Positions 1-64,000 of a DNA stretch of 64,000 nt are shown here, one piece after another. Position 1 is the first letter of the stretch, and every line of letters starts with the position of its first letter. Origin of the DNA: Actinomycetota bacterium (GTDB lineage: Bacteria; Actinomycetota; Actinomycetes; Actinomycetales; Microbacteriaceae); NCBI GenBank assembly GCA_020160915.1, contig JAIUPK010000002.1, positions 62,001 through 126,000 of the forward strand. Direction: 5' to 3'. A model generated the notes under the pieces. It made no database searches, was not told the origin of the DNA, and saw nothing but the letters and a program-made list of their open reading frames with translations. Position numbers and translations under genes: made by a program.

Positions 1-450
1 TGCAACGGCTTCCAGATTCTCGTGGAATCCCACCTGCTGCCCGGCGGTCTCGTGCGCAATGATCACGGCGACTTCATCTGCCGGGACCAGCGCCTGCGCG
101 TGGAGAGCACCTCGACCGCGTGGACCAACGGGTTCACCGAGGGCCAGGAGATCACCGTTCCGCTGAAGAACGGCGAGGGCGGCTTCATCGCAGACGCGGA
201 GACGATCGCCCGGCTCGAGGGCGAGGGACTCGTCGTGTTCCGCTACCTCGACGTGAACCCCAACGGCTCGATGAACGACATCGCGGGCATCGCCAACGAG
301 CGCGGTAACGTCGTGGGCCTCATGCCCCACCCCGAGCACGCGACCGAGCCCGGATTCGGGCCCGACACCGCCCTAGCCATGCGCTCGGGCACCGACGGAC
401 TCACATTCTTCACGAGCGTCGTGTCGGCCTTCGCCGCCCAGCTTGGTTGA
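1..450 (+). CDS. purQ: PurQ, C-terminal part (5' end outside the window)
   Basis: Glutaminase subunit of phosphoribosylformylglycinamidine synthase, which hydrolyses glutamine and passes ammonia to PurL in the fourth step of purine synthesis. The window opens at the nucleophile: the first codons read CNGFQ, the class I glutamine amidotransferase elbow. The other catalytic residues are in MPHPEH near the end. About the first third of the protein lies upstream. PurL is encoded 2.5 kb downstream rather than next door, so the two subunits are not in one obvious operon here. The TGA stop lies inside the hairpin repeat at 445-477. Confidence 0.96.
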   Translation, partial: CNGFQILVESHLLPGGLVRNDHGDFICRDQRLRVESTSTAWTNGFTEGQEITVPLKNGEGGFIADAETIARLEGEGLVVFRYLDVNPNGSMNDIAGIANERGNVVGLMPHPEHATEPGFGPDTALAMRSGTDGLTFFTSVVSAFAAQLG

Positions 451-477
451 GTAGCGGCGAAGCCGCGTAACGAAACC
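445..477 (+). repeat. Hairpin repeat, family A, copy 1
   Basis: 33 bp with arms GGTTGAGTAG and (here mutated) GTAACGAAACC around the inner stem GCGGC-GAA-GCCGC. The purQ stop TGA (448-450) is part of the left arm. Other copies: 16766, 16802, 22539, 22583, 44062, 53330, 54933, 54976, 55018, 55059, 62663, 62706. It could act as a terminator for purQ. Confidence 0.85.
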
Positions 478-525
478 GCCTCTCGGTCCATCCCCACCCC
501 ACCCACCCCGACCCGCAGGATCGCC

Positions 526-990
526 ATGCCCCCCAAGTCCCTCTTCCGTCTCGCCGCCTTCGCCGAAGCCGTCACCTGGACTCTCCTGATCGCCGCGCTC
601 ATCATTCGCGCGGTGACCGGGTTCGCGCCGGTCGTGACGATCGCGGGGGGCATCCACGGTTTCGTCTTCCTCGCCTACGGCGCGACTGCTGTGCTGCTCG
701 CCGTGAACCAGCGCTGGCACCCGGGTGTCGCCGCCATCGCGATCGTGAGCGCGATCGTGCCCTACGCGACGATCCCGGTCGAGCTCTGGCTCGCCCGCAC
801 CGGCCGTCTCGACGGCGAGTGGCGTCGCGAGACGACGGATGATCCGCGCGACAAGGTCTGGATCGACCGGCTCGCGAGGTGGTTCATCCGCCATCCCGTG
901 CTGCTGATCCTCGCGATCGCCGCGGCCGTGGTCGTGCTGTTCGTGGTGCTGCTGAGCCTCGGTCCGCCCCAGCTGCCCGGGCAGGGCTAG
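526..990 (+). CDS. DUF3817 family integral membrane protein
   Basis: 154 residues with about four hydrophobic segments (roughly residues 14-30, 36-58, 66-86 and 123-150). The N-terminal FRLAAFAEAVTW and the following GGIHGF-FLAY pattern fit DUF3817, a small actinobacterial inner-membrane family of unknown function. An AGGA element sits a few bases before ATG 526. It follows purQ across repeat copy 1 and converges on the next gene, sharing 4 bp at the stops. No enzymatic motif is visible. Confidence 0.8.
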   Translation: MPPKSLFRLAAFAEAVTWTLLIAALIIRAVTGFAPVVTIAGGIHGFVFLAYGATAVLLAVNQRWHPGVAAIAIVSAIVPYATIPVELWLARTGRLDGEWRRETTDDPRDKVWIDRLARWFIRHPVLLILAIAAAVVVLFVVLLSLGPPQLPGQG

Positions 991-1382
991 GGCCGCTCCC
1001 AGGCCTGTCGCACGAGGCGCTCGAGCACGCTCGGGTCGACCGCGTCGAGTCGCTTCACGTAGAGGCATCCCTTGCCTGTGGTGTGCGGCCCGAGCTGGTC
1101 CATGAGCGGATCGGGTGTGCCGTGGTACACGCCGTAGATCGACAGGGCCGCCTTGCGAGGGGAGAACCCCACGGTGAACCAGTCCGACGTGCCGCTGCCG
1201 CTCGGATAGGGTCGCGAGCCGAATCCGACCAGCGAGCTCCCCCACAGCGTCGCCGGGGCTCCGGTGACGCGCTCCATGAGCTGCCGCAGTGCGTGACCCT
1301 CGGAACGGCGCTGCTCGCTCTCGATGGAGTCGAGGAAGGCCGTGACATCCGCGTCGGTGGGCTTGGTCTTGTTCTCTGCCAT
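987..1382 (-). CDS. DUF1801 domain protein
   Basis: 131-residue soluble protein. The pattern of a short helical N-terminus, then GFGSRPYPSG, W-TVGFSPRKAALSIY and KGCLYVKRLD matches the DUF1801 fold (YdhG-like), whose biochemical role is unknown. Transcribed against the upstream genes; start ATG 1382 is supported by a TAGCAT hexamer exactly 6 bases upstream, which predicts a leaderless mRNA. It probably stands alone, since the next minus-strand gene is more than 20 bp away and has its own possible promoter. Confidence 0.8.
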   Translation of the reverse strand: MAENKTKPTDADVTAFLDSIESEQRRSEGHALRQLMERVTGAPATLWGSSLVGFGSRPYPSGSGTSDWFTVGFSPRKAALSIYGVYHGTPDPLMDQLGPHTTGKGCLYVKRLDAVDPSVLERLVRQAWERP

Positions 1383-1388
1383 GGCGGG

Positions 1389-1394
1389 ATGCTA
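1389..1394 (-). promoter_or_regulatory. -10 hexamer, leaderless DUF1801 gene
   Basis: TAGCAT on the minus strand followed by 6 bases and the ATG at 1382. Same geometry as many other genes in this window. Confidence 0.6.
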
Positions 1395-1405
1395 GCGCCG
1401 ACCCG

Positions 1406-2257
1406 TCACAACAGGAAGATCGGCAGCGCCCCCGGGTTACGCGCGTGCACGATCACGAGGAACACGATCGCGTCGAACAGCAGGTGCACGGTCAGCACGT
1501 AGGGCAGTGACTTCGTCTTGGAGTAGATCCAACCCTGAAGCAGCGCGAACGGGATCGTCAGCAGCGGCCCCCAGGCCTGATACCCGAGCTCCCAGAGGAA
1601 GGACACGAAGATCGTCGCCTGCAGCAGGTTCGCCTGCCACACCGGGAAGTGGCGCTTGAACAGCACGAACACCGTAAGGATGAAGAACAGCTCGTCCCAC
1701 GTTCCGACCGCGTTGACGCCGATGAACAGTCGCAGGATCTCGTGCCACTCGGTGACGGCCGGCCAATTGAGGTAGACACCCGAGGAGATGAAGTAGAAGG
1801 GCAGGATGAGCCATCCGAGCCCCAGCACGAGTGCGATGTAACCCCACTGCACGCGCGACCACGGCCACCCGCCGCGCCACGGGAAGCGGATGACGCGGTC
1901 GCGGAACACGAACCGCGAGATCAGGTACGGCACCGCGACAGCGGCCGCGAGCACGAAGCCCAGAAGGAAGAAGTTGCCCCACGAGATATCCGCCTCGACG
2001 GAGACGGTGCTGACGATGAGCATGCCCACCGCGATGAGCAGCAGGTCGCGGAAGAGTCCGTCGGTGCGGCGAGCGCGGTCGAGCAGCCATGCGGCGATGA
2101 GGGCGGCCACGAGCATCCCGTAGGCGGCGAGGGTCTGGGCGACCGAGCTGCCGCGGAACGCGAACATGAGCGGCGCAGACCCCGCCAGCAGGATGCCCGG
2201 CAGCAGCGCCCAGCTCCAGGCGGGGCGCGGGGTGTCGAGCGTGTCGGCGGCGGGCAC
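1406..2257 (-). CDS. CPBP-family intramembrane protease-like protein
   Basis: About 283 residues with some eight membrane spans. The C-terminal half has the arrangement of CPBP (Abi/CaaX) glutamic proteases: a WDELFF element in place of the usual EExxxR, a downstream FLWELG helix and a final HLLFDAIVF helix giving HxxxD. The first motif is degenerate (one Glu, no Arg), so peptidase activity is doubtful. GTG 2257 is preferred because GAAGCT stands 6 bases upstream; an in-frame GTG at 2287 would add ten unremarkable residues. Family assignment is good, function unknown. Confidence 0.72.
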   Translation of the reverse strand: MPAADTLDTPRPAWSWALLPGILLAGSAPLMFAFRGSSVAQTLAAYGMLVAALIAAWLLDRARRTDGLFRDLLLIAVGMLIVSTVSVEADISWGNFFLLGFVLAAAVAVPYLISRFVFRDRVIRFPWRGGWPWSRVQWGYIALVLGLGWLILPFYFISSGVYLNWPAVTEWHEILRLFIGVNAVGTWDELFFILTVFVLFKRHFPVWQANLLQATIFVSFLWELGYQAWGPLLTIPFALLQGWIYSKTKSLPYVLTVHLLFDAIVFLVIVHARNPGALPIFLL

Positions 2258-2353
2258 GGCACCAGCTTCGCACAGCCACGACCGCACCCACAGCCCATGA
2301 AGATGCGTACAATCCCCACTTCCTCTCGCACAGTTCTCGGTAAGACTGGTTTC

Positions 2354-2905
2354 ATGACGACTCCAGCCGCACGTGCCGTTCTTGCCGCCGCCATCATCGC
2401 GACCTTCGCCCTCGCCGGCTGCGCGTCCACCGCCCCCGCTACGACCACGGGTGACAGCGACGCGCCCGACGCCTCCGCGGGCGGCGCGAGCGCCGACTGC
2501 AGCATCTTCGCCGGGGCGACCGACCCCGAGCTCATGCTGTTCACCTCGTCAGCGATCGCCGCTGGTCCCGCCGAGGGCCAGACCTACGGTGACGGCACCG
2601 AGCTGTCGGTCACTCTCTCGCAGGAGGCGATTGACGCAGGGCTTCTGCCCCAGATCGAGCTGTTGACCGTCAGCGACACCGGCGGCCCCGTTACGGTGGC
2701 GAGCCTGGCCTTCGACCCGACGACCGGCGGCGACGGCACCTACTCGACCGCCTTGAAGGAGTTTGGCAACGATGAGCTCGTCGGCACGGCCGTCGTCGCC
2801 GAGATCTTCGCGATCAGCGGTGCGACGGTGGGCGACGCCAAGCCCTACGGGGACAAGCTGCTGCTCGGCAACTACTGCATGACGTACGCGAACGACGGCT
2901 CCTAG
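2354..2905 (+). CDS. Secreted lipoprotein, FKBP-like size, unknown function
   Basis: 183 residues. A hydrophobic signal (residues 8-21) ends in the lipobox LAGC, predicting lipidation of Cys23 after signal peptidase II cleavage, followed by a Thr/Ala/Asp-rich linker to about residue 45. The mature part contains paired cysteines (CSIF and NYCMTY) that may form a disulfide. I do not recognise the domain; the length alone is not diagnostic of a peptidyl-prolyl isomerase. ATG 2354 is chosen because it gives the signal peptide and has AAGACT 6 bases upstream. Probably cotranscribed with nothing; purL has its own promoter. Confidence 0.82.
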   Translation: MTTPAARAVLAAAIIATFALAGCASTAPATTTGDSDAPDASAGGASADCSIFAGATDPELMLFTSSAIAAGPAEGQTYGDGTELSVTLSQEAIDAGLLPQIELLTVSDTGGPVTVASLAFDPTTGGDGTYSTALKEFGNDELVGTAVVAEIFAISGATVGDAKPYGDKLLLGNYCMTYANDGS

Positions 2906-2938
2906 CCGGGTGCCGCGAACGCGGCGAGTGGCGCTGGA

Positions 2939-2944
2939 TAGAAT
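2939..2944 (+). promoter_or_regulatory. -10 hexamer of leaderless purL
   Basis: TAGAAT followed by 6 bases and the GTG start of purL at 2951. No convincing -35 is visible. Confidence 0.65.
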
Positions 2945-2950
2945 TGGGCC

Positions 2951-5236
2951 GTGAATCCGGTTGCTGACACTGTCCAGAACGCCGCAGCGACCCCGGAGCG
3001 CGAGCAGCCCTACGCGGCCCTCGGCCTGAAGCCCGACGAGTACGAGCAGATCAAGCAGATCCTCGGGCGCCGCCCCACGAGCGGCGAGCTCGCCATGTAC
3101 TCGGTGATGTGGAGTGAACACTGCTCCTACAAGAGCAGCAAGATCTACCTGCGCCAGTTCGGTCAGAAGGTCAGCCCCGCCATGAAGAAGGACCTCATGG
3201 TCGGCATGGGCGAGAACGCCGGCGTCGTGGATGTCGGCGAGGGCTGGGCGGTCACCTTCAAGATCGAGAGCCACAACCACCCGAGCTACATCGAGCCGTT
3301 CCAGGGCGCAGCCACCGGCGTGGGCGGCATCGTGCGCGACATCATCTCCATGGGGGCTCGCCCGGTTGCCGTCATGGATGCGTTGCGCTTCGGCGCGATC
3401 GACGACCCCGACACGGCCCGCGTCGTGCACGGCGTCGTCTCCGGCATCTCGTTCTACGGCAACTGCCTGGGCCTTCCCAACATCGGCGGCGAGACCTGGT
3501 TCGACCCGGTGTACCAGGCCAATCCTCTCGTGAACGCACTGGCGGTCGGCGTGCTGCGCCACGAGGACCTGCACCTGGCCAATGCCCGGGGCGTGGGCAA
3601 CAAGGTCGTGCTGTTCGGGGCTCGCACCGGCGGGGATGGCATCGGCGGGGCATCCATTCTCGCCTCGGACTCGTTCTCAGAGGGTGGCCCGACCAAGCGC
3701 CCCGCCGTGCAGGTCGGCGACCCGTTCGCCGAGAAGGTGCTCATCGAGTGCTGCCTCGAGCTGTTCGCGCAGGACCTGGTGGAGGGCATCCAGGATCTGG
3801 GCGCCGCAGGCATCAGCTGCGCGACGAGCGAGCTGGCCAGCAACGGCGACGGCGGCATGTTCGTGGAGCTCGACAAGGTGCTGCTGCGCGACCCCACTCT
3901 CACGGCCGAGGAGATCCTCATGTCGGAGAGCCAGGAGCGCATGATGGCGATCGTCACGCCCGAGAAGCTCGAGGGCTTCCTCGCGGTGACCGCCAAGTGG
4001 GACGTCGAGACCAGCGTGCTGGGCGAGGTCACCGACACCGGCCGCCTCATCATCAACTGGCACGGCGAGGAGATCGTCAACGTCGAGCCGCGCACCGTCG
4101 CCGTCGACGGCCCGGTCTACGAGCGCCCGGTCGCCTACCCCGCGTGGATCGACGCGCTTCAGGCCGACACGACCGCGCGCCTGCCGCGTTCGACCGACCT
4201 CAAGGCCGACTTCCTCACGCTGCTGGGCTCGCCCAACCTCAGCGACAAGTCGTGGCTGACCAACCAGTACGACCGCTACGTCATGGGCAACACGGCCCTG
4301 AGCTTCCCCGACGATGGCGGCATGGTGCGCGTCGACGAGGAGAGCGGGCTCGGCTTCGCCGTCGCGACCGATGCGAACGGCCGCTACTGCCAGCTCGACC
4401 CGTACCTCGGCGCCCAGCTCGCGCTCGCCGAGGCCTACCGCAACGTCGCCGCCACGGGCGCGCGCCCCGTCGCCGTGAGCGACTGCCTCAACTTCGGCTC
4501 CCCGGAGAACCCCGAGGTCATGTGGCAGTTCTCGCGCGCGGTCGAAGGTCTGGCCGACGGATGCCTCGAGCTCGAGATCCCCGTCACCGGCGGCAATGTC
4601 AGCTTCTACAACCAGACCGGCGATGTGCCGATCCACCCGACGCCGGTGGTCGCCGTGCTCGGGGTGATCGATGACGTGGCCGCGCGCATCCCGAGCGGCT
4701 GGCAGGACGAGGGCAACAACATCTACCTGCTCGGCGTCACGCGCGACGAGCTCGACGGCTCGGCGTGGGCGGGAACGATCCACGGGCACCTGGGCGGCCT
4801 GCCACCCGCGGTCGACCTCGCCGCGGAGAAGACGCTTGCGTCGCTGATCTCGGCCGGCGGGAGCGAGAGCCTGCTGGCATCCGCTCACGACCTGGCCGAC
4901 GGCGGGCTGGGGCAGGCACTCGCGGAGGCAGTGCTGCGGTTCGGTGTCGGCGCCCGCGTGTGGATCAGCGAGATCCTCGAGCGCGACGGTGTCGATGCGA
5001 CGGCGGCGTTGTTCAGCGAGTCGACCGGCCGGATGCTCGTGAGCGTTCCGCGCGAGGACGACGTGAAGTTCAAGGGTCTGTGCGAGGGCCGCGGCTACCC
5101 GGTGCTGCGCATCGGCGTCACCGAGGACTCCGGCGCCTTGGAGCTGCAGGACCTGTTCACTGTGAAGATCGACGAGCTGCGCGCGGTGCACCGGGGAACG
5201 CTCGCCGCCGCATTCGGACCGGTTGTCGGCGGCTGA
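2951..5236 (+). CDS. purL: Phosphoribosylformylglycinamidine synthase subunit PurL
   Basis: 761 residues, the normal length for the small PurL that works with PurQ and PurS. It makes FGAM from FGAR, ATP and ammonia in the cytosol. Recognisable elements are [10 protein letters not shown] (residues 54-63, catalytic His57), KIESHNHPS and GAATGVGG around residues 100-120 (nucleotide and metal binding), and a second AIRS-like half with [13 protein letters not shown] 2951 follows a TAGAAT hexamer by 6 bases, so the mRNA is probably leaderless. eda begins 2 bp after its stop, suggesting readthrough into a sugar-acid operon. Confidence 0.98.
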
Positions 5237-5238
5237 GC

Positions 5239-5874
5239 GTGGCACTCACCGCGACCGAACTCGCCGCCTCCGCTGGCGCGCCGGTCGTGCCCGTCATCGT
5301 GATCGATGACGCCGAGCATGCGGTAGCGCTCGGCGAGGCGCTCGTGGCTGGTGGCATCCGTACCGCCGAGGTCACGTTCCGCACCTCGGCCGGACTCGAG
5401 TCGATCCGCCGAATGGCGCAGGTCGACGGCCTCGTCGTCGGCGCCGGCACCGTGATCGACCCCGAGGGCGTCCAACGAGCGGTGGATGCCGGCGCGCGCT
5501 TCATCGTGTCGCCTGGGCTCGACGAGGAGGTCGTGAACCGCTGCCGCGACCTGGACGTGCTCGCCCTGCCCGGCGTCGCAACGGCCAGCGAGGTGCAGCA
5601 CGCGATGCGGCTGGGACTTCAGGCGGTCAAGCTGTTCCCCGCGGGCGTGATCGGTGGCGCGAAGCTGATCAGCGCGCTCGGCGGACCCTTCCCCGACATG
5701 CAGTTCATGCCCTCGGGCGGGGTGTCACTTGCCTCGGCGCCGGAGTACCTGGCCCTGGCGTCGGTGTCTCTGGTCAGCGGAAGTTGGATGGTGTCGCGCG
5801 AGCTGATCGCGAGCCAGCGGTTCGGGGAGATCGAACGGATCTCCCGGCAGACCACCGAGGCTCTGACAGCATGA
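5239..5874 (+). CDS. eda: 2-keto-3-deoxy-6-phosphogluconate aldolase (KDPG/KHG aldolase)
   Basis: 211 residues, class I aldolase of the Entner-Doudoroff and hexuronate routes; cleaves KDPG to pyruvate and glyceraldehyde-3-phosphate. The catalytic Glu is E44 in AEVTFRT, the phosphate/carboxylate loop is GAGTV (68-72), and the Schiff-base lysine is K131 in VKLFPAG. GTG 5239 starts 2 bp after purL. The next gene overlaps by 4 bp (ATGA) and encodes a sugar kinase that makes the substrate from KDG, so the pair forms a KDG-to-pyruvate module. No gluconate dehydratase is in the window. Confidence 0.93.
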   Translation: MALTATELAASAGAPVVPVIVIDDAEHAVALGEALVAGGIRTAEVTFRTSAGLESIRRMAQVDGLVVGAGTVIDPEGVQRAVDAGARFIVSPGLDEEVVNRCRDLDVLALPGVATASEVQHAMRLGLQAVKLFPAGVIGGAKLISALGGPFPDMQFMPSGGVSLASAPEYLALASVSLVSGSWMVSRELIASQRFGEIERISRQTTEALTA

Positions 5875-6845
5875 GCGGCATTCTCACGATGGGCGAGAGC
5901 CTCGGTCTCCTGCGAGCGCACGGCATCGGCACGCTCGAGCACCTCGCGTCGATGGATGTCGCGATCGGTGGTGCCGAGGGCAACGTCGCCGTCGGCCTGG
6001 CTCGACTCGGCACACCGGCCACCTGGGTGGGCGTCATCGGCGACGACGGGCTGGGGCAGCGGGTCGTTCGGGAGCTGCGCGGGCAGGGAGTTCGGGTGAT
6101 CGCCCGCGTGAATCCCACCGCGCCCACCGCCGTCATGCTGAAGGAGAACCCCACCGCGGGTCTGACCCGGGTCACCTACTTCCGCTCCGCGGGCGCGGGG
6201 CGCACACTGGAGACTTCAGACGTCGAAGCGCTGGTGCGCGATGGCGAACTGGCGGGCATCCAGCTCGTGCACGTCACGGGAATCACGCCCGCCCTGTCGG
6301 AGTCGGCGGCGGCCGCGGTGCGCGCCCTCGTCGACGCGGCGCACGGTCTCGGGATCCCGGTCTCGTTCGACGTGAACCACCGCTCGCGCCTGTGGACCGA
6401 CCGCGACCCTGTGCCCGTGTATCGCGAGCTCGTCGCGAGCTCGGACATCGTGTTCGCCGGTGAGGACGAGGCCGCGCTCGTGGTGGGCGGCACCGACGGC
6501 ACTCGGGTCTACAGCGACGACGAGCTGATCGCTGGGCTGGCCGCCCTCGGCCCCCGCGAGGTCGTGCTCAAGCGTGGCGCGGCTGGTGCCACTGCGTGTG
6601 ACGGTGACGAGACACTCTCGGTGCCGGCGGTGCCGGTGTCAGTCGTGGATTCCGTCGGCGCCGGCGACGCGTTCGTGGCGGGCTACCTCGCCGAGCGGGT
6701 CGCGGGCGAGCCCCTCGCCGTGCGACTGCAGACCGCCGTGCGAGCCGGGGCATTCGCGTGCACCGGCAGCGGCGACTGGGAGAGCGCCCCGCGACGACGC
6801 GACCTCGAGCAGCTCGGCGCATCCGGCGATCCGGTCATCCGCTGA
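5871..6845 (+). CDS. kdgK: PfkB-family sugar kinase, likely 2-keto-3-deoxygluconate kinase
   Basis: 324 residues of ribokinase fold. GGAEGNVAVGLARLG near residues 32-46 is the PfkB N-terminal signature, and VDSVGAGDAFVAGYL (about 258-272) holds the catalytic base D266 and anion hole GAGD. Substrate assignment as KDG rests on context: translational coupling to eda through an ATGA overlap. Other PfkB substrates such as fructose or adenosine remain possible. The P-type ATPase gene starts 1 bp after its stop and may be cotranscribed without a functional link. Confidence 0.88.
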   Translation: MSGILTMGESLGLLRAHGIGTLEHLASMDVAIGGAEGNVAVGLARLGTPATWVGVIGDDGLGQRVVRELRGQGVRVIARVNPTAPTAVMLKENPTAGLTRVTYFRSAGAGRTLETSDVEALVRDGELAGIQLVHVTGITPALSESAAAAVRALVDAAHGLGIPVSFDVNHRSRLWTDRDPVPVYRELVASSDIVFAGEDEAALVVGGTDGTRVYSDDELIAGLAALGPREVVLKRGAAGATACDGDETLSVPAVPVSVVDSVGAGDAFVAGYLAERVAGEPLAVRLQTAVRAGAFACTGSGDWESAPRRRDLEQLGASGDPVIR

Positions 6846-6846
6846 C

Positions 6847-9318
6847 ATGGACGCAGTCAACGGCGAGCTCCCCGGCGTGGATGACGCGCGCCTGGCCACC
6901 ACGGGCCTGACGGCCGCCGAGGTGCAGGCACGCATCGCCGCAGGGCTCACGAACGACTTCGACGAGGGAACCAGCCGCACGCTCGGCACGATCCTGCGCG
7001 CGAACCTGTTCTCGCTGTTCAATGCGATCGCCTTCGGCAGCTTCGCACTGCTCGTGATCCTGGGTGCGTGGTCTGACGCGCTGTTCGGCTTCTTCGTCGT
7101 CGCCAACGTGGCGATCGGTGTCGTGCAGGAGTTCACGGCCAAGCGCACCCTCGACAAGCTCGCCCTGCTCAACGCCCCCACGACCCGGGTGTTGCGCGAC
7201 GGCGAGCTGGTTGAGATCTCCCGCGACCACGTCGTGATGGACGACCTCATCGTGCTGCGCGCCGGCGACCAGCTCACCGCAGACACCGCCGTCGTCGAGG
7301 CGCAGAACCTCGAGATCGACGAGTCGATCATCACCGGCGAAGCCGACCCCGTGCTGGTGGAGCCCGGCCGCGAGGTGCTCGCCGGCTCGAGCGTGGTCGG
7401 GGGATCGGGCACCGCCCGAGTGGTGCGGGTCGGCGCCGACTCCTTCGCCAACCAGATCACCTCGGATGCCCGGCGCTTCTCCCTCGTCGACTCCGAGCTG
7501 CGCAGCGGCATCGCCAAGGTAATCCGACTGATCAGCTGGGTGCTGCTTCCGGTCGCCGCGCTGATCGTGAACGGGCAGATGCAGGCGGCCGGCGGTTGGG
7601 CGGTCGCGATCGAGACGGGATCGTGGCGTCAGGCCTCCATCGCAGCGATCGCGAGCATCGTGGCGCTCGTGCCCCAGGGGCTCGTGTTCATGACGAGCGT
7701 CGCCTTCGCGGTCGGCGCGATCACCCTGAGCCGCCACCAGGTGCTCGTGCAGGAGCTTCCCGCCGTCGAGGGTCTGGCCCGCGTCGACATGCTCTGCCTC
7801 GACAAGACCGGCACGCTCACCGAAGGCGATGTCACGCTCGACGCGGTGCTGCTGGCCGACGACGCCGACCCGGCGACCATCTCTGCAGTACTCAACTGGT
7901 TCGCCGCCGACCGCAACGCCAACGCGACGGCCCGGGCGCTGCGTCCGAAGTACGGCGACACCGACGCCACCGAGTGCGTCGACGACGTGCCGTTCTCCTC
8001 CCGTCGCAAGTGGAGCGCTGTCGCCTTCGACGTTGCTCGCATCGCCGGCAGTTGGGTGCTCGGCGCACCCGAGATGGTGGTGGGCTCGCACGAGCACGAT
8101 GAAGCGCTGCCGCGCAAGGCCAGCGAGCTGGCATCCAGTGGTCTGCGCACCCTCGTGCTGGCGTACTCGACCGACATGCTCGTGGTGCGCGACGGGGATG
8201 ACCAGCGGCTGCCCGAGGCCCTGCGGGTGGTGGCAGTGATCACGTTCCGCGAGCGGGTGCGAGCCGACGCGGCGCAGACTCTCGCGTATTTCAGGGAGCA
8301 GGGGGTGGGCATCCGGGTCATCTCCGGCGACAGCCCCCGCACGGTGGCGGCGGTGGCCCGGGATGCCGGCCTCGAGATCGTGGGCGAACCGTACGATGCA
8401 CGACAGCTGCCCGATGACCCCGATGAACTCGCAGCGGTGCTCGAGAACCACACGGTCTTCGGTCGCGTGACGCCCGCACAGAAGAAGAACCTGGTGATCG
8501 GCCTGCAGCGGGCGGGTCACACGGTGGCGATGACCGGCGACGGCGTCAACGACGCCATGGCCCTCAAGCAGGCCGACATGGGCATCGCCATGGGCTCGGG
8601 TGCCGCGGCCACGCGCGCCGTTGCCCGTCTCGTGCTGCTCGACGGCCAGTTCTCGCACCTGCCCACCGTGATCGACGAGGGTCGACGCGTGATCGCGAAC
8701 GTCGAGCGGCTGTCGAAGCTGTTCCTCACCAAGACTGTGTTCGCGATGATGCTCGCGATCTTCTTCGGGGCGGTGCTGTGGCCGTTCCCGTTCCTGCCGC
8801 GCCAGTTCTCGGCGGTCGACGGGCTCACGATCGGACTGCCCGCCCTGGTGCTCGCCCTGCTGCCCAAGGCCCCGCGCTACGTGCCCGGGTTCCTGAGGCG
8901 AGCCGCGGCGTTCTGCATCCCTTCAGGCATCACTGTCGGCTCATCGATGATCGCGCTCAACATCTACGCGCACACCTCGGGCTTCGAGATCGCCGACATC
9001 CGCTCGGCCTCTGTCATCACCCTCACCGTGCTCGGACTCGGGGTGCTCGGCGTACTGGCCCGGCCCCTGACGCCGGTGCGCATCGCGCTGATCATCGCCA
9101 TGTACCTGGGCGGGGTGGCCCTGTTCACGGTCGGCTTCGTGAGCAACTTCTTCGGCGTGGGGGTGCCACCCGCCCCGCTGCTGCTCGCGGCGTTCATCGT
9201 GGGCGGCGCCGGCTGGCTCGTCGTGGAGGTGCTGCACGTCGTTCAGACGCGGCTGCTGCCGACGGCACCCGCGCAGCCAAGAGCGCCTGCCACGCACACG
9301 GGGCCTGAAAAGCCCTAA
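6847..9318 (+). CDS. CtpE-like cation-transporting P-type ATPase
   Basis: 823 residues. Motifs in order: TGE(A)DP at 163-165 (actuator), a VPQGLV helix in transmembrane segment 4, DKTGTLTEGD with the phosphorylated Asp319, and TGDGVNDAMALKQADMGIAMG (563 onward). A C-terminal block of six membrane helices follows. No N-terminal heavy-metal domain and no CPC motif, so it is not a copper or zinc exporter. The overall shape resembles mycobacterial CtpE, a calcium importer; that substrate is an inference. Last gene of the purL-eda-kdgK run. Confidence 0.9.
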   Translation: MDAVNGELPGVDDARLATTGLTAAEVQARIAAGLTNDFDEGTSRTLGTILRANLFSLFNAIAFGSFALLVILGAWSDALFGFFVVANVAIGVVQEFTAKRTLDKLALLNAPTTRVLRDGELVEISRDHVVMDDLIVLRAGDQLTADTAVVEAQNLEIDESIITGEADPVLVEPGREVLAGSSVVGGSGTARVVRVGADSFANQITSDARRFSLVDSELRSGIAKVIRLISWVLLPVAALIVNGQMQAAGGWAVAIETGSWRQASIAAIASIVALVPQGLVFMTSVAFAVGAITLSRHQVLVQELPAVEGLARVDMLCLDKTGTLTEGDVTLDAVLLADDADPATISAVLNWFAADRNANATARALRPKYGDTDATECVDDVPFSSRRKWSAVAFDVARIAGSWVLGAPEMVVGSHEHDEALPRKASELASSGLRTLVLAYSTDMLVVRDGDDQRLPEALRVVAVITFRERVRADAAQTLAYFREQGVGIRVISGDSPRTVAAVARDAGLEIVGEPYDARQLPDDPDELAAVLENHTVFGRVTPAQKKNLVIGLQRAGHTVAMTGDGVNDAMALKQADMGIAMGSGAAATRAVARLVLLDGQFSHLPTVIDEGRRVIANVERLSKLFLTKTVFAMMLAIFFGAVLWPFPFLPRQFSAVDGLTIGLPALVLALLPKAPRYVPGFLRRAAAFCIPSGITVGSSMIALNIYAHTSGFEIADIRSASVITLTVLGLGVLGVLARPLTPVRIALIIAMYLGGVALFTVGFVSNFFGVGVPPAPLLLAAFIVGGAGWLVVEVLHVVQTRLLPTAPAQPRAPATHTGPEKP

Positions 9319-9321
9319 AAG

Positions 9322-9342
9322 CCTCCGGCCACCCACCCGGAG
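9322..9342 (+). terminator. Weak hairpin after the P-type ATPase
   Basis: CTCCGG (9323-9328) pairs with CCGGAG (9337-9342) over an 8-base loop. There is no T tract. The rest of the 202-bp gap to 9520 is GC-rich with nothing recognisable. Confidence 0.3.
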
Positions 9343-9520
9343 ACCTGACGTCCGCAACGGATGCCCCGCTCACGCCGCCCCCGAAACCGGCGATGGCGCC
9401 CCGCGGTGCACCCTCGCCCGGCATCGGGTGGGTGGCTCGGAGGTGCGAGGGGGGACGGCGAGCGACCACCCTCACCGTTGAGACACCGAACGCCGCAGAA
9501 CATGACGCGAACTCGCGTGG

Positions 9521-10435
9521 TCAGACGGTGAAGGTGACTCCCGTTGCCTCCTCGGCGAGCCGCCAGAATTCCGCGCCGAACGCCGCGCCGGCGCTCTGAG
9601 CTACGGGCGTGGTGAGCACGGGCGGACCGGTGACGTTGCGGCGGGGTCCGAAGAACTGGCCGCCCGTGGCATCCGGATCGGTGGCGGCGCGCACCACCGG
9701 CCAGGCACCCCGGTCCTTGCCGTGGGCCATCGGGCGCAGCAGTCGCTCGCCGAAGCGCTGGGCGGGGGATGCGAGGTCGGTGACCCCGGGCCGGCGGGAG
9801 GCGCTGCCGTCGAGGGCGAATCCGGGGTGGGCGAGCAGCGACATCCGGCGACTGCCGCTGGCTCGTAGGCGCCGGTCGAGCTCGAACGCGAACGCGTGCA
9901 TGAGGTGCTTCGAGAGGGCATAGGCGCGCGATGTCGAGTAGCTGCGCTCGCCCTGAAGGTCGGTGAGGTCGGCCTTGGCCAGGCGGGTGGCCATGCTGCC
10001 GAGGCTGATGATGCGGGCGTCATCGGCGAGCGCGGGCCACAGCAGCGCGGTCAGGGCGAACGGCCCGAGTGCGTTGGTGCCCACCATGATCTCGAGGCCG
10101 TCGACGGTGGCCTCGCGCCGCTTCGATCCCGAGGTCTTGCCCGCGTTGTTGATGAGCACGTCGATCGGGCCGAGTGCTGCCAGCTCGGGTGCCGCGGCAC
10201 GAATCGAGGCGAGGGATGCCACATCCAGAGTCACCGCCGACACGTCGGCACCGGGTGCCGCCCGCCGCAGGGACTCGAGCGCTCTGGTCGCGTCGCCGCG
10301 CGTGGTGATGATCACGCGGGCGCCGGCCACGGCCAGCTGCTCGGCCGTGAAGTAGCCCACGCCGCGCCCAGCACCGGTGACGACAATCGTCCGACCCGCC
10401 TGGGAGGGGAGGGCCGTCGGATTCCAGCCGCTCAC
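9521..10435 (-). CDS. Short-chain dehydrogenase/reductase
   Basis: 304 residues, classical-to-extended SDR. Cofactor glycine motif TGAGRGVG at 20-27, NNAG at 96-99, and the active-site YxxxK as Y172-ALS-K176 with a serine at about 147. The sequence resembles the retinol-dehydrogenase/WWOX-like NAD(P) oxidoreductases of actinobacteria; the substrate is unknown. It overlaps the upstream chorismate mutase gene by 4 bp, so the two are cotranscribed. Confidence 0.9.
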   Translation of the reverse strand: MSGWNPTALPSQAGRTIVVTGAGRGVGYFTAEQLAVAGARVIITTRGDATRALESLRRAAPGADVSAVTLDVASLASIRAAAPELAALGPIDVLINNAGKTSGSKRREATVDGLEIMVGTNALGPFALTALLWPALADDARIISLGSMATRLAKADLTDLQGERSYSTSRAYALSKHLMHAFAFELDRRLRASGSRRMSLLAHPGFALDGSASRRPGVTDLASPAQRFGERLLRPMAHGKDRGAWPVVRAATDPDATGGQFFGPRRNVTGPPVLTTPVAQSAGAAFGAEFWRLAEEATGVTFTV

Positions 10436-10746
10436 GGCTGGGTCTCGATGGTGCCCGTGTTGGCGATCTGCTCGTGGTGGTGGATGACTTCGGCGACGAT
10501 GAAGTTCAGGAACTTCTCCGCGAACGCCGGGTCGAGGTGCGACTCCTCGGCGAGGGCGCGGAGCCGGGCGATCTGCACGCGCTCGCGCTCGGCATCGGAG
10601 GGCGGCATCCCGGTGGCGGCCTTCAGCCTGCCGACCTGCTGCGTGAACTTGAAACGCTCGGCCAGAAGGTGCACGAGGGCCGCGTCGATGTTGTCGATGC
10701 TCTGGCGCAGGCTCGTGAGTTGGGCCTCGGGCTGCGTGTCGCTCAT
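10432..10746 (-). CDS. AroQ-class chorismate mutase
   Basis: 104 residues, all-helical. LRQSIDNIDAALVHLLAERFKFTQQVGRLKA (split here as two helices, residues 13-43) has the AroQ pattern: Arg14, Arg31 and Lys42 in the positions that bind chorismate, followed by DAERE at about 51-55. Converts chorismate to prephenate for Phe/Tyr synthesis. ATG 10746 has TAGATT 6 bases upstream, predicting a leaderless mRNA shared with the SDR gene. No other aromatic amino-acid gene is nearby. Confidence 0.88.
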   Translation of the reverse strand: MSDTQPEAQLTSLRQSIDNIDAALVHLLAERFKFTQQVGRLKAATGMPPSDAERERVQIARLRALAEESHLDPAFAEKFLNFIVAEVIHHHEQIANTGTIETQP

Positions 10747-10752
10747 GCCGAC

Positions 10753-10758
10753 AATCTA
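10753..10758 (-). promoter_or_regulatory. -10 hexamer of leaderless chorismate mutase gene
   Basis: TAGATT on the minus strand, 6 bases before ATG 10746. Confidence 0.65.
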
Positions 10759-10774
10759 CCGGTGGAGCGCTGTG

Positions 10775-11410
10775 CTAGTTCCGCAGCGACGGCGTCTCGT
10801 CGCCGAAGGCCGCGAGCCGCGCCTCGAGCCCCGCCCGCACGGCAGGCCATTCGTCGATGAGGATCGAGTAGACCGCGGTGTCGCGCCAGGTGCCGTCGGC
10901 GCGCAGGCGGTCGCGTCGCACGATGCCCTCGAACTGTGCGCCGAGCTTGAGGATGGCCGCGCGCGAGCGATCGTTGAGTGCGTCGGCCTGCAGTTTCACG
11001 CGCCCGAAGCCGTGGTCGAAGGCCTCGCCGAGCATGAGCAGCTTCGCCTCCGGGTTCACCGCGGTGGCCCACACCTGCGGCGCGTAGGCCGTCCAGCCGA
11101 TGTGCGCGTGCTCGTTGGCCTCGTCGAAGTCACCGAGAGTCGACGTGCCGACGAGAGCCGCGGCATCCGGCCCGCTGGTGAGCCTGACGGCGTAGACGTT
11201 GTTCCTGCCCCAGGCGAAGTAGCCGCGGGCGAACTCGACGAAGTCGGCCTCGCTCGCCTGGTGCCCGGCGGGGCCACCGCCCCAGCCGCCGGCGAACACC
11301 TCGGGGGCGCCGATGGCCGCGTAGAGCTCGGGCAGGTGCTCGTCGAGAAGCGGTTCCAGACGGATGACACGCCCCTCGATCACGCGGGGTTCGGGTCGCT
11401 TCGCCGGCAC
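10775..11410 (-). CDS. GNAT acetyltransferase, RimJ/RimL-like
   Basis: 211 residues. The pattern VIRLEPL near the N-terminus, VGTSTLGDFD, HIGWTAYAPQVWATAVNPEAK and VKLQADALNDRSRAAILKLGAQFEG matches the RimL-type GNAT family that acetylates N-termini or small amines with acetyl-CoA. Target unknown. GTG 11410 has TAGTGT exactly 6 bases upstream. That hexamer overlaps the -10 of the divergent membrane-protein gene, with only 22 bp between the two start codons. Confidence 0.88.
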   Translation of the reverse strand: MPAKRPEPRVIEGRVIRLEPLLDEHLPELYAAIGAPEVFAGGWGGGPAGHQASEADFVEFARGYFAWGRNNVYAVRLTSGPDAAALVGTSTLGDFDEANEHAHIGWTAYAPQVWATAVNPEAKLLMLGEAFDHGFGRVKLQADALNDRSRAAILKLGAQFEGIVRRDRLRADGTWRDTAVYSILIDEWPAVRAGLEARLAAFGDETPSLRN

Positions 11411-11416
11411 CCGTCC

Positions 11417-11426
11417 ACACTACAGT
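11417..11426. promoter_or_regulatory. Overlapping divergent -10 hexamers (GNAT / membrane protein)
   Basis: Minus strand TAGTGT (11422-11417) lies 6 bases before GTG 11410; plus strand TACAGT (11421-11426) lies 6 bases before ATG 11433. They share two base pairs, so polymerase can occupy only one direction at a time. Confidence 0.6.
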
Positions 11427-11432
11427 TGCACC

Positions 11433-12056
11433 ATGACCGGATCGTGGCGCGATTCCCCGCTCGTGCGTATCGTCGGCTCCGCCGCCTCCTGGTTCCTCTT
11501 CTCGCTGAGCTTCACGCTGCTGTACCTGGTCACGTTCGTGGTGATGGCCCTCGGCGGTTCGTGCGCGAGCGGCGGCCCCTACGACATCGCGGTGCAGTGC
11601 CCCGACAATGTGAACCTGTTCGCCCCGCTCAGCATCTTCGGCGGCCTCATCGCGGTGGGCATCTCGATCGCTCTCGCACAGGGCTTCGGCACCCCGCTCA
11701 CCACCTGGGCGTGGCCGGTGCTGTTCGTCGGCCTCGGCACCGCGTTCCTCGCGGCCTTCATCTTCGGCCAGGACATCGTCGGCCTGATCATCGGAGCGTT
11801 CTTCGTGCTGATGGGCCTCACGCCCCTGGTGCTGGAACTGCGCGGCAGCCCGCAGCGCGTGTTCCTCGGCCAGTTCGCGCCCAACGGGGCCCAGTACTAC
11901 GAGGGCGAGAACGCGCGACGCTCGCTCATGTCGCCGCGAGCGCCGAACCCCGACACCGCGATCCTCCCGAGCGCCGGAAGCTGGATCCTGTCGCTCGGCA
12001 TCGCGGTGATCGCCGTCTTCGCCGGCTACCTGACCGCTCTGGCCTGGTTCAGCTAG
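11433..12056 (+). CDS. Membrane protein of unknown function
   Basis: 207 residues with five likely membrane spans (about 14-36, 62-82, 90-108, 112-130 and 182-203) and two cysteines, CASGG and VQC, in an extracellular loop near residues 45-57 that could form a disulfide. A soluble stretch of some 45 residues precedes the last span. No family recognised. The TAG stop and the TAG stop of purA on the other strand interlock in the palindrome CTAG. Confidence 0.78.
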
Positions 12057-13342
12057 CCGTTGACCAGGTCGTGGCGCACCACGATCGCCTCGCGGTCGGG
12101 CCCCACGCCGATCGCTGAGATGCGCGAACCCGACATCGCCTCGATGGCGAGCACGTACTCCTGCGCGGTCTTCGGCAGATCCTCGAAGCGACGCACGCCC
12201 GAGATGTCCTCATCCCAGCCTGGGAACTCCTGGTAGATCGGCACCGCGTGGTGGAAGTCCGACTGCGAGACCGGAACCTCCTCGACCCGCACGCCGTCGA
12301 TGTCGTAGGCGACGCACACCGGGATCGCCTTCAACCCCGTGAGCACGTCGAGCTTGGTCATCACGAAGTCGGTCACGCCGTTGATGCGGGCCGAGTACCG
12401 GGCGATGGGTGCGTCGTACCAGCCGGTGCGGCGCGGACGACCCGTGGTCGTGCCGAACTCGAAGCCCTTCGAGCGCAGCCACTCACCCGACTCGTCGTGG
12501 AGCTCCGTGGGGAACGGGCCGGCGCCGACGCGGGTCGTGTACGCCTTCACGATGCCGATCACGCGGTCGAGGCGGTTGGGGGCGACGCCGGATCCGGTCG
12601 CGGCACCGCCACTGGTGGAATTCGAGGAGGTGACGAACGGGTAGGTGCCGTGGTCGACATCCAGCATCGTCGCCTGTCCACCCTCGAAGACGACGGTCTT
12701 GCCGGCGTCGAGGGCCCGGTTCAGGAGCAGGCCGGTGTCGGCCACCATGGGACGCAGGCGGTCTGCGAAGCTGAGCAGGTCATCCACGATCTCGTCGACC
12801 GAGATGGCACGACGGTTGTAGATCTTCACCAGCAGGTGGTTCTTCTGGTGCAGTGCACCCTCCACCTTCTGGCGCAGGATGTTCTCGTCGAACAGGTCCT
12901 GGATGCGGATGCCCACCCGGTTGATCTTGTCGGCATACGCCGGTCCGATGCCGCGACCCGTCGTGCCGATCTGACGCTTGCCGAGGAACCGCTCCGTCAC
13001 CTTGTCGAGCGTGCGGTGGTACTGCGTGATGACGTGGGCGTTGGCGCTCACCACGAGCTTCGAGACATCCACCCCGCGGCTGGCCAGGGCGGTCAGCTCG
13101 TCGAACAGCACCTCGATGTCGATGACCACGCCGTTGGCGATCACCGGGATGACGCCGTCGGTGAGAATTCCGGAGGGCAGCAGGTGCAACGCGTACTTCT
13201 GGTCGCCGATCACGACGGTGTGGCCGGCGTTGTTGCCGCCGTTGAACTTGACGACATAGTCGATGCGGTCGGCGAGCAGGTCGGTGGCCTTGCCCTTGCC
13301 CTCGTCACCCCACTGGGCGCCGATGATCACGATGGCTGGCAT
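12053..13342 (-). CDS. purA: Adenylosuccinate synthetase
   Basis: 429 residues, full length. Joins IMP and aspartate using GTP, the committed step to AMP. The N-terminus has the P-loop-like [11 protein letters not shown] with the catalytic Asp, then NAGHT with the catalytic His, and [13 protein letters not shown] and the C-terminal GTTTGRPRR loop for aspartate and IMP binding. ATG 13342 has a GGGAGA Shine-Dalgarno about 10 bases upstream, so unlike many neighbours it has a leader. Monocistronic by appearance. Confidence 0.98.
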
Positions 13343-13385
13343 GGGCTATCTCCCTGATAGAGGTGGGGTGGGATTACGCCCCAGT

Positions 13386-14015
13386 CTATCCGGCGTGCTG
13401 CGTCACCCACACGTGCATCACGATCGCGGCGGCGGCCGACGCGTTGATGCTGCGCGTCGACCCGAACTGGGTGATCTCGACCGACAGGTCGGCTGCGGCG
13501 AGCGCCTCGTCGCTGAGCCCGGGACCCTCCTGGCCGAAGAGCAGCACGCAACGCTCCGGCAGAGTGGTCGACTCGATCCGCACACTGCCCGGCAGGTTGT
13601 CGACGGCCACGATGGGCAGGTCGTGCTCGCGCGCCCAGGTGACGAAAGTCGCGACATCCGGATGATTCAGCACGTGCTGATAGCGGTCGGTGACCATCGC
13701 GCCCCGCTTGTTCCACCGCCGCCGGCCGATGATGTGCACGGTGTCGGCGAGGAACGCGTTTGCGCTGCGCACGATCGAGCCGATGTTCATGTCGTGCTGC
13801 CAGTTCTCGATGGCCACGTGGAACGGGTGCCGCCGGGTATCGAGTTCGGCGACGATCGCCTCCATGCTCCAGTAGCGGTAGCGGTCGATCACGTTGCGGG
13901 TGTCGCCCTTGGCGAGCAGCTCCGGGTCGTAGTGCGCCTCGGTGGGCCACTCCCCCCGCCACGGGCCGACGCCGTGTGTCGTGAGCTCGTGGCTCGGGTT
14001 CGGCTCGTCGGTCAC
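13386..14015 (-). CDS. TrmH/SpoU-family RNA 2'-O-methyltransferase
   Basis: 209 residues of SPOUT fold. NIGSIVRSANAF (motif 1), LLFGQEGPGLS (motif 2, SAM binding in the knot) and FGSTRSINASAAAAIVMHVW (motif 3) are present; the N-terminal extension is short. Methylates tRNA or rRNA ribose; the exact nucleotide cannot be told. GTG 14015 is chosen over an in-frame ATG at 14054 because TAGCCT lies 7 bases before it, the leaderless arrangement, and the extra residues are not conserved-looking. Confidence 0.9.
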   Translation of the reverse strand: MTDEPNPSHELTTHGVGPWRGEWPTEAHYDPELLAKGDTRNVIDRYRYWSMEAIVAELDTRRHPFHVAIENWQHDMNIGSIVRSANAFLADTVHIIGRRRWNKRGAMVTDRYQHVLNHPDVATFVTWAREHDLPIVAVDNLPGSVRIESTTLPERCVLLFGQEGPGLSDEALAAADLSVEITQFGSTRSINASAAAAIVMHVWVTQHAG

Positions 14016-14022
14016 GGGTACG

Positions 14023-14028
14023 AGGCTA
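14023..14028 (-). promoter_or_regulatory. -10 hexamer of the trmH-family gene
   Basis: TAGCCT on the minus strand, 7 bases before GTG 14015. Confidence 0.5.
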
Positions 14029-14068
14029 GCCGTCCGCGAAGGTGCTCGCTCCACTCACCCTTCCCCCC

Positions 14069-14135
14069 AAAACTCAGGCTGTGAGTGCGGTCCGACGCAC
14101 GGGTGGCCGCGGCGGGGTGTCCCTGCCTGAGTTTT
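14069..14135. repeat. 67-bp element with perfect 11-bp inverted termini
   Basis: AAAACTCAGGC (14069-14079) and GCCTGAGTTTT (14125-14135) are perfect inverted repeats flanking 45 bp, which itself holds a GTGCG/CGCAC hairpin (about 14086-14101). It sits between two divergent genes. Only one copy is in the window. It may be a MITE-like element or a large cruciform regulatory site. Confidence 0.6.
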
Positions 14136-14147
14136 CGACGCGGCTGT

Positions 14148-14153
14148 TAATCT
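14148..14153 (+). promoter_or_regulatory. -10 hexamer of leaderless DNA methyltransferase gene
   Basis: TAATCT, then 6 bases, then ATG 14160. Confidence 0.6.
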
Positions 14154-14159
14154 CACCCC

Positions 14160-15002
14160 ATGCCTTGGACGCGCGACGGACCCAACCTGGTGATCGCCGG
14201 CGACAACCTCACGGTGACGGCGACCCTGCCCGACGAGAGCTTTCGGCTGGTCTACCTCGATCCGCCCTTCAACACCGGGCGCACGCAGAAGCGGCAGACG
14301 ATCACCACCAAGCAGAGCGCGGATGGCGCGCGCTCGGGCTTCAAGGGCCGCAGCTACGAGACCATCAAAGGCACCCTCACCCAGTACGACGACCGGTTCG
14401 CTGACTACTGGGAGTTTCTCGAGCCGCGACTCATGGAGGCGTGGCGGCTGCTCGACGACCGCGGCACGCTCTACCTGCACCTCGATTACCGCGAGGCGCA
14501 CTACGCGAAGGTCGTGCTCGACGCCCTGTTCGGTCGCGACAACTTTCTCAACGAGCTGATCTGGGCCTACGACTACGGCGCCCGCGCCACCCGCAAGTGG
14601 CCGGCCAAGCACGACACGATCCTCGTCTACGTCAAGAACCCGAAGACCTACCACTTCGACAACGCGGCCGTCGATCGTGAGCCGTACATGGCGCCCGGGC
14701 TCGTCACACCGGAGAAGGTCGAGCGCGGCAAGCTGCCCACCGACGTGTGGTGGCACACCATCGTCTCCCCCACCGGCAGGGAGAAGACGGGGTACGCGAC
14801 GCAGAAGCCCGAGGGAATCCTGCGCCGCATCATCCAGGCCTCGAGTGCACCGGATGACTGGGTACTCGACTTCTTCGCCGGCAGTGGTACCACGGGCGCA
14901 GTCGCGGCGAGCCTCGGCCGCCGGTTCGTGCTGGTGGACGAGAATCCGGATGCGCTGTCAACCATGCGCGCGCGGCTCGGTGAGGGGGTGGTGTTCGAGT
15001 GA
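14160..15002 (+). CDS. Orphan site-specific DNA methyltransferase (beta class)
   Basis: 280 residues. The catalytic motif DPPF (34-37) precedes the SAM motif DFFAGSGTTG (from about 237), the order of beta-class amino-methyltransferases that make N6-methyladenine or N4-methylcytosine. LYLHLDYREAHYAK and NELIWAYDYG are typical of the family. No endonuclease or helicase gene is adjacent, so it is probably solitary and could serve regulation or cell-cycle control, or protect against a nuclease elsewhere. The next gene overlaps its stop. Recognition sequence unknown. Confidence 0.9.
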   Translation: MPWTRDGPNLVIAGDNLTVTATLPDESFRLVYLDPPFNTGRTQKRQTITTKQSADGARSGFKGRSYETIKGTLTQYDDRFADYWEFLEPRLMEAWRLLDDRGTLYLHLDYREAHYAKVVLDALFGRDNFLNELIWAYDYGARATRKWPAKHDTILVYVKNPKTYHFDNAAVDREPYMAPGLVTPEKVERGKLPTDVWWHTIVSPTGREKTGYATQKPEGILRRIIQASSAPDDWVLDFFAGSGTTGAVAASLGRRFVLVDENPDALSTMRARLGEGVVFE

Positions 15003-15940
15003 TGCACCTCAGGGTGATCAGCCCCGCCGAGACGACCGAGCAGGTGCTGTCGTACCTCGTCGCCGAGCCGGCCGTCGCGAACCTCGTCGTGCACCGTGGG
15101 GCGGCAGTCGACCCGGCCGGTGACGTCGTGATCGCGGATGTCGCGCGCGAGTCAGCCAACGAAGTGCTGCGCGAGCTCAAGGCGATGGGCCTCGACAAGA
15201 GCGGCTCGATCGCCCTGGACGCCGTCGGGGTGGCCCTGTCGAGTCGTGGCAGCGAGGCAGAGAAGGCCGCGCCGGGCGCCGGCGACGACGCCGTGGTGTG
15301 GGAGGAGATCGAGCAGCGCACCGGCGAGGAGTCACGGCTCTCCGTCACATTCCTGCTGTTCCTGTCGATCGCGACGGTCATCGCCGGCATCGGCGTGCTG
15401 CTCGATCAGCCGATTCTGATCGTCGGCGCCATGGTGGTCGGCCCCGAGTTCGGGCCACTGGCCGCACTGTCGGTGGGGGTGATCCGTCGCCGCCCGCGCG
15501 TGATCGGACGCTCGCTGCTCGCGCTGGCGGTCGGCTTCGCTGTCGCGATCACCGTGACCGTGCTCTCGACCCTCGCACTCAACGCGGGCGGGCTGGTCAC
15601 CCGCGAGATGCTCCTCGGTGCGCGCCCCCTCACCGACTTCATCTGGCGACCGGATGCCCTGTCCTGGGTCATCGCGTTCCTCGCGGGCATCGCGGGCATC
15701 GTGTCCCTGACCGCCGCCAAGTCCGGCGCGCTGATCGGTGTGCTCATCTCGGTGACCACCGTCCCGGCCGCCGGTAACGTCGCGGTCGCGATCGCGTACG
15801 GCGTTCCCGATGAGGCGTGGGGATCAGCACTTCAGCTGGGGATCAATCTCGGCGCGATCGCGACGGCGGGCATCCTGACGCTGGCGGTGCAGCGGTGGTT
15901 GTCGCGCAGACGGCGACAGACGGCCGCAATCCGCTCGTAA
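15002..15940 (+). CDS. DUF389 family membrane protein
   Basis: 312 residues from ATG 15002 (a GTG at 14999 would add one). The first 100 residues are a soluble alpha/beta domain; five to six membrane helices follow, with the DUF389 signature DQPILIVGAMVVGPEFGPLAA near residues 138-158 and a second half ending in an arginine-rich tail. Function of the family is unknown. Its start overlaps the methyltransferase stop (TGATG), so it is translationally coupled, though a functional tie is not evident. Confidence 0.88.
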   Translation: MHLRVISPAETTEQVLSYLVAEPAVANLVVHRGAAVDPAGDVVIADVARESANEVLRELKAMGLDKSGSIALDAVGVALSSRGSEAEKAAPGAGDDAVVWEEIEQRTGEESRLSVTFLLFLSIATVIAGIGVLLDQPILIVGAMVVGPEFGPLAALSVGVIRRRPRVIGRSLLALAVGFAVAITVTVLSTLALNAGGLVTREMLLGARPLTDFIWRPDALSWVIAFLAGIAGIVSLTAAKSGALIGVLISVTTVPAAGNVAVAIAYGVPDEAWGSALQLGINLGAIATAGILTLAVQRWLSRRRRQTAAIRS

Positions 15941-15951
15941 CGCCCGGCCGG

Positions 15952-15957
15952 TACCAT
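15952..15957 (+). promoter_or_regulatory. -10 hexamer of leaderless HAD phosphatase gene
   Basis: TACCAT, 6 bases, then ATG 15964. Confidence 0.55.
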
Positions 15958-15963
15958 GGCGGC

Positions 15964-16761
15964 ATGAGCAAGCGAGCGGATGTCGAGTGCTGGCTGACCG
16001 ACATGGACGGGGTTCTCGTTCACGAGAACCGTCCGATCCCGGGGGCGAGCGCGCTGCTGCAGCAGTGGCGCGACCAGGACAAGCCCTTCCTGGTGCTCAC
16101 CAACAACTCGATCTTCACACCCCGTGACCTGAGTGCGCGGCTCAAAGCCTCGGGCCTCGAGGTGCCGGAGGAGAGTCTCTGGACCTCGGCTCTGGCCACC
16201 GCCGACTTCCTGCACTCGCAGATTCCGGGCGGCTCGGCGTTCGTGATCGGCGAGGCAGGTATCACCACAGCGCTTCACGAGGTCGGCTTCATCATGACCG
16301 AGAGCGACCCCGACTACGTGGTCGTCGGCGAGACCCGCAACTACTCGTTCGAGGCGATCACGAAGGCCATCCGTCTCATCGGTGACGGGTCGCGCTTCAT
16401 CGTCACCAACCCGGATGCCACGGGCCCGAGCCCCGAGGGCCCGATGCCCGCAACGGGTGCCGTCGCCGCCCTCATCACCAAGGCCACCGGCAAGGAGCCC
16501 TACGTCGTGGGCAAGCCGAACCCCATGATGTTCCGCTCGGCGATGAACAAGATCGGTGCCCACTCCGAGAACACCGGCATGATCGGCGACCGCATGGACA
16601 CCGACATCGTCGCCGGCATCGAGGCAGGCCTGCACACCATCCTCGTGCTCACCGGCATCAGCGACCAGGCCGAGATCGAGCGCTACCCGTTCCGGCCCGA
16701 CGAGATCATCAACTCGGTCGCCGACCTGCTCGATGCAGAGCCGGTTGAGAGCGAGAGCTAG
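15964..16761 (+). CDS. HAD-IIA family sugar/nucleotide phosphatase (NagD-like)
   Basis: 265 residues. WLTDMDGVLV (10-19) is HAD motif I with the nucleophile Asp and general acid Asp; LTNNS (about 44-48) is motif II; GKPNP-MF gives the lysine of motif III; GDRMDTDI (around 205) is motif IV. The C2A cap between motifs II and III defines subclass IIA, as in NagD, which dephosphorylates UMP, GMP or sugar phosphates. Substrate here is undetermined. ATG 15964 fits a leaderless promoter. Confidence 0.93.
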   Translation: MSKRADVECWLTDMDGVLVHENRPIPGASALLQQWRDQDKPFLVLTNNSIFTPRDLSARLKASGLEVPEESLWTSALATADFLHSQIPGGSAFVIGEAGITTALHEVGFIMTESDPDYVVVGETRNYSFEAITKAIRLIGDGSRFIVTNPDATGPSPEGPMPATGAVAALITKATGKEPYVVGKPNPMMFRSAMNKIGAHSENTGMIGDRMDTDIVAGIEAGLHTILVLTGISDQAEIERYPFRPDEIINSVADLLDAEPVESES

Positions 16762-16765
16762 GCCG

Positions 16766-16832
16766 GGTTTCGATACGCGCCTTCGGCGCTACTCAACCCG
16801 CGTTCGATACGCGCCTTCGGCGCTACTCAACC
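16766..16832 (-). repeat. Hairpin repeats, family A, copies 2 and 3 in tandem
   Basis: Two same-direction units at 16766-16798 and 16802-16832 with inner stem GCGCC-TTC-GGCGC. The arm CTACTCAACC faces the minus-strand septum-formation gene and supplies its TGA stop (16829-16827). Confidence 0.85.
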
Positions 16833-18251
16833 CGCGGGTAGCGGGGTGGGCGTCGGCGCCACCTGCGGAATGGCGATCGACTGCGTGAGATCCTCCCCGC
16901 CGGAACGGTTGACGAAGCAGTAGAACGTGCGGTTGCCGGTGGCCCAGTCCGCGGCATCCGCTGCGAAGCTCGCCTGCACCTGGATGTCGGTGGCCGCACC
17001 CGCCTTGCTGTAGTCGATGACTGTGGGTGCGGTGCAGAGCAGGTTGATGCGCTTCTGCAGCTCCTCCACGCCGGGGTAGGGTGCGGTGGCCTCGTCGGCG
17101 AATTCGCCGCGGTAGATCATCTGGGCCGGATGCGGCACAGTGCAGTCAACGACCGTGTAGCGATCCTGCCAGGCCGATTCGAACGGCTTCAGGCACTCGC
17201 CGCCCAACAGTTCGTCCCACTGGTAGTCACCGGGCGCGACCGGGCCGATCGGCAGCACGATGAGACTCGGGCTGGGACTCGGGCTGGGCGTGCTGACCGC
17301 GGGCGCGGGGCCGAGCACAGCGGAGAGCTTCGTGCCGACGAGGAACAGCGCGAACAGCGCGAGCACGGCAAGCAGGCCGCCGGCCACGCTCAGCAGGATC
17401 TTCTGGTTGCGTGGGAGGGCGCCGCGCGGACCTGCGGGCGGCTTCGTCGCACCGCCTCCGCCGCCGGCGGCGTTCGCGCGCGGCGGCGGGGCGGGGATGA
17501 ACTCGTCCGCGTACTCCTTGAACTGCGTCTCACCGAACAGTGAATCGATCGCGGATGCCTCGACCCCTTCGCCCTCGGGCGTCGCGAGTCCCACGATCTC
17601 AGCCTCGATCACCTCTGTCATCCCGTCGAGCGCGGGATCGACCGGAGCCGCCATCCACCGCATCGGGTCGGGCGCCTGCGGCTCGAGTTCCTGGCCCTGC
17701 ACGGGCATCGCCTGCGTCGCGCCCGGGTCGAACGGCGCCGTGAAGGCTTGGGTCGGAGGCAGGGTGGGAGCGGCGGTGGGTGGCTGGATGGGTGGCGCGG
17801 CGGGCGGTACGTACGGCTGCGCGGGAGGCTGCGGCGGCAGCTGCGGGAACGCCTGCGTCGCGAACGGGTCGACCGTTGGCTGCTGCTGCGCGGGTGGGAC
17901 TGCGGGCGCGGCTGGCTGCACAGGTGGCTCGGGCTGCTGCGCCGCCGGGGGCGTCGGGTCGGAACTGCCCGACGGGCTCAGTCCCCACTGGAACGGTGCG
18001 CCGGACGAGGGCGGCGGCGCAACGGGAGCCGCGAACGGCGGCGCGGCGGGAGCGGGCGCCGCCGGTGCGGCGGGAGTCGGCGGCGCGGCGGCCGGCGGCG
18101 CGACGGGCTGCTGCGGTGCTACGGGCGGGCGGGCATCCGCGGGCGGGCGGGCATCCGCGGGCGGGGCGACCTCGGGCTCGGGAGCGCCGAACTGACTCGC
18201 CAGCCAGTCGCTGGGGTCGAGCTCGTCGTCCGGAGTGCGGTCGTCCGTCAT
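16827..18251 (-). CDS. Proline-rich single-pass protein with septum-formation domain
   Basis: 474 residues. Residues about 25-190 are Pro/Ala/Gln-rich and probably disordered in the cytoplasm. A single membrane helix lies near 283-305 after a basic PRNQK anchor. The outside part (about 340-455) has the Septum_form pattern: GECLKPF, VDCTVPHPAQMIYRGEF, LLCTAP and FYCFVNRSGG, with four cysteines likely in two disulfides. Related actinobacterial proteins are linked to septation or envelope; the exact role is unproven. Overlaps pyrE by 4 bp. The final codons and stop come from repeat copy 3. Confidence 0.83.
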   Translation of the reverse strand: MTDDRTPDDELDPSDWLASQFGAPEPEVAPPADARPPADARPPVAPQQPVAPPAAAPPTPAAPAAPAPAAPPFAAPVAPPPSSGAPFQWGLSPSGSSDPTPPAAQQPEPPVQPAAPAVPPAQQQPTVDPFATQAFPQLPPQPPAQPYVPPAAPPIQPPTAAPTLPPTQAFTAPFDPGATQAMPVQGQELEPQAPDPMRWMAAPVDPALDGMTEVIEAEIVGLATPEGEGVEASAIDSLFGETQFKEYADEFIPAPPPRANAAGGGGGATKPPAGPRGALPRNQKILLSVAGGLLAVLALFALFLVGTKLSAVLGPAPAVSTPSPSPSPSLIVLPIGPVAPGDYQWDELLGGECLKPFESAWQDRYTVVDCTVPHPAQMIYRGEFADEATAPYPGVEELQKRINLLCTAPTVIDYSKAGAATDIQVQASFAADAADWATGNRTFYCFVNRSGGEDLTQSIAIPQVAPTPTPLPAG

Positions 18252-18799
18252 CCGGGAAGCCCCAGGTCGGCCAATCCGATCGCCGCGAAGTAGGGGTAGC
18301 CAGCCTCCTCGATGCGCTCGCGGGCGCCGGTGTTGCGGTCGACGACGACGGCGACGCCGGCGATCTGGGCGCCGACCTTCTTCAGGGCCTCAATGGCGGC
18401 GAGCGGCGAGCCGCCAGTCGTGGAGGTGTCCTCGAGCACGATGACGCGCTTGCCCGCGAGGTCCGGGCCCTCGACCTGACGGCCGCGGCCGTGGTCCTTC
18501 GGCTCCTTGCGCACGACGAATGCGTCGTAGGTGAGTCCGCGCGCAGCTCCCTGGTGCAGCACGGCGGCGGCGATCGGGTCGGCGCCCATGGTGAGCCCGC
18601 CCACGGCGAAGACGTCGGGCACGTCGGCGATGAGGTCGATCATGACCTGGCCGATGAGAGGGGCGACGCGGTGATCGAGGCTGACCTTGCGCAGGTCGAC
18701 GTAGTAGGTCGCCTTCTTGCCGCTGGTGAGCGTGAAGTCACCGTGGAACACCGCTTCTGCCGCGATGAAATCGATGAGCTGCTGCTTGGCGTCGGTCAC
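18248..18799 (-). CDS. pyrE: Orotate phosphoribosyltransferase
   Basis: 183 residues, type I PRTase. Makes OMP from orotate and PRPP in pyrimidine synthesis. The PRPP loop is VIVLEDTSTTGGS (about 122-134), the flexible catalytic loop is RKEPKDHGRGRQVEG with its Lys and His, and the N-terminal FTLTSGKKATYYVDLR binds orotate. GTG 18799 has TAGGCT exactly 6 bases upstream, so the transcript is probably leaderless. The downstream septum-formation gene overlaps by 4 bp. No other pyr gene in the window. Confidence 0.97.
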   Translation of the reverse strand: MTDAKQQLIDFIAAEAVFHGDFTLTSGKKATYYVDLRKVSLDHRVAPLIGQVMIDLIADVPDVFAVGGLTMGADPIAAAVLHQGAARGLTYDAFVVRKEPKDHGRGRQVEGPDLAGKRVIVLEDTSTTGGSPLAAIEALKKVGAQIAGVAVVVDRNTGARERIEEAGYPYFAAIGLADLGLPG

Positions 18800-18805
18800 C
18801 CGACC

Positions 18806-18811
18806 AGCCTA
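18806..18811 (-). promoter_or_regulatory. -10 hexamer of leaderless pyrE
   Basis: TAGGCT on the minus strand, 6 bases before GTG 18799. Confidence 0.6.
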
Positions 18812-18833
18812 GCGACTCGATCCGAGGGCGGAT

Positions 18834-18980
18834 TCAGACGTGAATGGTACCGGCGACCAGCAGCAGGCTGGCCAGCACGACAAGCGCGAGCGAGATGGTG
18901 GTGATGACGACAATGCGTCGCAGGTCACGGCGATCGGCTGCCGCGGCATCCGCGTCAAGAAGCTCGTCATGGTCCACCAC
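18834..18980 (-). CDS. Small single-pass membrane protein (48 residues)
   Basis: Short gene between pyrE and exonuclease III. It starts MVDHDELLDADAAAADRR, an acidic then basic N-terminus, followed by a membrane helix (IVVITTISLALVVLASLL and a few more) and ends TIHV. An in-frame TAG stands 12 bases upstream of GTG 18980 and is part of TAGAGT, which lies exactly 6 bases before the start, the same promoter geometry as its neighbours. Function unknown; the N-in, charge-then-helix layout suggests a small inner-membrane protein. Confidence 0.6.
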   Translation of the reverse strand: MVDHDELLDADAAAADRRDLRRIVVITTISLALVVLASLLLVAGTIHV

Positions 18981-18986
18981 ACTGGC

Positions 18987-18992
18987 ACTCTA
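18987..18992 (-). promoter_or_regulatory. -10 hexamer of the small membrane protein gene
   Basis: TAGAGT on the minus strand, 6 bases before GTG 18980. Confidence 0.5.
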
Positions 18993-19067
18993 GGGCTGAG
19001 GATGTCTCGCTGTCGCGTCCCAGTACGGGGGCGAACCGATCGTGGTTCGAGCGTCGGTTGAAGCTTG

Positions 19068-19073
19068 TAGCGT
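19068..19073 (+). promoter_or_regulatory. -10 hexamer of leaderless xthA
   Basis: TAGCGT, 6 bases, then ATG 19080. Confidence 0.6.
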
Positions 19074-19079
19074 GGAGTC

Positions 19080-19916
19080 ATGCGCGTCGCCACCTGGAAT
19101 GTGAACTCGATCAGAAGCCGGGTCGGCCGGGTCGTCGACTGGGCGATGCGTGAAGACGTCGACGTGCTCGCCATGCAGGAGATCAAGTGCACCGAGGCGC
19201 AGTTCCCGTTCGAGGCGTTCTCCGAGGCGGGCTACGAAGTCGAGCTGCACGGCCTCAGCCAGTGGAACGGTGTGGCCATCGCGAGCCGACTTCCCATGAC
19301 GGATGTCTCGATCGGCTTCCCGTCGGCGCCCGGCTTCGGCAAGCCCCTCGACGATGGCACGCTGCCGCAGGAGGCCCGCGCAATCGGTGCAACCGTGGAG
19401 GGCGTGCGGCTCTGGAGCCTGTACGTGCCCAACGGCCGTGAGCTCGACAACCCGCACTACTCGTACAAGCTCGAGTGGCTCGCCAACCTGGCGACCGAGA
19501 CGCGCGCGTGGCTCACCGCCCAGCCCGACCTTCCCCTCGCGCTCATGGGCGACTTCAACATCGCCCCCTTCGACCACGACGTGTGGGACATCGCCGCCTT
19601 CGCCGGCAAGACCCACGTGAGCCAGCCCGAGCGCGACGCCTTCGCGGCACTCGAGGCCGCTGGCCTCACGGATGCCCTCCGCTCCCGCGGCGTCGAGGGC
19701 TACACCTACTGGGACTACCAGCAGCTGCGCTTCCCCCGCAACGAGGGCATGCGCATCGACTTCATCCTCGGCTCGCGAGCGTTCGATGCCCTGGTGACGG
19801 ATGCCCGCATCATCCGCGAAGAGCGCAAGGGCGACGCCCCCAGCGACCACGTGCCCGTGGTGGTCGACCTCGCGCTCGACGTCGAAGACGACGACGATCG
19901 GCCGATGTTCCTCTAG
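19080..19916 (+). CDS. xthA: Exodeoxyribonuclease III (AP endonuclease)
   Basis: 278 residues of the exonuclease-endonuclease-phosphatase fold. RVATWNVNSIRSR (Asn metal ligand), LAMQEIKC (Glu34-type metal ligand), SLYVPNGRE (catalytic Tyr region), LMGDFNIAP (Asp and Asn), RIDFILGSRAF and the final SDHVPVVVDL (Asp-His pair) are all present. Cuts DNA 5' to abasic sites in base excision repair and degrades 3' ends. Alone on the plus strand and convergent with the AEC permease across a long palindrome that may terminate both. Confidence 0.95.
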   Translation: MRVATWNVNSIRSRVGRVVDWAMREDVDVLAMQEIKCTEAQFPFEAFSEAGYEVELHGLSQWNGVAIASRLPMTDVSIGFPSAPGFGKPLDDGTLPQEARAIGATVEGVRLWSLYVPNGRELDNPHYSYKLEWLANLATETRAWLTAQPDLPLALMGDFNIAPFDHDVWDIAAFAGKTHVSQPERDAFAALEAAGLTDALRSRGVEGYTYWDYQQLRFPRNEGMRIDFILGSRAFDALVTDARIIREERKGDAPSDHVPVVVDLALDVEDDDDRPMFL

Positions 19917-19966
19917 CGCTGCCGCCCGCGCGCGGCGCCCTGCTTCACGGCCCCCCGCGTTCGCCG

Positions 19967-20035
19967 TTCAGGAGATCTGCGCGACTCGCCGTGCCGCGGC
20001 ATCCCGCTGGCGGCGTGTCGTGCAGGTCTCCTGAA
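19967..20035. repeat. 69-bp palindromic element between convergent genes
   Basis: TTCAGGAGATCTGC (19967-19980) pairs with GCAGGTCTCCTGAA (20022-20035) with one mismatch, and the stem continues inward with CGACTCGCCG against CGGCGTGTCG, again one mismatch. The roughly 19-base top contains TGCCGCGGCA. It lies between the ends of xthA and the AEC permease. A bidirectional terminator or a mobile palindrome are the two readings. Confidence 0.65.
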
Positions 20036-20080
20036 GCGCGAGCCTAGGACGGCCCGGGTGCCCTGCCGCCCGCGCGCCGC

Positions 20081-21010
20081 TCACCCCGGAGGGGCAAGCA
20101 GCGCCGCGATCACCAGTAGCACCGGCAGCGAGAGCGCCGTCGTGATGAGCACGACGTCGCGGGCGAGGATCACGCCGCGGTCGTAGCGCTGGGCGTAGTT
20201 GAAGACGTTCTGGGCGGCGGGCAGGGCGGCGAGCACCACCACCGCGAACAGGCGGTGCCCGCTGAGGCCGAACACGAAGCTGCCGACCAACCACGCCACG
20301 AGCGGCATGAGGGTGAGCTTGAGGGTGCTGGCGAGAATGACTTCGCGGCGGGATGATCCGGGTGCCAGCGGGCGGGTGCCGTGCAGCGACATCCCGAAGC
20401 TGATGAGCACGACGGGAACCGCGGCCGCACCGATCAGGTGGAAGGGCTCCATGACGGCGTCGGGCAGCCGCACCTGGAAGATCGAGAGCAGCACGCCCAG
20501 CAGCGACCCGAGGATGATCGGGTTGGTCACCGGCCCGAGCAGGATGCGCCGGATCGAGGCGTGGCCGCGTGCCTGCACGTCGAGGATCGTGAGCGCGATG
20601 GGCGCGAAGAGCAGCAGTTGCAGGAGGATCACCGGGGCGGAGGTCGCGGCATCCCCCAGCACGTAGACGGCGACCGGGATGCCGATGTTGTTGGCATTGA
20701 CGTAACCGGACCCGAGCGCGCCAACGACGGTCTCCGAGACGGGGCGCTTCCAGAGGGCCCGCGCGACCACGACGAATACGCCCGCCGAGACGACCGCCGC
20801 GATGAGCGAGACGAACAGCAGCGACGAGAACAGCGCGTGCACGTCGGCGTCGGCCAGCGTGGTGAACAGCAGGCAGGGTGCGAGCACGTAGAAGGCGAGG
20901 CGGCCCAGCACGAACCCACCGCGCTCGCCGAGCACACCCGACCGGCCGACGATGTAGCCGACGAGGATGACCGCGGCGATGATCGCGAACCCCACGAGCA
21001 CACCCAGCAT
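20081..21010 (-). CDS. AEC-family transporter (auxin efflux carrier fold)
   Basis: 309 residues with ten predicted membrane helices in two five-helix halves. The N-terminal half has GYVNANNIGIPV, typical of the AEC/membrane transport family PF03547, where the polar motif in a broken helix forms the substrate site; the C-terminal half has an NVFNYAQRY-like crossing. Family members export or import small organic acids such as malate. Substrate unknown. ATG 21010 has CAGACT 6 bases upstream. Confidence 0.9.
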   Translation of the reverse strand: MLGVLVGFAIIAAVILVGYIVGRSGVLGERGGFVLGRLAFYVLAPCLLFTTLADADVHALFSSLLFVSLIAAVVSAGVFVVVARALWKRPVSETVVGALGSGYVNANNIGIPVAVYVLGDAATSAPVILLQLLLFAPIALTILDVQARGHASIRRILLGPVTNPIILGSLLGVLLSIFQVRLPDAVMEPFHLIGAAAVPVVLISFGMSLHGTRPLAPGSSRREVILASTLKLTLMPLVAWLVGSFVFGLSGHRLFAVVVLAALPAAQNVFNYAQRYDRGVILARDVVLITTALSLPVLLVIAALLAPPG

Positions 21011-21016
21011 GCGTCA

Positions 21017-21022
21017 AGTCTG
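21017..21022 (-). promoter_or_regulatory. -10 hexamer of leaderless AEC transporter gene
   Basis: CAGACT on the minus strand, 6 bases before ATG 21010. The same hexamer is used by the ltaE-like gene and idi. Confidence 0.5.
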
Positions 21023-21061
21023 GGGCATCACGCGGGATGCAGCGTCGAGACCGCCTTTCAC

Positions 21062-21133
21062 GCACGTTTTACTCGTCGATCGCAACCAAACGCCACGACC
21101 GTGCGAATACGCTGGAAAAGATGCACGTTTACT
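21062..21133 (+). repeat. Direct repeat upstream of DUF6421 gene
   Basis: GCACGTTTTACT (21062-21073) and GCACGTTTACT (21123-21133), 61 bp apart and differing by one T, bracket the promoter region of the gene at 21157. They could be regulator half-sites or chance. Confidence 0.3.
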
Positions 21134-21156
21134 GAATGCCGGATCGGAGGTGAACC

Positions 21157-22548
21157 ATGTCCCGAGTCACTGTTACCCCCACACGCGACGCGATCATAGG
21201 AGAGCCCGAGGTCGTCGAGGACATCGTCAGCCTCCCCGCCTGGCGTCGCCTCAAGTCCGCCGTCAGCTCGCTGCGCACGCACCAGGTCAAGGACGGCAGC
21301 ATCCCCGACGCGACGATGCACGGCGACTGCCGGGCCCTGATCGCGACGATCCGCGCCGACATCCGCGACCTGTCCGGGCACTTCCCGCACGATGCCGAGT
21401 ACCTCACCGCGCTCGACGCCGACTTCGCGCGCTGGGCCGAGGGCGGGTTCGGCGAGCTCGACTTCCTCGACTCGCTCGTCGCCTTCCAGCCGCAGCGCGA
21501 CCGCGTCGACGGGATGCGCCACCTGGTCGTCTTCCCGATGTACACCCAGAACGGCTCCAGTGACCGTCGCGTCGAGGCGGTGCTCATCGAGGTGATCTGG
21601 CCCGAGTTCATCGCCGACCTCGAGGCGGGCGAGTACTCGAACGCGCTGTTCGTGCCGATCCGGTTCCTGGACTTCACCGAGGGCTACGACACCAACTCGG
21701 CCGTGCTGTTCCCCGAGACGGTCGCGATGCGCGAGATTCCACACTTCACGTGGGGTGCGATCTTCGCCGACCGCGAGGCCGCACGGTTCCGTCGGGTGGT
21801 GCGCGCGGCATCCGAGATCACGAAGCTCGACCTGCCCGAGGATGCCGCGGCATTGCTCGACGACCAGGCGCTCACGGAGGAGACCTTCGTGATGTGGGAC
21901 CTCATCCACGACCGCACCCACATGCGCGGTGACCTGCCGTTCGACCCGTTCATGATCAAGCAGCGGATGCCTTACTTCCTGTACTCGCTGGAGGAGCTGC
22001 GGTGCGACCTCACGGCGTTCCGTGAGGCGGTGAGGCTGGAGCGCGCGCCCGAGACCGACGAGAACACCCGGTCGCACGCCAAGCTCGTGCAGTACGCCGT
22101 GATCTTCGACCGCATCTTCCGGTTCGCGATCACCGGCTCGCGCGTGCGCAACTACGACGGGCTCGGCGGCCAGCTGCTATTCGCCTGGCTGCACCAGCAC
22201 CGCGTGCTGCACTGGACCGACACCCAGCTCACGATCGATTGGGCCGAGGTGCCCGATGTCGTGGTGGAGCTGTCCGACGCGATCAACGACCTGTACTGGA
22301 AGTCGATCGACCGCCCCAAGATCGCCCACTGGCTCGCCGCCTACGACCTCGTTGCGGGCACGCTCACGCCGCATCCAGCATCGAAGTGGGCGGTGCGCGA
22401 CCTCGCGCTCGAGGGGCTGCCGCGCGAACTCACCGACGCGGTCATGGATGACGAGTTCCCGCTGTCGATGTTCTACGAGGCGCTCTCGAAGAAGATGACC
22501 GACGTGATCGAGTCGACGTCGGGGATCACTGGAGCGCTGGTTGAGTAG
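21157..22548 (+). CDS. DUF6421 family protein
   Basis: 463 residues, soluble. I recognise the DUF6421 type from actinobacteria, which has no known function. Visible features: an HMRGD context in LIHDRTHMRGDLPFDPF (about residue 250) with closely spaced histidines, then LEELRCDL, which together look like a possible metal site but are not a canonical HExxH. ATG 21157 has a strong GGAGG Shine-Dalgarno at 21146-21150, so it has a leader, in contrast to its neighbours. The stop TAG (22546-22548) belongs to repeat copy 4. An SDR gene follows across the repeats. Confidence 0.75.
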   Translation: MSRVTVTPTRDAIIGEPEVVEDIVSLPAWRRLKSAVSSLRTHQVKDGSIPDATMHGDCRALIATIRADIRDLSGHFPHDAEYLTALDADFARWAEGGFGELDFLDSLVAFQPQRDRVDGMRHLVVFPMYTQNGSSDRRVEAVLIEVIWPEFIADLEAGEYSNALFVPIRFLDFTEGYDTNSAVLFPETVAMREIPHFTWGAIFADREAARFRRVVRAASEITKLDLPEDAAALLDDQALTEETFVMWDLIHDRTHMRGDLPFDPFMIKQRMPYFLYSLEELRCDLTAFREAVRLERAPETDENTRSHAKLVQYAVIFDRIFRFAITGSRVRNYDGLGGQLLFAWLHQHRVLHWTDTQLTIDWAEVPDVVVELSDAINDLYWKSIDRPKIAHWLAAYDLVAGTLTPHPASKWAVRDLALEGLPRELTDAVMDDEFPLSMFYEALSKKMTDVIESTSGITGALVE

Positions 22549-22613
22549 CGGCGCGGCCGCGTATCGAAACCAGCCCGACGAGGGTTTCGATACGGCCTCC
22601 GGCCTACTCAACC
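22539..22613. repeat. Hairpin repeats, family A, copies 4 and 5, inverted pair
   Basis: Copy 4 (22539-22571, plus orientation, inner GCGGC-GCG-GCCGC) and copy 5 (22583-22613, minus orientation, inner GGCC-TCC-GGCC) face each other over 11 bp. The pair could fold as two hairpins or one long one. Copy 4 donates the DUF6421 stop; copy 5 ends 5 bp before the next start codon. Confidence 0.85.
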
Positions 22614-22618
22614 GACTC

Positions 22619-23224
22619 GTGCTCGTGGCCGGCGCCTCCAACGACTCCGGCCGCGCCGTCGCCACCCGGTTGACGGATGCCGGTGCCCGCGTGCTGGCCG
22701 TCGGCTCCGACCTGCGCCGCCTCGCCGAGACCCCCGCCGTATCCCGCTACGAGTGCGACCTCGCAAGCCCCCGCGGCGTGGACAGTCTCGCGTCCCGCAT
22801 CCACGCGGAGCACGGGCCGATCGATGGTGTCGTGCATCTCGTGGGCGGCTGGCGCGCGGGCCGCGCCGACGACGACTGGGCGTGGCTCGAGTCGCGGGTG
22901 GTCGAGACGTTCCGCAACACGAGCCGGGCCTTCTTCGAGGACCTCAAGGCCTCGCCCGCAGGGCGGCTCGTGATGGTGTCGTCGACCTCCGTGGAGGCGC
23001 CGACCTGGTCCAACGCGAACTATGTCGCGGCGAAGTCCGCAGCGGAGGCGTGGGCGCGCAGTGCTGCATCGGGGTTCGCTAAGGAGGGCACCGCGGCATC
23101 CGTGATTCTGGCAGTGGCCTCGCTGGGACATGACGGCACGCCCGTCGGTGTGCTCGCCGACCGCATCGTCACTCTCTGGGACGAGCCAGCGGCCGAGCTC
23201 AATGGAGCGCGCATCACGCCCTAG
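22619..23224 (+). CDS. SDR-family oxidoreductase
   Basis: 201 residues from GTG 22619. The glycine motif is LVAGASNDSGRAVA at the very N-terminus and the dinucleotide-binding DL sits at about 42-43. The usual NNAG is replaced by HLVGGW; the active site is S-ST then YVAAKSAAEAW (YxxxK). Sequences with HLVGGW resemble SDRs found beside DUF6421 genes, consistent with the neighbour. A TTG at 22541 would start translation inside a repeat and is unlikely. Substrate unknown. Confidence 0.82.
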   Translation: MLVAGASNDSGRAVATRLTDAGARVLAVGSDLRRLAETPAVSRYECDLASPRGVDSLASRIHAEHGPIDGVVHLVGGWRAGRADDDWAWLESRVVETFRNTSRAFFEDLKASPAGRLVMVSSTSVEAPTWSNANYVAAKSAAEAWARSAASGFAKEGTAASVILAVASLGHDGTPVGVLADRIVTLWDEPAAELNGARITP

Positions 23225-23225
23225 C

Positions 23226-23747
23226 TCAGTGGATGAGCGCCTTCATGACCATGATGGCCACCCCGAGCAGGGCAGTGACAATCGCCCCCACGGCGCGAGC
23301 CCACGGCTTCGTCGTCATGCGGGCAACGGCGAGGTAACCGATGACGCCGAGGAGCGCGGCGTCGATCCAGAGGGCCGCCCAGACGGCCGTGTCATCCTCG
23401 ATCACTCCGGCGGCGCCGAGAAGGATGATGAGCAACGGGATCAGCGCCCCGAGCAGCAGCCCGCTCGAGTGACGCACCGCGTAGAGCAGCAGTGCACCGA
23501 ACGACTTGTCGCCGTCGATGGTCATTCCGAGGTTGGACACCACGCCCGCGAAGACGTGCGCGATCCAGAACACGATGACCGTGCCGAGCACCTTGAGGAA
23601 GGTGTCCCACGAGGTGTCCGAGTGCTGGCCGGTGACGATGATCAGCGCCGAGACGAGAATCACCCCGTACACGGCGGACTCGGACAGCACAGTCCGGATG
23701 CGCGAGGCGAGCCCCACGTCAACCGTCGCCTGATCACTGGCAGCGAT
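23226..23747 (-). CDS. Four-helix membrane protein of unknown function
   Basis: About 173 residues with four to five membrane spans (VYGVILVSALIIV, FLKVLGTVIVFWIAHVFAG, SGLLLGALIPLLIILL, LLGVIGYLAVAR and a C-terminal helix). No family recognised. The start is unclear: GTG codons at 23777 and 23774 lack a ribosome site, whereas an ATC codon at 23747 is preceded by GGAGG at the ideal 6-base spacing, so a rare ATC start is possible. It abuts the SDR gene convergently with 1 bp between stops. Confidence 0.68.
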   Translation of the reverse strand: MAASDQATVDVGLASRIRTVLSESAVYGVILVSALIIVTGQHSDTSWDTFLKVLGTVIVFWIAHVFAGVVSNLGMTIDGDKSFGALLLYAVRHSSGLLLGALIPLLIILLGAAGVIEDDTAVWAALWIDAALLGVIGYLAVARMTTKPWARAVGAIVTALLGVAIMVMKALIH

Positions 23748-23792
23748 GGTGTCCCTCCGATCTGGATCCCCCACCACATATCTTGCACCTGT

Positions 23793-23798
23793 CAGACT
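23793..23798 (+). promoter_or_regulatory. -10 hexamer of leaderless threonine aldolase-like gene
   Basis: CAGACT, 6 bases, then GTG 23805. Confidence 0.5.
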
Positions 23799-23804
23799 GG
23801 TGCT

Positions 23805-24890
23805 GTGACGCAACTCCACGATCCCCAGCTGCGCGGGTTTGCCAGCGACAATTACGCCGGTGTTCACCCTGAGGTGCTCGCGGCGATCGCCGAGGCCAAC
23901 GGCGGCCACCAGATCGCCTACGGCGAGGACGTGTACACCGCCCGGCTTCAAGAGGTCATGCGCGAGCACTTCGGCGAGACTGCCGAGGCGTTCCCCGTGT
24001 TCAATGGCACTGGCGCCAACGTCACTGCCCTGACCAGCGTGCTGCCCCGCTGGGGCGCAGTCGTGTCGACCTCGACCGCACACATCCACACCGACGAGGG
24101 TGGAGCGCCCGAGCGCATCAGCGGGCTCAAGCTACTTCCCGTACCCACCCCCGACGGCAAGCTCACCCCCGACCTCATCGGCGAGGAGGCGTGGGGCTGG
24201 GGTGACGAGCACCGCGCGCAACCCCTCGCCGTGAGCATCACGCAGACCACCGAGCTCGGCACGCTGTACAGCGTCGACGAGGTGCGGGCCATCGCCGACT
24301 ACGCCCACGAGCGCGGCATGGTGCTGCACATGGATGGTGCGCGCATCTCCAACGCGGCTGCTGCCCTGGGCGTCGGCTTCCGGGAGTTCACCACGGATGC
24401 CGGGGTCGACATCCTGAGCTTCGGTGGCACCAAGAACGGTTTGCTGTACGGCGAGGCGGTCGTGGTGCTGAACCCGTCCGTCTCCGACGGACTGAAGTAC
24501 CTGCGCAAGCTCAACATGCAGCTCGCGTCGAAGATGCGCTTCGTCTCAGCACAGCTGATCGCGCTGCTCTCCGACGGACTGTGGCTGCGCAGCGCCTCCC
24601 ACGCGAACGCGATGGCCGCCCGACTGCGGTCGGGGCTTGAGCAAGAGATCTCGACGGGCGCGATCTCCGGAGTGAACTTCACGCAGGAGACCCGGGCCAA
24701 CGCGGTGTTCGTGACCCTGCCTCCCGGCGTGGCAGATAGGCTGCGCGAGAGCTTCCGGTTCTACGACTGGAACCCGGCCACCGGCGAAGTGCGCTGGATG
24801 ACGGCGTTCGACACGACCGAGCACGACATCGACGCGTTCCTCGCGGCCCTGAGAACCGAACTGGCACCGAGAACGGAGCTATCAGCATGA
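23805..24890 (+). CDS. ltaE: Threonine aldolase-like PLP enzyme
   Basis: 361 residues, fold type I PLP enzyme of the beta-eliminating lyase family that splits L-threonine or allo-threonine to glycine and acetaldehyde. FASDNYAGVHPEV at the N-terminus, GTGANVTAL, AHIHTDEGGAPE, HMDGARISNAA (Asp and Arg for the cofactor) and SFGGTKNG with the PLP lysine (about 212) are all visible. The SFGGTKNG form is that of low-specificity aldolases. Overlaps the next gene by 4 bp (ATGA). Confidence 0.92.
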   Translation: MTQLHDPQLRGFASDNYAGVHPEVLAAIAEANGGHQIAYGEDVYTARLQEVMREHFGETAEAFPVFNGTGANVTALTSVLPRWGAVVSTSTAHIHTDEGGAPERISGLKLLPVPTPDGKLTPDLIGEEAWGWGDEHRAQPLAVSITQTTELGTLYSVDEVRAIADYAHERGMVLHMDGARISNAAAALGVGFREFTTDAGVDILSFGGTKNGLLYGEAVVVLNPSVSDGLKYLRKLNMQLASKMRFVSAQLIALLSDGLWLRSASHANAMAARLRSGLEQEISTGAISGVNFTQETRANAVFVTLPPGVADRLRESFRFYDWNPATGEVRWMTAFDTTEHDIDAFLAALRTELAPRTELSA

Positions 24891-25258
24891 GCAACGAAGG
24901 CTTTGTCGAGTACACCCCGGAGGGTCGTCCCCCGCGCAGCTGGGACTTCTTCCTCACGATCTTCCTGCTGCTGCTTCTGCTGATCCTCACCGGCGTCTTC
25001 GTGATCGTCGGCTTCGGACTGAGCGTCTCGGCCTTGGGCTGCGCGGATTCGTCGTCGTGCAATTACCTCGTGATCAGCGTGGGCACCCTCGTCGTGATGA
25101 TCGGCACGCCGGTAGTTGCTCTCGCCGGAATCATCGTGTCGGTCGTCTGGATCGCGCGACGCAAACGCTCGTGGCTCGTCGCCCTCATCGCCTGCCTGCT
25201 GTCGGTCGGCGTGTTCTTCCTCGGCACCACCCTGGTGCGCCTGGCAGTTCCCGCCTAA
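24887..25258 (+). CDS. Small membrane protein, unknown function
   Basis: 123 residues: a polar N-terminus FVEYTPEGRPPRSWDF, then three to four hydrophobic helices (about 22-46, 57-86 and 95-118) and a CADSSSC loop with two cysteines between helices one and two. Translationally coupled to the threonine aldolase-like gene through ATGA. The stop interlocks with that of the opposite alcohol dehydrogenase gene. No domain recognised. Confidence 0.78.
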   Translation: MSNEGFVEYTPEGRPPRSWDFFLTIFLLLLLLILTGVFVIVGFGLSVSALGCADSSSCNYLVISVGTLVVMIGTPVVALAGIIVSVVWIARRKRSWLVALIACLLSVGVFFLGTTLVRLAVPA

Positions 25259-26304
25259 GGGCGCAAGAGCACCTTGATCGCGCGACGCTCGTCCATGGCC
25301 GCGTAGGCCTCCGCGACCTCGGCCATGGGCAGCTCGAGGTCGAAGACGCGACCCGGGTTGAGCCGGCCGTCGAGCACCTCGGGCAGCAACTCGTCGATGT
25401 AGTTGCGCACCGGCGCGACGCCGCCGTTGGCGCCGACGTTGGTGCCGAACATCAGGCCGATCGGCAGCTCGGCGCCGCCATTGGGAACGCCCACGTAACC
25501 GACCATCCCGCCAGGACGTGCCGACCGCAACGCCTGGTCCATCGACTCCTGCGTGCCGACACACTCGAGCACGCAGTCGGGGCCGATTCCGTCGAACAGC
25601 TCCTTGATGCGGGCGATGCCCTCCGCGCCGCGCTCCTCGACGATGTCGGTCGCGCCGAACTCCCGGGCGACGGCCTGCCTGTCTGCGTGCCGCGACATGG
25701 CCACGATCCGGGATGCCCCGAGCCGCTTCGCGGCGAGCACAGCGCAGAGCCCGACCGCACCGTCGCCCACCACCACAACGGTGGAGCCGCGCGTCACGCC
25801 AGCGGACACTGCGGCGTGGTGGCCGGTGCCCATCACGTCCGCGAGCGTGAGCAGGCTCGGCACGAGGTGCTCGGCCGGTGCTCCGGGGGTCGCCACGAGT
25901 GATCCGTCGGCGTGGGGCACACGCACCCGCTCGCCCTGCGCGCCGTCCGCGAATCCGCCGAGGCGGTCATCCGAACCCCACCAGCCGCCGTGCAGGCAGG
26001 AGGTGCTGACGCCGTTGAGACAGTTGATGCAGGTCATGTCGCAGTCGTAGAACGGCGCGATCACGAAGTCGCCGACCGAGATGGTGAGCACGTCGGGGCC
26101 GATCGCCTCGACGATTCCCACGAACTCGTGGCCGATGCGCTTGGGGCGAGGGGTCGGGGTGATGCCACGGTACGGCCACAGGTCGGAGCCGCACACGCAC
26201 GCGGCGACAACCCGCACGATCGCGTCGCCGCCGGTGCTCAGAGTCGGGTCAGCGACCTCCTCGAAGCGGATGTCTCGTTCCCCGTGAATCACCGTCGCGC
26301 GCAT
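25255..26304 (-). CDS. Zinc-dependent alcohol dehydrogenase (MDR family)
   Basis: 349 residues. Catalytic zinc ligands in ACVCGSDLWPYRG (Cys near 37) and GHEFVG (His-Glu near 61-62); structural zinc cysteines in CDMTCINCLNGVSTSC (about 92-107); NAD(P) loop VVVVGDGAVGLCA near 170-182. It oxidises alcohols or reduces aldehydes; the exact substrate is open. ATG 26304 has TAGGCT 6 bases upstream. It is the last high-GC gene before the restriction island begins. Confidence 0.94.
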   Translation of the reverse strand: MRATVIHGERDIRFEEVADPTLSTGGDAIVRVVAACVCGSDLWPYRGITPTPRPKRIGHEFVGIVEAIGPDVLTISVGDFVIAPFYDCDMTCINCLNGVSTSCLHGGWWGSDDRLGGFADGAQGERVRVPHADGSLVATPGAPAEHLVPSLLTLADVMGTGHHAAVSAGVTRGSTVVVVGDGAVGLCAVLAAKRLGASRIVAMSRHADRQAVAREFGATDIVEERGAEGIARIKELFDGIGPDCVLECVGTQESMDQALRSARPGGMVGYVGVPNGGAELPIGLMFGTNVGANGGVAPVRNYIDELLPEVLDGRLNPGRVFDLELPMAEVAEAYAAMDERRAIKVLLRP

Positions 26305-26310
26305 GCTCCC

Positions 26311-26316
26311 AGCCTA
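26311..26316 (-). promoter_or_regulatory. -10 hexamer of leaderless alcohol dehydrogenase gene
   Basis: TAGGCT on the minus strand, 6 bases before ATG 26304. It also marks the left limit of the low-GC island. Confidence 0.6.
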
Positions 26317-26380
26317 CGCGCGCGCCTCAGCCGGCCTGCTCAAGGTCAACTGGAGGTCGGCCAATGTTACTTCGAACCGA

Positions 26381-27352
26381 CTAGGGCTCCCAGCAGCGCG
26401 CAATCGAAGCTTGTGCCAGATACCTCGGGGAGGGGCGATCTCCAACTGCGTACGGGACTACCGCGAGAGGTTGCCCCTCAAGGCGTGAAACCTCAACCTC
26501 CCCGGCCGAACGGCCAAGACTCCGGTGCATTGAAATCCGACTTTTCGACACCCTCACAGTAAGATCCGGCGCAATGTCGATGAGCAGAGAGTCATAAGCG
26601 CGGTGATGTATTCGACACAAGGCAATCCCATTGCAGGTCTCGTCGGTACTGCCAAGTGCCGCGACCGGGATGATGTGCGCCGCCTCGATTAGGCCCAACT
26701 GAAGACCGCATATCGCGCATGTGTGATCGTAAGCATCAAGGATTCTTCTGCTAAAGTCCCACTCTCGGAAGTACCCCTCAACGACCCGGGCAGTCCGCGT
26801 TCGCGCGCTCGGGACACTAGCGACATTCGTCGGAATCTCGTTCAGCTCTGAAGTCAACGTGATCGGATTCTCCGAATGCATGGTTGTCGCAGCCTTTGCA
26901 TACGCAGCAAATAACTCCGCGCGAAATGCGACGGCGACGTCCCCACTTCCTCGTGTTTCGGCGGCAAGCCCGCGATCAAAACCAGCCTCAAGAGTTTCTC
27001 TGTGGATCTGAAGCGATGGAGACGTCGACGATCGATTCAAGTGGGCCACTGGATCCCAAGCCGCGAAAACTTCGAACTCCTCGCTCCACCCGACAATTAG
27101 CGTGTGCTCACCTGCGAAGGCCGTAGGTACGGCACCAGTGATCTGTATCCGAAACTCGTCTGAGGAGCGCGAAGCTCCACCATGCGTTACGTTCCACGCG
27201 TAGATGTTGAACACATCCACTGCTCCAGAGCTCGAGGCACTGGCAACCCTTAGTGGTTTTACTCCGCTAGAACTCAACACAGCGAAGCTGTCCGGACCAA
27301 AATTGAGGGCCTGGATCAGAAGGCTCTCAAGCTCAAAGCGTCCCAGAGGCAT
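26381..27352 (-). CDS. HNH endonuclease of a restriction-modification system
   Basis: 323 residues. The C-terminal HNH_2-type nuclease has CAIC (Cys212, Cys215), AAHIIPV with the catalytic His226, N241 in CNGIALC and H249-H250 in CRIHHRAYD, so the active site and structural zinc look intact. The N-terminal 190 residues are unlike anything I can name and probably recognise DNA. It lies 38 bp after two DNA-cytosine methyltransferases on the same strand and shares their lower GC, so it is most likely their cognate restriction enzyme. A perfect inverted repeat lies just upstream of its start. Confidence 0.85.
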   Translation of the reverse strand: MPLGRFELESLLIQALNFGPDSFAVLSSSGVKPLRVASASSSGAVDVFNIYAWNVTHGGASRSSDEFRIQITGAVPTAFAGEHTLIVGWSEEFEVFAAWDPVAHLNRSSTSPSLQIHRETLEAGFDRGLAAETRGSGDVAVAFRAELFAAYAKAATTMHSENPITLTSELNEIPTNVASVPSARTRTARVVEGYFREWDFSRRILDAYDHTCAICGLQLGLIEAAHIIPVAALGSTDETCNGIALCRIHHRAYDSLLIDIAPDLTVRVSKSRISMHRSLGRSAGEVEVSRLEGQPLAVVPYAVGDRPSPRYLAQASIARCWEP

Positions 27353-27369
27353 GAGCTATTTGACTGTTA

Positions 27370-27388
27370 CTTGACTTCCTCTGTCAAG
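27370..27388. promoter_or_regulatory. Inverted repeat before the HNH nuclease gene
   Basis: CTTGAC (27370-27375), 7 bases, GTCAAG (27383-27388): a perfect 6+6 palindrome in the 38 bp between the methyltransferase stop and the nuclease start. On the minus strand it contains TTGACA, a consensus -35. It may be the promoter and operator that times nuclease expression. Confidence 0.45.
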
Positions 27389-27390
27389 GG

Positions 27391-28476
27391 TTAGGCAGCT
27401 CGCGAGCGCCCAACGTTCGACTCCGCAAGTAGATGGCGTGCGATTGAGCTCGCGAGCGCACTTGCGAGCACAGGGGGCACAGCATTTCCGACCTGCCGCC
27501 ACTGCTCCTCTAGGCGCCCCGCAAGGAACCAATCATCTGGAAATGTTTGAAGCCTCTTGACCTCTTCAATTCGAAGAATCCGGTTTCTCCAATGAAGGGG
27601 GCCCATGTTGTTCGAGCGACGGGCTTGAATCGTCCAAGACGGGAGGTCCGGGCTCAGCTTTAGTAGGAAGGACCAGTACCTCTTTCGCCACTCGAACTGC
27701 GGTTCGGGGTACCCCCTCTTCGCGGTCAAGAACAGATAGTTGTCGCCGGGAGGAATGAGCTTCAGAAGATCATGGTGCTGACCGCCCGCAAAGTGCCCGT
27801 CATCGCTTGCCAATTCCTCCGTATCCAAGTCATTCAACACAGAACCTGCTGTATTCCAGGGCGGGAGGTCTGAGGTGACTTCGTGCTTTGGATCGGCATT
27901 CGTCGGCTCGGGCCAGTTGAAATCACCTTCACGTACCCCAACCAAGAAGAACCGCTGGCGAATCTGCGGGACCCCAAAATCTGCCGCATTCAATACACGG
28001 AACTCGCACCGATATCCAAGCTCCTTGGCCTCGGAGACGATGTGGGCGACAGTCTCGCTATGCACCTTGAACGCCATACCTGCGACATTCTCGAGGACGA
28101 ACGCTCTCGGGAGGAGCCAGCGGAGAGTGCGGATGTAACCGTTTATGGTGACTTCGCCCACGGGGTCAGCCATCGCTCGCGGCATCTCGGTCCTATAGAA
28201 CCTGCTCTTCGAGAACGGTGGACACGGTGGACCCCCGATCAGGACATCCACGGATCTCAGTTTGGAAGGTTCGACAAGTTCCTCTGCCCTCGACTGAGTA
28301 AAGTCTGCGATGCTCCCCTCGAAGAAGCTGGAGTCGGGAAAGTTTGCGGCGTGGCTTTCAGCTGAGAACGAATCGTTGTCAACGCCAACCAGTATCTCGA
28401 AGCCTGCGTTACGGAACCCTAGGTCGAGACCGCCACAGCCCGAGAAGAGACTGACTGCGGTGAGTGATTCTTTCAC
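27391..28476 (-). CDS. DNA (cytosine-5) methyltransferase, second of the pair
   Basis: 361 residues with all key C5 motifs: I SLFSGCGGLDLGF (9-21), IV GGPPCPPFS with catalytic Cys85, VI LENVAGM, VIII PQIRQRFFLVG, X QVGNAVPP. Target-recognition region about residues 205-310 shares RYWxFLLKLxPDxPSWT with the neighbouring methyltransferase, so the two are paralogues. GTG start overlaps the upstream gene by 4 bp (GTGA). Two C5 methylases with one nuclease suggest an asymmetric site with one enzyme per strand. Confidence 0.95.
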   Translation of the reverse strand: MKESLTAVSLFSGCGGLDLGFRNAGFEILVGVDNDSFSAESHAANFPDSSFFEGSIADFTQSRAEELVEPSKLRSVDVLIGGPPCPPFSKSRFYRTEMPRAMADPVGEVTINGYIRTLRWLLPRAFVLENVAGMAFKVHSETVAHIVSEAKELGYRCEFRVLNAADFGVPQIRQRFFLVGVREGDFNWPEPTNADPKHEVTSDLPPWNTAGSVLNDLDTEELASDDGHFAGGQHHDLLKLIPPGDNYLFLTAKRGYPEPQFEWRKRYWSFLLKLSPDLPSWTIQARRSNNMGPLHWRNRILRIEEVKRLQTFPDDWFLAGRLEEQWRQVGNAVPPVLASALASSIARHLLAESNVGRSRAA

Positions 28477-29573
28477 GCAGCCACTACCGAATCTCTGTGT
28501 GCGCGCAGGACAGACCCAAAGGCCGCCGCCGCCATCGCGCTAGGGACAGCATTTCCAATCTGTCGCACTCTCTCCCGCCTTGGCCCGGCGAATACGTAGT
28601 CCTCCGGGAATGACTGCAAGGCTGCCATCTCGAGAGTACGCAGACGCCTGCCCGTCCAGTGAAACGGTCCGGTCCATGGACCGGGACTTGCTGGCAAAGT
28701 CCATGAGGGGCGATCTGGCGCCAATTTCAATAGGAAGTTCCAGTACCTTGTTTCCGTCTCGAACGTCGGCGATGGATGTCCAGCCCAAGCCGTATGGTGC
28801 TTGTAGTTCCAGCCCGGTGGCACTTCGGCGAGATGGTCAGCCCAGCGGCCAGTCACTGTCTCGCCGTCCTCCGCAAGTTCAGGAACGTCGAGGTGGGATA
28901 TTGCATCACCGGCCGTAACGATTGGGATCTTGCCTCCGTGCGTCTTGTCGGGCGCTAACGGCGACGAGTCCCGAGATCCCAGCAAGAAGACACGCTGCCG
29001 CGCTTGAGCTACGCCGTAGTCCGTTGCGGTCGCCACCACGGTGGTGGTGTGGAAGCCCGCCTCCTCTGCGTCCCGCCTAAGTGCTTCAAAGATGTGCTTG
29101 TTGCGGGGGTGAAGAATGCTGGGCACATTCTCGAAGAGGAACCCCGAAGCATCTGCTTCGATGGTCAGCCGGAGAAACTCATGGACAAGAGTGCGGCGGC
29201 TGTCGGGGCGCGCTTCGGTGAGCGCGGCGGGCTTCTCGGACTCCTCGCCTCTCGCACGAGCGCGCCGATAGGCGGCTTCTTTACCCGGATCCACCCAGTA
29301 TGCGGCTTTACTAAACGGCTGGCACGGTGCCCCTCCAACGACGATCAGGTCATCACTGTTAGCGACATCAGCGCGCGAACGCAGGTCACGCCCGCTGAGC
29401 ATCGTCACGTCACCTTCGAGCACCTGGGATCCATTGGCATTCAATCGAAGCGTCTGGCAAGAAAAGTGATCGTTGTCAACGGACAGACGCAACTCTCCCC
29501 CGGCTTTGACGGCGCCGACGCCGAGGCCACCGGCCCCGGCGAATAGGTCGATTACCGCTGGCGGCTTCGTCAT
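28473..29573 (-). CDS. DNA (cytosine-5) methyltransferase, first of the pair
   Basis: 366 residues. Motif I DLFAGAGGLGVG (9-20), IV GGAPCQPFS with catalytic Cys84, VI FENVPS, VIII AQARQRVFLLG, X RQIGNAVPSAM. An insertion of about 30 charged residues follows motif IV (residues 95-125). First gene of the cassette: GAGGAGAG about 8 bases before ATG 29573 is a good ribosome site, so methylation would be expressed ahead of the nuclease. GC content is far below the flanking genes, which points to transfer. Confidence 0.95.
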   Translation of the reverse strand: MTKPPAVIDLFAGAGGLGVGAVKAGGELRLSVDNDHFSCQTLRLNANGSQVLEGDVTMLSGRDLRSRADVANSDDLIVVGGAPCQPFSKAAYWVDPGKEAAYRRARARGEESEKPAALTEARPDSRRTLVHEFLRLTIEADASGFLFENVPSILHPRNKHIFEALRRDAEEAGFHTTTVVATATDYGVAQARQRVFLLGSRDSSPLAPDKTHGGKIPIVTAGDAISHLDVPELAEDGETVTGRWADHLAEVPPGWNYKHHTAWAGHPSPTFETETRYWNFLLKLAPDRPSWTLPASPGPWTGPFHWTGRRLRTLEMAALQSFPEDYVFAGPRRERVRQIGNAVPSAMAAAAFGSVLRAHRDSVVAA

Positions 29574-29915
29574 CTGAGTGCTCTCCTCGCCCCAAGCTTG
29601 GCTACCGCCAGCTCGAACATACTTTCAGCTCAAACCTACCCGGGGCCGCCGACCTTAGGGGCGAGGCGCGCTGAGTTCAGCAGCAAGGCTACGGTCAACC
29701 ATGAGCCGACCCGTCCGCATCTGAACACTGATCGCCATCGGCGCCCTTCTAAGGGGCCTCGGCGATCGACCTCATCGCGGAGATTCTGGCGCAGCCTTCA
29801 GCTTCAGGGACAAAATGATCGTTGTTGTCGCCGCCGGACTGGCGAATCCTGTCGAACCGCGCCAAGGGTGACCTGCCAATGTCACAACGACAGCCGTCGA
29901 CACCGGCGGACTAGC
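29574..29915. other. Gap at the right edge of the restriction island
   Basis: 342 bp without a convincing gene. It should hold the methyltransferase promoter. A perfect palindrome CCAAGCTTGG lies at 29592-29601, 19 bp before the start codon, a plausible operator. A strong imperfect hairpin spans 29730-29767: GATCGCC and GGCGATC at the base and CCCT/AGGG at the tip. GC rises again towards clpB, so the island boundary is probably inside this gap. No integrase or tRNA remnant is visible. Confidence 0.5.
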
Positions 29916-32069
29916 TCAGCCGTCGAGCCGCCCGACCGTCAGCCCGTCACCGCTGTCCGCGACCCCCACGAGCACGGTGTCGCCGTCGCGTATCTCTCCG
30001 GCCAGCAGCGCGCGAGCGAGCTTGTCGTCGATCTCGCGCTGCATGAGCCGCCGCAGCGGGCGCGCACCGTACACCGGGTCGTAGCCGCGCTCGGCGAGCC
30101 AGGTGCGGGCATCCGGGGTCACCGCCAGCTCGAGGCGACGATCACCCAGGCGACGAGCGAGGCGGTCGATGTACAGCTCGACGATCTGGCTGAGGTCATC
30201 GGTCGACAGCGGCGCGAACACCACGATGTCGTCAAGACGGTTGATGAACTCGGGCTTGAACGACTGGCGCACGAGCTCGTTGACGACGCGCTTGCGCTCC
30301 TCCCAGGGGAGGTTCTGGTCGGTGATGAACTGACTGCCGAGGTTCGACGTGAGAATCAGGATCACGTTGCGGAAGTCGACCGTGCGCCCCTGCCCGTCGG
30401 TGAGGCGACCGTCATCCAGCACCTGGAGCAGGATGTCGAAGACCTCCGGATGCGCCTTCTCGACCTCGTCAAGCAGGATCACCGAGTACGGCCGACGCCG
30501 CACCGCCTCAGTCAGCTGGCCGCCCTGCTCGTAGCCGATGTACCCGGGAGGGGCACCGACGAGCCGGGACACGGAGAACTTCTCGCCGTACTCGCTCATG
30601 TCGATGCGCACGAGGGCCTTCTCGTCGTCGAACAGGTACTCGGCGAGCGCCTTCGCGAGTTCCGTCTTGCCCACACCAGTCGGGCCGAGGAACAGGAACG
30701 AGCCCGTCGGCCGGTCGGGGTCGGAGATGCCAGCGCGCGTGCGGCGCACCGCCTCGGAGACGGCGGCGACGGCATCCTTCTGGCCGATCAGGCGCTTGCC
30801 CAGTTCGGCCTCGAGGTGCAGCAGCTTTTCGGTCTCACCCTGGGTCAAGCGATCGACCGGGATGCCCGTCCACGCCGCCACCACGCTGGCGATGTCCTCC
30901 TCGGTGACCTGGTCGTTGACCATCCGAGGCCCGACCGGCTCGGAGGACTCCGCGGTCACCAGCGCGGCCTCGATCTTGGGGATCGTCTCGTAGTTGAGCT
31001 TGGACGCCTTCTGGTAGTCGCCCTCGCGCATCGCGCGGTCGAGGTCGATGCGTGCGTCGTTCAGCTGGGTCTTCAGGTCGCCGACACCGGTGAGGGATGC
31101 CTTCTCCGCCTTCCAGCGTGCCTCCAGTGCGTCGAGCTCCTTCTGGCGTTCGCCTAGGTCCTCCCGCAGCTTCTCGAGGCGAGCCTTCGACGCGTCGTCC
31201 TTCTCCTTCTTGAGCGCGAGCTCCTCGATGCGCAGCCGGTCGACGGCGCGCTTGAGCTGGTCGATCTCGGTCGGGCTGGAGTCGATCTCCATCTTCAGCC
31301 GTGACGCGGCCTCGTCGATCAGGTCGATGGCCTTGTCGGGCAGCTTGCGTCCGGTGATGTACCGGTTGCTGAGCGTCGCCGCCGCGACCAACGCGGAGTC
31401 GGCGATCGTCACCTTGTGGTGCGCCTCGTAGCGCTCCTTGAGTCCGCGCAGGATCGCGACAGTGTCTTCGACGCTCGGCTCGCCCACGAACACCTGCTGG
31501 AAACGGCGCTCCAGCGCGGCATCCTTCTCGATGTACTGGCGGTACTCGTCGAGCGTGGTCGCACCGATGAGGCGCAGCTCGCCGCGCGCGAGCATGGGCT
31601 TCAGCATGTTCGCTGCCGCGACCGAGCCCTCGCCGCCGCCCGCGCCCATGAGGGTGTGCAGCTCGTCGATGAAGGTGATGATCTGCCCGTCGGAGTCGTT
31701 GATCTCCTTGAGCACGGCCTTGAGTCGCTCCTCGAACTCGCCGCGGTACTTCGCGCCGGCCACGAGTGCGGCAAGGTCGAGCGACACGAGCTGCTTGTCC
31801 TTGAGCGAGTCGGCGACGTCGCCGGCGACAATGCGCTGGGCGAGTCCCTCGACGACGGCGGTCTTGCCGACGCCGGGCTCGCCGATGAGCACGGGGTTGT
31901 TCTTGGTGCGGCGAGTCAGCACCTGGCTCACGCGGCGGATCTCGGCGTCACGCCCGATCACCGGGTCGAGCTTGCCGCTGCGCGCGATGTCGGTGAGATT
32001 CACGCCGTACTGCTGAAGCGCGGTCTTCTGCTCTTCGTCGGTGCCGGGGGCACCCTGCATGTTGGCCAT
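29916..32069 (-). CDS. clpB: ClpB-type disaggregase lacking the N-terminal domain
   Basis: 717 residues from ATG 32069. First AAA+ domain with Walker A GEPGVGKT (63-70) and [17 protein letters not shown]; a coiled-coil middle domain (about 320-440, rich in Lys/Glu/Leu), which marks ClpB rather than ClpA/C; second AAA+ domain with GPTGVGKT and [12 protein letters not shown]. The usual 140-residue Clp_N domain is absent: the protein opens just before the first AAA+ module. It resolves aggregates with DnaK. Start overlaps the preceding methyltransferase stop (TGATG), placing it in the HspR-controlled operon. Confidence 0.95.
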
Positions 32070-33199
32070 CAGTTCTTCCTTGATCGTGTGACGGTGAATT
32101 TGGAGGTGCGGGAGAGTTCGTCGGTCGGCCCGACGACTCTGGTCAGCTCGGCTCGGTAGCCGAGGTGCGAGTTGTAGACGGTGACGAGTTCGCCGCCCTG
32201 CTTCAGCACGCGAGCCGCGGCGGCGAACAGCTTCGAGGCCGCGCCCGTGTGCACGGTCGCCCCGAGGTGGAACGGCGGGTTCAGCACCACCAGGTCGAGA
32301 CTCGCGTCGGGCTGGCCACCCAGGGCATCGTCCCGGGTCACCGTCACGTTCGTGAGTCGGTTGGCTTCGGCCGTCGCCCGAGCGGATGCCACGGCGCCCG
32401 CCGAGACGTCGCTGGCCAGCACAGCCAGCTCGGGCCGTGCTTGCGCAAGAACGGCGGCGACCACGCCGGAGCCGCAGCCGAGGTCTGCTGCGGTTGTGGC
32501 ATCCGGAGCCACGGTGGGTAGCACCGCGAGCAGCGCGCGCGTTCCGATGTCGATGCGGGTGCCGGCAAAGGTCGCGCCGGTGGCGCACACCCATATGCCG
32601 AGATCGGTATGGAACTCCCGCGCGATCATCGGCGGCTCGCTCGGCAGTGGCTGCGATGCGATCAGCACGCGCGACTTCTGACGGGCGTGCGTGACATCCA
32701 CTCGCCCGAGGTGGCGCGCCAACACCTCGTTCATCGCCGTCGTCATGTGCTTGATGCGTCCGCCGGCATATACCCGCACCGCAGGGTCGGCGGCCGACGC
32801 GATCCACGCCGCGAGCTCGTCGAGCTCGGCCAGCGAGCGCGGCAGCTGCATCAGCACGACGCGTGCGCCGCGCACCAGGTCGGCGCCGAGGGGCAGGCTC
32901 ACGTAGTCGACGGCACCGGCGGCGTTCGCGGCGAGTGCCCGCTCGCCCACGATCGAATCCTGGAACACCCGGATGCCCGTCGCGCCGATAGCGGCGGCAC
33001 CGATGGTCAGCGCACCATACGCGTCCCCGATCACGACGACTTCGCCGGGCCCGGACTCGGCGATCGCCGCGGCCGCCTCATCGAGAATGAGTCGGTCGCT
33101 CGCGTCGACCGCGTGCAGGTTCGGCGCCTCGACGTCCGGCCAGCGGCGCAGCCCCGAGAGCACCCGGTCGTCGATCGTGTCGAGCTGCTCCCCGGCCAT
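32069..33199 (-). CDS. Class I SAM methyltransferase, RsmC/RlmG-like
   Basis: 376 residues. Two related halves as in RsmC/RlmG rRNA guanine-N2 methylases: an N-terminal degenerate half, and a C-terminal active half with [16 protein letters not shown] (SAM motif I) and VLNPPFH (catalytic NPPF). Likely substrate is a guanine in rRNA; which one cannot be told. ATG 33199 is preferred (just after the hspR stop); a GTG at 33229 would overlap hspR. It sits between hspR and clpB with a 1-bp overlap to clpB, an unusual guest in a heat-shock operon. Confidence 0.85.
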
Positions 33200-33204
33200 G
33201 TCGC

Positions 33205-33633
33205 TCAGCCTCGGCGCAGCGGTCGCCACACGACGACCTGGTTGGACTTCGCCACTCGCGAACCCGCCTTGATCGACACGACCTCGCCCGATCCGCCGGC
33301 CGCGAAGACGCGTCGTCCCGGTCGGGCGAGAAGCTCGTCCGCGAGGGCGTGTTCGAGCTCTCGCACGCGGCCCGACAGCGCTGCCACCTGGTTCTCCAGC
33401 TCGAGGATGCGCTTGATGCCCTCGAGGTTGAGCCCCTGAGCGCTCAGCGACGCGATCTCGCGCAGCTGTGCGACATCCCGCATCGAGTAACGGCGTGACT
33501 GCCCCGCCGTGCGGGTGGGGCTGACGAGTCCGAGGCGGTCGTACTGACGCAGGGTCTGCGGGTGCATGCCCGCAAGCTCGGCGGCAACCGCGATCGCGAA
33601 GACCGGCGAGAACTCATCGAGCGGCGCTGACAT
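33205..33633 (-). CDS. hspR: HspR heat-shock repressor (MerR family)
   Basis: 142 residues. N-terminal winged helix of MerR type: FAIAVAAELAGMHPQTLRQYDRLGL followed by RRYSMRDVAQLREI, with the HspR-typical MHPQTLRQYD. A leucine-rich helix (about 80-100) for dimerisation follows, and a C-terminal FAAGGSGEVV tail thought to contact DnaK in this family. It represses the dnaK operon by binding HAIR sites, with DnaK as co-repressor. Start overlaps dnaJ stop by one base. A HAIR-like site is at 37249-37269. Confidence 0.95.
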   Translation of the reverse strand: MSAPLDEFSPVFAIAVAAELAGMHPQTLRQYDRLGLVSPTRTAGQSRRYSMRDVAQLREIASLSAQGLNLEGIKRILELENQVAALSGRVRELEHALADELLARPGRRVFAAGGSGEVVSIKAGSRVAKSNQVVVWRPLRRG

Positions 33634-34583
33634 CAGTGGTCACTCCTCGCTTTGTCGAGCAACTCGGCCCGCGGGTTCTCCTGCGGCATGGCCGCCTCGA
33701 ACGCGCGAAGGTGAGCGGCAGCGTCATCCGGAACCCTGCCCGGAACCGCCACCTGCACCTCGGCGAGCAGATCGCCGGTGCCCTTGGCTGTCGTGACCCC
33801 TCGGCCCTTGACCCGAAGGATGCGGCCGCCGGGCGTTCCCGCGGCGACCCGCAGTTTCACCGGCTCGCCGCCCAGCGTCGGCACCTCGATGGTCGCGCCG
33901 AGCGCGGCCTCGGCGAAGGTCACCGGAACCTCGACTCGAAGGTTCAGGCCGTCGCGCTCGAACACCGGATGCTTGCGCACCGTGACCGTGAGCACCAGGT
34001 CGCCGGGCGCACCGCCGTCGTGGCTCGGCTCGCCCTTGCCCTTCAGCTTGATCTTCTGGCCGTCGCTGACCCCCGCAGGGATCTTGACGTTGATCGGGGC
34101 GCCGCCGGCGGGCTGGAGCTTGATCGTCTCGCCCTTGATGGCCGTCACGAAGTCCAGGGTCGTCGACGCGGTCACATCCCGACCGGCCGTGGGACCGGTG
34201 CGGAAGCCCTGATTCGAGCCGCCGAACATGCCGCCCAGGAGGTCCTCGAAGCTCGTGCCCTGGTAGGTGCCGCGGTTTCCGAACATGCCACCGAAGACAT
34301 CCTCGAACCCGCCGTTGGCACCGCTGCTGGGCGCGAACCGCGCGCCGGAGCCCATCGCCCGGATCTGGTCGTACTCACGACGCATCTCCGGGTCGGAGAG
34401 CACCGAGTGGGCCTCGCTGATCTCCTTGAACTTGGCTTCGGCCTTCGCATCCCCCGGGTTGGAGTCCGGGTGATACTGGCGCGCGAGCTTGCGGTAGGTC
34501 TTCTTGAGGTCCGCCTCGGAGACATCCTTCGATACTCCGAGCACGGCGTAGAAGTCCTTGTCGAACCAGTCCTGACTGGCCAT
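33633..34583 (-). CDS. dnaJ: DnaJ-type co-chaperone without zinc finger (CbpA-like)
   Basis: 316 residues. J domain 10-75 with HPD at 38-40; Gly/Phe-rich linker (about 85-130, GGMFGNRG and similar); then directly the C-terminal substrate-binding domains from about 137. The four CxxCxGxG zinc repeats of classical DnaJ are missing, so the form is class II, like CbpA. Stimulates DnaK ATPase and delivers clients. Follows grpE by 11 bp and overlaps hspR. Confidence 0.94.
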   Translation of the reverse strand: MASQDWFDKDFYAVLGVSKDVSEADLKKTYRKLARQYHPDSNPGDAKAEAKFKEISEAHSVLSDPEMRREYDQIRAMGSGARFAPSSGANGGFEDVFGGMFGNRGTYQGTSFEDLLGGMFGGSNQGFRTGPTAGRDVTASTTLDFVTAIKGETIKLQPAGGAPINVKIPAGVSDGQKIKLKGKGEPSHDGGAPGDLVLTVTVRKHPVFERDGLNLRVEVPVTFAEAALGATIEVPTLGGEPVKLRVAAGTPGGRILRVKGRGVTTAKGTGDLLAEVQVAVPGRVPDDAAAHLRAFEAAMPQENPRAELLDKARSDH

Positions 34584-34594
34584 GGTGACTCCTC

Positions 34595-35227
34595 TTACTC
34601 GGCCGGAACCGACACGGCCACCTTCGCGGGCCGCACGAGGCGGTCCCCCAAAACATAGCCGGGCTCGATGACGTCCGCGATGGTGTTGACCGTGACATCC
34701 GGGCTGGGCAACTGCACGACTGCTTCGTGGAAGGCGGGGTCGAAGGCTTCGCCCTTCTCACCGATCTGACGCAATCCGTACTTCTCGAAAGCGCCCCGCA
34801 ACTTCTGGGCGATGATCGTGAGCGGAGCGCCCTCGATGAGATCACCGTGCGCCTCGGCCCGGGCCAGATCGTCGAGTGCGGGCAGCAGCGAGCGGATGAC
34901 CTCGGCGATCACTGCTTCGCGGTTGGCCGCCCGGTCACGTTCCACACGGGTGCGGAAGTTCACCAGCTCGGCCTGTGCGCGCAGCATGTCGGAGCGCATC
35001 TCGGCGACGAGGTCCTGTGCTGCCTGGTCGAGCAGCGCCTGGTCGGCGTCGCTCAGCTCCTCGGCAGCGTCGGCACCATCGGCGTCGACCGCCTCGGCGG
35101 CGGGGGTGTCATCCCCCACCGCCGCAGCGTCAGGCTCGCGAACATCGCCGGTCTCGGGATCGATCCTCCGCTTGTCGCGGATGACCGGCTCCTCGTTCTC
35201 GTGTCGTTCGTCGTTGTTGTCAGACAT
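34595..35227 (-). CDS. grpE: GrpE nucleotide exchange factor
   Basis: 210 residues. Acidic, disordered first 60 residues, then a long coiled-coil (about 65-115) with NFRTRVERDRAANREAVIAE, and the beta domain with VVQLPSPDVTVNTIADVIEPGYVLGDRLVRPAKVAVS that pries open the DnaK nucleotide cleft. Begins 3 bp after dnaK, in the same operon. Confidence 0.96.
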   Translation of the reverse strand: MSDNNDERHENEEPVIRDKRRIDPETGDVREPDAAAVGDDTPAAEAVDADGADAAEELSDADQALLDQAAQDLVAEMRSDMLRAQAELVNFRTRVERDRAANREAVIAEVIRSLLPALDDLARAEAHGDLIEGAPLTIIAQKLRGAFEKYGLRQIGEKGEAFDPAFHEAVVQLPSPDVTVNTIADVIEPGYVLGDRLVRPAKVAVSVPAE

Positions 35228-35230
35228 GGC

Positions 35231-37090
<1,860 letters not shown>

Positions 37091-37115
37091 GTGCTCATTG
37101 CTCCTTATGTGGTCC

Positions 37116-37168
37116 CTGAGGCTCTCGAAGGGACCGTTGGTGTGGCGTGGCCGCTTCGAGAGCCTCAG
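37116..37168 (-). promoter_or_regulatory. Long perfect hairpin in the dnaK leader
   Basis: CTGAGGCTCTCGAAG (37116-37130) and CTTCGAGAGCCTCAG (37154-37168) form a perfect 15-bp stem with a 23-base loop. It ends 10 bases upstream of the dnaK Shine-Dalgarno. A shorter alternative pairing GGTCC/GGACC (37111-37115 with 37131-37135) overlaps it. Confidence 0.6.
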
Positions 37169-37223
37169 CGACCGAGTCCATTCCCGACTCAAACCTGAGC
37201 CGCGATGTATCAAGTTTGCAACC

Positions 37224-37232
37224 TGTGGATAA
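37224..37232 (-). promoter_or_regulatory. Perfect DnaA box in the dnaK promoter region
   Basis: TTATCCACA on the minus strand, the 9-mer DnaA consensus, between a TTGACA element (37242-37237) and the dnaK leader. Confidence 0.45.
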
Positions 37233-37248
37233 CTTCTGTCAAGTCGAA

Positions 37249-37269
37249 GTTGAGTCGACTCGGCTCAAG
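37249..37269. promoter_or_regulatory. HAIR operator for HspR
   Basis: On the minus strand CTTGAGC-N7-ACTCAAC, two mismatches from the HAIR consensus CTTGAGT-N7-ACTCAAG. The centre is the perfect palindrome GAGTCGACTC. It lies 160 bp upstream of dnaK, next to a TTGACA at 37242-37237, and only 25 bp from the -10 of the divergent DUF2165 gene. Confidence 0.75.
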
Positions 37270-37293
37270 GTGACGTAGCATCCGTTCGGGGCC

Positions 37294-37299
37294 TACAGT
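37294..37299 (+). promoter_or_regulatory. -10 hexamer of leaderless DUF2165 gene
   Basis: TACAGT, 6 bases, then GTG 37306. Confidence 0.6.
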
Positions 37300-37305
37300 G
37301 CACAC

Positions 37306-37896
37306 GTGACCTCGACCTCTGAGAACCCCGTCTGGTGGCAGCGGCTCGGCTCGCTGCCCTTCGCCGTCGCCGTACTGGTGGCGTGCAACGCGCTCTACAT
37401 CTTCCTGGTGGCGCTCGGCAACATCACCGACTACGGCACCAACTTCGAGTTCGTCAAGCACGTGCTCTCGATGGACACCACCAACTTCGGTGCAGCCGAC
37501 GGCACCGGGCTCGACCCCGATGTCATGTGGCGCGCGATCACCGATCCCGTGGTGTGGAACGTGGCGTACATCGGGCTGATCATCTGGGAGAGCCTCGCAG
37601 CGATCGTGCTCATCGGGGCCTGTGTGCTGTGGCTGCGAGCCCTCATCACCCGGGGAACATTCGACTCAGCACGCATCTGGTCGAGCATCGGCCTGCTCAT
37701 GATCATCGTGCTGTTCTTCGGCGGATTCATCACCGTCGGCGGGGAGTGGTTCCAGATGTGGCGCTCCACCGCGTGGAACGGTCTCGACCCGGCATTCCGC
37801 AACTCGGTGCTGGCCGCGATCACGCTCGTGCTCATTCACACCACCGCTCAGGGTTGGGTCAGAAAAGTTCACGTGGAGAACACCTCCAACCACTAG
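37306..37896 (+). CDS. DUF2165 family membrane protein
   Basis: 196 residues with four membrane helices (about 18-38, 86-108, 127-147 and 164-182). The FVKHVLSMDTT segment after helix one and the WEShort turn WESLAAIVLIG followed by GGEWFQMWRS are typical of DUF2165, found in many bacteria without known function. GTG 37306 is fixed by a TACAGT hexamer 6 bases upstream. Divergent from dnaK across the HAIR site, so HspR binding could also affect it. Confidence 0.85.
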   Translation: MTSTSENPVWWQRLGSLPFAVAVLVACNALYIFLVALGNITDYGTNFEFVKHVLSMDTTNFGAADGTGLDPDVMWRAITDPVVWNVAYIGLIIWESLAAIVLIGACVLWLRALITRGTFDSARIWSSIGLLMIIVLFFGGFITVGGEWFQMWRSTAWNGLDPAFRNSVLAAITLVLIHTTAQGWVRKVHVENTSNH

Positions 37897-37905
37897 CGTG
37901 TGAGC

Positions 37906-39333
37906 ATGACGGACGAGCTACCCGACGCTGTGAAGCCCACCGACTCGAAGATCCCGGTCGCCGCCGACACCCTTGCGGTGGGCGCGGTCGGCAGGGTCGC
38001 CGATGACGACAAGGTGGTTCCGCGCAAGCAGGTGATCTCCTGGGCGATGTGGGACTGGGCGACTCAGCCGTTCAACTCGGTGATCCTCACGTTCGTCTTC
38101 GCCTCGCTGTACCTCGTCTCTGACAACTTCCTGCCGGCGGACATCGCCGCCCTCCCCGACGGTGATGCCGTCAAGGAGCAGGCGCTCGCGGGTCTCACCG
38201 CCGGCTACGGACTCGCCACCACGCTGGCCGGTGTGCTGATCTTCCTGCTCGCCCCGGTGCTCGGCCAGCGAGCGGATGCCTCGGGCATGCAGAAGCGCCT
38301 CCTGCTGCTGTTCACCGGCATCCTCGCGCTGATCCAGTTCGGGCTGTTCTTCGTCTTCGCCCAGCCCGCCTACTTCTGGCTCGGCGCCGGCCTCCTCGCG
38401 CTCGGTGCCGTCGTCTCCGAGATCGCCGGGGTCAACTACAACGCGATGCTCGTGCAGGTGTCGACACGCAAGACGATCGGCAAGGTCAGCGGTCTCGGCT
38501 GGGGCCTGGGCTACATCGGCGGAATCGTCGCTCTGGTCATCGTCGTCATCCTGACCTTCGCGGACTGGTTCGGTCTGGACACCTCCAACGGGCTCGCGTA
38601 CCGCCTCATCGCCGTCGGCGCGGGCGTCTGGACGATCCTGTTCTCGCTGCCGCTCTTCTTCAACGTTCCCGAGGCTCCGGCCGCGCGGCCCGACATCGCG
38701 AAGATCGGCTTCTTCCAGAGCTATGTCGTGCTGGTCAAGGACATCGGCAAGCTCTTCAAGGAGTCGGCGTCGACCGGGTGGTTCCTCATCGCCAGCGCGA
38801 TCTACCGCGACGGGCTCGCCGGAGTCTTCGCCTTCGGCGGCATCCTCGCCGCCGTGGCGTTCGGCTTCACTGCCAACGAGGTCATGATCTTCGGCATCGC
38901 GGCCAACATCGTCGCCGGAATCTCCACGATCATCGCGGGCCGCATCGACGACATGGTCGGCCCGAAGGCGGTCATCCTGTTCGCCCTGTTCGGCCTGGTT
39001 GCCATGGCCGTGGTGATCTTCGCGCTTCATGACACCGGTACTGCCGTCTTCTGGGCGGGCGGACTCATCCTCTCCGCGTTCGTCGGCCCCGCGCAGGCGG
39101 CCAGCCGCTCGCTCCTGGCCCGCGTGACGCCCGAGGGTCGACAGGGCGAGGTGTTCGGCCTGTACGCGACGACCGGCCGGGTGGCCAGCTTCATCTCCCC
39201 CGCGCTCTGGACACTGTTCATCGTCGCCTTCGGCGCGACGATCTACGGTGTGCTGGGTATCGCGCTCGTGCTGCTGGTCGGTGCCGTCGCGCTGCTCTTC
39301 GTGAAGATCCCCAAGCACGTGCGGGTGCGCTGA
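37906..39333 (+). CDS. MFS transporter, UMF1/Atg22-like
   Basis: 475 residues from ATG 37906; 12 predicted membrane helices. SWAMWDWATQPFNSVILTFVF near residues 45-65 is the hallmark of the Atg22-like branch of the major facilitator superfamily, which in yeast effluxes amino acids from the vacuole; bacterial substrates are mostly unknown. GPAQAASRSLLARVTP in the C-terminal half also fits. The first 40 residues are a polar cytoplasmic tail. Begins 9 bp after DUF2165. Confidence 0.88.
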   Translation: MTDELPDAVKPTDSKIPVAADTLAVGAVGRVADDDKVVPRKQVISWAMWDWATQPFNSVILTFVFASLYLVSDNFLPADIAALPDGDAVKEQALAGLTAGYGLATTLAGVLIFLLAPVLGQRADASGMQKRLLLLFTGILALIQFGLFFVFAQPAYFWLGAGLLALGAVVSEIAGVNYNAMLVQVSTRKTIGKVSGLGWGLGYIGGIVALVIVVILTFADWFGLDTSNGLAYRLIAVGAGVWTILFSLPLFFNVPEAPAARPDIAKIGFFQSYVVLVKDIGKLFKESASTGWFLIASAIYRDGLAGVFAFGGILAAVAFGFTANEVMIFGIAANIVAGISTIIAGRIDDMVGPKAVILFALFGLVAMAVVIFALHDTGTAVFWAGGLILSAFVGPAQAASRSLLARVTPEGRQGEVFGLYATTGRVASFISPALWTLFIVAFGATIYGVLGIALVLLVGAVALLFVKIPKHVRVR

Positions 39334-39376
39334 CGCTGCTGTCCGAAAGTCGCTGGCGGTGGCAGCATCCACCCGT

Positions 39377-39382
39377 CAGGCT
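39377..39382 (+). promoter_or_regulatory. -10 hexamer upstream of the ICL/PEP mutase gene
   Basis: CAGGCT, 6 bases, then ATG 39389. The 6 bases are GGGGGC, so a ribosome site is not excluded. Confidence 0.4.
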
Positions 39383-39388
39383 GGGGGC

Positions 39389-40168
39389 ATGACCCAACTG
39401 GAGAAGGCCCGCCTACTCAACTCGCTGTACGTGCCCGGCGACCCGCTCATCGTCACCAATGTCTGGGATGCCGTGACCGCGCGCATCGTGGCCGCCGCCC
39501 CCGGCGTGCGCGCGATCGCCACCGCCAGCCACGCCGTCAGCTACGCGCACGGGGTCGACGACGGCGAGGGGCTCACCCTCGATGAGGCACTGGATGCGGC
39601 CCGCCGGGTCGTCGCCGCAGTCGAGCTGCCGGTCTCCGTCGACTTCGAGCGCGGCTACGCGACGGATGCCGCGGCAGTGCAGCACCACGTCGAGCAGCTC
39701 ATCGCGACCGGCGCCGTGGGGCTCAACCTCGAGGACAGCAGCGGACCCGACGCGCTGTTCCCGCACGAGCTGGCGGTGGCGCGCGTGGCGGCGGTGCGGC
39801 GCGCGGGGGAGGCCACGGGCATCCCGATCGTGCTCAACGCTCGGGTCGATGCCCTCGTGCGCGGCGGGACCCGGGACGACGCAATCGCTCGCGCGAACGC
39901 CTACCTCGCCGCGGGGGCCGACGTGATCTTCATGCTGGGCGTGCGTGACGAGGAGTCGATCTCGTGGGCCATCGAGCACATCGACGGGCGCGTGTCGGTG
40001 ATCGCCAACCCCAGCGCTCCGCCGCTCGCGACCCTCGCCGAGCTGGGGGTGTCGCGGGTGAGCTTCGGCCCGGGCACCCTCGGGTTGACGCTCGCGCACC
40101 TGCAGGCCGCGGCCACGCAGCTCACCGCCCTCGGCGAGTACCCCGCCGAGCTCGGCTTCTCGTACTGA
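39389..40168 (+). CDS. Isocitrate lyase / phosphoenolpyruvate mutase family protein
   Basis: 259 residues, TIM barrel. Near the start NVWDAVTARIV and ATASHAVSYAHG match the PEP mutase-like family; VDFERGY (about 85-91) gives the metal-binding Asp/Glu, GLNLEDS and NARVDAL follow. The isocitrate-lyase KKCGH motif is absent, so it is not isocitrate lyase. Members act on oxaloacetate, methylisocitrate or phosphonates, or are uncharacterised; no phosphonate genes are nearby. Confidence 0.88.
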   Translation: MTQLEKARLLNSLYVPGDPLIVTNVWDAVTARIVAAAPGVRAIATASHAVSYAHGVDDGEGLTLDEALDAARRVVAAVELPVSVDFERGYATDAAAVQHHVEQLIATGAVGLNLEDSSGPDALFPHELAVARVAAVRRAGEATGIPIVLNARVDALVRGGTRDDAIARANAYLAAGADVIFMLGVRDEESISWAIEHIDGRVSVIANPSAPPLATLAELGVSRVSFGPGTLGLTLAHLQAAATQLTALGEYPAELGFSY

Positions 40169-40178
40169 GGGGTCGGGG

Positions 40179-40805
40179 CTAGCGCGGCGCCTGCGGCCAG
40201 GCGGCCGCGAGACGCGTGAGCAGCGCGGCGAGCGCCTGCGTCTCGTCATCGGTGAAGCCGGCGAGCGCCTCCGTGACCGCACTGCGGCGGGATGCCCGTG
40301 CCGAGTCGAGGAGCGCCCGGCCGGCGTCGGTCAACGCGATGACGCTGCGGCGGGCATCCCGCGGGTCGGCGGAACGCAGCACCAGGCCGCGCTCGGCCGC
40401 ATCGTTGACCAGCCGGCTGGCGCGGGGCTGATCGACGCCGATCGCGGCCGCCACCTCGGAGATGCCCATGCGCGTCTCAGGAGCCGCTGACTCGAGCACC
40501 TCGAGCATGCGGAAGCGGGCCGCGCCCGCGAGTCCGGGGGGTCCGTGGTGACCACCGGCCCAGGGGGGTGGGCCGTCACCCCACGGCGGGCGGCCAGCAC
40601 CCCAAGGCCCGCGGCCGTGCGAGTGGTCGTGCCCGGCATCCGCGTGTTCGTGGCTATCCCCGTGCCCGTCTCCGTGGTCGTGCCCGGCGCCCCACGGTCC
40701 ACGGCCGGCGCCGCGCGGTCCGCCGTGGCGTCGACCGCCCGTGCGCAGGGCCAGGAGGGCCTGCTCGATCTGGCGAATGGCATCCGCTTGACTTTCCGAA
40801 GACAT
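40179..40805 (-). CDS. MarR-family regulator with a His/Gly-rich insert
   Basis: 208 residues. After a short N-terminal helix (1-22) comes a low-complexity insert (22-92) with eight histidines between 42 and 63, two GRGPWGAG copies and WGDG/WAGG elements. The winged helix follows: VLESAAPETRMGISEVAAAIGV, DQPRASRLVNDAAERGLV, and the wing RSADPRDARRSVIALTDAG. The His cluster could bind metal (Zn, Ni, Cu). ATG 40805 has TATAGT 7 bases upstream, and a palindrome covers both, so it probably represses itself and its divergent neighbours. Confidence 0.85.
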   Translation of the reverse strand: MSSESQADAIRQIEQALLALRTGGRRHGGPRGAGRGPWGAGHDHGDGHGDSHEHADAGHDHSHGRGPWGAGRPPWGDGPPPWAGGHHGPPGLAGAARFRMLEVLESAAPETRMGISEVAAAIGVDQPRASRLVNDAAERGLVLRSADPRDARRSVIALTDAGRALLDSARASRRSAVTEALAGFTDDETQALAALLTRLAAAWPQAPR

Positions 40806-40837
40806 GTATGTAACTATACATTCATTGTCATATGACA
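40804..40837. promoter_or_regulatory. Two palindromic operators in the divergent MarR intergenic region
   Basis: ATGTAT-N6-ATACAT (40804-40821) overlaps the MarR start codon and its -10 TATAGT (40818-40813). TGTCATATGACA (40826-40837) is a perfect 12-bp palindrome 28 bp before the divergent gene. Both are AT-rich, unlike the surroundings. Confidence 0.65.
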
Positions 40838-40865
40838 TGTAAACCCAATCCGAAAGAAGAACCCC

Positions 40866-41240
40866 ATGAACACCCCCACTGAAACAACTGCCCCCCGCCC
40901 CAGCCACTGGCTGCGGGCGATCGAGTTCCGCAAGCACCAGCTGGGTCGCGAGTACCGCGACACGCTGAACGACAAGGCCCGCGAGGGCATCTCCGACGAG
41001 GACTACGCCACCACCATGGCCACCCTCGAGAAGATGGCGCTCAACCTGGGCTGGAGCGAGGACGACGACTTCGGCCCGCGCGGTCGCGGCTTCGGCCCCG
41101 GCTTCGGTCGCGGCCCCAAGCGCGGCTTCGGGCGTGGCTTCGGGCCCGGCTTCGGACCCGGTCACGGTCACCACGACCACCCGCACCGCCGTCCTGAGAA
41201 TGCACAGGACTCCTCGCCCGCCGCGGAGCCCGAGGCGTAA
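40866..41240 (+). CDS. Small protein resembling a MarR dimerisation region with a Gly/Phe/Arg tail
   Basis: 124 residues. Residues 14-35 (WLRAIEFRK onward) and 40-63 (EGISDEDYATT, LEKMALNLGW) resemble the N- and C-terminal helices of the MarR protein encoded next: the second block is identical at 12 of 24 positions to its last helix. The DNA-binding core is missing. Residues 69-98 repeat GFGPGF/GRGF motifs, followed by GHGHHDHPH. It may heterodimerise with and modulate a MarR protein; this is an inference. Divergent from the His-rich MarR gene, 9 bp before the next gene. Confidence 0.72.
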   Translation: MNTPTETTAPRPSHWLRAIEFRKHQLGREYRDTLNDKAREGISDEDYATTMATLEKMALNLGWSEDDDFGPRGRGFGPGFGRGPKRGFGRGFGPGFGPGHGHHDHPHRRPENAQDSSPAAEPEA

Positions 41241-41249
41241 CCTCGAAGC

Positions 41250-41681
41250 ATGGACACTCCTCGACCCATAGGTTTCTGGCTCAAGCTCGTTGACCGACTG
41301 ATCGACGAGCAGTTCGCCTCGACACTCGAGGAACACGGCGTCACCCGACGCCAGTGGCAACTCCTGAACGTGCTCACGCAAGGGCCCGCGACGGTGGAGC
41401 AACTGGATGCCGCGGTGGCGCCGTTCCTGTCGGGCGCGACCGACGACGACCCTGCCGAGACCTCCGCCGACCACCTCGCCGAGCTGCTGGATAGCGCCTG
41501 GCTGGAGGACACCGCGCAGGGCTACGCGCTCACCGACCGCGGACGCGGCGCCTTCGAGCGGCTCGAGCTCGTGGTCGCCGCTCAGCGCACCCAGGTCGCG
41601 GAGGGCATCACGGCCGACCAGTACGGGCAGGCCGTCGCCGTGCTCGAGCGCATGGCGCGCAACCTCGGCTACGCCGGCTGA
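41250..41681 (+). CDS. MarR-family winged-helix regulator
   Basis: 143 residues. N-terminal dimer helix FWLKLVDRLIDEQF, a winged helix with TRRQWQLLNVLTQGPATVEQLDAAV, a divergent wing (DTAQGYALTDRGRGAF) and a C-terminal dimer helix ending EGITADQYGQAV-LERMARNLG. Ligand unknown. Follows the headless MarR-like gene by 9 bp and is probably cotranscribed with it. Its last 13 bp overlap the end of the opposite TetR gene. Confidence 0.85.
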   Translation: MDTPRPIGFWLKLVDRLIDEQFASTLEEHGVTRRQWQLLNVLTQGPATVEQLDAAVAPFLSGATDDDPAETSADHLAELLDSAWLEDTAQGYALTDRGRGAFERLELVVAAQRTQVAEGITADQYGQAVAVLERMARNLGYAG

Positions 41682-42286
41682 ACCAACCCGGCTAGCGCGA
41701 CCCGCGCCCGCGCGTAGGGCTCCACGCTGTCGGTGAGCCGCGAGGCCGAGTTCGCGCCTTCGAGGATCGCCGTGACCTCGAAGGCGAGTTGGGCGGCGTC
41801 CGCGCCTGGCGCCAACTCCCCCGCATCGATGGCTCGCTGGGCGATGCGGCGCACGGTCTCGTACCAGTCGGCCATGGCATCGGCGACGGCATCGCGCACG
41901 GGCCCCGGCTGGGCCCCGACCTCCATGGCGGCTGCGGCGAAGAAGCATCCGCCGGCGAACACCCGGCCCTGGCTGTAGTCGAGCCAGTTGTCGAGCAGCG
42001 CGCGCAGCCGGTCGAGCCCGCCGGGCACCGTGAGCGCCGGCGCGATCACGCGCTCGATGAAGATCTCGCGCGCGGCTTCGACTGTCGCGAGCTGCAACTG
42101 CTCCTTCGTACCGAAGAGGGCGACGACACCGCCCTTGCTCCGGTCGGTCTCGGTTGCCAGGGCGCCGATGGTGAGCCCGTCCAGTCCGCCGACCGACGCG
42201 AGGTTGACGGCGCGCTCCATCACCTGGCGGCGCGACTCGTCCCCGCGCGCCCGTCGTCCATCGGCGGCCGTCGTCATGGCATCCAT
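41669..42286 (-). CDS. TetR/AcrR-family repressor
   Basis: 205 residues. HTH of TetR type: VMERAVNLASVGGLDGLTIGALATETDRSKGGVVALFGTKEQLQLAT (residues about 22-68), then a TetR_C_6/YcdC-like ligand domain with GGCFFAAAAMEV. ATG 42286 has GGAGG about 10 bases upstream. Divergent from an alpha/beta hydrolase gene, with the palindrome 42315-42330 between them, so it most likely represses itself and the hydrolase. Confidence 0.92.
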   Translation of the reverse strand: MDAMTTAADGRRARGDESRRQVMERAVNLASVGGLDGLTIGALATETDRSKGGVVALFGTKEQLQLATVEAAREIFIERVIAPALTVPGGLDRLRALLDNWLDYSQGRVFAGGCFFAAAAMEVGAQPGPVRDAVADAMADWYETVRRIAQRAIDAGELAPGADAAQLAFEVTAILEGANSASRLTDSVEPYARARVALAGLVQPA

Positions 42287-42314
42287 TGTTGCGTTCCTCC
42301 CGCCTTTCGATACT

Positions 42315-42330
42315 ATACGAACGATCGTAT
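42315..42330. promoter_or_regulatory. TetR-type operator
   Basis: ATACGA-ACGA-TCGTAT, a perfect 6+6 palindrome with the core ACGATCGT, in the 65 bp between the divergent TetR and hydrolase genes. Confidence 0.7.
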
Positions 42331-42351
42331 TTACACACGAAAGGACTCCGG

Positions 42352-43191
42352 ATGCCCGCCGCCCGCGTCGCCCTCGCCACCCTCAGCCGCGTCGCCCCCG
42401 CACTGGGAGCCGAGGTGGGGTGGCGGCTGTGGCGCCACGTCGGCGCGCCACAAGCCGTGCACGAGCGCGACTCGCTGGTGCACAAGTGGGCGTACCGCGA
42501 GGTCGTGGATGTGGGCGGCCGCGAGATCATGACCTACCGCTGGGGGTCGGGAGAGCGCGTGATACTTCTCGTGCACGGGTGGCGGAGCCGGGCATCCCGA
42601 TTCTCGGCTCTTGTCGCGGCCCTGCAGTCTGCCGACGTGACTGTCATCGCCTTCGACGCGCCAGCGAACGGTGACTCACCCGGGCGGCTCGTGACGATCC
42701 TCGACTACGCCGCCGCGATCGAGGCACTGTCGCTGCGGCACGGCCCGATCGACACGATCGTGGCGCACTCGTTCGGGGTGCTCGCGACCTTCGTCGCCGT
42801 GCGCGAGGGCGTGACCGTCAAGCGCATCGTCGGAATCTCGGGGATGGCGAATGCCGACCAGCTCGTCGACAAGTTCTGCGCCCTCGCCGGCCTGGGCGCC
42901 CGAGCCGTGCGCGGCATGCGGCGACGGATCGAACGCCGCACGTTCCCCGAGGTCGTCGACCCCTGGAGCCGGTTCGTCGCCGAGCTGGACCCGTCGGCCA
43001 CTCACGTGCCCGTGCTCCTGGTGCACGACACGGATGACGCGACCGTCGATCCCGGCCAGGCACTGCTCATCGCCGACGCGCACACCGGGCCGGTGCACTC
43101 CGTGATCACCTCGGGACTCGGCCACCTGCGCATCCTCAGCGACCCCGCGGTCGTGGAGGAGGTGCGGCGGTTCGTCGTCAGCGAGCGGTGA
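42352..43191 (+). CDS. Alpha/beta hydrolase
   Basis: 279 residues. LLVHGWRSRASRF forms the oxyanion loop, AHSFGVLA (about 141-148) is the nucleophile elbow with the serine, DDATVD supplies the acid, and GHLRILSD the catalytic His near the end. ATG 42352 has AAGGA 7 bases upstream. Substrate unknown. Controlled by the divergent TetR repressor, by position. The 3' end overlaps crtEb by 14 bp on the other strand. Confidence 0.9.
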   Translation: MPAARVALATLSRVAPALGAEVGWRLWRHVGAPQAVHERDSLVHKWAYREVVDVGGREIMTYRWGSGERVILLVHGWRSRASRFSALVAALQSADVTVIAFDAPANGDSPGRLVTILDYAAAIEALSLRHGPIDTIVAHSFGVLATFVAVREGVTVKRIVGISGMANADQLVDKFCALAGLGARAVRGMRRRIERRTFPEVVDPWSRFVAELDPSATHVPVLLVHDTDDATVDPGQALLIADAHTGPVHSVITSGLGHLRILSDPAVVEEVRRFVVSER

Positions 43192-44038
43192 GCGCCCACC
43201 AGATCATGAGCATCGTCACGAAGAACCCGGTGATGAAGTTGAGGAGCAGGAATCGCCGCCACCCACGGTTGGCGGTGTCGGCCGCGGCATCCGTCACGTT
43301 CCAGAACGGTGCGCAGACCGCGGCGTACGGCAGCACGAGGATCGCTGCCAGAGGCCCGGGCCACGCGCTGAACAGCAGCAGCACTCCGCCGAGGAGGTAG
43401 GCGATCACGGCGAAGCGCACCGTCCAGCGGGCGCCGATCACCGTCGCGATCGAGGCGATGCCGCCCTCGCGGTCGGCGATGACGTCCTGCACCGCACCGA
43501 ACGCGTGCGACGCCATGCCCCACAGGAAGAACGCGCCGAGCACCGCCCACAGTTGCGGCGTGAACACCGCACCCGCCAGCACGAGGCCGTAGACCGCGGG
43601 CGAGACGAAGTGAGTGCTCGAGGTGATCGAGTCGAGGAACGGCTTCTCCTTGAAGCGCAGCCCCTTCGCCGAGTAGGCGACCACCGCGAACAGCGAGATC
43701 GCCAGCACCAGCCACGACAGGGGCGACCCCACGATCACGAGGTAGACGACGAACGGCACGGTCGTCACGACCGAGGCGATCAAGGTCGGCCGGTGCATCC
43801 GGGTGTCGAGAAGGGCACCCTCGACGCCACCCTTGCGCGGGTTGCGCAGATCGGACTCGTAGTCGAAGACGTCGTTGATGCCGTACATCGCGAGGTTGTA
43901 CGGGATGAGGAAGAAGATCGTGCCCACGATCAGGGTCACGTCGACCTGGCCGGTGGTCAGCAGGTAGGCGGCCGCGAACGGGAACGCGGTGTTCACCCAG
44001 CTGAGGGGCCGGGATGACACGAACAGCGCCTTAAGCAT
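43178..44038 (-). CDS. crtEb: Lycopene elongase, UbiA-family prenyltransferase
   Basis: 286 residues with eight to nine membrane helices. YGINDVFDYESDLRNPRKGG (about 54-73) is the first Asp-rich prenyl-PP site and QDVIADREGGI (about 183-193) the second. Adds C5 units to lycopene to give C45 and C50 carotenoids. Last gene of the carotenoid operon, overlapping crtYf by 8 bp. Assignment rests on the UbiA motifs plus the cluster. Confidence 0.93.
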   Translation of the reverse strand: MLKALFVSSRPLSWVNTAFPFAAAYLLTTGQVDVTLIVGTIFFLIPYNLAMYGINDVFDYESDLRNPRKGGVEGALLDTRMHRPTLIASVVTTVPFVVYLVIVGSPLSWLVLAISLFAVVAYSAKGLRFKEKPFLDSITSSTHFVSPAVYGLVLAGAVFTPQLWAVLGAFFLWGMASHAFGAVQDVIADREGGIASIATVIGARWTVRFAVIAYLLGGVLLLFSAWPGPLAAILVLPYAAVCAPFWNVTDAAADTANRGWRRFLLLNFITGFFVTMLMIWWALTAR

Positions 44039-44384
44039 CGGTGGGCTCCTCCTCGGGGGCGGGTCTCGATACGCCCTCTGGGCTACTCGACCGGCGGCCG
44101 TCGAGCAGGGCCCACAGCGCGGGCAGACCCACGACCGCCGCCACCGCGTAGGCGAAGTCCTCGAGCGGCGCGACCCCCACGAACGCCCCGGATATCGCGG
44201 CCGGGTTGTAGGCGACAAGCCCGACGGAGATCATCACGTTGTCGAAGATCGCCGTCATCACCAGCACCACGGCCGCCGTCAGGGCGACCGCCGGCCAGCG
44301 CGGAGTGCGGCGCACGATGAGTCCCGCGATCACGAGCACCGCGACCGGCACGAGGAACACGACGTTGAGCGCCCAGTAGGTCAT
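44031..44384 (-). CDS. crtYf: C50 carotenoid cyclase subunit, CrtYf-like
   Basis: 117 residues, three membrane helices. The pattern FDNVMISVGLVAY-P and PLEDFAYAVAAVVGLPALW is that of the lycopene cyclase domain. Works as a heterodimer with CrtYe to close the rings of C50 carotenoids. Residues about 98-107 of the tail are encoded by a degenerate family A repeat (44062-44092), so the C-terminal extension is repeat-derived. Overlaps crtYe by 4 bp and crtEb by 8 bp. Confidence 0.9.
   Translation of the reverse strand: MTYWALNVVFLVPVAVLVIAGLIVRRTPRWPAVALTAAVVLVMTAIFDNVMISVGLVAYNPAAISGAFVGVAPLEDFAYAVAAVVGLPALWALLDGRRSSSPEGVSRPAPEEEPTDA
44062..44092 (-). repeat. Hairpin repeat, family A, copy 6, inside crtYf
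   Basis: Arms GGTCTCGATAC and GTAGCCC/CTACTCGACC with inner GCCC-TCT-GGGC. Both arms carry T-to-C changes relative to other copies. It is read through in frame as part of the CrtYf tail. Confidence 0.7.
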
Positions 44385-44764
44385 GGGGTGCCGCCCGCGC
44401 GGTCGTTTCGGACATCTCGCCCGTCCTCAGCACCCGCGTGTGTCCGTAGCGACCGCGCGTGCAGCAGGCGGGATGCCGCGGAGTACGCGTTCATCGTCAG
44501 GTAGCACAGCAGCGTGAGGAAGAAGACCTCCTCGAGCGGAACCTCGGGCGCGACCTGCAGGCCGGTCATGAACGAGGTCTCCCCGCGGAAGAACACGCCG
44601 AGTCCAACCCCCGCAATGTCCCAGGCGAGGAAGAACGCGAGGCCGACCACCAGCACCACCGCCGCCCGCCACGGCGCCGCCCAGAAGAACAGTCGGAACC
44701 TGCGGTCGAGCATCACCATGCCGGTGAGGGCGACCGCGAGGGCGGCGAGGTAGAGGAGGCTCAT
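44381..44764 (-). CDS. crtYe: C50 carotenoid cyclase subunit, CrtYe-like
   Basis: 127 residues, three membrane helices. FFLAWDIAGVGLGVFFRGE and VPLEEVFFLTLLCYLTMN are the two conserved blocks of the lycopene cyclase domain, the second holding the PLEE acid pair. Partner of CrtYf. The last 25 residues are polar and variable. Overlaps crtI and crtYf by 4 bp each. Confidence 0.92.
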   Translation of the reverse strand: MSLLYLAALAVALTGMVMLDRRFRLFFWAAPWRAAVVLVVGLAFFLAWDIAGVGLGVFFRGETSFMTGLQVAPEVPLEEVFFLTLLCYLTMNAYSAASRLLHARSLRTHAGAEDGRDVRNDRAGGTP

Positions 44765-46440
44765 GGGGCCGGCGGGGTCGCTTCGGTGTTCGAGCCTGCT
44801 TCGGTGATCGAGCGCGCTTCGGTGATCGAGCCTGTCGAGATCGTCGCCGGGGTCTCGACAAGCTCGACCACCGGGGGCTCGACCGCCGACGGCACCAGCG
44901 GCTCGGCCATCGGCTCGGTCGACGTGTCGCCACGCAGTCGCTTGATCAGGATCTCAGCGCTGATCAGGCACATCGGCAGCCCGATGCCCGGGATCGTCGA
45001 GCCGCCCACGTAGTAGAGCCCGTCGACCTTCTTCGACACGTTGCCCGCCCGGAAGAACGCGCTCTGCTTGAGCGTGTGCGCAGGCCCTAGGGCCGTGCCG
45101 CGCCAGGCGTGCAGCTCGTCGGCGAAGTTGCCGGGGCCCACGGTGCGGCGCACGGTGATGCGCGAGGCCAGATCCGGGATGCCCGTCCAGTCGGCGATCT
45201 GCGCAATGACCCGGTCGGCCAGCACCTCGATGCGGGTGTCCCCGTCACCGTCGACGTCGCCGCGCCCGATCGTGGGATCGGCGGGGATCGGCACGAGCAC
45301 GAACAGGTTCTCGTAACCTTCGGGCGCGACATCCGGATCGACACCACCGGGCTTGCAGATGTAGAGCGAGGCGGGCTCGGGCACCGACGAGGGGGTTCCG
45401 AAGATGGCGTCGAAGCCACGCTCCCACTCGCGCGTGAAGAGCAGCGTGTGGTGCTCCAGCTGCGGCAGTTCGCCCTCGACGCCCAGATAGAGCAGCAGAG
45501 CGCTGGGGCCGGGGGTCTTCGTGTCCCAGTACTCCTGCGGGTAGGTCTGCTCCTCGGGCTTGAGCAGCTCGGTCTCGCTGTGGTGCAGGTCGGCGGCCGA
45601 GACGACGATGTCGGCGTCGGCGAACTGGATCTCCCGATGCTCGTCGAGGTACTCGACGCCGGTCGCCTTGCCATTCTCCACGACGATGCGCGTGACCTCG
45701 GCGCGGGTGATGATCGTCGCGCCCTCGGCACGCGCGAGGTCGGCGATCGACTCGATCACGCGGGTGAAGCCGCCGATCGGGTACAGCACTCCGTCGGCCA
45801 GGTCGAGGTGGCTCATGAGGTGGTACATGCTCGGGGTCAGGTACGGCGACGAGCCGAGGAACACGGCCGGGTAGCCGAGCACCTGGCGCAAACGCTGGTC
45901 GTGGAACTTGCGCCCCACGAGGCTCGACAGCGGCTCGAGCAGCAGGCGCAGGAACTTCGCGGTCTTCGAGAGCACATCCCGGCGAAGCAGGGTGCGGATG
46001 TCCGCGAAGGTCGTGTACAGAAAGCGCAGCTTCGCGAGTTCGTACGTTTCCCGCGCGGAGTCCAGGTACTTCTCAAGCCGATCGCCGGCGCCGGGCTCGA
46101 TGGCCTCGAACAGCTCGAGGTTGTCCTCGAGTTCGGCCGAGACATCCAGCGGCTCGGCGACGCCCTCGAAGTAGACGCGGTAGCCGGGGTCGAGGGTGAC
46201 GAGCTTGAGCTGCTCGTCGGCCGAGGTTCCCAGCAGCTTGTAGAAGTGGTCGAAGACCTCGGGCATGAGGTACCAGCTCGGGCCGGTGTCGAAGCGGAAG
46301 CCATCCTGCTCCCAGCTGCCGGCGCGCCCGCCGACCTCGGGGCGTCCCTCGAGCAGGGTCACCTTGTGGCCCTCGCGAGCGAGCAGGGCGGCACTCGCGA
46401 GTCCCGCGATGCCACCCCCGATGACGACGACGCGACTCAT
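44761..46440 (-). CDS. crtI: Phytoene desaturase
   Basis: 559 residues. FAD-binding VVIGGGIAGLASAALLAREG (4-23) then EVGGRAGSW; the C-terminal carotenoid-dehydrogenase signature is YYVGGSTIPGIGLPMCLISAE (about 485-505). Four desaturations turn phytoene into lycopene. The final 45 residues are an extra low-complexity tail, with PPVVELVETP and three SITEAR-like hexapeptides encoded by intergenic-type repeats (44781-44874). Overlaps crtB and crtYe by 4 bp. Confidence 0.96.
   Translation of the reverse strand: MSRVVVIGGGIAGLASAALLAREGHKVTLLEGRPEVGGRAGSWEQDGFRFDTGPSWYLMPEVFDHFYKLLGTSADEQLKLVTLDPGYRVYFEGVAEPLDVSAELEDNLELFEAIEPGAGDRLEKYLDSARETYELAKLRFLYTTFADIRTLLRRDVLSKTAKFLRLLLEPLSSLVGRKFHDQRLRQVLGYPAVFLGSSPYLTPSMYHLMSHLDLADGVLYPIGGFTRVIESIADLARAEGATIITRAEVTRIVVENGKATGVEYLDEHREIQFADADIVVSAADLHHSETELLKPEEQTYPQEYWDTKTPGPSALLLYLGVEGELPQLEHHTLLFTREWERGFDAIFGTPSSVPEPASLYICKPGGVDPDVAPEGYENLFVLVPIPADPTIGRGDVDGDGDTRIEVLADRVIAQIADWTGIPDLASRITVRRTVGPGNFADELHAWRGTALGPAHTLKQSAFFRAGNVSKKVDGLYYVGGSTIPGIGLPMCLISAEILIKRLRGDTSTEPMAEPLVPSAVEPPVVELVETPATISTGSITEARSITEAGSNTEATPPAP
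44781..44874 (-). repeat. Repeats, family B, inside the crtI 3' end
   Basis: Three tandem 18-bp units (44781, 44799 and 44817) of the type CTTCGGTGATCGAGCCTG, then a TCGAGATC tail and a separate unit at 44851-44874 with GGTCTCGACAAGCTCGACC. Related copies are at 48916, 48945, 56416 and 56473. Confidence 0.75.
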
Positions 46441-47312
46441 GATCGACCTTTCGAACGGGGCAGTGATCCGGCGCTCGCGGCGAGCGCGAGCCTGACCTTG
46501 ACGGGGTTGGGCACGCGCACCCGGGAGCGCACGAGCTGGTCGGCGGGCGTCTTGCGCAGCCGACGCGAGAGCTCGGCGAACAGGGACTGTGCGAGCGCCA
46601 CCGCGCGACGGCTGCTGGAGGGCAGTTCGGGTAGAACCGCGGCGGAGACGGCGAGGTCGGCGTCGATGTCGTCGAGCAGGCGCACCTTCTCCTCCTCGGT
46701 GAAGGTCTCGACGTTCACGTCGGGAAAGTAGCTGCGGCCGAGGGTCTCGAAGTCCGCGGCGAGGTCGCGCAGGAAGTTGACCTTCTGGAATGCGGCCCCG
46801 AGGGCGCGCGCGCCCGTCTCGAGCCGGCGCAGGTCATCCACGTTCTCGCCGAGCACGAATGCGCGCAGGCACATGAGACCCACCACCTCGGCGGAGCCGT
46901 AGACGTAGCGCTCGAAGCTCGCCTGATCGTGCTGCTTCGCGCTGAGGTCCATGCGCATCGACTCGAAGAACGGAGCCGTCAGTTCGGCGCCAAAGCTCGT
47001 CTCGCGCGCGGTCAACGCGAAGGCGTGCACCACGAGGTTGGAGCTGAAGCCGGTGTCCATCGCGTTCTCGGTCTCGCGCTCGAGTTCGTTGAGTGCACGG
47101 CCGGCACCGATGGTGTCGACCCCCGCCTCTTCTGCACCGCCGTCGACGATCTCATCGGCCACCCGCACGAGGGCGTAGATGTTCTCCACGTGCTGACGCA
47201 CACCCGGCCCGAGCAGCCGCGACGCGAGGCCGAACGAGGTCGAGTACCGCCGGATGACAATGCTCGCCGTCTCCTCTGCGACCCGATCGTAGAGGGCGAG
47301 CCGCCCGCTCAC
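46437..47312 (-). CDS. crtB: Phytoene synthase
   Basis: 291 residues, squalene/phytoene synthase fold. First Asp-rich motif in YALVRVADEIVDGG (about 48-61), second NFLRDLAADFETLGRSYFP (about 165-183). Condenses two GGPP to phytoene. GTG 47312 overlaps the crtE stop (GTGA), so translation is coupled; the longer open frame upstream is inside crtE and not used. Confidence 0.95.
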   Translation of the reverse strand: MSGRLALYDRVAEETASIVIRRYSTSFGLASRLLGPGVRQHVENIYALVRVADEIVDGGAEEAGVDTIGAGRALNELERETENAMDTGFSSNLVVHAFALTARETSFGAELTAPFFESMRMDLSAKQHDQASFERYVYGSAEVVGLMCLRAFVLGENVDDLRRLETGARALGAAFQKVNFLRDLAADFETLGRSYFPDVNVETFTEEEKVRLLDDIDADLAVSAAVLPELPSSSRRAVALAQSLFAELSRRLRKTPADQLVRSRVRVPNPVKVRLALAASAGSLPRSKGRS

Positions 47313-48379
47313 TTGACCCGCCCGAGCACGTCGTCGGCGAGCGGGTGCAGCTCGAGCCGCAATGCTGGAGGAATGTGCGGCTCGGCCAGACGCGCTAGGG
47401 CACGGTTCGTGTAGTAGCGCGCCAGCCCCTCCGTGAAGTTCTTCGCGCCGCAGCCGACGAGTACATCGCGGATGCGTGCGGCATCCGCCTCGGTGAGATC
47501 CTCTGTACCGAAGACCGGCTCGACGCTCGCCCACTCGCGCGTGCTGGTCGCGTAGGCGATCATCACCGTGCGCTTGCCCTCGCGCAGGTCGCCGATCGTC
47601 GTCTTACCGGTCTCCGACTCCAAGCCGAAAACCCCCAGCAGGTCGTCGACGATCTGGTAGGCGATGCCGATCTCGCGACCGAAGTCGCCGAGCGTCGCCA
47701 CGACCTCGTCGGAGGCTCCCGCGAGGATCGCGCCCGCCTGCAGCGGGCACTCGAACGAGTACACGGCCGTCTTGAGGCGCTCCATGGTGAGGATGTCGTC
47801 GACGCGGGGAACCTCCGGCAGCATCGAGAAGTCCACGTCGATCAGCTCGCCGGCGGCGGAGGCGAAGAGCGCGTCATCCATGACCTCGATCAGGCGAGTG
47901 CGGATCTCGCCGCTGACCCCGCTGCGGTCGATGAGTCGGTAGGAGTTGAACAGCGCGAGGTCGCCAGCGATCACGGCCGCCGAGATGCCGCTGTGGTCGG
48001 CCGCGCGCTGGGTGGCACCCGCGGCGAGCGCACGGTCGCGGTAGGTGCCCGAGATGTTGGGCGATCCGCGGCGCACGAAGTCGTTGTCGATCACGTCGTC
48101 GTGCACGATCAGGGCGGTGTGCAGCAGCTCGAATGCCGCACCCACGTAGGCGGCGGCCTCCAGATCGGTGCCGCCGAGCGCGTCATAGGCGCACATGACC
48201 ATGCGCGGGCGGAACCGCTTTCCGCCGATGGTGTTGTTCTCGAGGGTCTCCCACAGCGCCACATACTGCGGACCGAAGGCTGCTGCGCGGTTCTTGGCTA
48301 GGCTGAAGAAGCGCGCCAGCACGGCGTCGACCTGCGATTGCCTCTCCTGCGAGAGGGCGAGCAGCCCCGAACTATCCAC
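47309..48379 (-). CDS. crtE: Geranylgeranyl diphosphate synthase
   Basis: 356 residues, long-chain prenyl synthase. First Asp-rich motif HDDVIDND (93-100), second DDLLG (about 242-246), and KTTIGDLREGKRT near the end. Supplies GGPP for phytoene, or also C20 for other terpenoids. GTG 48379 is 6 bases after TAGTCT, so the operon mRNA is probably leaderless. First gene of crtE-crtB-crtI-crtYe-crtYf-crtEb; no MmpL-like transporter interrupts the order. Confidence 0.95.
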   Translation of the reverse strand: MDSSGLLALSQERQSQVDAVLARFFSLAKNRAAAFGPQYVALWETLENNTIGGKRFRPRMVMCAYDALGGTDLEAAAYVGAAFELLHTALIVHDDVIDNDFVRRGSPNISGTYRDRALAAGATQRAADHSGISAAVIAGDLALFNSYRLIDRSGVSGEIRTRLIEVMDDALFASAAGELIDVDFSMLPEVPRVDDILTMERLKTAVYSFECPLQAGAILAGASDEVVATLGDFGREIGIAYQIVDDLLGVFGLESETGKTTIGDLREGKRTVMIAYATSTREWASVEPVFGTEDLTEADAARIRDVLVGCGAKNFTEGLARYYTNRALARLAEPHIPPALRLELHPLADDVLGRVK

Positions 48380-48384
48380 ATAGG

Positions 48385-48391
48385 CAGACTA
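48385..48391. promoter_or_regulatory. Overlapping divergent -10 hexamers of crtE and idi
   Basis: Minus strand TAGTCT (48391-48386) is 6 bases before GTG 48379; plus strand CAGACT (48385-48390) is 6 bases before ATG 48397. They share five base pairs. Only 17 bp separate the two start codons. Confidence 0.65.
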
Positions 48392-48396
48392 CCTCG

Positions 48397-48918
48397 ATGA
48401 CTGAATCAGAACAGGTTGTGCTTCTGGATGACGCGGGCACCCCGATCGGCGTCGCCGACAAGTACGGCGTGCACACCGCCGACACCGCCCTGCACCTCGC
48501 CTTCAGTTGCCACGTCTACAACGAGGACGGCCTGGTGCTGGTCACCCGGCGCGCCCTGTCCAAACTCACCTGGCCGGGAGTGTGGACGAACTCGTTCTGC
48601 GGGCACCCGGCCCCGGGTGAGTCGTTCGATGACGCGATCGCGCGCCGGGCATCCGTCGAACTGGGCATCACGATTGGTGAGCTCACGCTGATCCTGCCCG
48701 ACTTCCGCTACCGCGCGGTCGACGCGTCGGGCATCGTCGAGAACGAGGTGTGCCCTGTCTACCGGGCCGTGACGGCGGATGCCGTGGTCCCGAACCCCGA
48801 CGAGGTCGCGGAGTTCGCGTGGGTCACCCCCGAGTCGCTGACGGCGGCAGCTCTCGCCGCGCCCTACGCGTTCAGCCCGTGGCTGGGGTGGCAGCTGGAG
48901 CAGCTCTCCGCCCGATGA
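48397..48918 (+). CDS. idi: Isopentenyl-diphosphate delta-isomerase, type I
   Basis: 173 residues, Nudix fold. Active-site Cys in TNSFCGHPAPGE (about 67), the metal-binding His pair early on, and Glu in IVENEVCPVYRA (about 115). Interconverts IPP and DMAPP, setting the precursor ratio for CrtE. Divergent from crtE with a shared promoter core. The TGA stop is the first three bases of a family B repeat. Confidence 0.95.
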   Translation: MTESEQVVLLDDAGTPIGVADKYGVHTADTALHLAFSCHVYNEDGLVLVTRRALSKLTWPGVWTNSFCGHPAPGESFDDAIARRASVELGITIGELTLILPDFRYRAVDASGIVENEVCPVYRAVTADAVVPNPDEVAEFAWVTPESLTAAALAAPYAFSPWLGWQLEQLSAR

Positions 48919-48964
48919 TCGAGCCTGTCGAGATCGGCGACCGGTGATCGAGCCTGTCGAGATC
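48916..48964. repeat. Repeats, family B, two copies between idi and dcd
   Basis: Identical 20-bp units at 48916-48935 and 48945-48964 (TGATCGAGCCTGTCGAGATC). The first supplies the idi stop TGA. Confidence 0.8.
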
Positions 48965-48975
48965 CGAGACCCGCG

Positions 48976-49581
48976 TCAGTTCCCCGCCGCGCCCGCATCC
49001 GTCGACCGCACGTCAGTGCGGTGGAAGTTCTGGAAGCTGCGGCTCGCGGTCGGCCCGCGCTGGCCCTGGTAGCGGTTGAGGTACGCGCCCGAACCGTACG
49101 GGTTCTCGACCGGCGAGCTCGTGCGGATGAAGCACAGCTGCCCGATCTTCATGCCCGGCCACAGCTTGATCGGCAGGGTCGCGACGTTGGAGAGCTCGAG
49201 CGTGACGTGCCCCGAGAAGCCGGGGTCGACGAATCCGGCGGTCGAGTGCGTGAGCAGCCCGAGGCGGCCGAGCGAGCTCTTTCCCTCGAGGCGGGCAGCG
49301 ACGTCGTTGGGGAGCGTCACCAGCTCGAAAGTGCTGCCGAGCACGAACTCGCCGGGGTGCAGGATGAACGGCTCTTGCTGCTCCACCTCGACCAGGTGCG
49401 TGAGGTCGGGCTGATCCTCGGCGGGGTCGATGAACGGGTACTTGTGGTTGTCGAACAGGCGGAAGAAGCGATCGAGGCGCACATCGATACTCGAGGGCTG
49501 CACCATCTCGAGGTCGAGAGGCTCGAGTCCGATGCGGCCCGACGCCAGTTCTGACCGGATGTCGCGATCACTGAGAAGCAT
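48976..49581 (-). CDS. dcd: dCTP deaminase (possibly bifunctional dCTP deaminase/dUTPase)
   Basis: 201 residues, dUTPase-fold trimer. [12 protein letters not shown] at the start, [44 protein letters not shown] (read as consecutive blocks about 110-142) and the C-terminal lid are typical. The enzyme deaminates dCTP to dUTP, and in actinobacteria the same protein often also hydrolyses dUTP to dUMP; that second activity is family knowledge, not read here. ATG 49581 has TAGACT 7 bases upstream. Confidence 0.95.
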
Positions 49582-49588
49582 GCGGCCC

Positions 49589-49594
49589 AGTCTA
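49589..49594 (-). promoter_or_regulatory. -10 hexamer of leaderless dcd
   Basis: TAGACT on the minus strand, 7 bases before ATG 49581. Confidence 0.5.
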
Positions 49595-49629
49595 TTGACG
49601 CGAGCCCGCCCATCCCCTGCGCGGGCGCC

Positions 49630-49682
49630 ACGGACTCGCGCGGTCGATACGGCGGGCTCGATCGTCCGTATCGTGCGCGCGA
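49630..49682 (+). repeat. 53-bp direct repeat, left copy
   Basis: Matches 50701-50753 at 49 of 53 positions. It contains an internal inverted repeat CGATACGG/CCGTATCG. It lies just before the AbiEi-like gene, while the right copy forms that gene's 3' end. Confidence 0.85.
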
Positions 49683-49698
49683 TCCACCACTCCTCCCG

Positions 49699-50769
49699 AT
49701 GATGACGGGAGAGCCCAGCCTCACCGGGGCGACGGCCGTCGCGCTCATGGTCGACCGGACGCTTCAAGATGCGAACGTGACCAACTGGCCCGCGCGGATG
49801 TTCTTGGTCCACGAGCTGCCCGCGTTGGACCTTCACCCACGCTCCGTTTCCCGAGCAATCGAGCGTGGCGAGTTGATTCGGGTGAAACGCGGAGCGTACT
49901 GTCCGCGCGCCGTGTGGGATGCGGCGACCGATCCGGAACGACATCGGCTTCGAGTGAATGCGGCGGCGGCCGCGCATCCGAACGCCGTCTTCTCGCATTG
50001 GTCCGCCGCCGTTCTGCATGGCCTGCCGCTGATCGGACCGTGGCCGTCGACAGTTCATGTCGCTGCCGACCGCGCGAGCGGTGGCCGCTCGGAGGTGGGA
50101 TTGACCCGGCATTGCCGAGGTCTTCGCGCTGACGAGATCGTAGACCTCGGGACCGCGCGGGCCACCTCGGTCGAACGAACGCTGGCAGACCTGTCGACGG
50201 TTCAGCCTTTTCGCTTCGCCGCGTCACCCGCTGATTACGCGTTTCGCGCCGGGCAGACCACCCGCGATGCGCTCGTCGCTTATCTGGAGGCGCCCTTCCG
50301 CGGTCGATCTCGCGCGCTGCAGGTTGCGGAGTTCGCCGATGGCCGAGCTGAAACGCCAGGCGAGTCGCTCAGCCGCGCAACCATGCACCTCCTGGGGTTT
50401 CCGGCCCCGCTCCTGCAGGTGCGGCACGTCACCGGCACGCGGGCGGAGTTCACGGACTTCGAATGGCCGGAGTACGGGGTGATCGGGGAGTTCGACGGTC
50501 TGGGCAAGTACCTGCGGGAGGAGCTCCGGGGCAACCGGAGCGTCGCAGAGGTCGTGATCGACGAGAAGAAGCGGGAGGACCGCCTGCGCCGTTCATCCGG
50601 GAGGACGTTCGCGCGGTGGGGGTGGGACGACGCACTTCGGATCACGCCGCTCCGCGACATCCTGATCGAATCGGGCCTGCCGATCGTTCGCGCGGGCCTT
50701 ACGGACTCGCGCGGTCTATACGGCGGGCCCGATCGTCCGTACCGTACGCGCGAGCACGGTCTGGCCTAG
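49699..50769 (+). CDS. AbiEi-like transcriptional regulator with DUF559-like C-terminus
   Basis: 356 residues. Residues about 35-190 fit the AbiEi antitoxin layout: a winged helix ([21 protein letters not shown]) then [15 protein letters not shown] and SVERTLADL. The C-terminal part (about 250-330) with [22 protein letters not shown] and [10 protein letters not shown] recalls the DUF559/Vsr-like nuclease fold (Asp and Glu metal ligands). No toxin gene AbiEii is adjacent. The start is uncertain (49699, 49702 or 49747). The gene lies between direct repeats next to a tRNA gene. Confidence 0.78.
50701..50753 (+). repeat. 53-bp direct repeat, right copy
   Basis: Encodes [17 protein letters not shown] at the end of the AbiEi-like protein. 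In the same frame the left copy would encode [17 protein letters not shown], so that copy may be the remnant 3' end of a second, lost gene. It ends 34 bp before the tRNA. Confidence 0.85.
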
Positions 50770-50787
50770 AATTGGCGCTGCACGTTC

Positions 50788-50858
50788 GCGGATGTAGTTC
50801 AATGGCAGAACTTCAGCTTCCCAAGCTGATAGCGCGGGTTCGATTCCCGTCATCCGCT
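50788..50858 (+). tRNA. tRNA-Gly (anticodon CCC)
   Basis: 71 bases plus cloverleaf fit: acceptor GCGGATG/CATCCGC, D arm with GTTCAATGGC, anticodon stem TCAGC/GCTGA enclosing loop TTCCCAA (anticodon CCC), T arm with GGTTCGATTCC. Discriminator T; the 3' CCA is not encoded. Reads the GGG codon. Confidence 0.97.
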
Positions 50859-50871
50859 CAGAGAATGTCAC

Positions 50872-52269
50872 CTACGAGTCGAACCCGAGCCCCAGCGCAT
50901 CCAGGGTCTTCAGCAGCAGGTTGCGGCGGCCCTGGTTGTGGTCCGCGCGGTTGAGTGACCAGCGAGTGAGATTGATTCCGACGGATGCCGCGGGCTCGGG
51001 CGGAAACGGAAGCGGCCGTTCGCGCACCATCCGTAGCGTCGTGCGCTCGGTGGACTCACCGGAGAGCAGGTCGAGCATGACGTCGCCCGCGAAGCGGGTC
51101 GCGCCCACGCCGAGGCCGGTGAAGCCCGCCGCGTAGGAGACCCGGCCGCCGCGCGCCGTCCCGAAGAATGCGCAGAATCGCGTGCTGGTGTCGATCGCTC
51201 CCGCCCAGCGGTGCGTGAACTCGACGTCGGCAAGTTGCGGGAACGTCGTGAAGAAGTGGCTCGCGAGCCTCGTGAAGCTCTGCTGCCGTTCCTCGTACTG
51301 CGAGCGCACCCGACCGCCGGCGTAGTACACGGCGTCGTATCCGCCGAACAGGATCCGGTTGTCGGCCGACAGCCGGTAGTAGTGGAACTGGTTGGCCATG
51401 TCAGCGAGGCCCTGACGGTTCGTCCAACCGATCGAGGCCAGCTCGCCGTCGGTCAGCGGCCGGGTCATCAGCACGTAGTCGTACACCGGCACCGTCATGA
51501 GCCGGTTGCGCTTGAGCAGCGACGGGAACACATTGGTCGCCAGCGCCACCTGCTTCGCCCGGATGCTGCCCGCGTCGGTCACCACGTCGACGCCATCGCC
51601 CCCGGTGTCCAGCCGTCGCACCGGGCTCGACTCGTAGATCTCGACGCCGAGCTCCTGCGCGACCCGAGCGAGCTCGTTCGCCAGCCGGGCGGGGTGCACG
51701 AGCGCGGTGGAGCGGCGGTCCCAGTGGGCTGCGAGGTAAGTGGGGGAGTTGACCTCGGCTTGAGCGGCAGCGGCATCCATTCGCCCGTCGGCATCCAGCC
51801 ACTCGATCTGGTGAGGCTCGACGGCCACCGTGAGGGTTCCGGTGCGCTCGAAGTCGCACTGCATCGAATACTTCGCGACGGTGGCCTCGATCGCGTCGAG
51901 GTTCTCGTGGCCGAGTCGGTCGAGCTCGTGAAGCTCCTCGGGCCAGCGACGCTGGCCGTTCTCCTCACCGTGCGTGAGGCTCGCCTCGACGAAACCACCG
52001 TTGCGACCGGATGCCGCCCAGCCGACGCGCTTCGCCTCAACCACCACAACGGACCGGCCCGGGTCCCGCTCCTTGGCACGCACGGCGGTCCACAGCCCGG
52101 TGTACCCGGCACCGACGATCACGAGGTCGGCGGAGCGGGAGCCGGTCAGGGATTCGTGCGGCGGCGGCGGTGCGTCGTCAGTCCAGAACGGGCGAGCCAC
52201 CGACGACGCGAGCGACCGCGCGATGACTTCCTGGGCTGGCAGATCTCGCTCGAAGGCTGTCGTGTGCAC
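50872..52269 (-). CDS. FAD-dependent amine/amino-acid oxidoreductase (DAO family)
   Basis: 465 residues. FAD motif LVIVGAGYTGLWTAVRAKERDPG (split about 47-69) with the acid VVVEAKRVGWAASGRNGG and a C-terminal TGLGVGATRFAGDVMLDL. Resembles gamma-glutamylputrescine oxidase (PuuB) and related D-amino-acid oxidase-like enzymes. GTG 52269 is preceded by GGGAG at a fair distance. Divergent from a cupin and a dienelactone hydrolase gene. Substrate is not determined. Confidence 0.9.
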   Translation of the reverse strand: MHTTAFERDLPAQEVIARSLASSVARPFWTDDAPPPPHESLTGSRSADLVIVGAGYTGLWTAVRAKERDPGRSVVVVEAKRVGWAASGRNGGFVEASLTHGEENGQRRWPEELHELDRLGHENLDAIEATVAKYSMQCDFERTGTLTVAVEPHQIEWLDADGRMDAAAAQAEVNSPTYLAAHWDRRSTALVHPARLANELARVAQELGVEIYESSPVRRLDTGGDGVDVVTDAGSIRAKQVALATNVFPSLLKRNRLMTVPVYDYVLMTRPLTDGELASIGWTNRQGLADMANQFHYYRLSADNRILFGGYDAVYYAGGRVRSQYEERQQSFTRLASHFFTTFPQLADVEFTHRWAGAIDTSTRFCAFFGTARGGRVSYAAGFTGLGVGATRFAGDVMLDLLSGESTERTTLRMVRERPLPFPPEPAASVGINLTRWSLNRADHNQGRRNLLLKTLDALGLGFDS

Positions 52270-52334
52270 CGCAAGGCTCCCTATTGTTGAGCGTGATCCG
52301 ATGCTATCCCCCGCCTCGGGCAGGAAGTGAGCCG

Positions 52335-52682
52335 ATGAGTGACGCGCCCCTCGATCTGACCGCCCTCGAGGTGCCGACCGAGCCCGTCGAGGCATCCCGC
52401 ACCGTCGCTGGCGCGCCGCGCGATGGCGCCGCCGAGCTGACAGTCTTCGAGGGATGCGAGATCGGGGTCTGGGAGATGACCCCGGGCACCGCCACCGACG
52501 TCGAGGTCGATGAGGTCTTCGTCGTGCTCGCTGGCGCTGCGACGATCACCTTCGACGACGGCACTGTCGTCGACCTGAAGCCCGGATCGTTCTGCCACCT
52601 GCGTGCCGGCCAGCGCACCCGCTGGCACGTGACCGCGACGCTGCGCAAGATGTACGTCGTGGCGGCGGAGGGCACGGCATGA
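52335..52682 (+). CDS. Cupin (EutQ-like, DUF861)
   Basis: 115 residues. One beta-barrel with GVWEMTPGTATDVEVDEVFVVLAGAATITFDDG and LKPGSFCHLRAGQRTRWHV; the paired cupin motifs lack two of the usual histidines, as in EutQ-like proteins. AGGAAGTGA before ATG 52335 is a good ribosome site. Overlaps the hydrolase gene by 4 bp. Often found beside DAO-type oxidases, as here across the divergent promoter. Confidence 0.86.
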   Translation: MSDAPLDLTALEVPTEPVEASRTVAGAPRDGAAELTVFEGCEIGVWEMTPGTATDVEVDEVFVVLAGAATITFDDGTVVDLKPGSFCHLRAGQRTRWHVTATLRKMYVVAAEGTA

Positions 52683-53326
52683 CCGAACTCGTGCCGATAC
52701 CGTCGCCGGGCATCCCGCTGTTCTACGGCGACCCGGGCAACCCGGTGGTCATCGTGCTGCACGACTGGTACGGTCGCCTGCCCGGCCTCGACTCCTTCGC
52801 CGAGGCGCTGGCCTCCCGCGGGCTGCGGGTCGCGGTGCCCGACCTGTACCAGGGCGTCTGCACAACGGATGCCGCGACCGCCGAATCGCTCATGACCAGC
52901 CTCGACCTCTCAACAGCCCTCGCCGAGGTCGACGACGCGATCGCGCAGGCTCAGGACACCGGCGACGAGCGGGTCGCGATCGTCGGATTCTCGATGGGCG
53001 GCTGGTTGGGGTTGCTGCACGCGCAGGGGGGTTCGGTCGACGCCGTGGTGGCGTACTACGCGAGTCTCAGCGAGGCGGAGCACGGCGTCATCCCGTGCCC
53101 GGTGCTCTTCCAGTGGGCCGAGGTCGACGAGTGGGAGAACGGGGACGGCCCGGAGGAGTTCATTGCGCGCCTCAAGGATCACGGCACGCCCGTCACCGAG
53201 CACCGCTACATCGGCACCGAGCACGGGTTCGCCAACGCGAGCATCCCGTCGAAGATCAACGCGCAGGCCGCCGCGCTGGCGTTCGCGCGCACGGCGGTGT
53301 TCCTGGAGAAGCACCTGGTCGGGTAG
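52679..53326 (+). CDS. Dienelactone hydrolase-like alpha/beta hydrolase
   Basis: 215 residues. VIVLHDWYGRLPGLDSFAEALASRG near the N-terminus, nucleophile elbow GFSMGGWL with serine (not the usual cysteine) at about 103, an Asp in EVDEWENGDGPEEF and the His in GTEHGFAN (about 182). Probably a serine esterase or lactonase of the DLH fold. Overlaps the cupin gene by ATGA. Confidence 0.88.
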   Translation: MTELVPIPSPGIPLFYGDPGNPVVIVLHDWYGRLPGLDSFAEALASRGLRVAVPDLYQGVCTTDAATAESLMTSLDLSTALAEVDDAIAQAQDTGDERVAIVGFSMGGWLGLLHAQGGSVDAVVAYYASLSEAEHGVIPCPVLFQWAEVDEWENGDGPEEFIARLKDHGTPVTEHRYIGTEHGFANASIPSKINAQAAALAFARTAVFLEKHLVG

Positions 53327-53329
53327 CGC

Positions 53330-53362
53330 GGTTTCGATACGCGCCTTCGGCGCTACTCAACC
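53330..53362 (-). repeat. Hairpin repeat, family A, copy 7
   Basis: Inner stem GCGCC-TTC-GGCGC. The CTACTCAACC arm supplies the TGA stop (53359-53357) of the DinB gene, and the unit sits between two convergent genes. Confidence 0.85.
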
Positions 53363-53875
53363 GGCCTTCGTCACGTCCCACAGGTGGTGGATCGGGTCGT
53401 GGATGAAGTACTTCGCGAACGTCTCGATCGTGAACGAGACCCCGTCGCTGCGTCGGCCGGGGCGGCTCCAGTCCGCGACCGTGTCGAATGCGTCGGCGAG
53501 CGCCGCGGCATCCGCCACCAATTCGGCCGACACCACCTCGGGCGACTGCTCGTTGTAGCGCTCCTCGACGGCGGTCGCGTCCTGGTCCCAGTTGGGGAAC
53601 AGCGGGTCGTGTTCGGCGAGCATGAGCCCCAGCCGATACAGGTAGATGCGGAAGACATCGCGCACATGAGCCGCGTACTCGAGCTTCGACCAGGTGCTCT
53701 CGTCGGGACGCTCGCGCACATCGTCGCGCTCGAGCACGGCGGGCCACGAGGCCGCGTTGGCGCGGATCATGTCGGCGACGTCGGTCGCCTCGAAGGTGCT
53801 CGCGTCGAATGCGCACTCGGGGCAGGGCTTCTCGAGCACCCACGTCCAGTTCTTGGTGTCAGGGGTTATCGCCAT
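53357..53875 (-). CDS. DinB-superfamily protein
   Basis: 172 residues, four-helix bundle of the DinB/YfiT type. Conserved-looking acidic and histidine positions: SWPAVLERDD, WSKLEYAAHVRDVFRI (His near 69) and a C-terminal KYFIHDPIHHLWDV (His near 159 and 163), the usual metal triad arrangement. Thiol-dependent metal transferases or isomerases belong here, but the role is unknown. A weak CACGAT hexamer is 6 bases before ATG 53875. Stop donated by repeat copy 7. Confidence 0.85.
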   Translation of the reverse strand: MAITPDTKNWTWVLEKPCPECAFDASTFEATDVADMIRANAASWPAVLERDDVRERPDESTWSKLEYAAHVRDVFRIYLYRLGLMLAEHDPLFPNWDQDATAVEERYNEQSPEVVSAELVADAAALADAFDTVADWSRPGRRSDGVSFTIETFAKYFIHDPIHHLWDVTKAG

Positions 53876-53906
53876 GACACCATCGTGCCGTGTCGCGCCG
53901 ACCGGC

Positions 53907-53912
53907 TACCGT
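53907..53912 (+). promoter_or_regulatory. -10 hexamer of leaderless DUF2470 gene
   Basis: TACCGT, 7 bases, then GTG 53920. Confidence 0.45.
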
Positions 53913-53919
53913 AGATATC

Positions 53920-54219
53920 GTGCCAACCTTCTCCGACGACATCGTTACCGCCGTGCTGCGCCACATGAACGAGGACCACCCCGAGGACAACATCCTCATC
54001 GTCACCGCCTTCGGTCACAAGGATGCCTGGGCCGCAACCATGATCGGCCTCGACGGCGACGGCGGCTCCTGGGCCTACCTCCTCGGCGACGACGAGCGAG
54101 TGGTCACCGTGCCCTGGTCAGGGCCGATCACCGAACGGCCCGAGATCCGGCGCGAGATCGTCAAGGTCTACGACGCGGCGTGCGCGAAGCTCGGCGTGGA
54201 GCCTCGCCCGCACGACTAG
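53920..54219 (+). CDS. DUF2470 protein, heme/iron utilisation-like
   Basis: 99 residues. VLRHMNEDHPEDNILI at 10-25 is the DUF2470 signature, the C-terminal heme-contacting part of HugZ-type proteins. The domain here stands alone without the FMN-binding barrel. It starts at GTG 53920 and ends 20 bp before an iron box that controls heme oxygenase, so it plausibly belongs to the same iron-recycling function. Direct heme binding is an inference. Confidence 0.85.
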   Translation: MPTFSDDIVTAVLRHMNEDHPEDNILIVTAFGHKDAWAATMIGLDGDGGSWAYLLGDDERVVTVPWSGPITERPEIRREIVKVYDAACAKLGVEPRPHD

Positions 54220-54239
54220 TCGCCCTGTCGACGCTCGGC

Positions 54240-54258
54240 TAAACTGAGGCTTACCTTA
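54240..54258 (+). promoter_or_regulatory. DtxR/IdeR iron box upstream of heme oxygenase
   Basis: A 19-bp site matching 16 of 19 positions of TWAGGTWAGSCTWACCTWA; the right half CTTACCTTA is perfect. It ends 23 bp before the heme oxygenase start, a position where iron-loaded DtxR/IdeR would block transcription. Confidence 0.75.
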
Positions 54259-54281
54259 CCTACCGTTCTCAGGAGCTCCGG

Positions 54282-54929
54282 ATGAGCGTCATCCCCTTCT
54301 CGCAAGCCCTTCGCGAGCGCACCCGTTCGAGTCACGGCGACAGCGCCGGCGCGACGTTCATGAGCGACCTGATGACCGGCAAGGGCTCGCGCGACGACTA
54401 CATCGCGCTCGTCGCCCAGCACTACTACATCTACGAGGCCCTCGAGGCCGCCGCCCTCCGGTTCGCGGATGACGCGGTCGCATCCCCCTTCATCAGCCCG
54501 CAACTGACGCGGCTGCCCGCCTTGGAGCTCGACCTCGACTACCTCGTGGGACCCGACTGGCGCGACGCCCACCCTCCCGTGCCCGCGACCACCCGGTACG
54601 TCGACCGCATCACCGAGGTCGCCGACGAGGGCTGGGCCGGCGGATTCGTCGCCCACCACTACACGCGCTACCTCGGGGACCTCTCCGGCGGCCAGGCGAT
54701 CGCGAAGATCATGCAGCGCCAGTTCGGCTTCGAGACCAACGGTGTCGCGTTCTACATCTTCGACCAGATCGCCTCCCCGAAGGAGTTCAAGGAGACCTAC
54801 CGCGACCAGCTCGACTCGGTCGAGTGGGATGCCGCGGAGCGCGAGCGGGTCATCGACGAGGTGCTACTCGCCTACACGTTCAACACGGATCTGTTCATCG
54901 ACCTCGCCGCAGCGAAGGCTGCTGCCTAG
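54282..54929 (+). CDS. hmuO: Heme oxygenase (biliverdin-forming)
   Basis: 215 residues, all-helical. Proximal heme ligand His18 in TRSSHGD, distal helix GDLSGGQ (about 132-138), and HHYTRYLG. Opens heme to biliverdin, CO and ferrous iron, releasing iron for the cell. CAGGAG before ATG 54282 is a good ribosome site. The upstream iron box indicates repression when iron is plentiful. Ends 3 bp before a string of family A repeats. Confidence 0.95.
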   Translation: MSVIPFSQALRERTRSSHGDSAGATFMSDLMTGKGSRDDYIALVAQHYYIYEALEAAALRFADDAVASPFISPQLTRLPALELDLDYLVGPDWRDAHPPVPATTRYVDRITEVADEGWAGGFVAHHYTRYLGDLSGGQAIAKIMQRQFGFETNGVAFYIFDQIASPKEFKETYRDQLDSVEWDAAERERVIDEVLLAYTFNTDLFIDLAAAKAAA

Positions 54930-54932
54930 GCG

Positions 54933-55089
54933 GGTTGAGTAGGCCAAAGGCCGTATCGAAACCCCAACCCAGGCGGGTTGAGTAGGCCAAAGGCCGTATC
55001 GAAACCCCCCCTAGGCGGGTTGAGTAGGCCGAAGGCCGTATCGAAACCCCACACCTGAGGTTTCGATACGCGCTTCGCGCTACTCAACC
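54933..55089. repeat. Array of family A hairpin repeats, copies 8-11
   Basis: Three plus-oriented units at 54933-54963, 54976-55006 and 55018-55048 (inner GGCC-AAA-GGCC twice, then GGCC-GAA-GGCC) with a period of 42-43 bp, then an inverted unit at 55059-55089 (inner GCGC-TTC-GCGC). It fills the gap between convergent hmuO and the helicase gene and resembles bacterial BIME arrays. Not a CRISPR: there are no spacers and units are palindromic. Confidence 0.88.
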
Positions 55090-55092
55090 CGC

Positions 55093-56388
55093 CTAAGCGC
55101 GAATCGCCGGGATCGCAGTCGTGCGGGACATGAAACGCACCACGTTCTCGTCGACGATGATGTCGCTGGGGCGCAGCGGACGCGTCAGGTAGAGACCCTC
55201 GAGCTCGCTGATGCGGCTGAGGGCCACGTAGGTCTGGCCGGGCGCGAATGAGCGCTGGCCGAGGTCGACGATCGCGCGGTCGTAGGTCTTGCCCTGCGAC
55301 TTGTGGATGGTGACCGCCCACGCCAACCGCAGCGGGAACTGCGTGAACTCGGCCACGACATCCTTGCGCAGCGACTTGGTCAGCGGCGAGTAGTTGTACT
55401 TGAACTTCTCCCAGACCGCGGGCTTGACCTCGTGGCGCTCACCGTCGATCTCGACCCACACGGTCGTGTCGATCTTCAGAACAGTGCCCACACTGCCGTT
55501 CACCCAGCGCTGCGACTCGCCGCCGACGTCGTTGCGCAGGAACATCACCCGCGCGCCCACCTTGAGTTCAAGCGCCTCGTCGGCCGGGTACGCGCGCCCA
55601 CCGAACTCGCCGTTGATCTCGGCCCGCGCGGTGAGCACCCGACCGGGCAGGCGGGCGAGCTCGGTGGCGTTGATGCGCGTGACGGTGCCGTTCGTGGTGG
55701 CCAGGGTGATCGCGCCATCCGTCGGGGCGGGTCTGGCGCCCACCTCGTTGAGGCGACCCGCGATCTCGGCGGTCACGTATCCGTGCCGCACCGCGTTGAG
55801 CATGCGCTTGAACTCGTCCTCGTGCTGGCGATGGATGGTCGACAGCTCGTAGATCGTGAGGTCGGTCTCGTCCCAGACCTTCGCGTCGAAGAACCACATC
55901 GAGTCGTACCGGTCGGCGAAGTAGGCGCGCTCGTCGCCCTCCCCCGGCACTGGGGCGAGCTGGTACGGGTCGCCGAACAGCACCACCTGCACCCCGCCGA
56001 ATGCCTCGTTCTTGCGCTGGCGGGCCTGCCGCAGCGACCGGTCGATCGCATCGAGCAGGTCGGCGTTGACCATCGACACCTCGTCGATCACGAGGGTGTC
56101 GATCGTGTTGAGGAGCTTCTTGAGTTCCGCGCTCTGGTCGATGTCGTGGTCGGCAATGACGCCGATCGGCAGACGGAACAGCGAGTGGATGGTCTGCCCG
56201 CCCACGTTGAGAGCGGCCACGCCGGTCGGAGCGCTGATCACGAGCTGCTTCGAGGTGTTCCACGACAGGTAGTTGAGGAGGGTCGACTTGCCGGTGCCGG
56301 CACGGCCGGTGACGAAGATGTTGTCGCGAGTGGTCTCGATGCGGTCGTAGACGGCCTGCTGCTCAGGGGACAGGCTCACCTCGCTCAC
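55093..56388 (-). CDS. PIF1-like helicase
   Basis: 431 residues, superfamily 1B 5'-3' DNA helicase. Motif I GRAGTGKSTLL (about 26-36), motif II LVIDEVSMVN, motif III FGDPYQLAPV, then motif V/VI AWAVTIHKSQGKTYDRAIVDL and YVALSRIS near the C-terminus. It unwinds forked DNA or G-quadruplexes in known relatives. GTG 56388 has TACAGT exactly 6 bases upstream. The stop TAG (55095-55093) is 3 bp from repeat copy 11. Confidence 0.92.
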   Translation of the reverse strand: MSEVSLSPEQQAVYDRIETTRDNIFVTGRAGTGKSTLLNYLSWNTSKQLVISAPTGVAALNVGGQTIHSLFRLPIGVIADHDIDQSAELKKLLNTIDTLVIDEVSMVNADLLDAIDRSLRQARQRKNEAFGGVQVVLFGDPYQLAPVPGEGDERAYFADRYDSMWFFDAKVWDETDLTIYELSTIHRQHEDEFKRMLNAVRHGYVTAEIAGRLNEVGARPAPTDGAITLATTNGTVTRINATELARLPGRVLTARAEINGEFGGRAYPADEALELKVGARVMFLRNDVGGESQRWVNGSVGTVLKIDTTVWVEIDGERHEVKPAVWEKFKYNYSPLTKSLRKDVVAEFTQFPLRLAWAVTIHKSQGKTYDRAIVDLGQRSFAPGQTYVALSRISELEGLYLTRPLRPSDIIVDENVVRFMSRTTAIPAIRA

Positions 56389-56394
56389 GGATTC

Positions 56395-56400
56395 ACTGTA
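56395..56400 (-). promoter_or_regulatory. -10 hexamer of leaderless PIF1-like gene
   Basis: TACAGT on the minus strand, 6 bases before GTG 56388. Confidence 0.6.
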
Positions 56401-56415
56401 CCTGCGGCGATGGTC

Positions 56416-56499
56416 GGGTCTCGGCAAGCTCGACCACCGGTGCACAGCCCGGCCTCGGTGCACAGGGCGGGCGGGTCTCGGCAAGCTCGACCACCGGTG
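56416..56499. repeat. Repeats, family B, two copies in a divergent promoter region
   Basis: Identical 27-bp units at 56416-56442 and 56473-56499 (GGGTCTCGGCAAGCTCGACC then ACCGGTG), 30 bp apart, between divergent leaderless genes. In other frames they would read VVELAET. Confidence 0.85.
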
Positions 56500-56506
56500 T
56501 GCAACT

Positions 56507-56512
56507 TAGGAT
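56507..56512 (+). promoter_or_regulatory. -10 hexamer of leaderless anchored-protein gene
   Basis: TAGGAT, 6 bases, then ATG 56519. Confidence 0.55.
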
Positions 56513-56518
56513 GATGGA

Positions 56519-57481
56519 ATGCGCCGGGAGATCATCACGTGGTCGATCGTGGTGGCCGCCGTCATCGGCGGATTCGTGGGGACCGTGCTGATCCTCAACG
56601 CCTCCCTCTACAGCGCGAGCGGTTTTGTGCGCAGCTACCTCGACGCCCTGGCGCGACACGACGCACCGGGGGCGCTTGAGCTCGCCGGCCCGAGCGTCGC
56701 CGGCGACGCGTCGACCCAGTTGCTCTCGCGCGACGCGATGGGGGAGCTGGGCGACATCCGGCTGATCAGCGACTCGGCACAGCCCGACGGCACCCACACG
56801 GTCGTCTACGCCTACAGCGCCGGAACGGTCGTGGGCCAGTCGTCGTTCACCGTGCGGCCGACCGGATCACTTCTCGGCCTGTTCACCACGTGGTCGTTCG
56901 ACACCACGCCGCTGGGGGTCGTGCAGCTCACCGTGCTCCACGAGGACGAGTTCACGGCCAACGGGGTCGCGCTGACCACACCTCGGCAGAACGAGTCGGC
57001 GCCGTACCTCGTCTTCACGCCCGGACTCTACGAGTTCGATCACCAGTCGACGTTCCTCACCGCCGAGCCCGTGCGCATCGCCGTGACCGAGCCGAGCTCA
57101 GCGGTGCCGGCCGAGCTCGACGTGCAGGCCAACGACGCCTTCGCCGAGGAGGTGTCGCGCGAGGTCAACGAGTTCCTTGACGCGTGCGCCACCCAGCAGG
57201 TGCTGCTGCCGACGGGGTGCCCGTTCGGCCAGACGATCACCAACCGGGTGGTCACGAGCCCGGAGTGGTCGATCATCGACTACCCGAAGGTGACGATCAT
57301 CCCCGGCGGCGAGCCGAGTCAGTGGCGGATGTCGCAGGCCTCCGCCACGGCCCACCTCATCGTCGACGTCAAGAGCCTCTTCGACGGCACGATGTCAAGC
57401 CTCGACGACGACGTTCCGTTCACCGTGCGCGCAACCATCGCGATGCTGCCCGAGGACGACCTCATCATCACTGTCGACTGA
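56519..57481 (+). CDS. Membrane-anchored extracellular protein, unknown function
   Basis: 320 residues. One N-terminal membrane helix (about 7-28) with a basic cytoplasmic end, the rest outside the cell. A segment FVRSYLDALARHDAPGALEL (about 37-56) looks like the start of an NTF2-like or DUF4878 cystatin-type fold, and the later part is beta-rich with two cysteines (DACATQ and PTGCPFG) likely bonded. No domain is certain. The last 14 bp overlap the CopD-CtaG gene in opposite orientation. Confidence 0.75.
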   Translation: MRREIITWSIVVAAVIGGFVGTVLILNASLYSASGFVRSYLDALARHDAPGALELAGPSVAGDASTQLLSRDAMGELGDIRLISDSAQPDGTHTVVYAYSAGTVVGQSSFTVRPTGSLLGLFTTWSFDTTPLGVVQLTVLHEDEFTANGVALTTPRQNESAPYLVFTPGLYEFDHQSTFLTAEPVRIAVTEPSSAVPAELDVQANDAFAEEVSREVNEFLDACATQQVLLPTGCPFGQTITNRVVTSPEWSIIDYPKVTIIPGGEPSQWRMSQASATAHLIVDVKSLFDGTMSSLDDDVPFTVRATIAMLPEDDLIITVD

Positions 57482-59453
57482 TGGGCTTGCTGGCCGCGCG
57501 CTCCGCGAGCATGCGGTTGTACTCCTCCAGCTCGGCATCACCGTCGCGATCCGCCTTGCGGTCGTAGCGCTTCTGCTCGCGATCGTCGCTGCGAGACCAG
57601 AGCACGACGATCGCGATCGCGATGATCGCGTTGGGGATCTCGCCGACGCTCCAGGCGATCGCGCCGCCGGCCTGCTGGTCGAGAATCGCCTTCGTGCCCC
57701 AGCCCATCGCGCCGTACCAGTCCACGAGGAGCAACCCCGTGCCGGTGACGAGCGCGAGCCCGAAGAACGCGTGGAAGGCCATCGTCGCAAACAACGTGAC
57801 GAGTCGGATCGGGAACGGCGCGCGGTTGGGCGCCGGGTCGATGCCGATGAGCGAGAACACGAACAGATAGCCGGTGAGCAGGAAGTGGATGACCATCCAC
57901 TCGTGTCCGATGTGATTGGTCGTCGCCCAGTCGAACAGCGGCGTGTAGTAGAACAGCCAGAGCGAGCCGGTGAACAGCCCAGCCGCGACCAGCGGATTGC
58001 TCAGCACCCCGAAGTACTTCGAGTGCACGAGCAGCATGATCCACTCCCGCGGCCCCCGGCTGCCATCGCTGCGCTTCTCGATCGTGCGCAGGGCGAGCGT
58101 GATCGGTGCCCCGGGCACCAGCAGCACGGGAATCACCATGCCCAGCACCATGTGCGCGAGCATGTGCGACGAGAACAGGTAGCGCTCGTACACGTTCACG
58201 CCGCCGTTGGTGATGTAGGCGAGCGCCAGCAGCCCCGCGACCCAGAGCACGGTGCGGTGCCAGGGCCACGAGTCGCCCCGCCGACGCAGACGGATGACTC
58301 CCCATACGTAGAACAGAATTCCGAAGCCGCACACCAGCAGCCAGATCAGGTCGATGTTCCACATCGTGAACAGGTTCTGCAGGGACACCGGCGGCGGCAG
58401 CGGGCTTCCCGTGAGCAGCTCGGCGGGTGTGGGGTCCGTCAGCTCGGAGGCGGGCACCTGTGGCACGGGAGTCGGCGTTCGTGCCAGTGCCGCGGCCACG
58501 CCCGACGCGATGCCCATGAACGCGAGCTCGGCGGCGGCCACCACCCAGAACAGTCGGGCTGCGGCGGAGTCGATTGAGCGCGTCATCCGGCGGATGAAGT
58601 ACCGGCGCTGGGCGGCACCGAACACGCCGAGTGCCAGCAGGGCCGCCACCTTCACGAGCACGAGGATGCCGTACGGGCTCAGCAGGTTCGGCAGGTTCTC
58701 GACGCGGATCGCCGCACTCACGTAGCCGCTCACCGCAACCACCACGAAGCTGACAAGCGCGACCGTGGAGTAGCGGCGCAGCACGATCTCGAGGCGGCCC
58801 CGGTCAAGCAGCGGCCTGATGATTGCGATGGTGAGCAGGCCGCCGAGCCAGATGGCGGCGAACAGCACGTGCAGGAAGAGGGCGCTGGTGGCGGCGTCGT
58901 GGTTGGCGGTTCCGCCGCGGTGGCCTTGAAGCGCCATGGGTACGAGGCCTGCCACGGCGATCACGGCCACGAAGACCAGCATGGTGACGTTGCGCACGGC
59001 GAAGCAGAGCACCGTGACGACCGCCGCGAACAGGGTGGTGGCCAGCCACGCCTGGCCGAGCTCGGTGCTGGTGAGGAAGAGACCGAGCACCTGGCCGAAG
59101 GTGTCGTCGATTCTGATCGGCTGGTTGTAGACGAGCAGGAAGGTGAAGAACCCGGTCGCGCCCGATGCCACGGTCCAGACGGCGGCGCTCGCGGCGGCCA
59201 CGTCGAGGGCCCTGCCGAACTCGGGCTTGGCCGAGTCGAGGGCGAACAGCACGAGAATCAGCGCGCCGACGCTGCCCGCGCCGGCCAGATTGACCAGCAG
59301 CTTGGAGACCGGCAGGCCGTAGCGCACGACCTCGCCGGGATCGACCAGCAGCAGCGGGTCGGCTCCACCACCGAAGGCGAGCGCCGCGAAGACTGCGACG
59401 AGTGCCGCGAGCACGAGAGTCGCGGGGGCGACGATCTTCGCTAAGCGGGGCAC
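57468..59453 (-). CDS. CopD-CtaG fusion: copper transport / cytochrome oxidase assembly
   Basis: 661 residues, about 14-15 membrane helices. The N-terminal half (to about 330) is a CopD-type copper permease with FLHVLFAAIWLGGLLTI and related His positions; the C-terminal half (about 355-610) is the caa3_CtaG domain with SSHMLAHMVLGMVIPVLLV and IGHEWMVIHFLLTGYLF histidines. Such fusions in actinobacteria are thought to deliver copper to cytochrome c oxidase. GTG 59453 has TAGGCT 6 bases upstream. Confidence 0.92.
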   Translation of the reverse strand: MPRLAKIVAPATLVLAALVAVFAALAFGGGADPLLLVDPGEVVRYGLPVSKLLVNLAGAGSVGALILVLFALDSAKPEFGRALDVAAASAAVWTVASGATGFFTFLLVYNQPIRIDDTFGQVLGLFLTSTELGQAWLATTLFAAVVTVLCFAVRNVTMLVFVAVIAVAGLVPMALQGHRGGTANHDAATSALFLHVLFAAIWLGGLLTIAIIRPLLDRGRLEIVLRRYSTVALVSFVVVAVSGYVSAAIRVENLPNLLSPYGILVLVKVAALLALGVFGAAQRRYFIRRMTRSIDSAAARLFWVVAAAELAFMGIASGVAAALARTPTPVPQVPASELTDPTPAELLTGSPLPPPVSLQNLFTMWNIDLIWLLVCGFGILFYVWGVIRLRRRGDSWPWHRTVLWVAGLLALAYITNGGVNVYERYLFSSHMLAHMVLGMVIPVLLVPGAPITLALRTIEKRSDGSRGPREWIMLLVHSKYFGVLSNPLVAAGLFTGSLWLFYYTPLFDWATTNHIGHEWMVIHFLLTGYLFVFSLIGIDPAPNRAPFPIRLVTLFATMAFHAFFGLALVTGTGLLLVDWYGAMGWGTKAILDQQAGGAIAWSVGEIPNAIIAIAIVVLWSRSDDREQKRYDRKADRDGDAELEEYNRMLAERAASKPISRQ

Positions 59454-59459
59454 CCTATG

Positions 59460-59465
59460 AGCCTA
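59460..59465 (-). promoter_or_regulatory. -10 hexamer of leaderless CopD-CtaG gene
   Basis: TAGGCT on the minus strand, 6 bases before GTG 59453. Confidence 0.6.
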
Positions 59466-59513
59466 TTCGTCGCGGGCTGGGCATCCACCCGATCAGCCCG
59501 CAGGAACGACGAA

Positions 59514-59540
59514 GGGCGACGACCATTACGGTCGCCGCCC
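59514..59540 (-). terminator. Rho-independent terminator after hup
   Basis: On the minus strand GGGCGGCGACC, loop GTAAT, GGTCGTCGCCC: an 11-bp stem with one G-T pair, followed by a pyrimidine-rich TTCGTCGTTCC. It ends the rpmB-rpmG-rpsN-hup transcript. Confidence 0.75.
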
Positions 59541-59558
59541 TATCGAACGTGCGCTGAA

Positions 59559-59846
59559 TTACTTAGCGGCAGCCTTGAGCTTGCTTCCGGCCGAAACCTT
59601 CACGCCGTAGCTCGCCTTGATCTGGATGGCCTCGCCGGTCTGCGGGTTGCGACCGGTGCGTGCCGAGCGGTGCGTACGCTCGACTGCGAGCCACCCCGGG
59701 ATCGACACCTTGGTGCCTTCACCGACCGACGTGGCCAGAACGGCGAAGATAGCGTCGACGACGCCGTTGACGGCAGCCTGGCTCTGGCCAGACTCGGCGG
59801 CAACAGCCGCGACGAACTCAGTACGGTTTAGTGACTTGTCAGCCAT
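59559..59846 (-). CDS. hup: HU-family DNA-binding protein
   Basis: 95 residues, one HU unit without the mycobacterial Lys-rich tail. SLNRTEFVAAVAAESGQSQAAV starts the helical dimer part; the DNA-binding arms are in VERTHRSARTGRNPQTGEAIQI with the conserved GRNPQTG and the proline that intercalates. Bends and compacts DNA. GAGGAGG lies 8 bases before ATG 59846. Last gene of the ribosomal-protein group, followed by a clear terminator. Confidence 0.96.
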   Translation of the reverse strand: MADKSLNRTEFVAAVAAESGQSQAAVNGVVDAIFAVLATSVGEGTKVSIPGWLAVERTHRSARTGRNPQTGEAIQIKASYGVKVSAGSKLKAAAK

Positions 59847-59904
59847 GGGATGTCCTCCTCGGACCTCATGCAGTTATGGGTGGTGCCTGTGTAGCGCCTG
59901 AAAT

Positions 59905-60210
59905 CTACCAGCTTGACTTGGTAATTCCGGGCAACTCACCCCGGTGAGCCATATCGCGGAAGCGAACACGGGAAACACCGAACTGCGAGAGGAAACCACG
60001 CGGACGGCCATCGATCGAGTCGCGGCCGCGCACGCGCACGGGCGAAGCGTTGCGGGGAAGCTTCTGCAGGCCGAGGCGCGCGGCCTCGCGGGACTCGTCG
60101 GTACCGTTCGGGTCGACGAGCGCCTTCTTCAGCTCCAGGCGCTTGGCGGAGTAGCGGGCCACGATGACCTTGCGCTGCTCGTTCTTGGCGATCTTGCTCT
60201 TCTTGGCCAT
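59905..60210 (-). CDS. rpsN: Ribosomal protein S14, zinc-free long form
   Basis: 101 residues. [19 protein letters not shown] at the start and the C-terminal [22 protein letters not shown] are S14. The CxxC pairs of the short zinc S14 are absent; the longer form without cysteines is the one that replaces the zinc protein under zinc shortage in related bacteria. Follows rpmG by 4 bp. Confidence 0.96.
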
Positions 60211-60214
60211 GTGT

Positions 60215-60382
60215 TTAGCGCTCCTCGCGGAATTCGACGTGCTGGCGGATCACCGGGTCGTACTTCTTGAGCACGAGGCGATCGGGGTTGTTGCGACGGT
60301 TCTTCTTCGTCACGTAGGTGTAGCCCGTTCCTGCGGTCGAACGGAGCTTGATGATGGGGCGGATGTCCTGCTGCTTGGCCAT
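60215..60382 (-). CDS. rpmG: Ribosomal protein L33, cysteine-free form
   Basis: 55 residues, starting [15 protein letters not shown] and containing [22 protein letters not shown], ending VEFREER. None of the four zinc-binding cysteines of the C+ form is present. ATG 60382 shares its A with the rpmB stop (TAATG), so the genes are coupled. Confidence 0.95.
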
Positions 60383-60618
60383 TAGATCTTCTCCCCACGG
60401 GCAAGAAGGTCCTTGACCACGGACTCGATGCCACGAGCGTCGATCACCTTGATGCCCTTGGCGGACAGCGTGAGCGTGACGCTACGGCGCAGCGAAGGCA
60501 CGAAGTAGGTCTTCTTCTGGATGTTCGGGTCGAAACGACGCTTGGTGCGTCGGTGCGAGTGCGAGATGTTGTGCCCAAAGCCGGGAACGGCTCCGGTCAC
60601 CTGGCAGACTGCTGCCAT
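60382..60618 (-). CDS. rpmB: Ribosomal protein L28
   Basis: 78 residues. [29 protein letters not shown] is the L28 N-terminus (read in blocks); only one cysteine, so no zinc site. AGGAG before ATG 60618 is the ribosome site; an in-frame ATG 33 bp upstream is ignored because it lacks conservation. First gene of rpmB-rpmG-rpsN-hup. The 190-bp region upstream holds an inverted repeat at 60648-60665. Confidence 0.96.
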
Positions 60619-60647
60619 GGGTGTACTCCTGTTCTGGTTACCGTGAC

Positions 60648-60665
60648 TCATCCACTGCTGGATGA
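60648..60665. promoter_or_regulatory. Inverted repeat upstream of rpmB
   Basis: TCATCCA (60648-60654), CTGC, TGGATGA (60659-60665), perfect; TGACTCA also occurs on each side. It is 30 bp before the rpmB start, where a zinc-responsive operator would be expected, but it does not look like the known Zur box. Confidence 0.35.
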
Positions 60666-60797
60666 CTCACCCAAGATCACTTGTCGGCACGCCTTGATCC
60701 CCTAACGTTTCTGGGGAGGCATACATGTGGGCGGAAATGCCCAACCTGTAGATACTACGTGGACGGCCCCGGCACGTGCAACCTGGCGCGTGTCTGC

Positions 60798-60803
60798 GAG
60801 AAT
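60798..60803 (+). promoter_or_regulatory. -10-like hexamer before dienelactone hydrolase gene
   Basis: GAGAAT, 6 bases, then ATG 60810. The first base departs from TANNNT. Confidence 0.4.
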
Positions 60804-60809
60804 CGCCCC

Positions 60810-61568
60810 ATGCCTCCCGTGTTGCAGGACATCGTGATCAGCCCGACCGTGGATGGCGCGAGCCTCCACCTCAAGGGACTGCTGGGCATCCCCGACTCAC
60901 CCGGCCCGTGGCCGGCGGTCGTCGTCGTGCACGAGGCGTTCGGCATCGAGGCGGAGATGCGCAAGCAGGTGACGCACCTGGCGAGTCTGGGATACCTCGC
61001 GCTCATGCCCGACCTGTACACCGAGGGCGGATTCCGCAAGTGCATCGGCGCCACCGCTCGCGCACTGCGCAGCGGCACCGGGCGCGCCTGGGCCGACATC
61101 GAGTCGGCGCGTCTCTGGTTGACCGCGCGAGACGACTTCACCGGCGCCCTCGGCATCATCGGCTTCTGCATGGGTGGAGGATTCGCGCTGCTGGCCGCGG
61201 CGAGTGGGTATGACAGCGAGGAGACCGCCTATCAGGCGGCCGCCGTCAACTACGGCGTCCTGCCAGCCGACCTCGACGTGATCGAGCACTCCTGCCCGGT
61301 CGTCGCCAGCTACGGCTCGAAGGACCGCGCGGTCAAGGATGCCCCCGCCCGCCTCGAGGCGCTGTACACGCGTCTCGGGGTCGCCCACGACGTGAAGGAG
61401 TACCCGGGTGCTGCGCACGCCTTCATGAACGAGAAGCCGACGGGCCCGCTCCTCATCCGCCCCTTCCTCAAGATCTCCGGCATCGCGCCCGACCCGGTGG
61501 CCGCCGTCGACGCGTGGAAGCGCATCGACGCGTTCTTCGGCGAGCATCTGGTGTCGACCCGGCCATGA
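60810..61568 (+). CDS. Dienelactone hydrolase family protein
   Basis: 252 residues. VVVHEAFGIEAEMRKQ near 36-51, the nucleophile in GFCMGGGFAL (Cys about 119), an Asp in YGSKDRAVKDAP and His in GAAHAFMNE: the Cys-Asp-His triad of DLH. Hydrolyses dienelactone-type or related esters. Overlaps the LLM oxidoreductase by ATGA, so both may act in one degradation step. ATG 60810 chosen; upstream in-frame codons read as a Cys-rich stretch but lack a start with a ribosome site. Confidence 0.9.
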   Translation: MPPVLQDIVISPTVDGASLHLKGLLGIPDSPGPWPAVVVVHEAFGIEAEMRKQVTHLASLGYLALMPDLYTEGGFRKCIGATARALRSGTGRAWADIESARLWLTARDDFTGALGIIGFCMGGGFALLAAASGYDSEETAYQAAAVNYGVLPADLDVIEHSCPVVASYGSKDRAVKDAPARLEALYTRLGVAHDVKEYPGAAHAFMNEKPTGPLLIRPFLKISGIAPDPVAAVDAWKRIDAFFGEHLVSTRP

Positions 61569-62668
61569 GGATCGGATACGCCGTCGGCTACTGGAAGCAG
61601 GGGCCGCCGAAGGGCGCGCTGAAAGCGATCCGCACCGCAGAGCGCCTCGGCTACGAGTCGGTCTGGACCGCCGAGGCCTACGGCTCCGACGCGTTCACGC
61701 CGCTCGCGTGGTGGGGGTCACGCACGACGCGCATCAAGCTCGGCACCGGAATCGCGCAGCTCTCGGCGCGCACTCCCACCGCCGCGGCGATGGCGGCGCT
61801 CACCCTGGATCACCTGTCGGGCGGCCGGGTGATACTCGGGCTCGGGGCATCCGGACCCCAGGTCGTCGAGGGCTGGTACGGCCAGCCCTACCCGAAGCCG
61901 CTCGCGCGCAGTCGCGAATACATCGACATCGTGCGCCAGGTTCTCGCGCGCGAGCGCGAAGTGACCTCGGCCGGCCCGCACTACCCGCTGCCCTACACCG
62001 GCCCGGATGCCACGGGCCTCGGCAAACCGCTGCGCTCCACCGTGCACCCGCTGCGCGCCGACCTGCCCATCTATCTCGCCGCCGAGGGACCCAAGAACGT
62101 CGCCCTCGCCGCGGAGATCGCCGACGGCTGGCTGCCGTTCCTCTTCTCTCCGAAGGCCGACGCCGAGGCGCGCGCCCAGCTCGAGGAGGGGTTCGCCCTG
62201 CGTTCGCCCGAGCGGTCGCCGCGAGCGAACTTCGAGATCGCGTTGCAGCTCGCCGTGATCCCGCACCCCGACGTGGAGAAGGCGGCCGACATGGTGCGCC
62301 CGACGATCGCGCTGTACGTCGGCGGCATGGGCGCGAAGGGCGCGAACTACCACCGGAACGTGATCGACCGTTTGGGGTACTCCGACGCGGCCGACCGCAT
62401 CCAGGAGCTCTATCTTGCGGGCAAGAAGGCCGAGGCCATCGCCGCCGTGCCGACGAAGCTCGTGGAGGAGATCGCGCTCATCGGTCCGCCGGAGAAGATC
62501 CGCGACGAGCTCGCCGCGTGGGAGGAGTCGGTCGTCACGACCATGCTGGTGCAGGGGCCGGCGTTCGCGCTGCGGACGATCCGCGATGTGGTGCAGGGCG
62601 GGTCGCTCACCCGCGCGAAGCTGGGGGCGCTGGCGTTCGCGTATGCGACCCGTCGCCAGGCAGGTTGA
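61565..62668 (+). CDS. LLM-class F420/flavin-dependent oxidoreductase
   Basis: 367 residues, luciferase-like barrel. MRIGYAVGYWKQGPPKGAL at the start, GYESVWTAEAYGSDAFTPLAWWGS, LGTGIAQLSARTPTAAAMAA and GGRVILGLGASGPQVVEGWYG fit the Rv3520c-like F420-dependent family. Cofactor F420 rather than FMN is inferred from that resemblance. Its TGA stop (62666-62668) lies in repeat copy 12, which separates it from convergent zur. Confidence 0.9.
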   Translation: MRIGYAVGYWKQGPPKGALKAIRTAERLGYESVWTAEAYGSDAFTPLAWWGSRTTRIKLGTGIAQLSARTPTAAAMAALTLDHLSGGRVILGLGASGPQVVEGWYGQPYPKPLARSREYIDIVRQVLAREREVTSAGPHYPLPYTGPDATGLGKPLRSTVHPLRADLPIYLAAEGPKNVALAAEIADGWLPFLFSPKADAEARAQLEEGFALRSPERSPRANFEIALQLAVIPHPDVEKAADMVRPTIALYVGGMGAKGANYHRNVIDRLGYSDAADRIQELYLAGKKAEAIAAVPTKLVEEIALIGPPEKIRDELAAWEESVVTTMLVQGPAFALRTIRDVVQGGSLTRAKLGALAFAYATRRQAG

Positions 62669-62737
62669 GTAGCGCCGAAGGCGCGTATCGAAACCACACC
62701 CATCAGTTTCGATACGCCGCTTCGCGGCTACTCAACC
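62663..62737. repeat. Hairpin repeats, family A, copies 12 and 13, inverted pair
   Basis: Copy 12 (62663-62695, inner GCGCC-GAA-GGCGC) and inverted copy 13 (62706-62737, inner GCCGC-TTC-GCGGC), 10 bp apart between convergent genes. Copy 12 gives the LLM stop and copy 13 the zur stop. Confidence 0.88.
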
Positions 62738-63121
62738 AGCCAGGGCCGAGCACTCCGCACACAGCCCGAACACGTCCACGACGTGGTTCGGCTGGGTGAA
62801 CCCGTGCTCGGAGGCGACCTGGCGCGCCCACTGCTCGACGGCATCCGCTTCGATCTCGACGGTGAGCCCGCAGTTGCGGCAGATCAGGTGGTGGTGATGA
62901 GTGCCCGGGGTGCAGGCGCGATACAGGCTCTCGCCCTCCTGCTGCAGTGAGTCGGCCTCGCCCTCAACGGCGAGGTCGGCGAGCGCCCGATAGACCGTGG
63001 CCAGGCCAATGGATGACCCGCCGTCACGCAACGCCGAGTGCAGGCTCTGCGCGCTCACGAAGCCCTCGCTCGTGCCCAGTGCCTCGCGCACGGCCTCCCG
63101 CTGCCAGGTGTTGCGCTTCAT
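62732..63121 (-). CDS. zur: Zur-like Fur-family repressor
   Basis: 129 residues. N-terminal winged helix NTWQREAVREALGTSEGFVSAQ then GLATVYRALADLA; HHHHLICRNCGLTVEIEAD is the metal-rich hinge and CAEC at the end completes the Cys4 structural zinc site. Assigned as the zinc regulator because it overlaps znuB by 4 bp in a znuC-znuB-zur order and lies near zinc-free ribosomal protein genes. Fur itself cannot be fully excluded. Stop from repeat copy 13. Confidence 0.9.
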   Translation of the reverse strand: MKRNTWQREAVREALGTSEGFVSAQSLHSALRDGGSSIGLATVYRALADLAVEGEADSLQQEGESLYRACTPGTHHHHLICRNCGLTVEIEADAVEQWARQVASEHGFTQPNHVVDVFGLCAECSALAG

Positions 63122-63957
63122 GCAGCCACCTTAACCCTCGCGTGCGAGCGCTGTCTGCGCCATTCGATCAGGCGGCAGACCACGTAGATGAGGAACGAGA
63201 TGCTCGTGATGTACGGGCTGATCGGCAGCGATCCGCCGAGGGCGATCAGGATGCCGCCGACCGCTGAGACGAGCCCGAAGATCATCGCGAGCACCGGCAC
63301 GAGCACCGGCGATGCGCTTACTCGGAGCGCGGATGCCGCGGGCGTGACCAACAGCGCGAGCACGAGCAGCGCGCCGATCACCTGCACCGAGACGGCCACC
63401 GTGAGTCCCAACAGCACCATGAACACGAGGGCGAGCGCGCGGCTGGGCACACCCTTGGCGACCGCGACCTCCGTGTCGAGGCTGTCGAAGCTCAGCGGGC
63501 GCCAGATCACGAGCAGGGCGGCGAGCACGACGACGCTGATGCCGACGAGCAACCCGAGCTGTTCGAAATCCACCGACACGATCTGCCCGGTGAGCAGGCC
63601 GAACTTGTTGCCGCTGCGGCCGGGGTAGAGGGCGAGGAACAGGATGCCGAGCCCCAGCCCGAAGGGCATGAGCACGCCGATGATGGAGTTGCGGTCGCGG
63701 GCACGCGCGCCGAGCAGTCCGATGATCGCGGCCGCGATGAGGGATCCGAGAATGGACCCGGCGACCACATTGACCCCGAGCAGCAGCGCGGCTGCGGCAC
63801 CCGCGAAGGAGAGCTCGCTGATGCCGTGCACGGCGAAGGCCATGTCGCGCTGCATCACGAAGACGCCGATGAGACCTCCGACGACGCCGAGCACCGCACC
63901 GGCGAGCACGGATGCCTGCACCAGCTGGAGCAGTTCGAAGTAGGTGGCGAGGTCCAT
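63118..63957 (-). CDS. znuB: Zinc (metal) ABC transporter permease
   Basis: 279 residues, eight to nine membrane helices, ABC-3 family. The cytoplasmic loop with FDSLDTEVAVAKGVPSRALALVFMV holds the EAA-like coupling helix that contacts the ATPase; QVIGALLVLALLVTPAASA is the conserved family block. Moves zinc or manganese inward with ZnuA and ZnuC. Start overlaps the znuC stop (TGATG) and its end overlaps zur by 4 bp. A short basic tail RMARV-like follows the last helix. Confidence 0.94.
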   Translation of the reverse strand: MDLATYFELLQLVQASVLAGAVLGVVGGLIGVFVMQRDMAFAVHGISELSFAGAAAALLLGVNVVAGSILGSLIAAAIIGLLGARARDRNSIIGVLMPFGLGLGILFLALYPGRSGNKFGLLTGQIVSVDFEQLGLLVGISVVVLAALLVIWRPLSFDSLDTEVAVAKGVPSRALALVFMVLLGLTVAVSVQVIGALLVLALLVTPAASALRVSASPVLVPVLAMIFGLVSAVGGILIALGGSLPISPYITSISFLIYVVCRLIEWRRQRSHARVKVAA

Positions 63958-64000
63958 CAGAGGGCCTCCCCCTGGTGGTGGGCGTGGTCAGGGGCACCCG
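63957..64000 (-). CDS. znuC: ABC transporter ATP-binding protein ZnuC, last 14 codons
   Basis: Only the 3' end is in the window, reading GAPDHAHHQGEAL then stop. The histidine-rich C-terminus and the TGATG coupling with znuB fit the zinc ABC ATPase. The body lies beyond base 64000. Confidence 0.8.
   Translation of the reverse strand, partial: GAPDHAHHQGEAL

Follow-up and report, generated by a model that had tools for sequence, protein, structure and literature searches.

A new family of REPIN-like hairpin repeats with no known mobiliser in Actinobacteria, Chloroflexota and Treponema

The spread of REPINs is attributed to enzymes known as RAYTs. The window analysed here, a whole stretch of 64,000 nucleotides from an actinobacterium of the family Microbacteriaceae, carries a family of short hairpins of REP-like appearance, and the question it raises is what kind of element these are and what enzyme moved them. 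A preliminary description listed thirteen units of 31–33 bp at seven loci (445–62737), and exactly 13 are found when up to two mismatches per arm are allowed (Table 1). Both arms are exact in 9 copies, whereas 100 shuffles gave an expectation of 0. All 13 are also found by a covariance model, each at E < 1e-8, although for 7 of them this is a re-finding because those seven had trained the model. Its next-best match in the window, at 44851 (E 0.0019), was left out of the count.

Table 1. Hairpin elements of the window and the called genes next to them (genes from a simple GC-frame caller, not an annotation)
Element	Coordinates	Strand	Inner stem	Remarks
1	442..477	+	GCGGC/GCCGC	one 3'-arm mismatch; lacks the G at -3; own TGA (448-450) terminates the called gene upstream
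2	16766..16801	-	GCGCC/GGCGC	direct neighbour of element 3
3	16800..16835	-	GCGCC/GGCGC	3' arm imperfect; TGA terminates called gene 16827-18251 (-)
4	22536..22571	+	GCGGC/GCCGC	TAG terminates called gene 21157-22548; inverted pair with element 5
5	22583..22616	-	GGCC/GGCC	inverted pair with element 4
6	44062..44095	-	GCCC/GGGC	GGTC/GACC arm variant; within called frame 43178-44218, start of frame uncertain
7	53330..53365	-	GCGCC/GGCGC	TGA terminates called gene 53357-53875 (-)
8	54930..54963	+	GGCC/GGCC	begins directly after stop of gene 54282-54929
9	54973..55006	+		direct repeat of element 8
10	55015..55048	+	GGCC/GGCC
11	55059..55092	-	GCGC/GCGC	inverted partner, faces gene 55093-56484 (-)
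12	62660..62695	+	GCGCC/GGCGC	TGA terminates called gene 61514-62668; inverted pair with element 13
13	62705..62740	-	GCCGC/GCGGC	one 3'-arm mismatch; TGA terminates called gene 62732-63121 (-)

The repeat unit can be written as GNN-GGTT-GA-GTA-[G..stem-loop..C]-GTATC-GA-AACC. The last G of the 5' arm as first described is the first base of the stem, and its partner is the final base before GTATC; a stem register one base out gave no covariation, and the correct register takes in this G. The inner stem, said to pair always, does so in 13 of 13 window copies. The arms had been called invariant, which is true of the nine exact copies; three 3' arms are imperfect (445, 16800, 62705), and at 44062 the arms are of a GGTC/GACC variant. 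A feature missed at that stage is an isolated G at position -3, counted from GGTT, which played no part in finding the copies and is conserved at 92–100% in seven sets. At the 5' foot, each position of GTAG is conserved at 93% or more in six of the seven sets, while in Treponema the last two positions have 73% A and 69% G; the conservation of arms and GTAG is inflated because the arms served to choose the copies. Watson-Crick pairing at stem pairs 2–5 was seen in 92–100% of up to 78 copies of genome G000, compared with about 48–80% in shuffles, and the excess is also clear among 125 copies from Chloroflexota and 70 from other named Actinobacteria. Among 60 copies, 95.9% of pairs are formed (83.5% when shuffled) and 67 cells are changed on both sides (22.6 when shuffled). 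The covariation involves inner-stem pairs and one pair of the outer arms, and both-side changes at 6 of 11 pairs bear out the proposed selection for a folded form.

The host genome contains at least 149 copies by the covariance model, and 127 with exact arms against 0 for a reversed control pattern. The repeat, 31–33 bp in the window and longer in some other genomes, is what is generally called a REP: a palindrome of 20–40 bp, high in copy number and mostly intergenic. Exact arms recur in Actinobacteria, Chloroflexota and Treponema, in agreement with the idea that the arms are recognised. Palindromes resembling this one, of the wider form [stem]-GAG-...-TCGA-[stem], may also occur in Bacteroidetes and Proteobacteria. 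Copy number ranges from 0 to 192 inside one genus, and in genome G094 a composite some 130 bp long is found at dispersed positions (128 query matches including the self match). DNA uptake sequences are short words that occur also singly and within genes; in the window, each of the 12 exact 5' arms and each of the 9 exact 3' arms belongs to an element, and this candidate was rejected. Likenesses to attC sites and to the tRNA T-arm were considered and dropped.

REP-like behaviour, which had also been claimed, is visible in the placement of the copies. Of 148 copies, 61 have the 5' arm within 20 bp of the 3' end of a called gene: in 27 the arm contains the stop and in 34 it follows the stop, the 27 being partly circular because a frame that runs into the arm stops there. 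The 3' arm is so placed in 8 of the 148. Two of the three reading frames through the 5' arm meet a stop, TGA or TAG, and 14 of the 148 copies are located inside a called gene. Convergent gene pairs account for 23 of 46 with an element and for 55 of 270 without (Fisher p 6e-5). Neighbouring copies in six sets are arranged 99 times with the 5' arms outward, 42 times directly and 23 times with the 5' arms inward; this preference is not seen everywhere, inward and outward pairs being close to balance in Treponema (4 vs 3), G022 (9 vs 10) and G094 (5 vs 7).

Literature text searches with the arm sequences gave matches that, among those listed, look unrelated by title, in keeping with the earlier statement that the arms match no known REP family. 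As far as its text describes them, the GTAG REPs of Di Nocera et al. (2013; PMC3733652) are similar in having GTAG beside a short hairpin with covarying stems, inverted dimers with GTAG outermost, and positions between convergent or unidirectional genes, where they supply TAG stops to their neighbours. They are reported there from Proteobacteria, Cyanobacteria, Chloroflexi and PVC and show a bare GTAG, whereas the present repeat has fixed arms of about 9–11 nt on both sides, its exact arms extend to three phyla including Actinobacteria and Treponema, and no associated tyrosine transposase was found for it. A Chloroflexi GTAG family of that paper, set apart here by its text description only, could be related. 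With CGTC-tagged REPs, described in the same source from Spirochaetes among others, the repeat shares a REP-like form without a dedicated transposase, whereas its own tag is GTAG within GAGTAG. Like the REPINs and BIMEs of Escherichia and Pseudomonas (RAYT/TnpAREP) it forms inverted pairs, tandem arrays of pairs and a bulged hairpin next to GTAG. It differs from them in that its GTA foot opposes the GTA of the other strand and is closed by an outer stem, in the lone conserved G at -3, and in lacking an invariant CT dinucleotide, the site at which TnpAREP is described to cleave (PMC8266576, in part).

Movement by RAYT transposases, as the preliminary description suggested, was not supported. 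Y1_Tnp (PF01797) was not found in the host genome or in any of 89 repeat carriers of the family sample, and of the 23 carriers in the class sample 22 gave no match either, the exception being a single-copy actinobacterial genome with a Y1 gene. The inverted-pair unit of a RAYT-mobilised REPIN is present; a cognate Y1/RAYT gene flanked by the repeats was not found. Since the usual enzyme was not found, something else may have moved the hairpin. The repeats might still be ordinary RAYT-driven REPINs whose RAYT was lost or only transient after transfer, the present copies being an old Y1-spread population reshaped by recombination. The form shared with GTAG REPs (tag, inverted dimers, TAG stops) fits such an origin, E. 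coli genomes without RAYT keep their REPINs according to the relevant part of PMC8049555, and Y1 genes exist in all six Chloroflexota carriers tested. However, a full copy lies within about 1.5 kb of just 2 of the 21 Y1 loci in these six, in each case on one side only, which a rough estimate puts at about what copy density gives, and no convincing copy stands beside Y1 at 30 class loci of Actinobacteria or at 3 family loci. RAYT loss would have to be very general, because Y1 occurs in 0 of 89 and 1 of 23 carriers, and a published survey (PMC6006769) reports only IS200-type Y1 enzymes, of subclass 1.1, among the Actinobacteridae that it sampled. We consider this explanation unlikely.

Several other candidates were set aside in the search for a mobiliser. 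Single half-sites near loci L153, L154, L165 and L169 had no covariance-model support, and the family Y1 match L032 is, by eye, an IS200-like frame by a TnpB-like frame with no copy nearby. Clustering of the open reading frames of 115 named loci returned no mobiliser, only common housekeeping-type proteins (by eye), and 52 viral loci added to it contributed mostly phage structural genes (by eye). Genes between copies in the window and in stretches of G000, G022 and G004 showed no plausible shared family, with two weak similarities.

Comparison with relatives indicates how the copies change. Three window loci have copy-free sites in relatives: that of elements 2 and 3 in G024, G003 and G021, that of element 4 in G024, which shows a GTGA stop/start overlap instead, and, at the orthologous site, that of the inverted pair 12 and 13 in G003; one cluster of G094 has a copy-free site in G267. 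These relatives are only 66–87% identical among the matches listed, and the limits of the sites can be placed only to within a few bases; the relatives compared showed no transposition event marked by clean ends or a duplicated target. Between G094 and its close relative G366 (93–97% identical), three clusters were compared, namely the counterparts of L222, L223 and L224, using eleven G366 stretches chosen by guessed synteny, among which counterparts of the L225 and L227 sites were not found. One cluster has the same three copies in both genomes, another lacks one of three in G366, and the third has five copies in G094 and one in G366, a difference spanning direct copy to direct copy as recombination would leave. 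The third copy of cluster B, missing in G364, G218 and G366, reads as a loss because G164, a more distant genome, has it and G365 retains it in decayed form. Recent gain among the relatives of G094 was rejected, as differences at 93–97% identity look like recombination or loss. Such differences can arise by recombination between copies, which argues against active transposition; needing no new transposition, they also agree with the loss of a RAYT.

Recombination and gene transfer could also have spread a host-useful RNA element acting in termination or protection at mRNA 3' ends and kept by selection. Such a role agrees with the placement of copies next to stop codons and in gaps between convergent genes and with the recombinational change of arrays, and two inverted pairs fold as RNA far better than shuffles (z -10.3 and -5.6). 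Single hairpins fold little better than shuffles (z -0.5 to -2.0 in three copies), which counts against the mobile-hairpin reading favoured below. The tag of GTAG REPs is unpaired in the folded strand; in the predicted folds of three window copies the GTA is mostly in an internal loop and the last G is paired. Against this role, 21 of 26 same-genus relatives have no exact-arm copy, and folding alone would not require the G at -3 and the foot to be so strongly conserved. The hairpin is not a canonical intrinsic terminator, because no T-run follows it in G000, where the eight bases past the 3' arm are rich in C and G with no T majority. In an Rfam search of the window only a tRNA reached the gathering score, and the repeats match no curated family. 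A host-useful RNA element appears unlikely. Convergent or chance palindromes, although GC-rich palindromes are frequent in genomes of this kind, and remnants of one coding gene are virtually out of the question, being refuted by the shuffled (9 vs 0) and reversed (127 vs 0) controls and by copies that adjoin many different genes.

We favour, at a probability of roughly 0.56, non-autonomous REPIN-like mobile hairpins that have no resident Y1/RAYT detectable by PF01797, favour stop codons and convergent sites, and are reshaped by recombination; we regard them as a REPIN-like family that is new and for which no mobiliser is known. A strand-specific enzyme would read the single-stranded hairpin through the fixed GTA/GTAG foot, the bulge and the lone G, and would have placed copies, single or paired, at new sites. 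Because coding sequence is dense in this genome, purifying selection would then mostly spare those insertions that re-create a stop codon or land in the gap of a convergent gene pair, and copies at existing sites would later be multiplied or lost through recombination. We think that the mobiliser is an enzyme so far unrecognised or one that has diverged strongly, and that phages may deliver it. That a REPIN population in three phyla, a single-strand hairpin parasite of the usual kind, has been mobilised by an undiscovered non-Y1/RAYT enzyme reading GNNGGTYGAGTAG...GTATCGARACC is possible, and we propose it tentatively.

Actinobacteria thus harbour an abundant REP-like family in which nearly all sampled carriers have no Y1 that was found. 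Either RAYTs are dispensable for the spread of REPINs, or they have been very generally lost, or another enzyme acts. The question of the mobiliser is testable in genera where some genomes carry the repeat and others do not, the genus of G094 being one, and the stop codons borne by the arms hint at the way in which repeats of this kind accumulate along the ends of genes.

In form and habit the repeat is a GTAG-type REP/REPIN, and GTAG REPs in the published account share with it the tag, the dimers, the location at gene ends and the TAG stops (PMC3733652). The preliminary description had counted 13 copies at seven loci with an inner stem that always pairs, and both statements hold in the window at up to two mismatches per arm, with stems pairing in 13/13 copies; nine copies there have both arms exact against 0 expected. 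The host genome of the window contains 127 exact-arm copies (reversed control pattern, 0), and the genome-wide collection with a covariance model that had been proposed gives at least 149, a lower bound, since the model, trained on 60 distinct copies, scored 150 candidates.

For the anatomy, copies were gathered by their arms alone (up to two mismatches per arm) in seven sets: the host genome (78), the compared genomes G022 (29) and G004 (41), G094 (22; a carrier from a genus with carriers and non-carriers), Treponema (26), Chloroflexota (125) and other named Actinobacteria (70). Stem pairing is clearly above shuffled in the host, Chloroflexota and other Actinobacteria sets; in the remaining four, with their small numbers, a near-fixed pair or mismatched stems, the excess appears at some stem positions only. 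The co-varying inner stem of the preliminary description is confirmed in an alignment of 60 copies (those with a 12-base inner region only, hence part of the total), where 95.9% of cells are paired (shuffles, 83.5%). Both sides have changed at 6 of the 11 pairs, one of them an outer pair, at which ten copies have C-G in place of T-A. The G three bases before GGTT, not among the criteria for finding copies, is conserved at 92–100% in all seven sets, and the two intervening bases are more variable. In most predicted folds the outer stem carries a GA bulge, and a GTA/GTA internal loop lies between it and the variable inner stem. Single hairpins (three folded) are of no unusual predicted stability, and inverted pairs (two folded) are unusually stable, with z of -10.3 and -5.6 as RNA and -9.1 and -5.7 as DNA.

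Neighbouring copies form 16 pairs with 5' arms outward and 15 direct repeats in the host genome, 16 and 6 in G004, and 47 and 21, with 5 arms-in, at the named non-Treponema loci. Arms-in neighbours are many in G022 (9 vs 10 arms-out), G094 (5 vs 7) and Treponema (4 vs 3).

Mapping against gene ends, also proposed earlier, covered 148 distinct copies, found in the window and at 50 loci in the host genome, G022 and G004. The 5' arm lies within 20 bp of the 3' end of a called gene in 61 copies and the 3' arm in 8; 14 copies are inside a called gene. Where an element lies between two genes (46 pairs), the genes are convergent in 23 cases, tandem in 19 and divergent in 4; among the 270 pairs without an element the counts in the same order are 55, 146 and 69. 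This is an enrichment between convergent genes with p of 6e-5. A stop codon falls inside the 5' arm in 27 of the 61 copies, a partly circular count, but corresponding sites in relatives (table) help. At the window sites gene ends differ from those of relatives by about 1–8 codons (by-eye reading).

Loci of individual interest in the window, its host genome and other carriers
Locus	Coordinates	Observation
Window	16766-16835	No copy in G024, G003, G021 (G022 not alignable)
Window	22536-22616	Repeat pair in host; GTGA stop/start overlap in G024 (other three relatives not alignable across site)
Window	22541-23224	Frame stays open across elements 4 and 5 (the pair at 22536-22616), so a TTG inside the repeat may be the start of the downstream gene
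Window	44851-44872 (-)	Weak covariance-model match (E 0.0019), perhaps a short or decayed copy
Window	50788-50859	tRNA-Gly (CCC), only tRNA and only Rfam match of window
Window	62660-62740	Repeat pair between two convergent frames, ending both; in G003 the two convergent frames overlap at their stops (by-eye reading of sequence)
Host genome	G000:C3:390027-390297	Five identical exact-arm copies, single orientation, exact 60 bp spacing
L181, G022	G022:C1:1011547-1012049	Inverted pair four times at ~136 bp, BIME-like array
L132, Gordonia namibiensis	L132:3260-3547	Tandem array of seven half-sites at 42 bp spacing, the last a complete copy
L224, G094	L224:5704-6049	Five copies
L367, G366	L367:1359	One copy at the site compared with L224

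The likeness to REPs moved by RAYT transposases, drawn in the preliminary description, stands for GTAG REP/REPIN form and habit but not for the RAYT, one defining feature of RAYT-mobilised REPINs, which was not found. A search for a Y1-type transposase flanked by the repeats had been proposed; Y1_Tnp (PF01797, a search that could miss a very divergent relative) has no match in the host genome, and of the 14 control genomes five, E. coli included, gave a match in the same search. In the family the domain occurs in 3 of 299 genomes and in 0 of 89 repeat carriers; in the class it occurs in 64 of 394 genomes and in one of 23 carriers, G522, itself with one repeat copy. Among 29 chosen carriers it is absent from 22. 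Of the remaining seven, six are Chloroflexota, with 21 matches in all, and the seventh is a Treponema whose short match lies at the end of a contig. The covariance model places the repeat at 2 of 55 Y1 loci, both in Chloroflexota and on one side only (a pair at L151, one copy at L152). In the sample of one survey, subclass 1.1 are reported to be the only Y1 enzymes in Actinobacteridae (PMC6006769). In G279, a family genome without the looser pattern, a Y1 frame adjoins a TnpB-like frame (L032) in an IS200/IS605-like element. With the RAYT not found, the repeat is classed as a new REP variant and not as a RAYT REPIN.

The looser pattern is present in 89 of the 299 family genomes and in 23 of the 388 class genomes, and exact arms occur, among the matches listed, in Microbacteriaceae, Gordonia, Aeromicrobium, Anaerolineae and other Chloroflexota, and Treponema. 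Exact arms are also found in 32 stretches of viral contigs, and phages may carry the repeat between hosts. Recurrent neighbours of the repeat in the viral contigs L312-L363 look like phage structural genes.

Within the window's genus, 21 of 26 relatives have no exact-arm copy, and the copy number goes up to 192. Dispersed places in G094 carry a composite of about 130 bp that includes the spacer, with ~75–91% identity (among the matches listed), and against relatives at ~86–87% the G094 clusters differ in copies, one relative (G267) having none at one site. Three clusters comparable with the close relative G366 (93–97%) hold 3/3, 3/2 and 5/1 copies, and no new insertion was seen in them at this range. 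The five-to-one difference spans direct copy to direct copy and is therefore explained by recombination, by which repeat arrays grow or shrink. The copy number, the dispersed composites and the sites that are empty in relatives lead us to infer that the repeat has spread by copying. Spread of this kind does not conflict with an RNA role at gene ends, and such a role may be the reason that the copies are tolerated.
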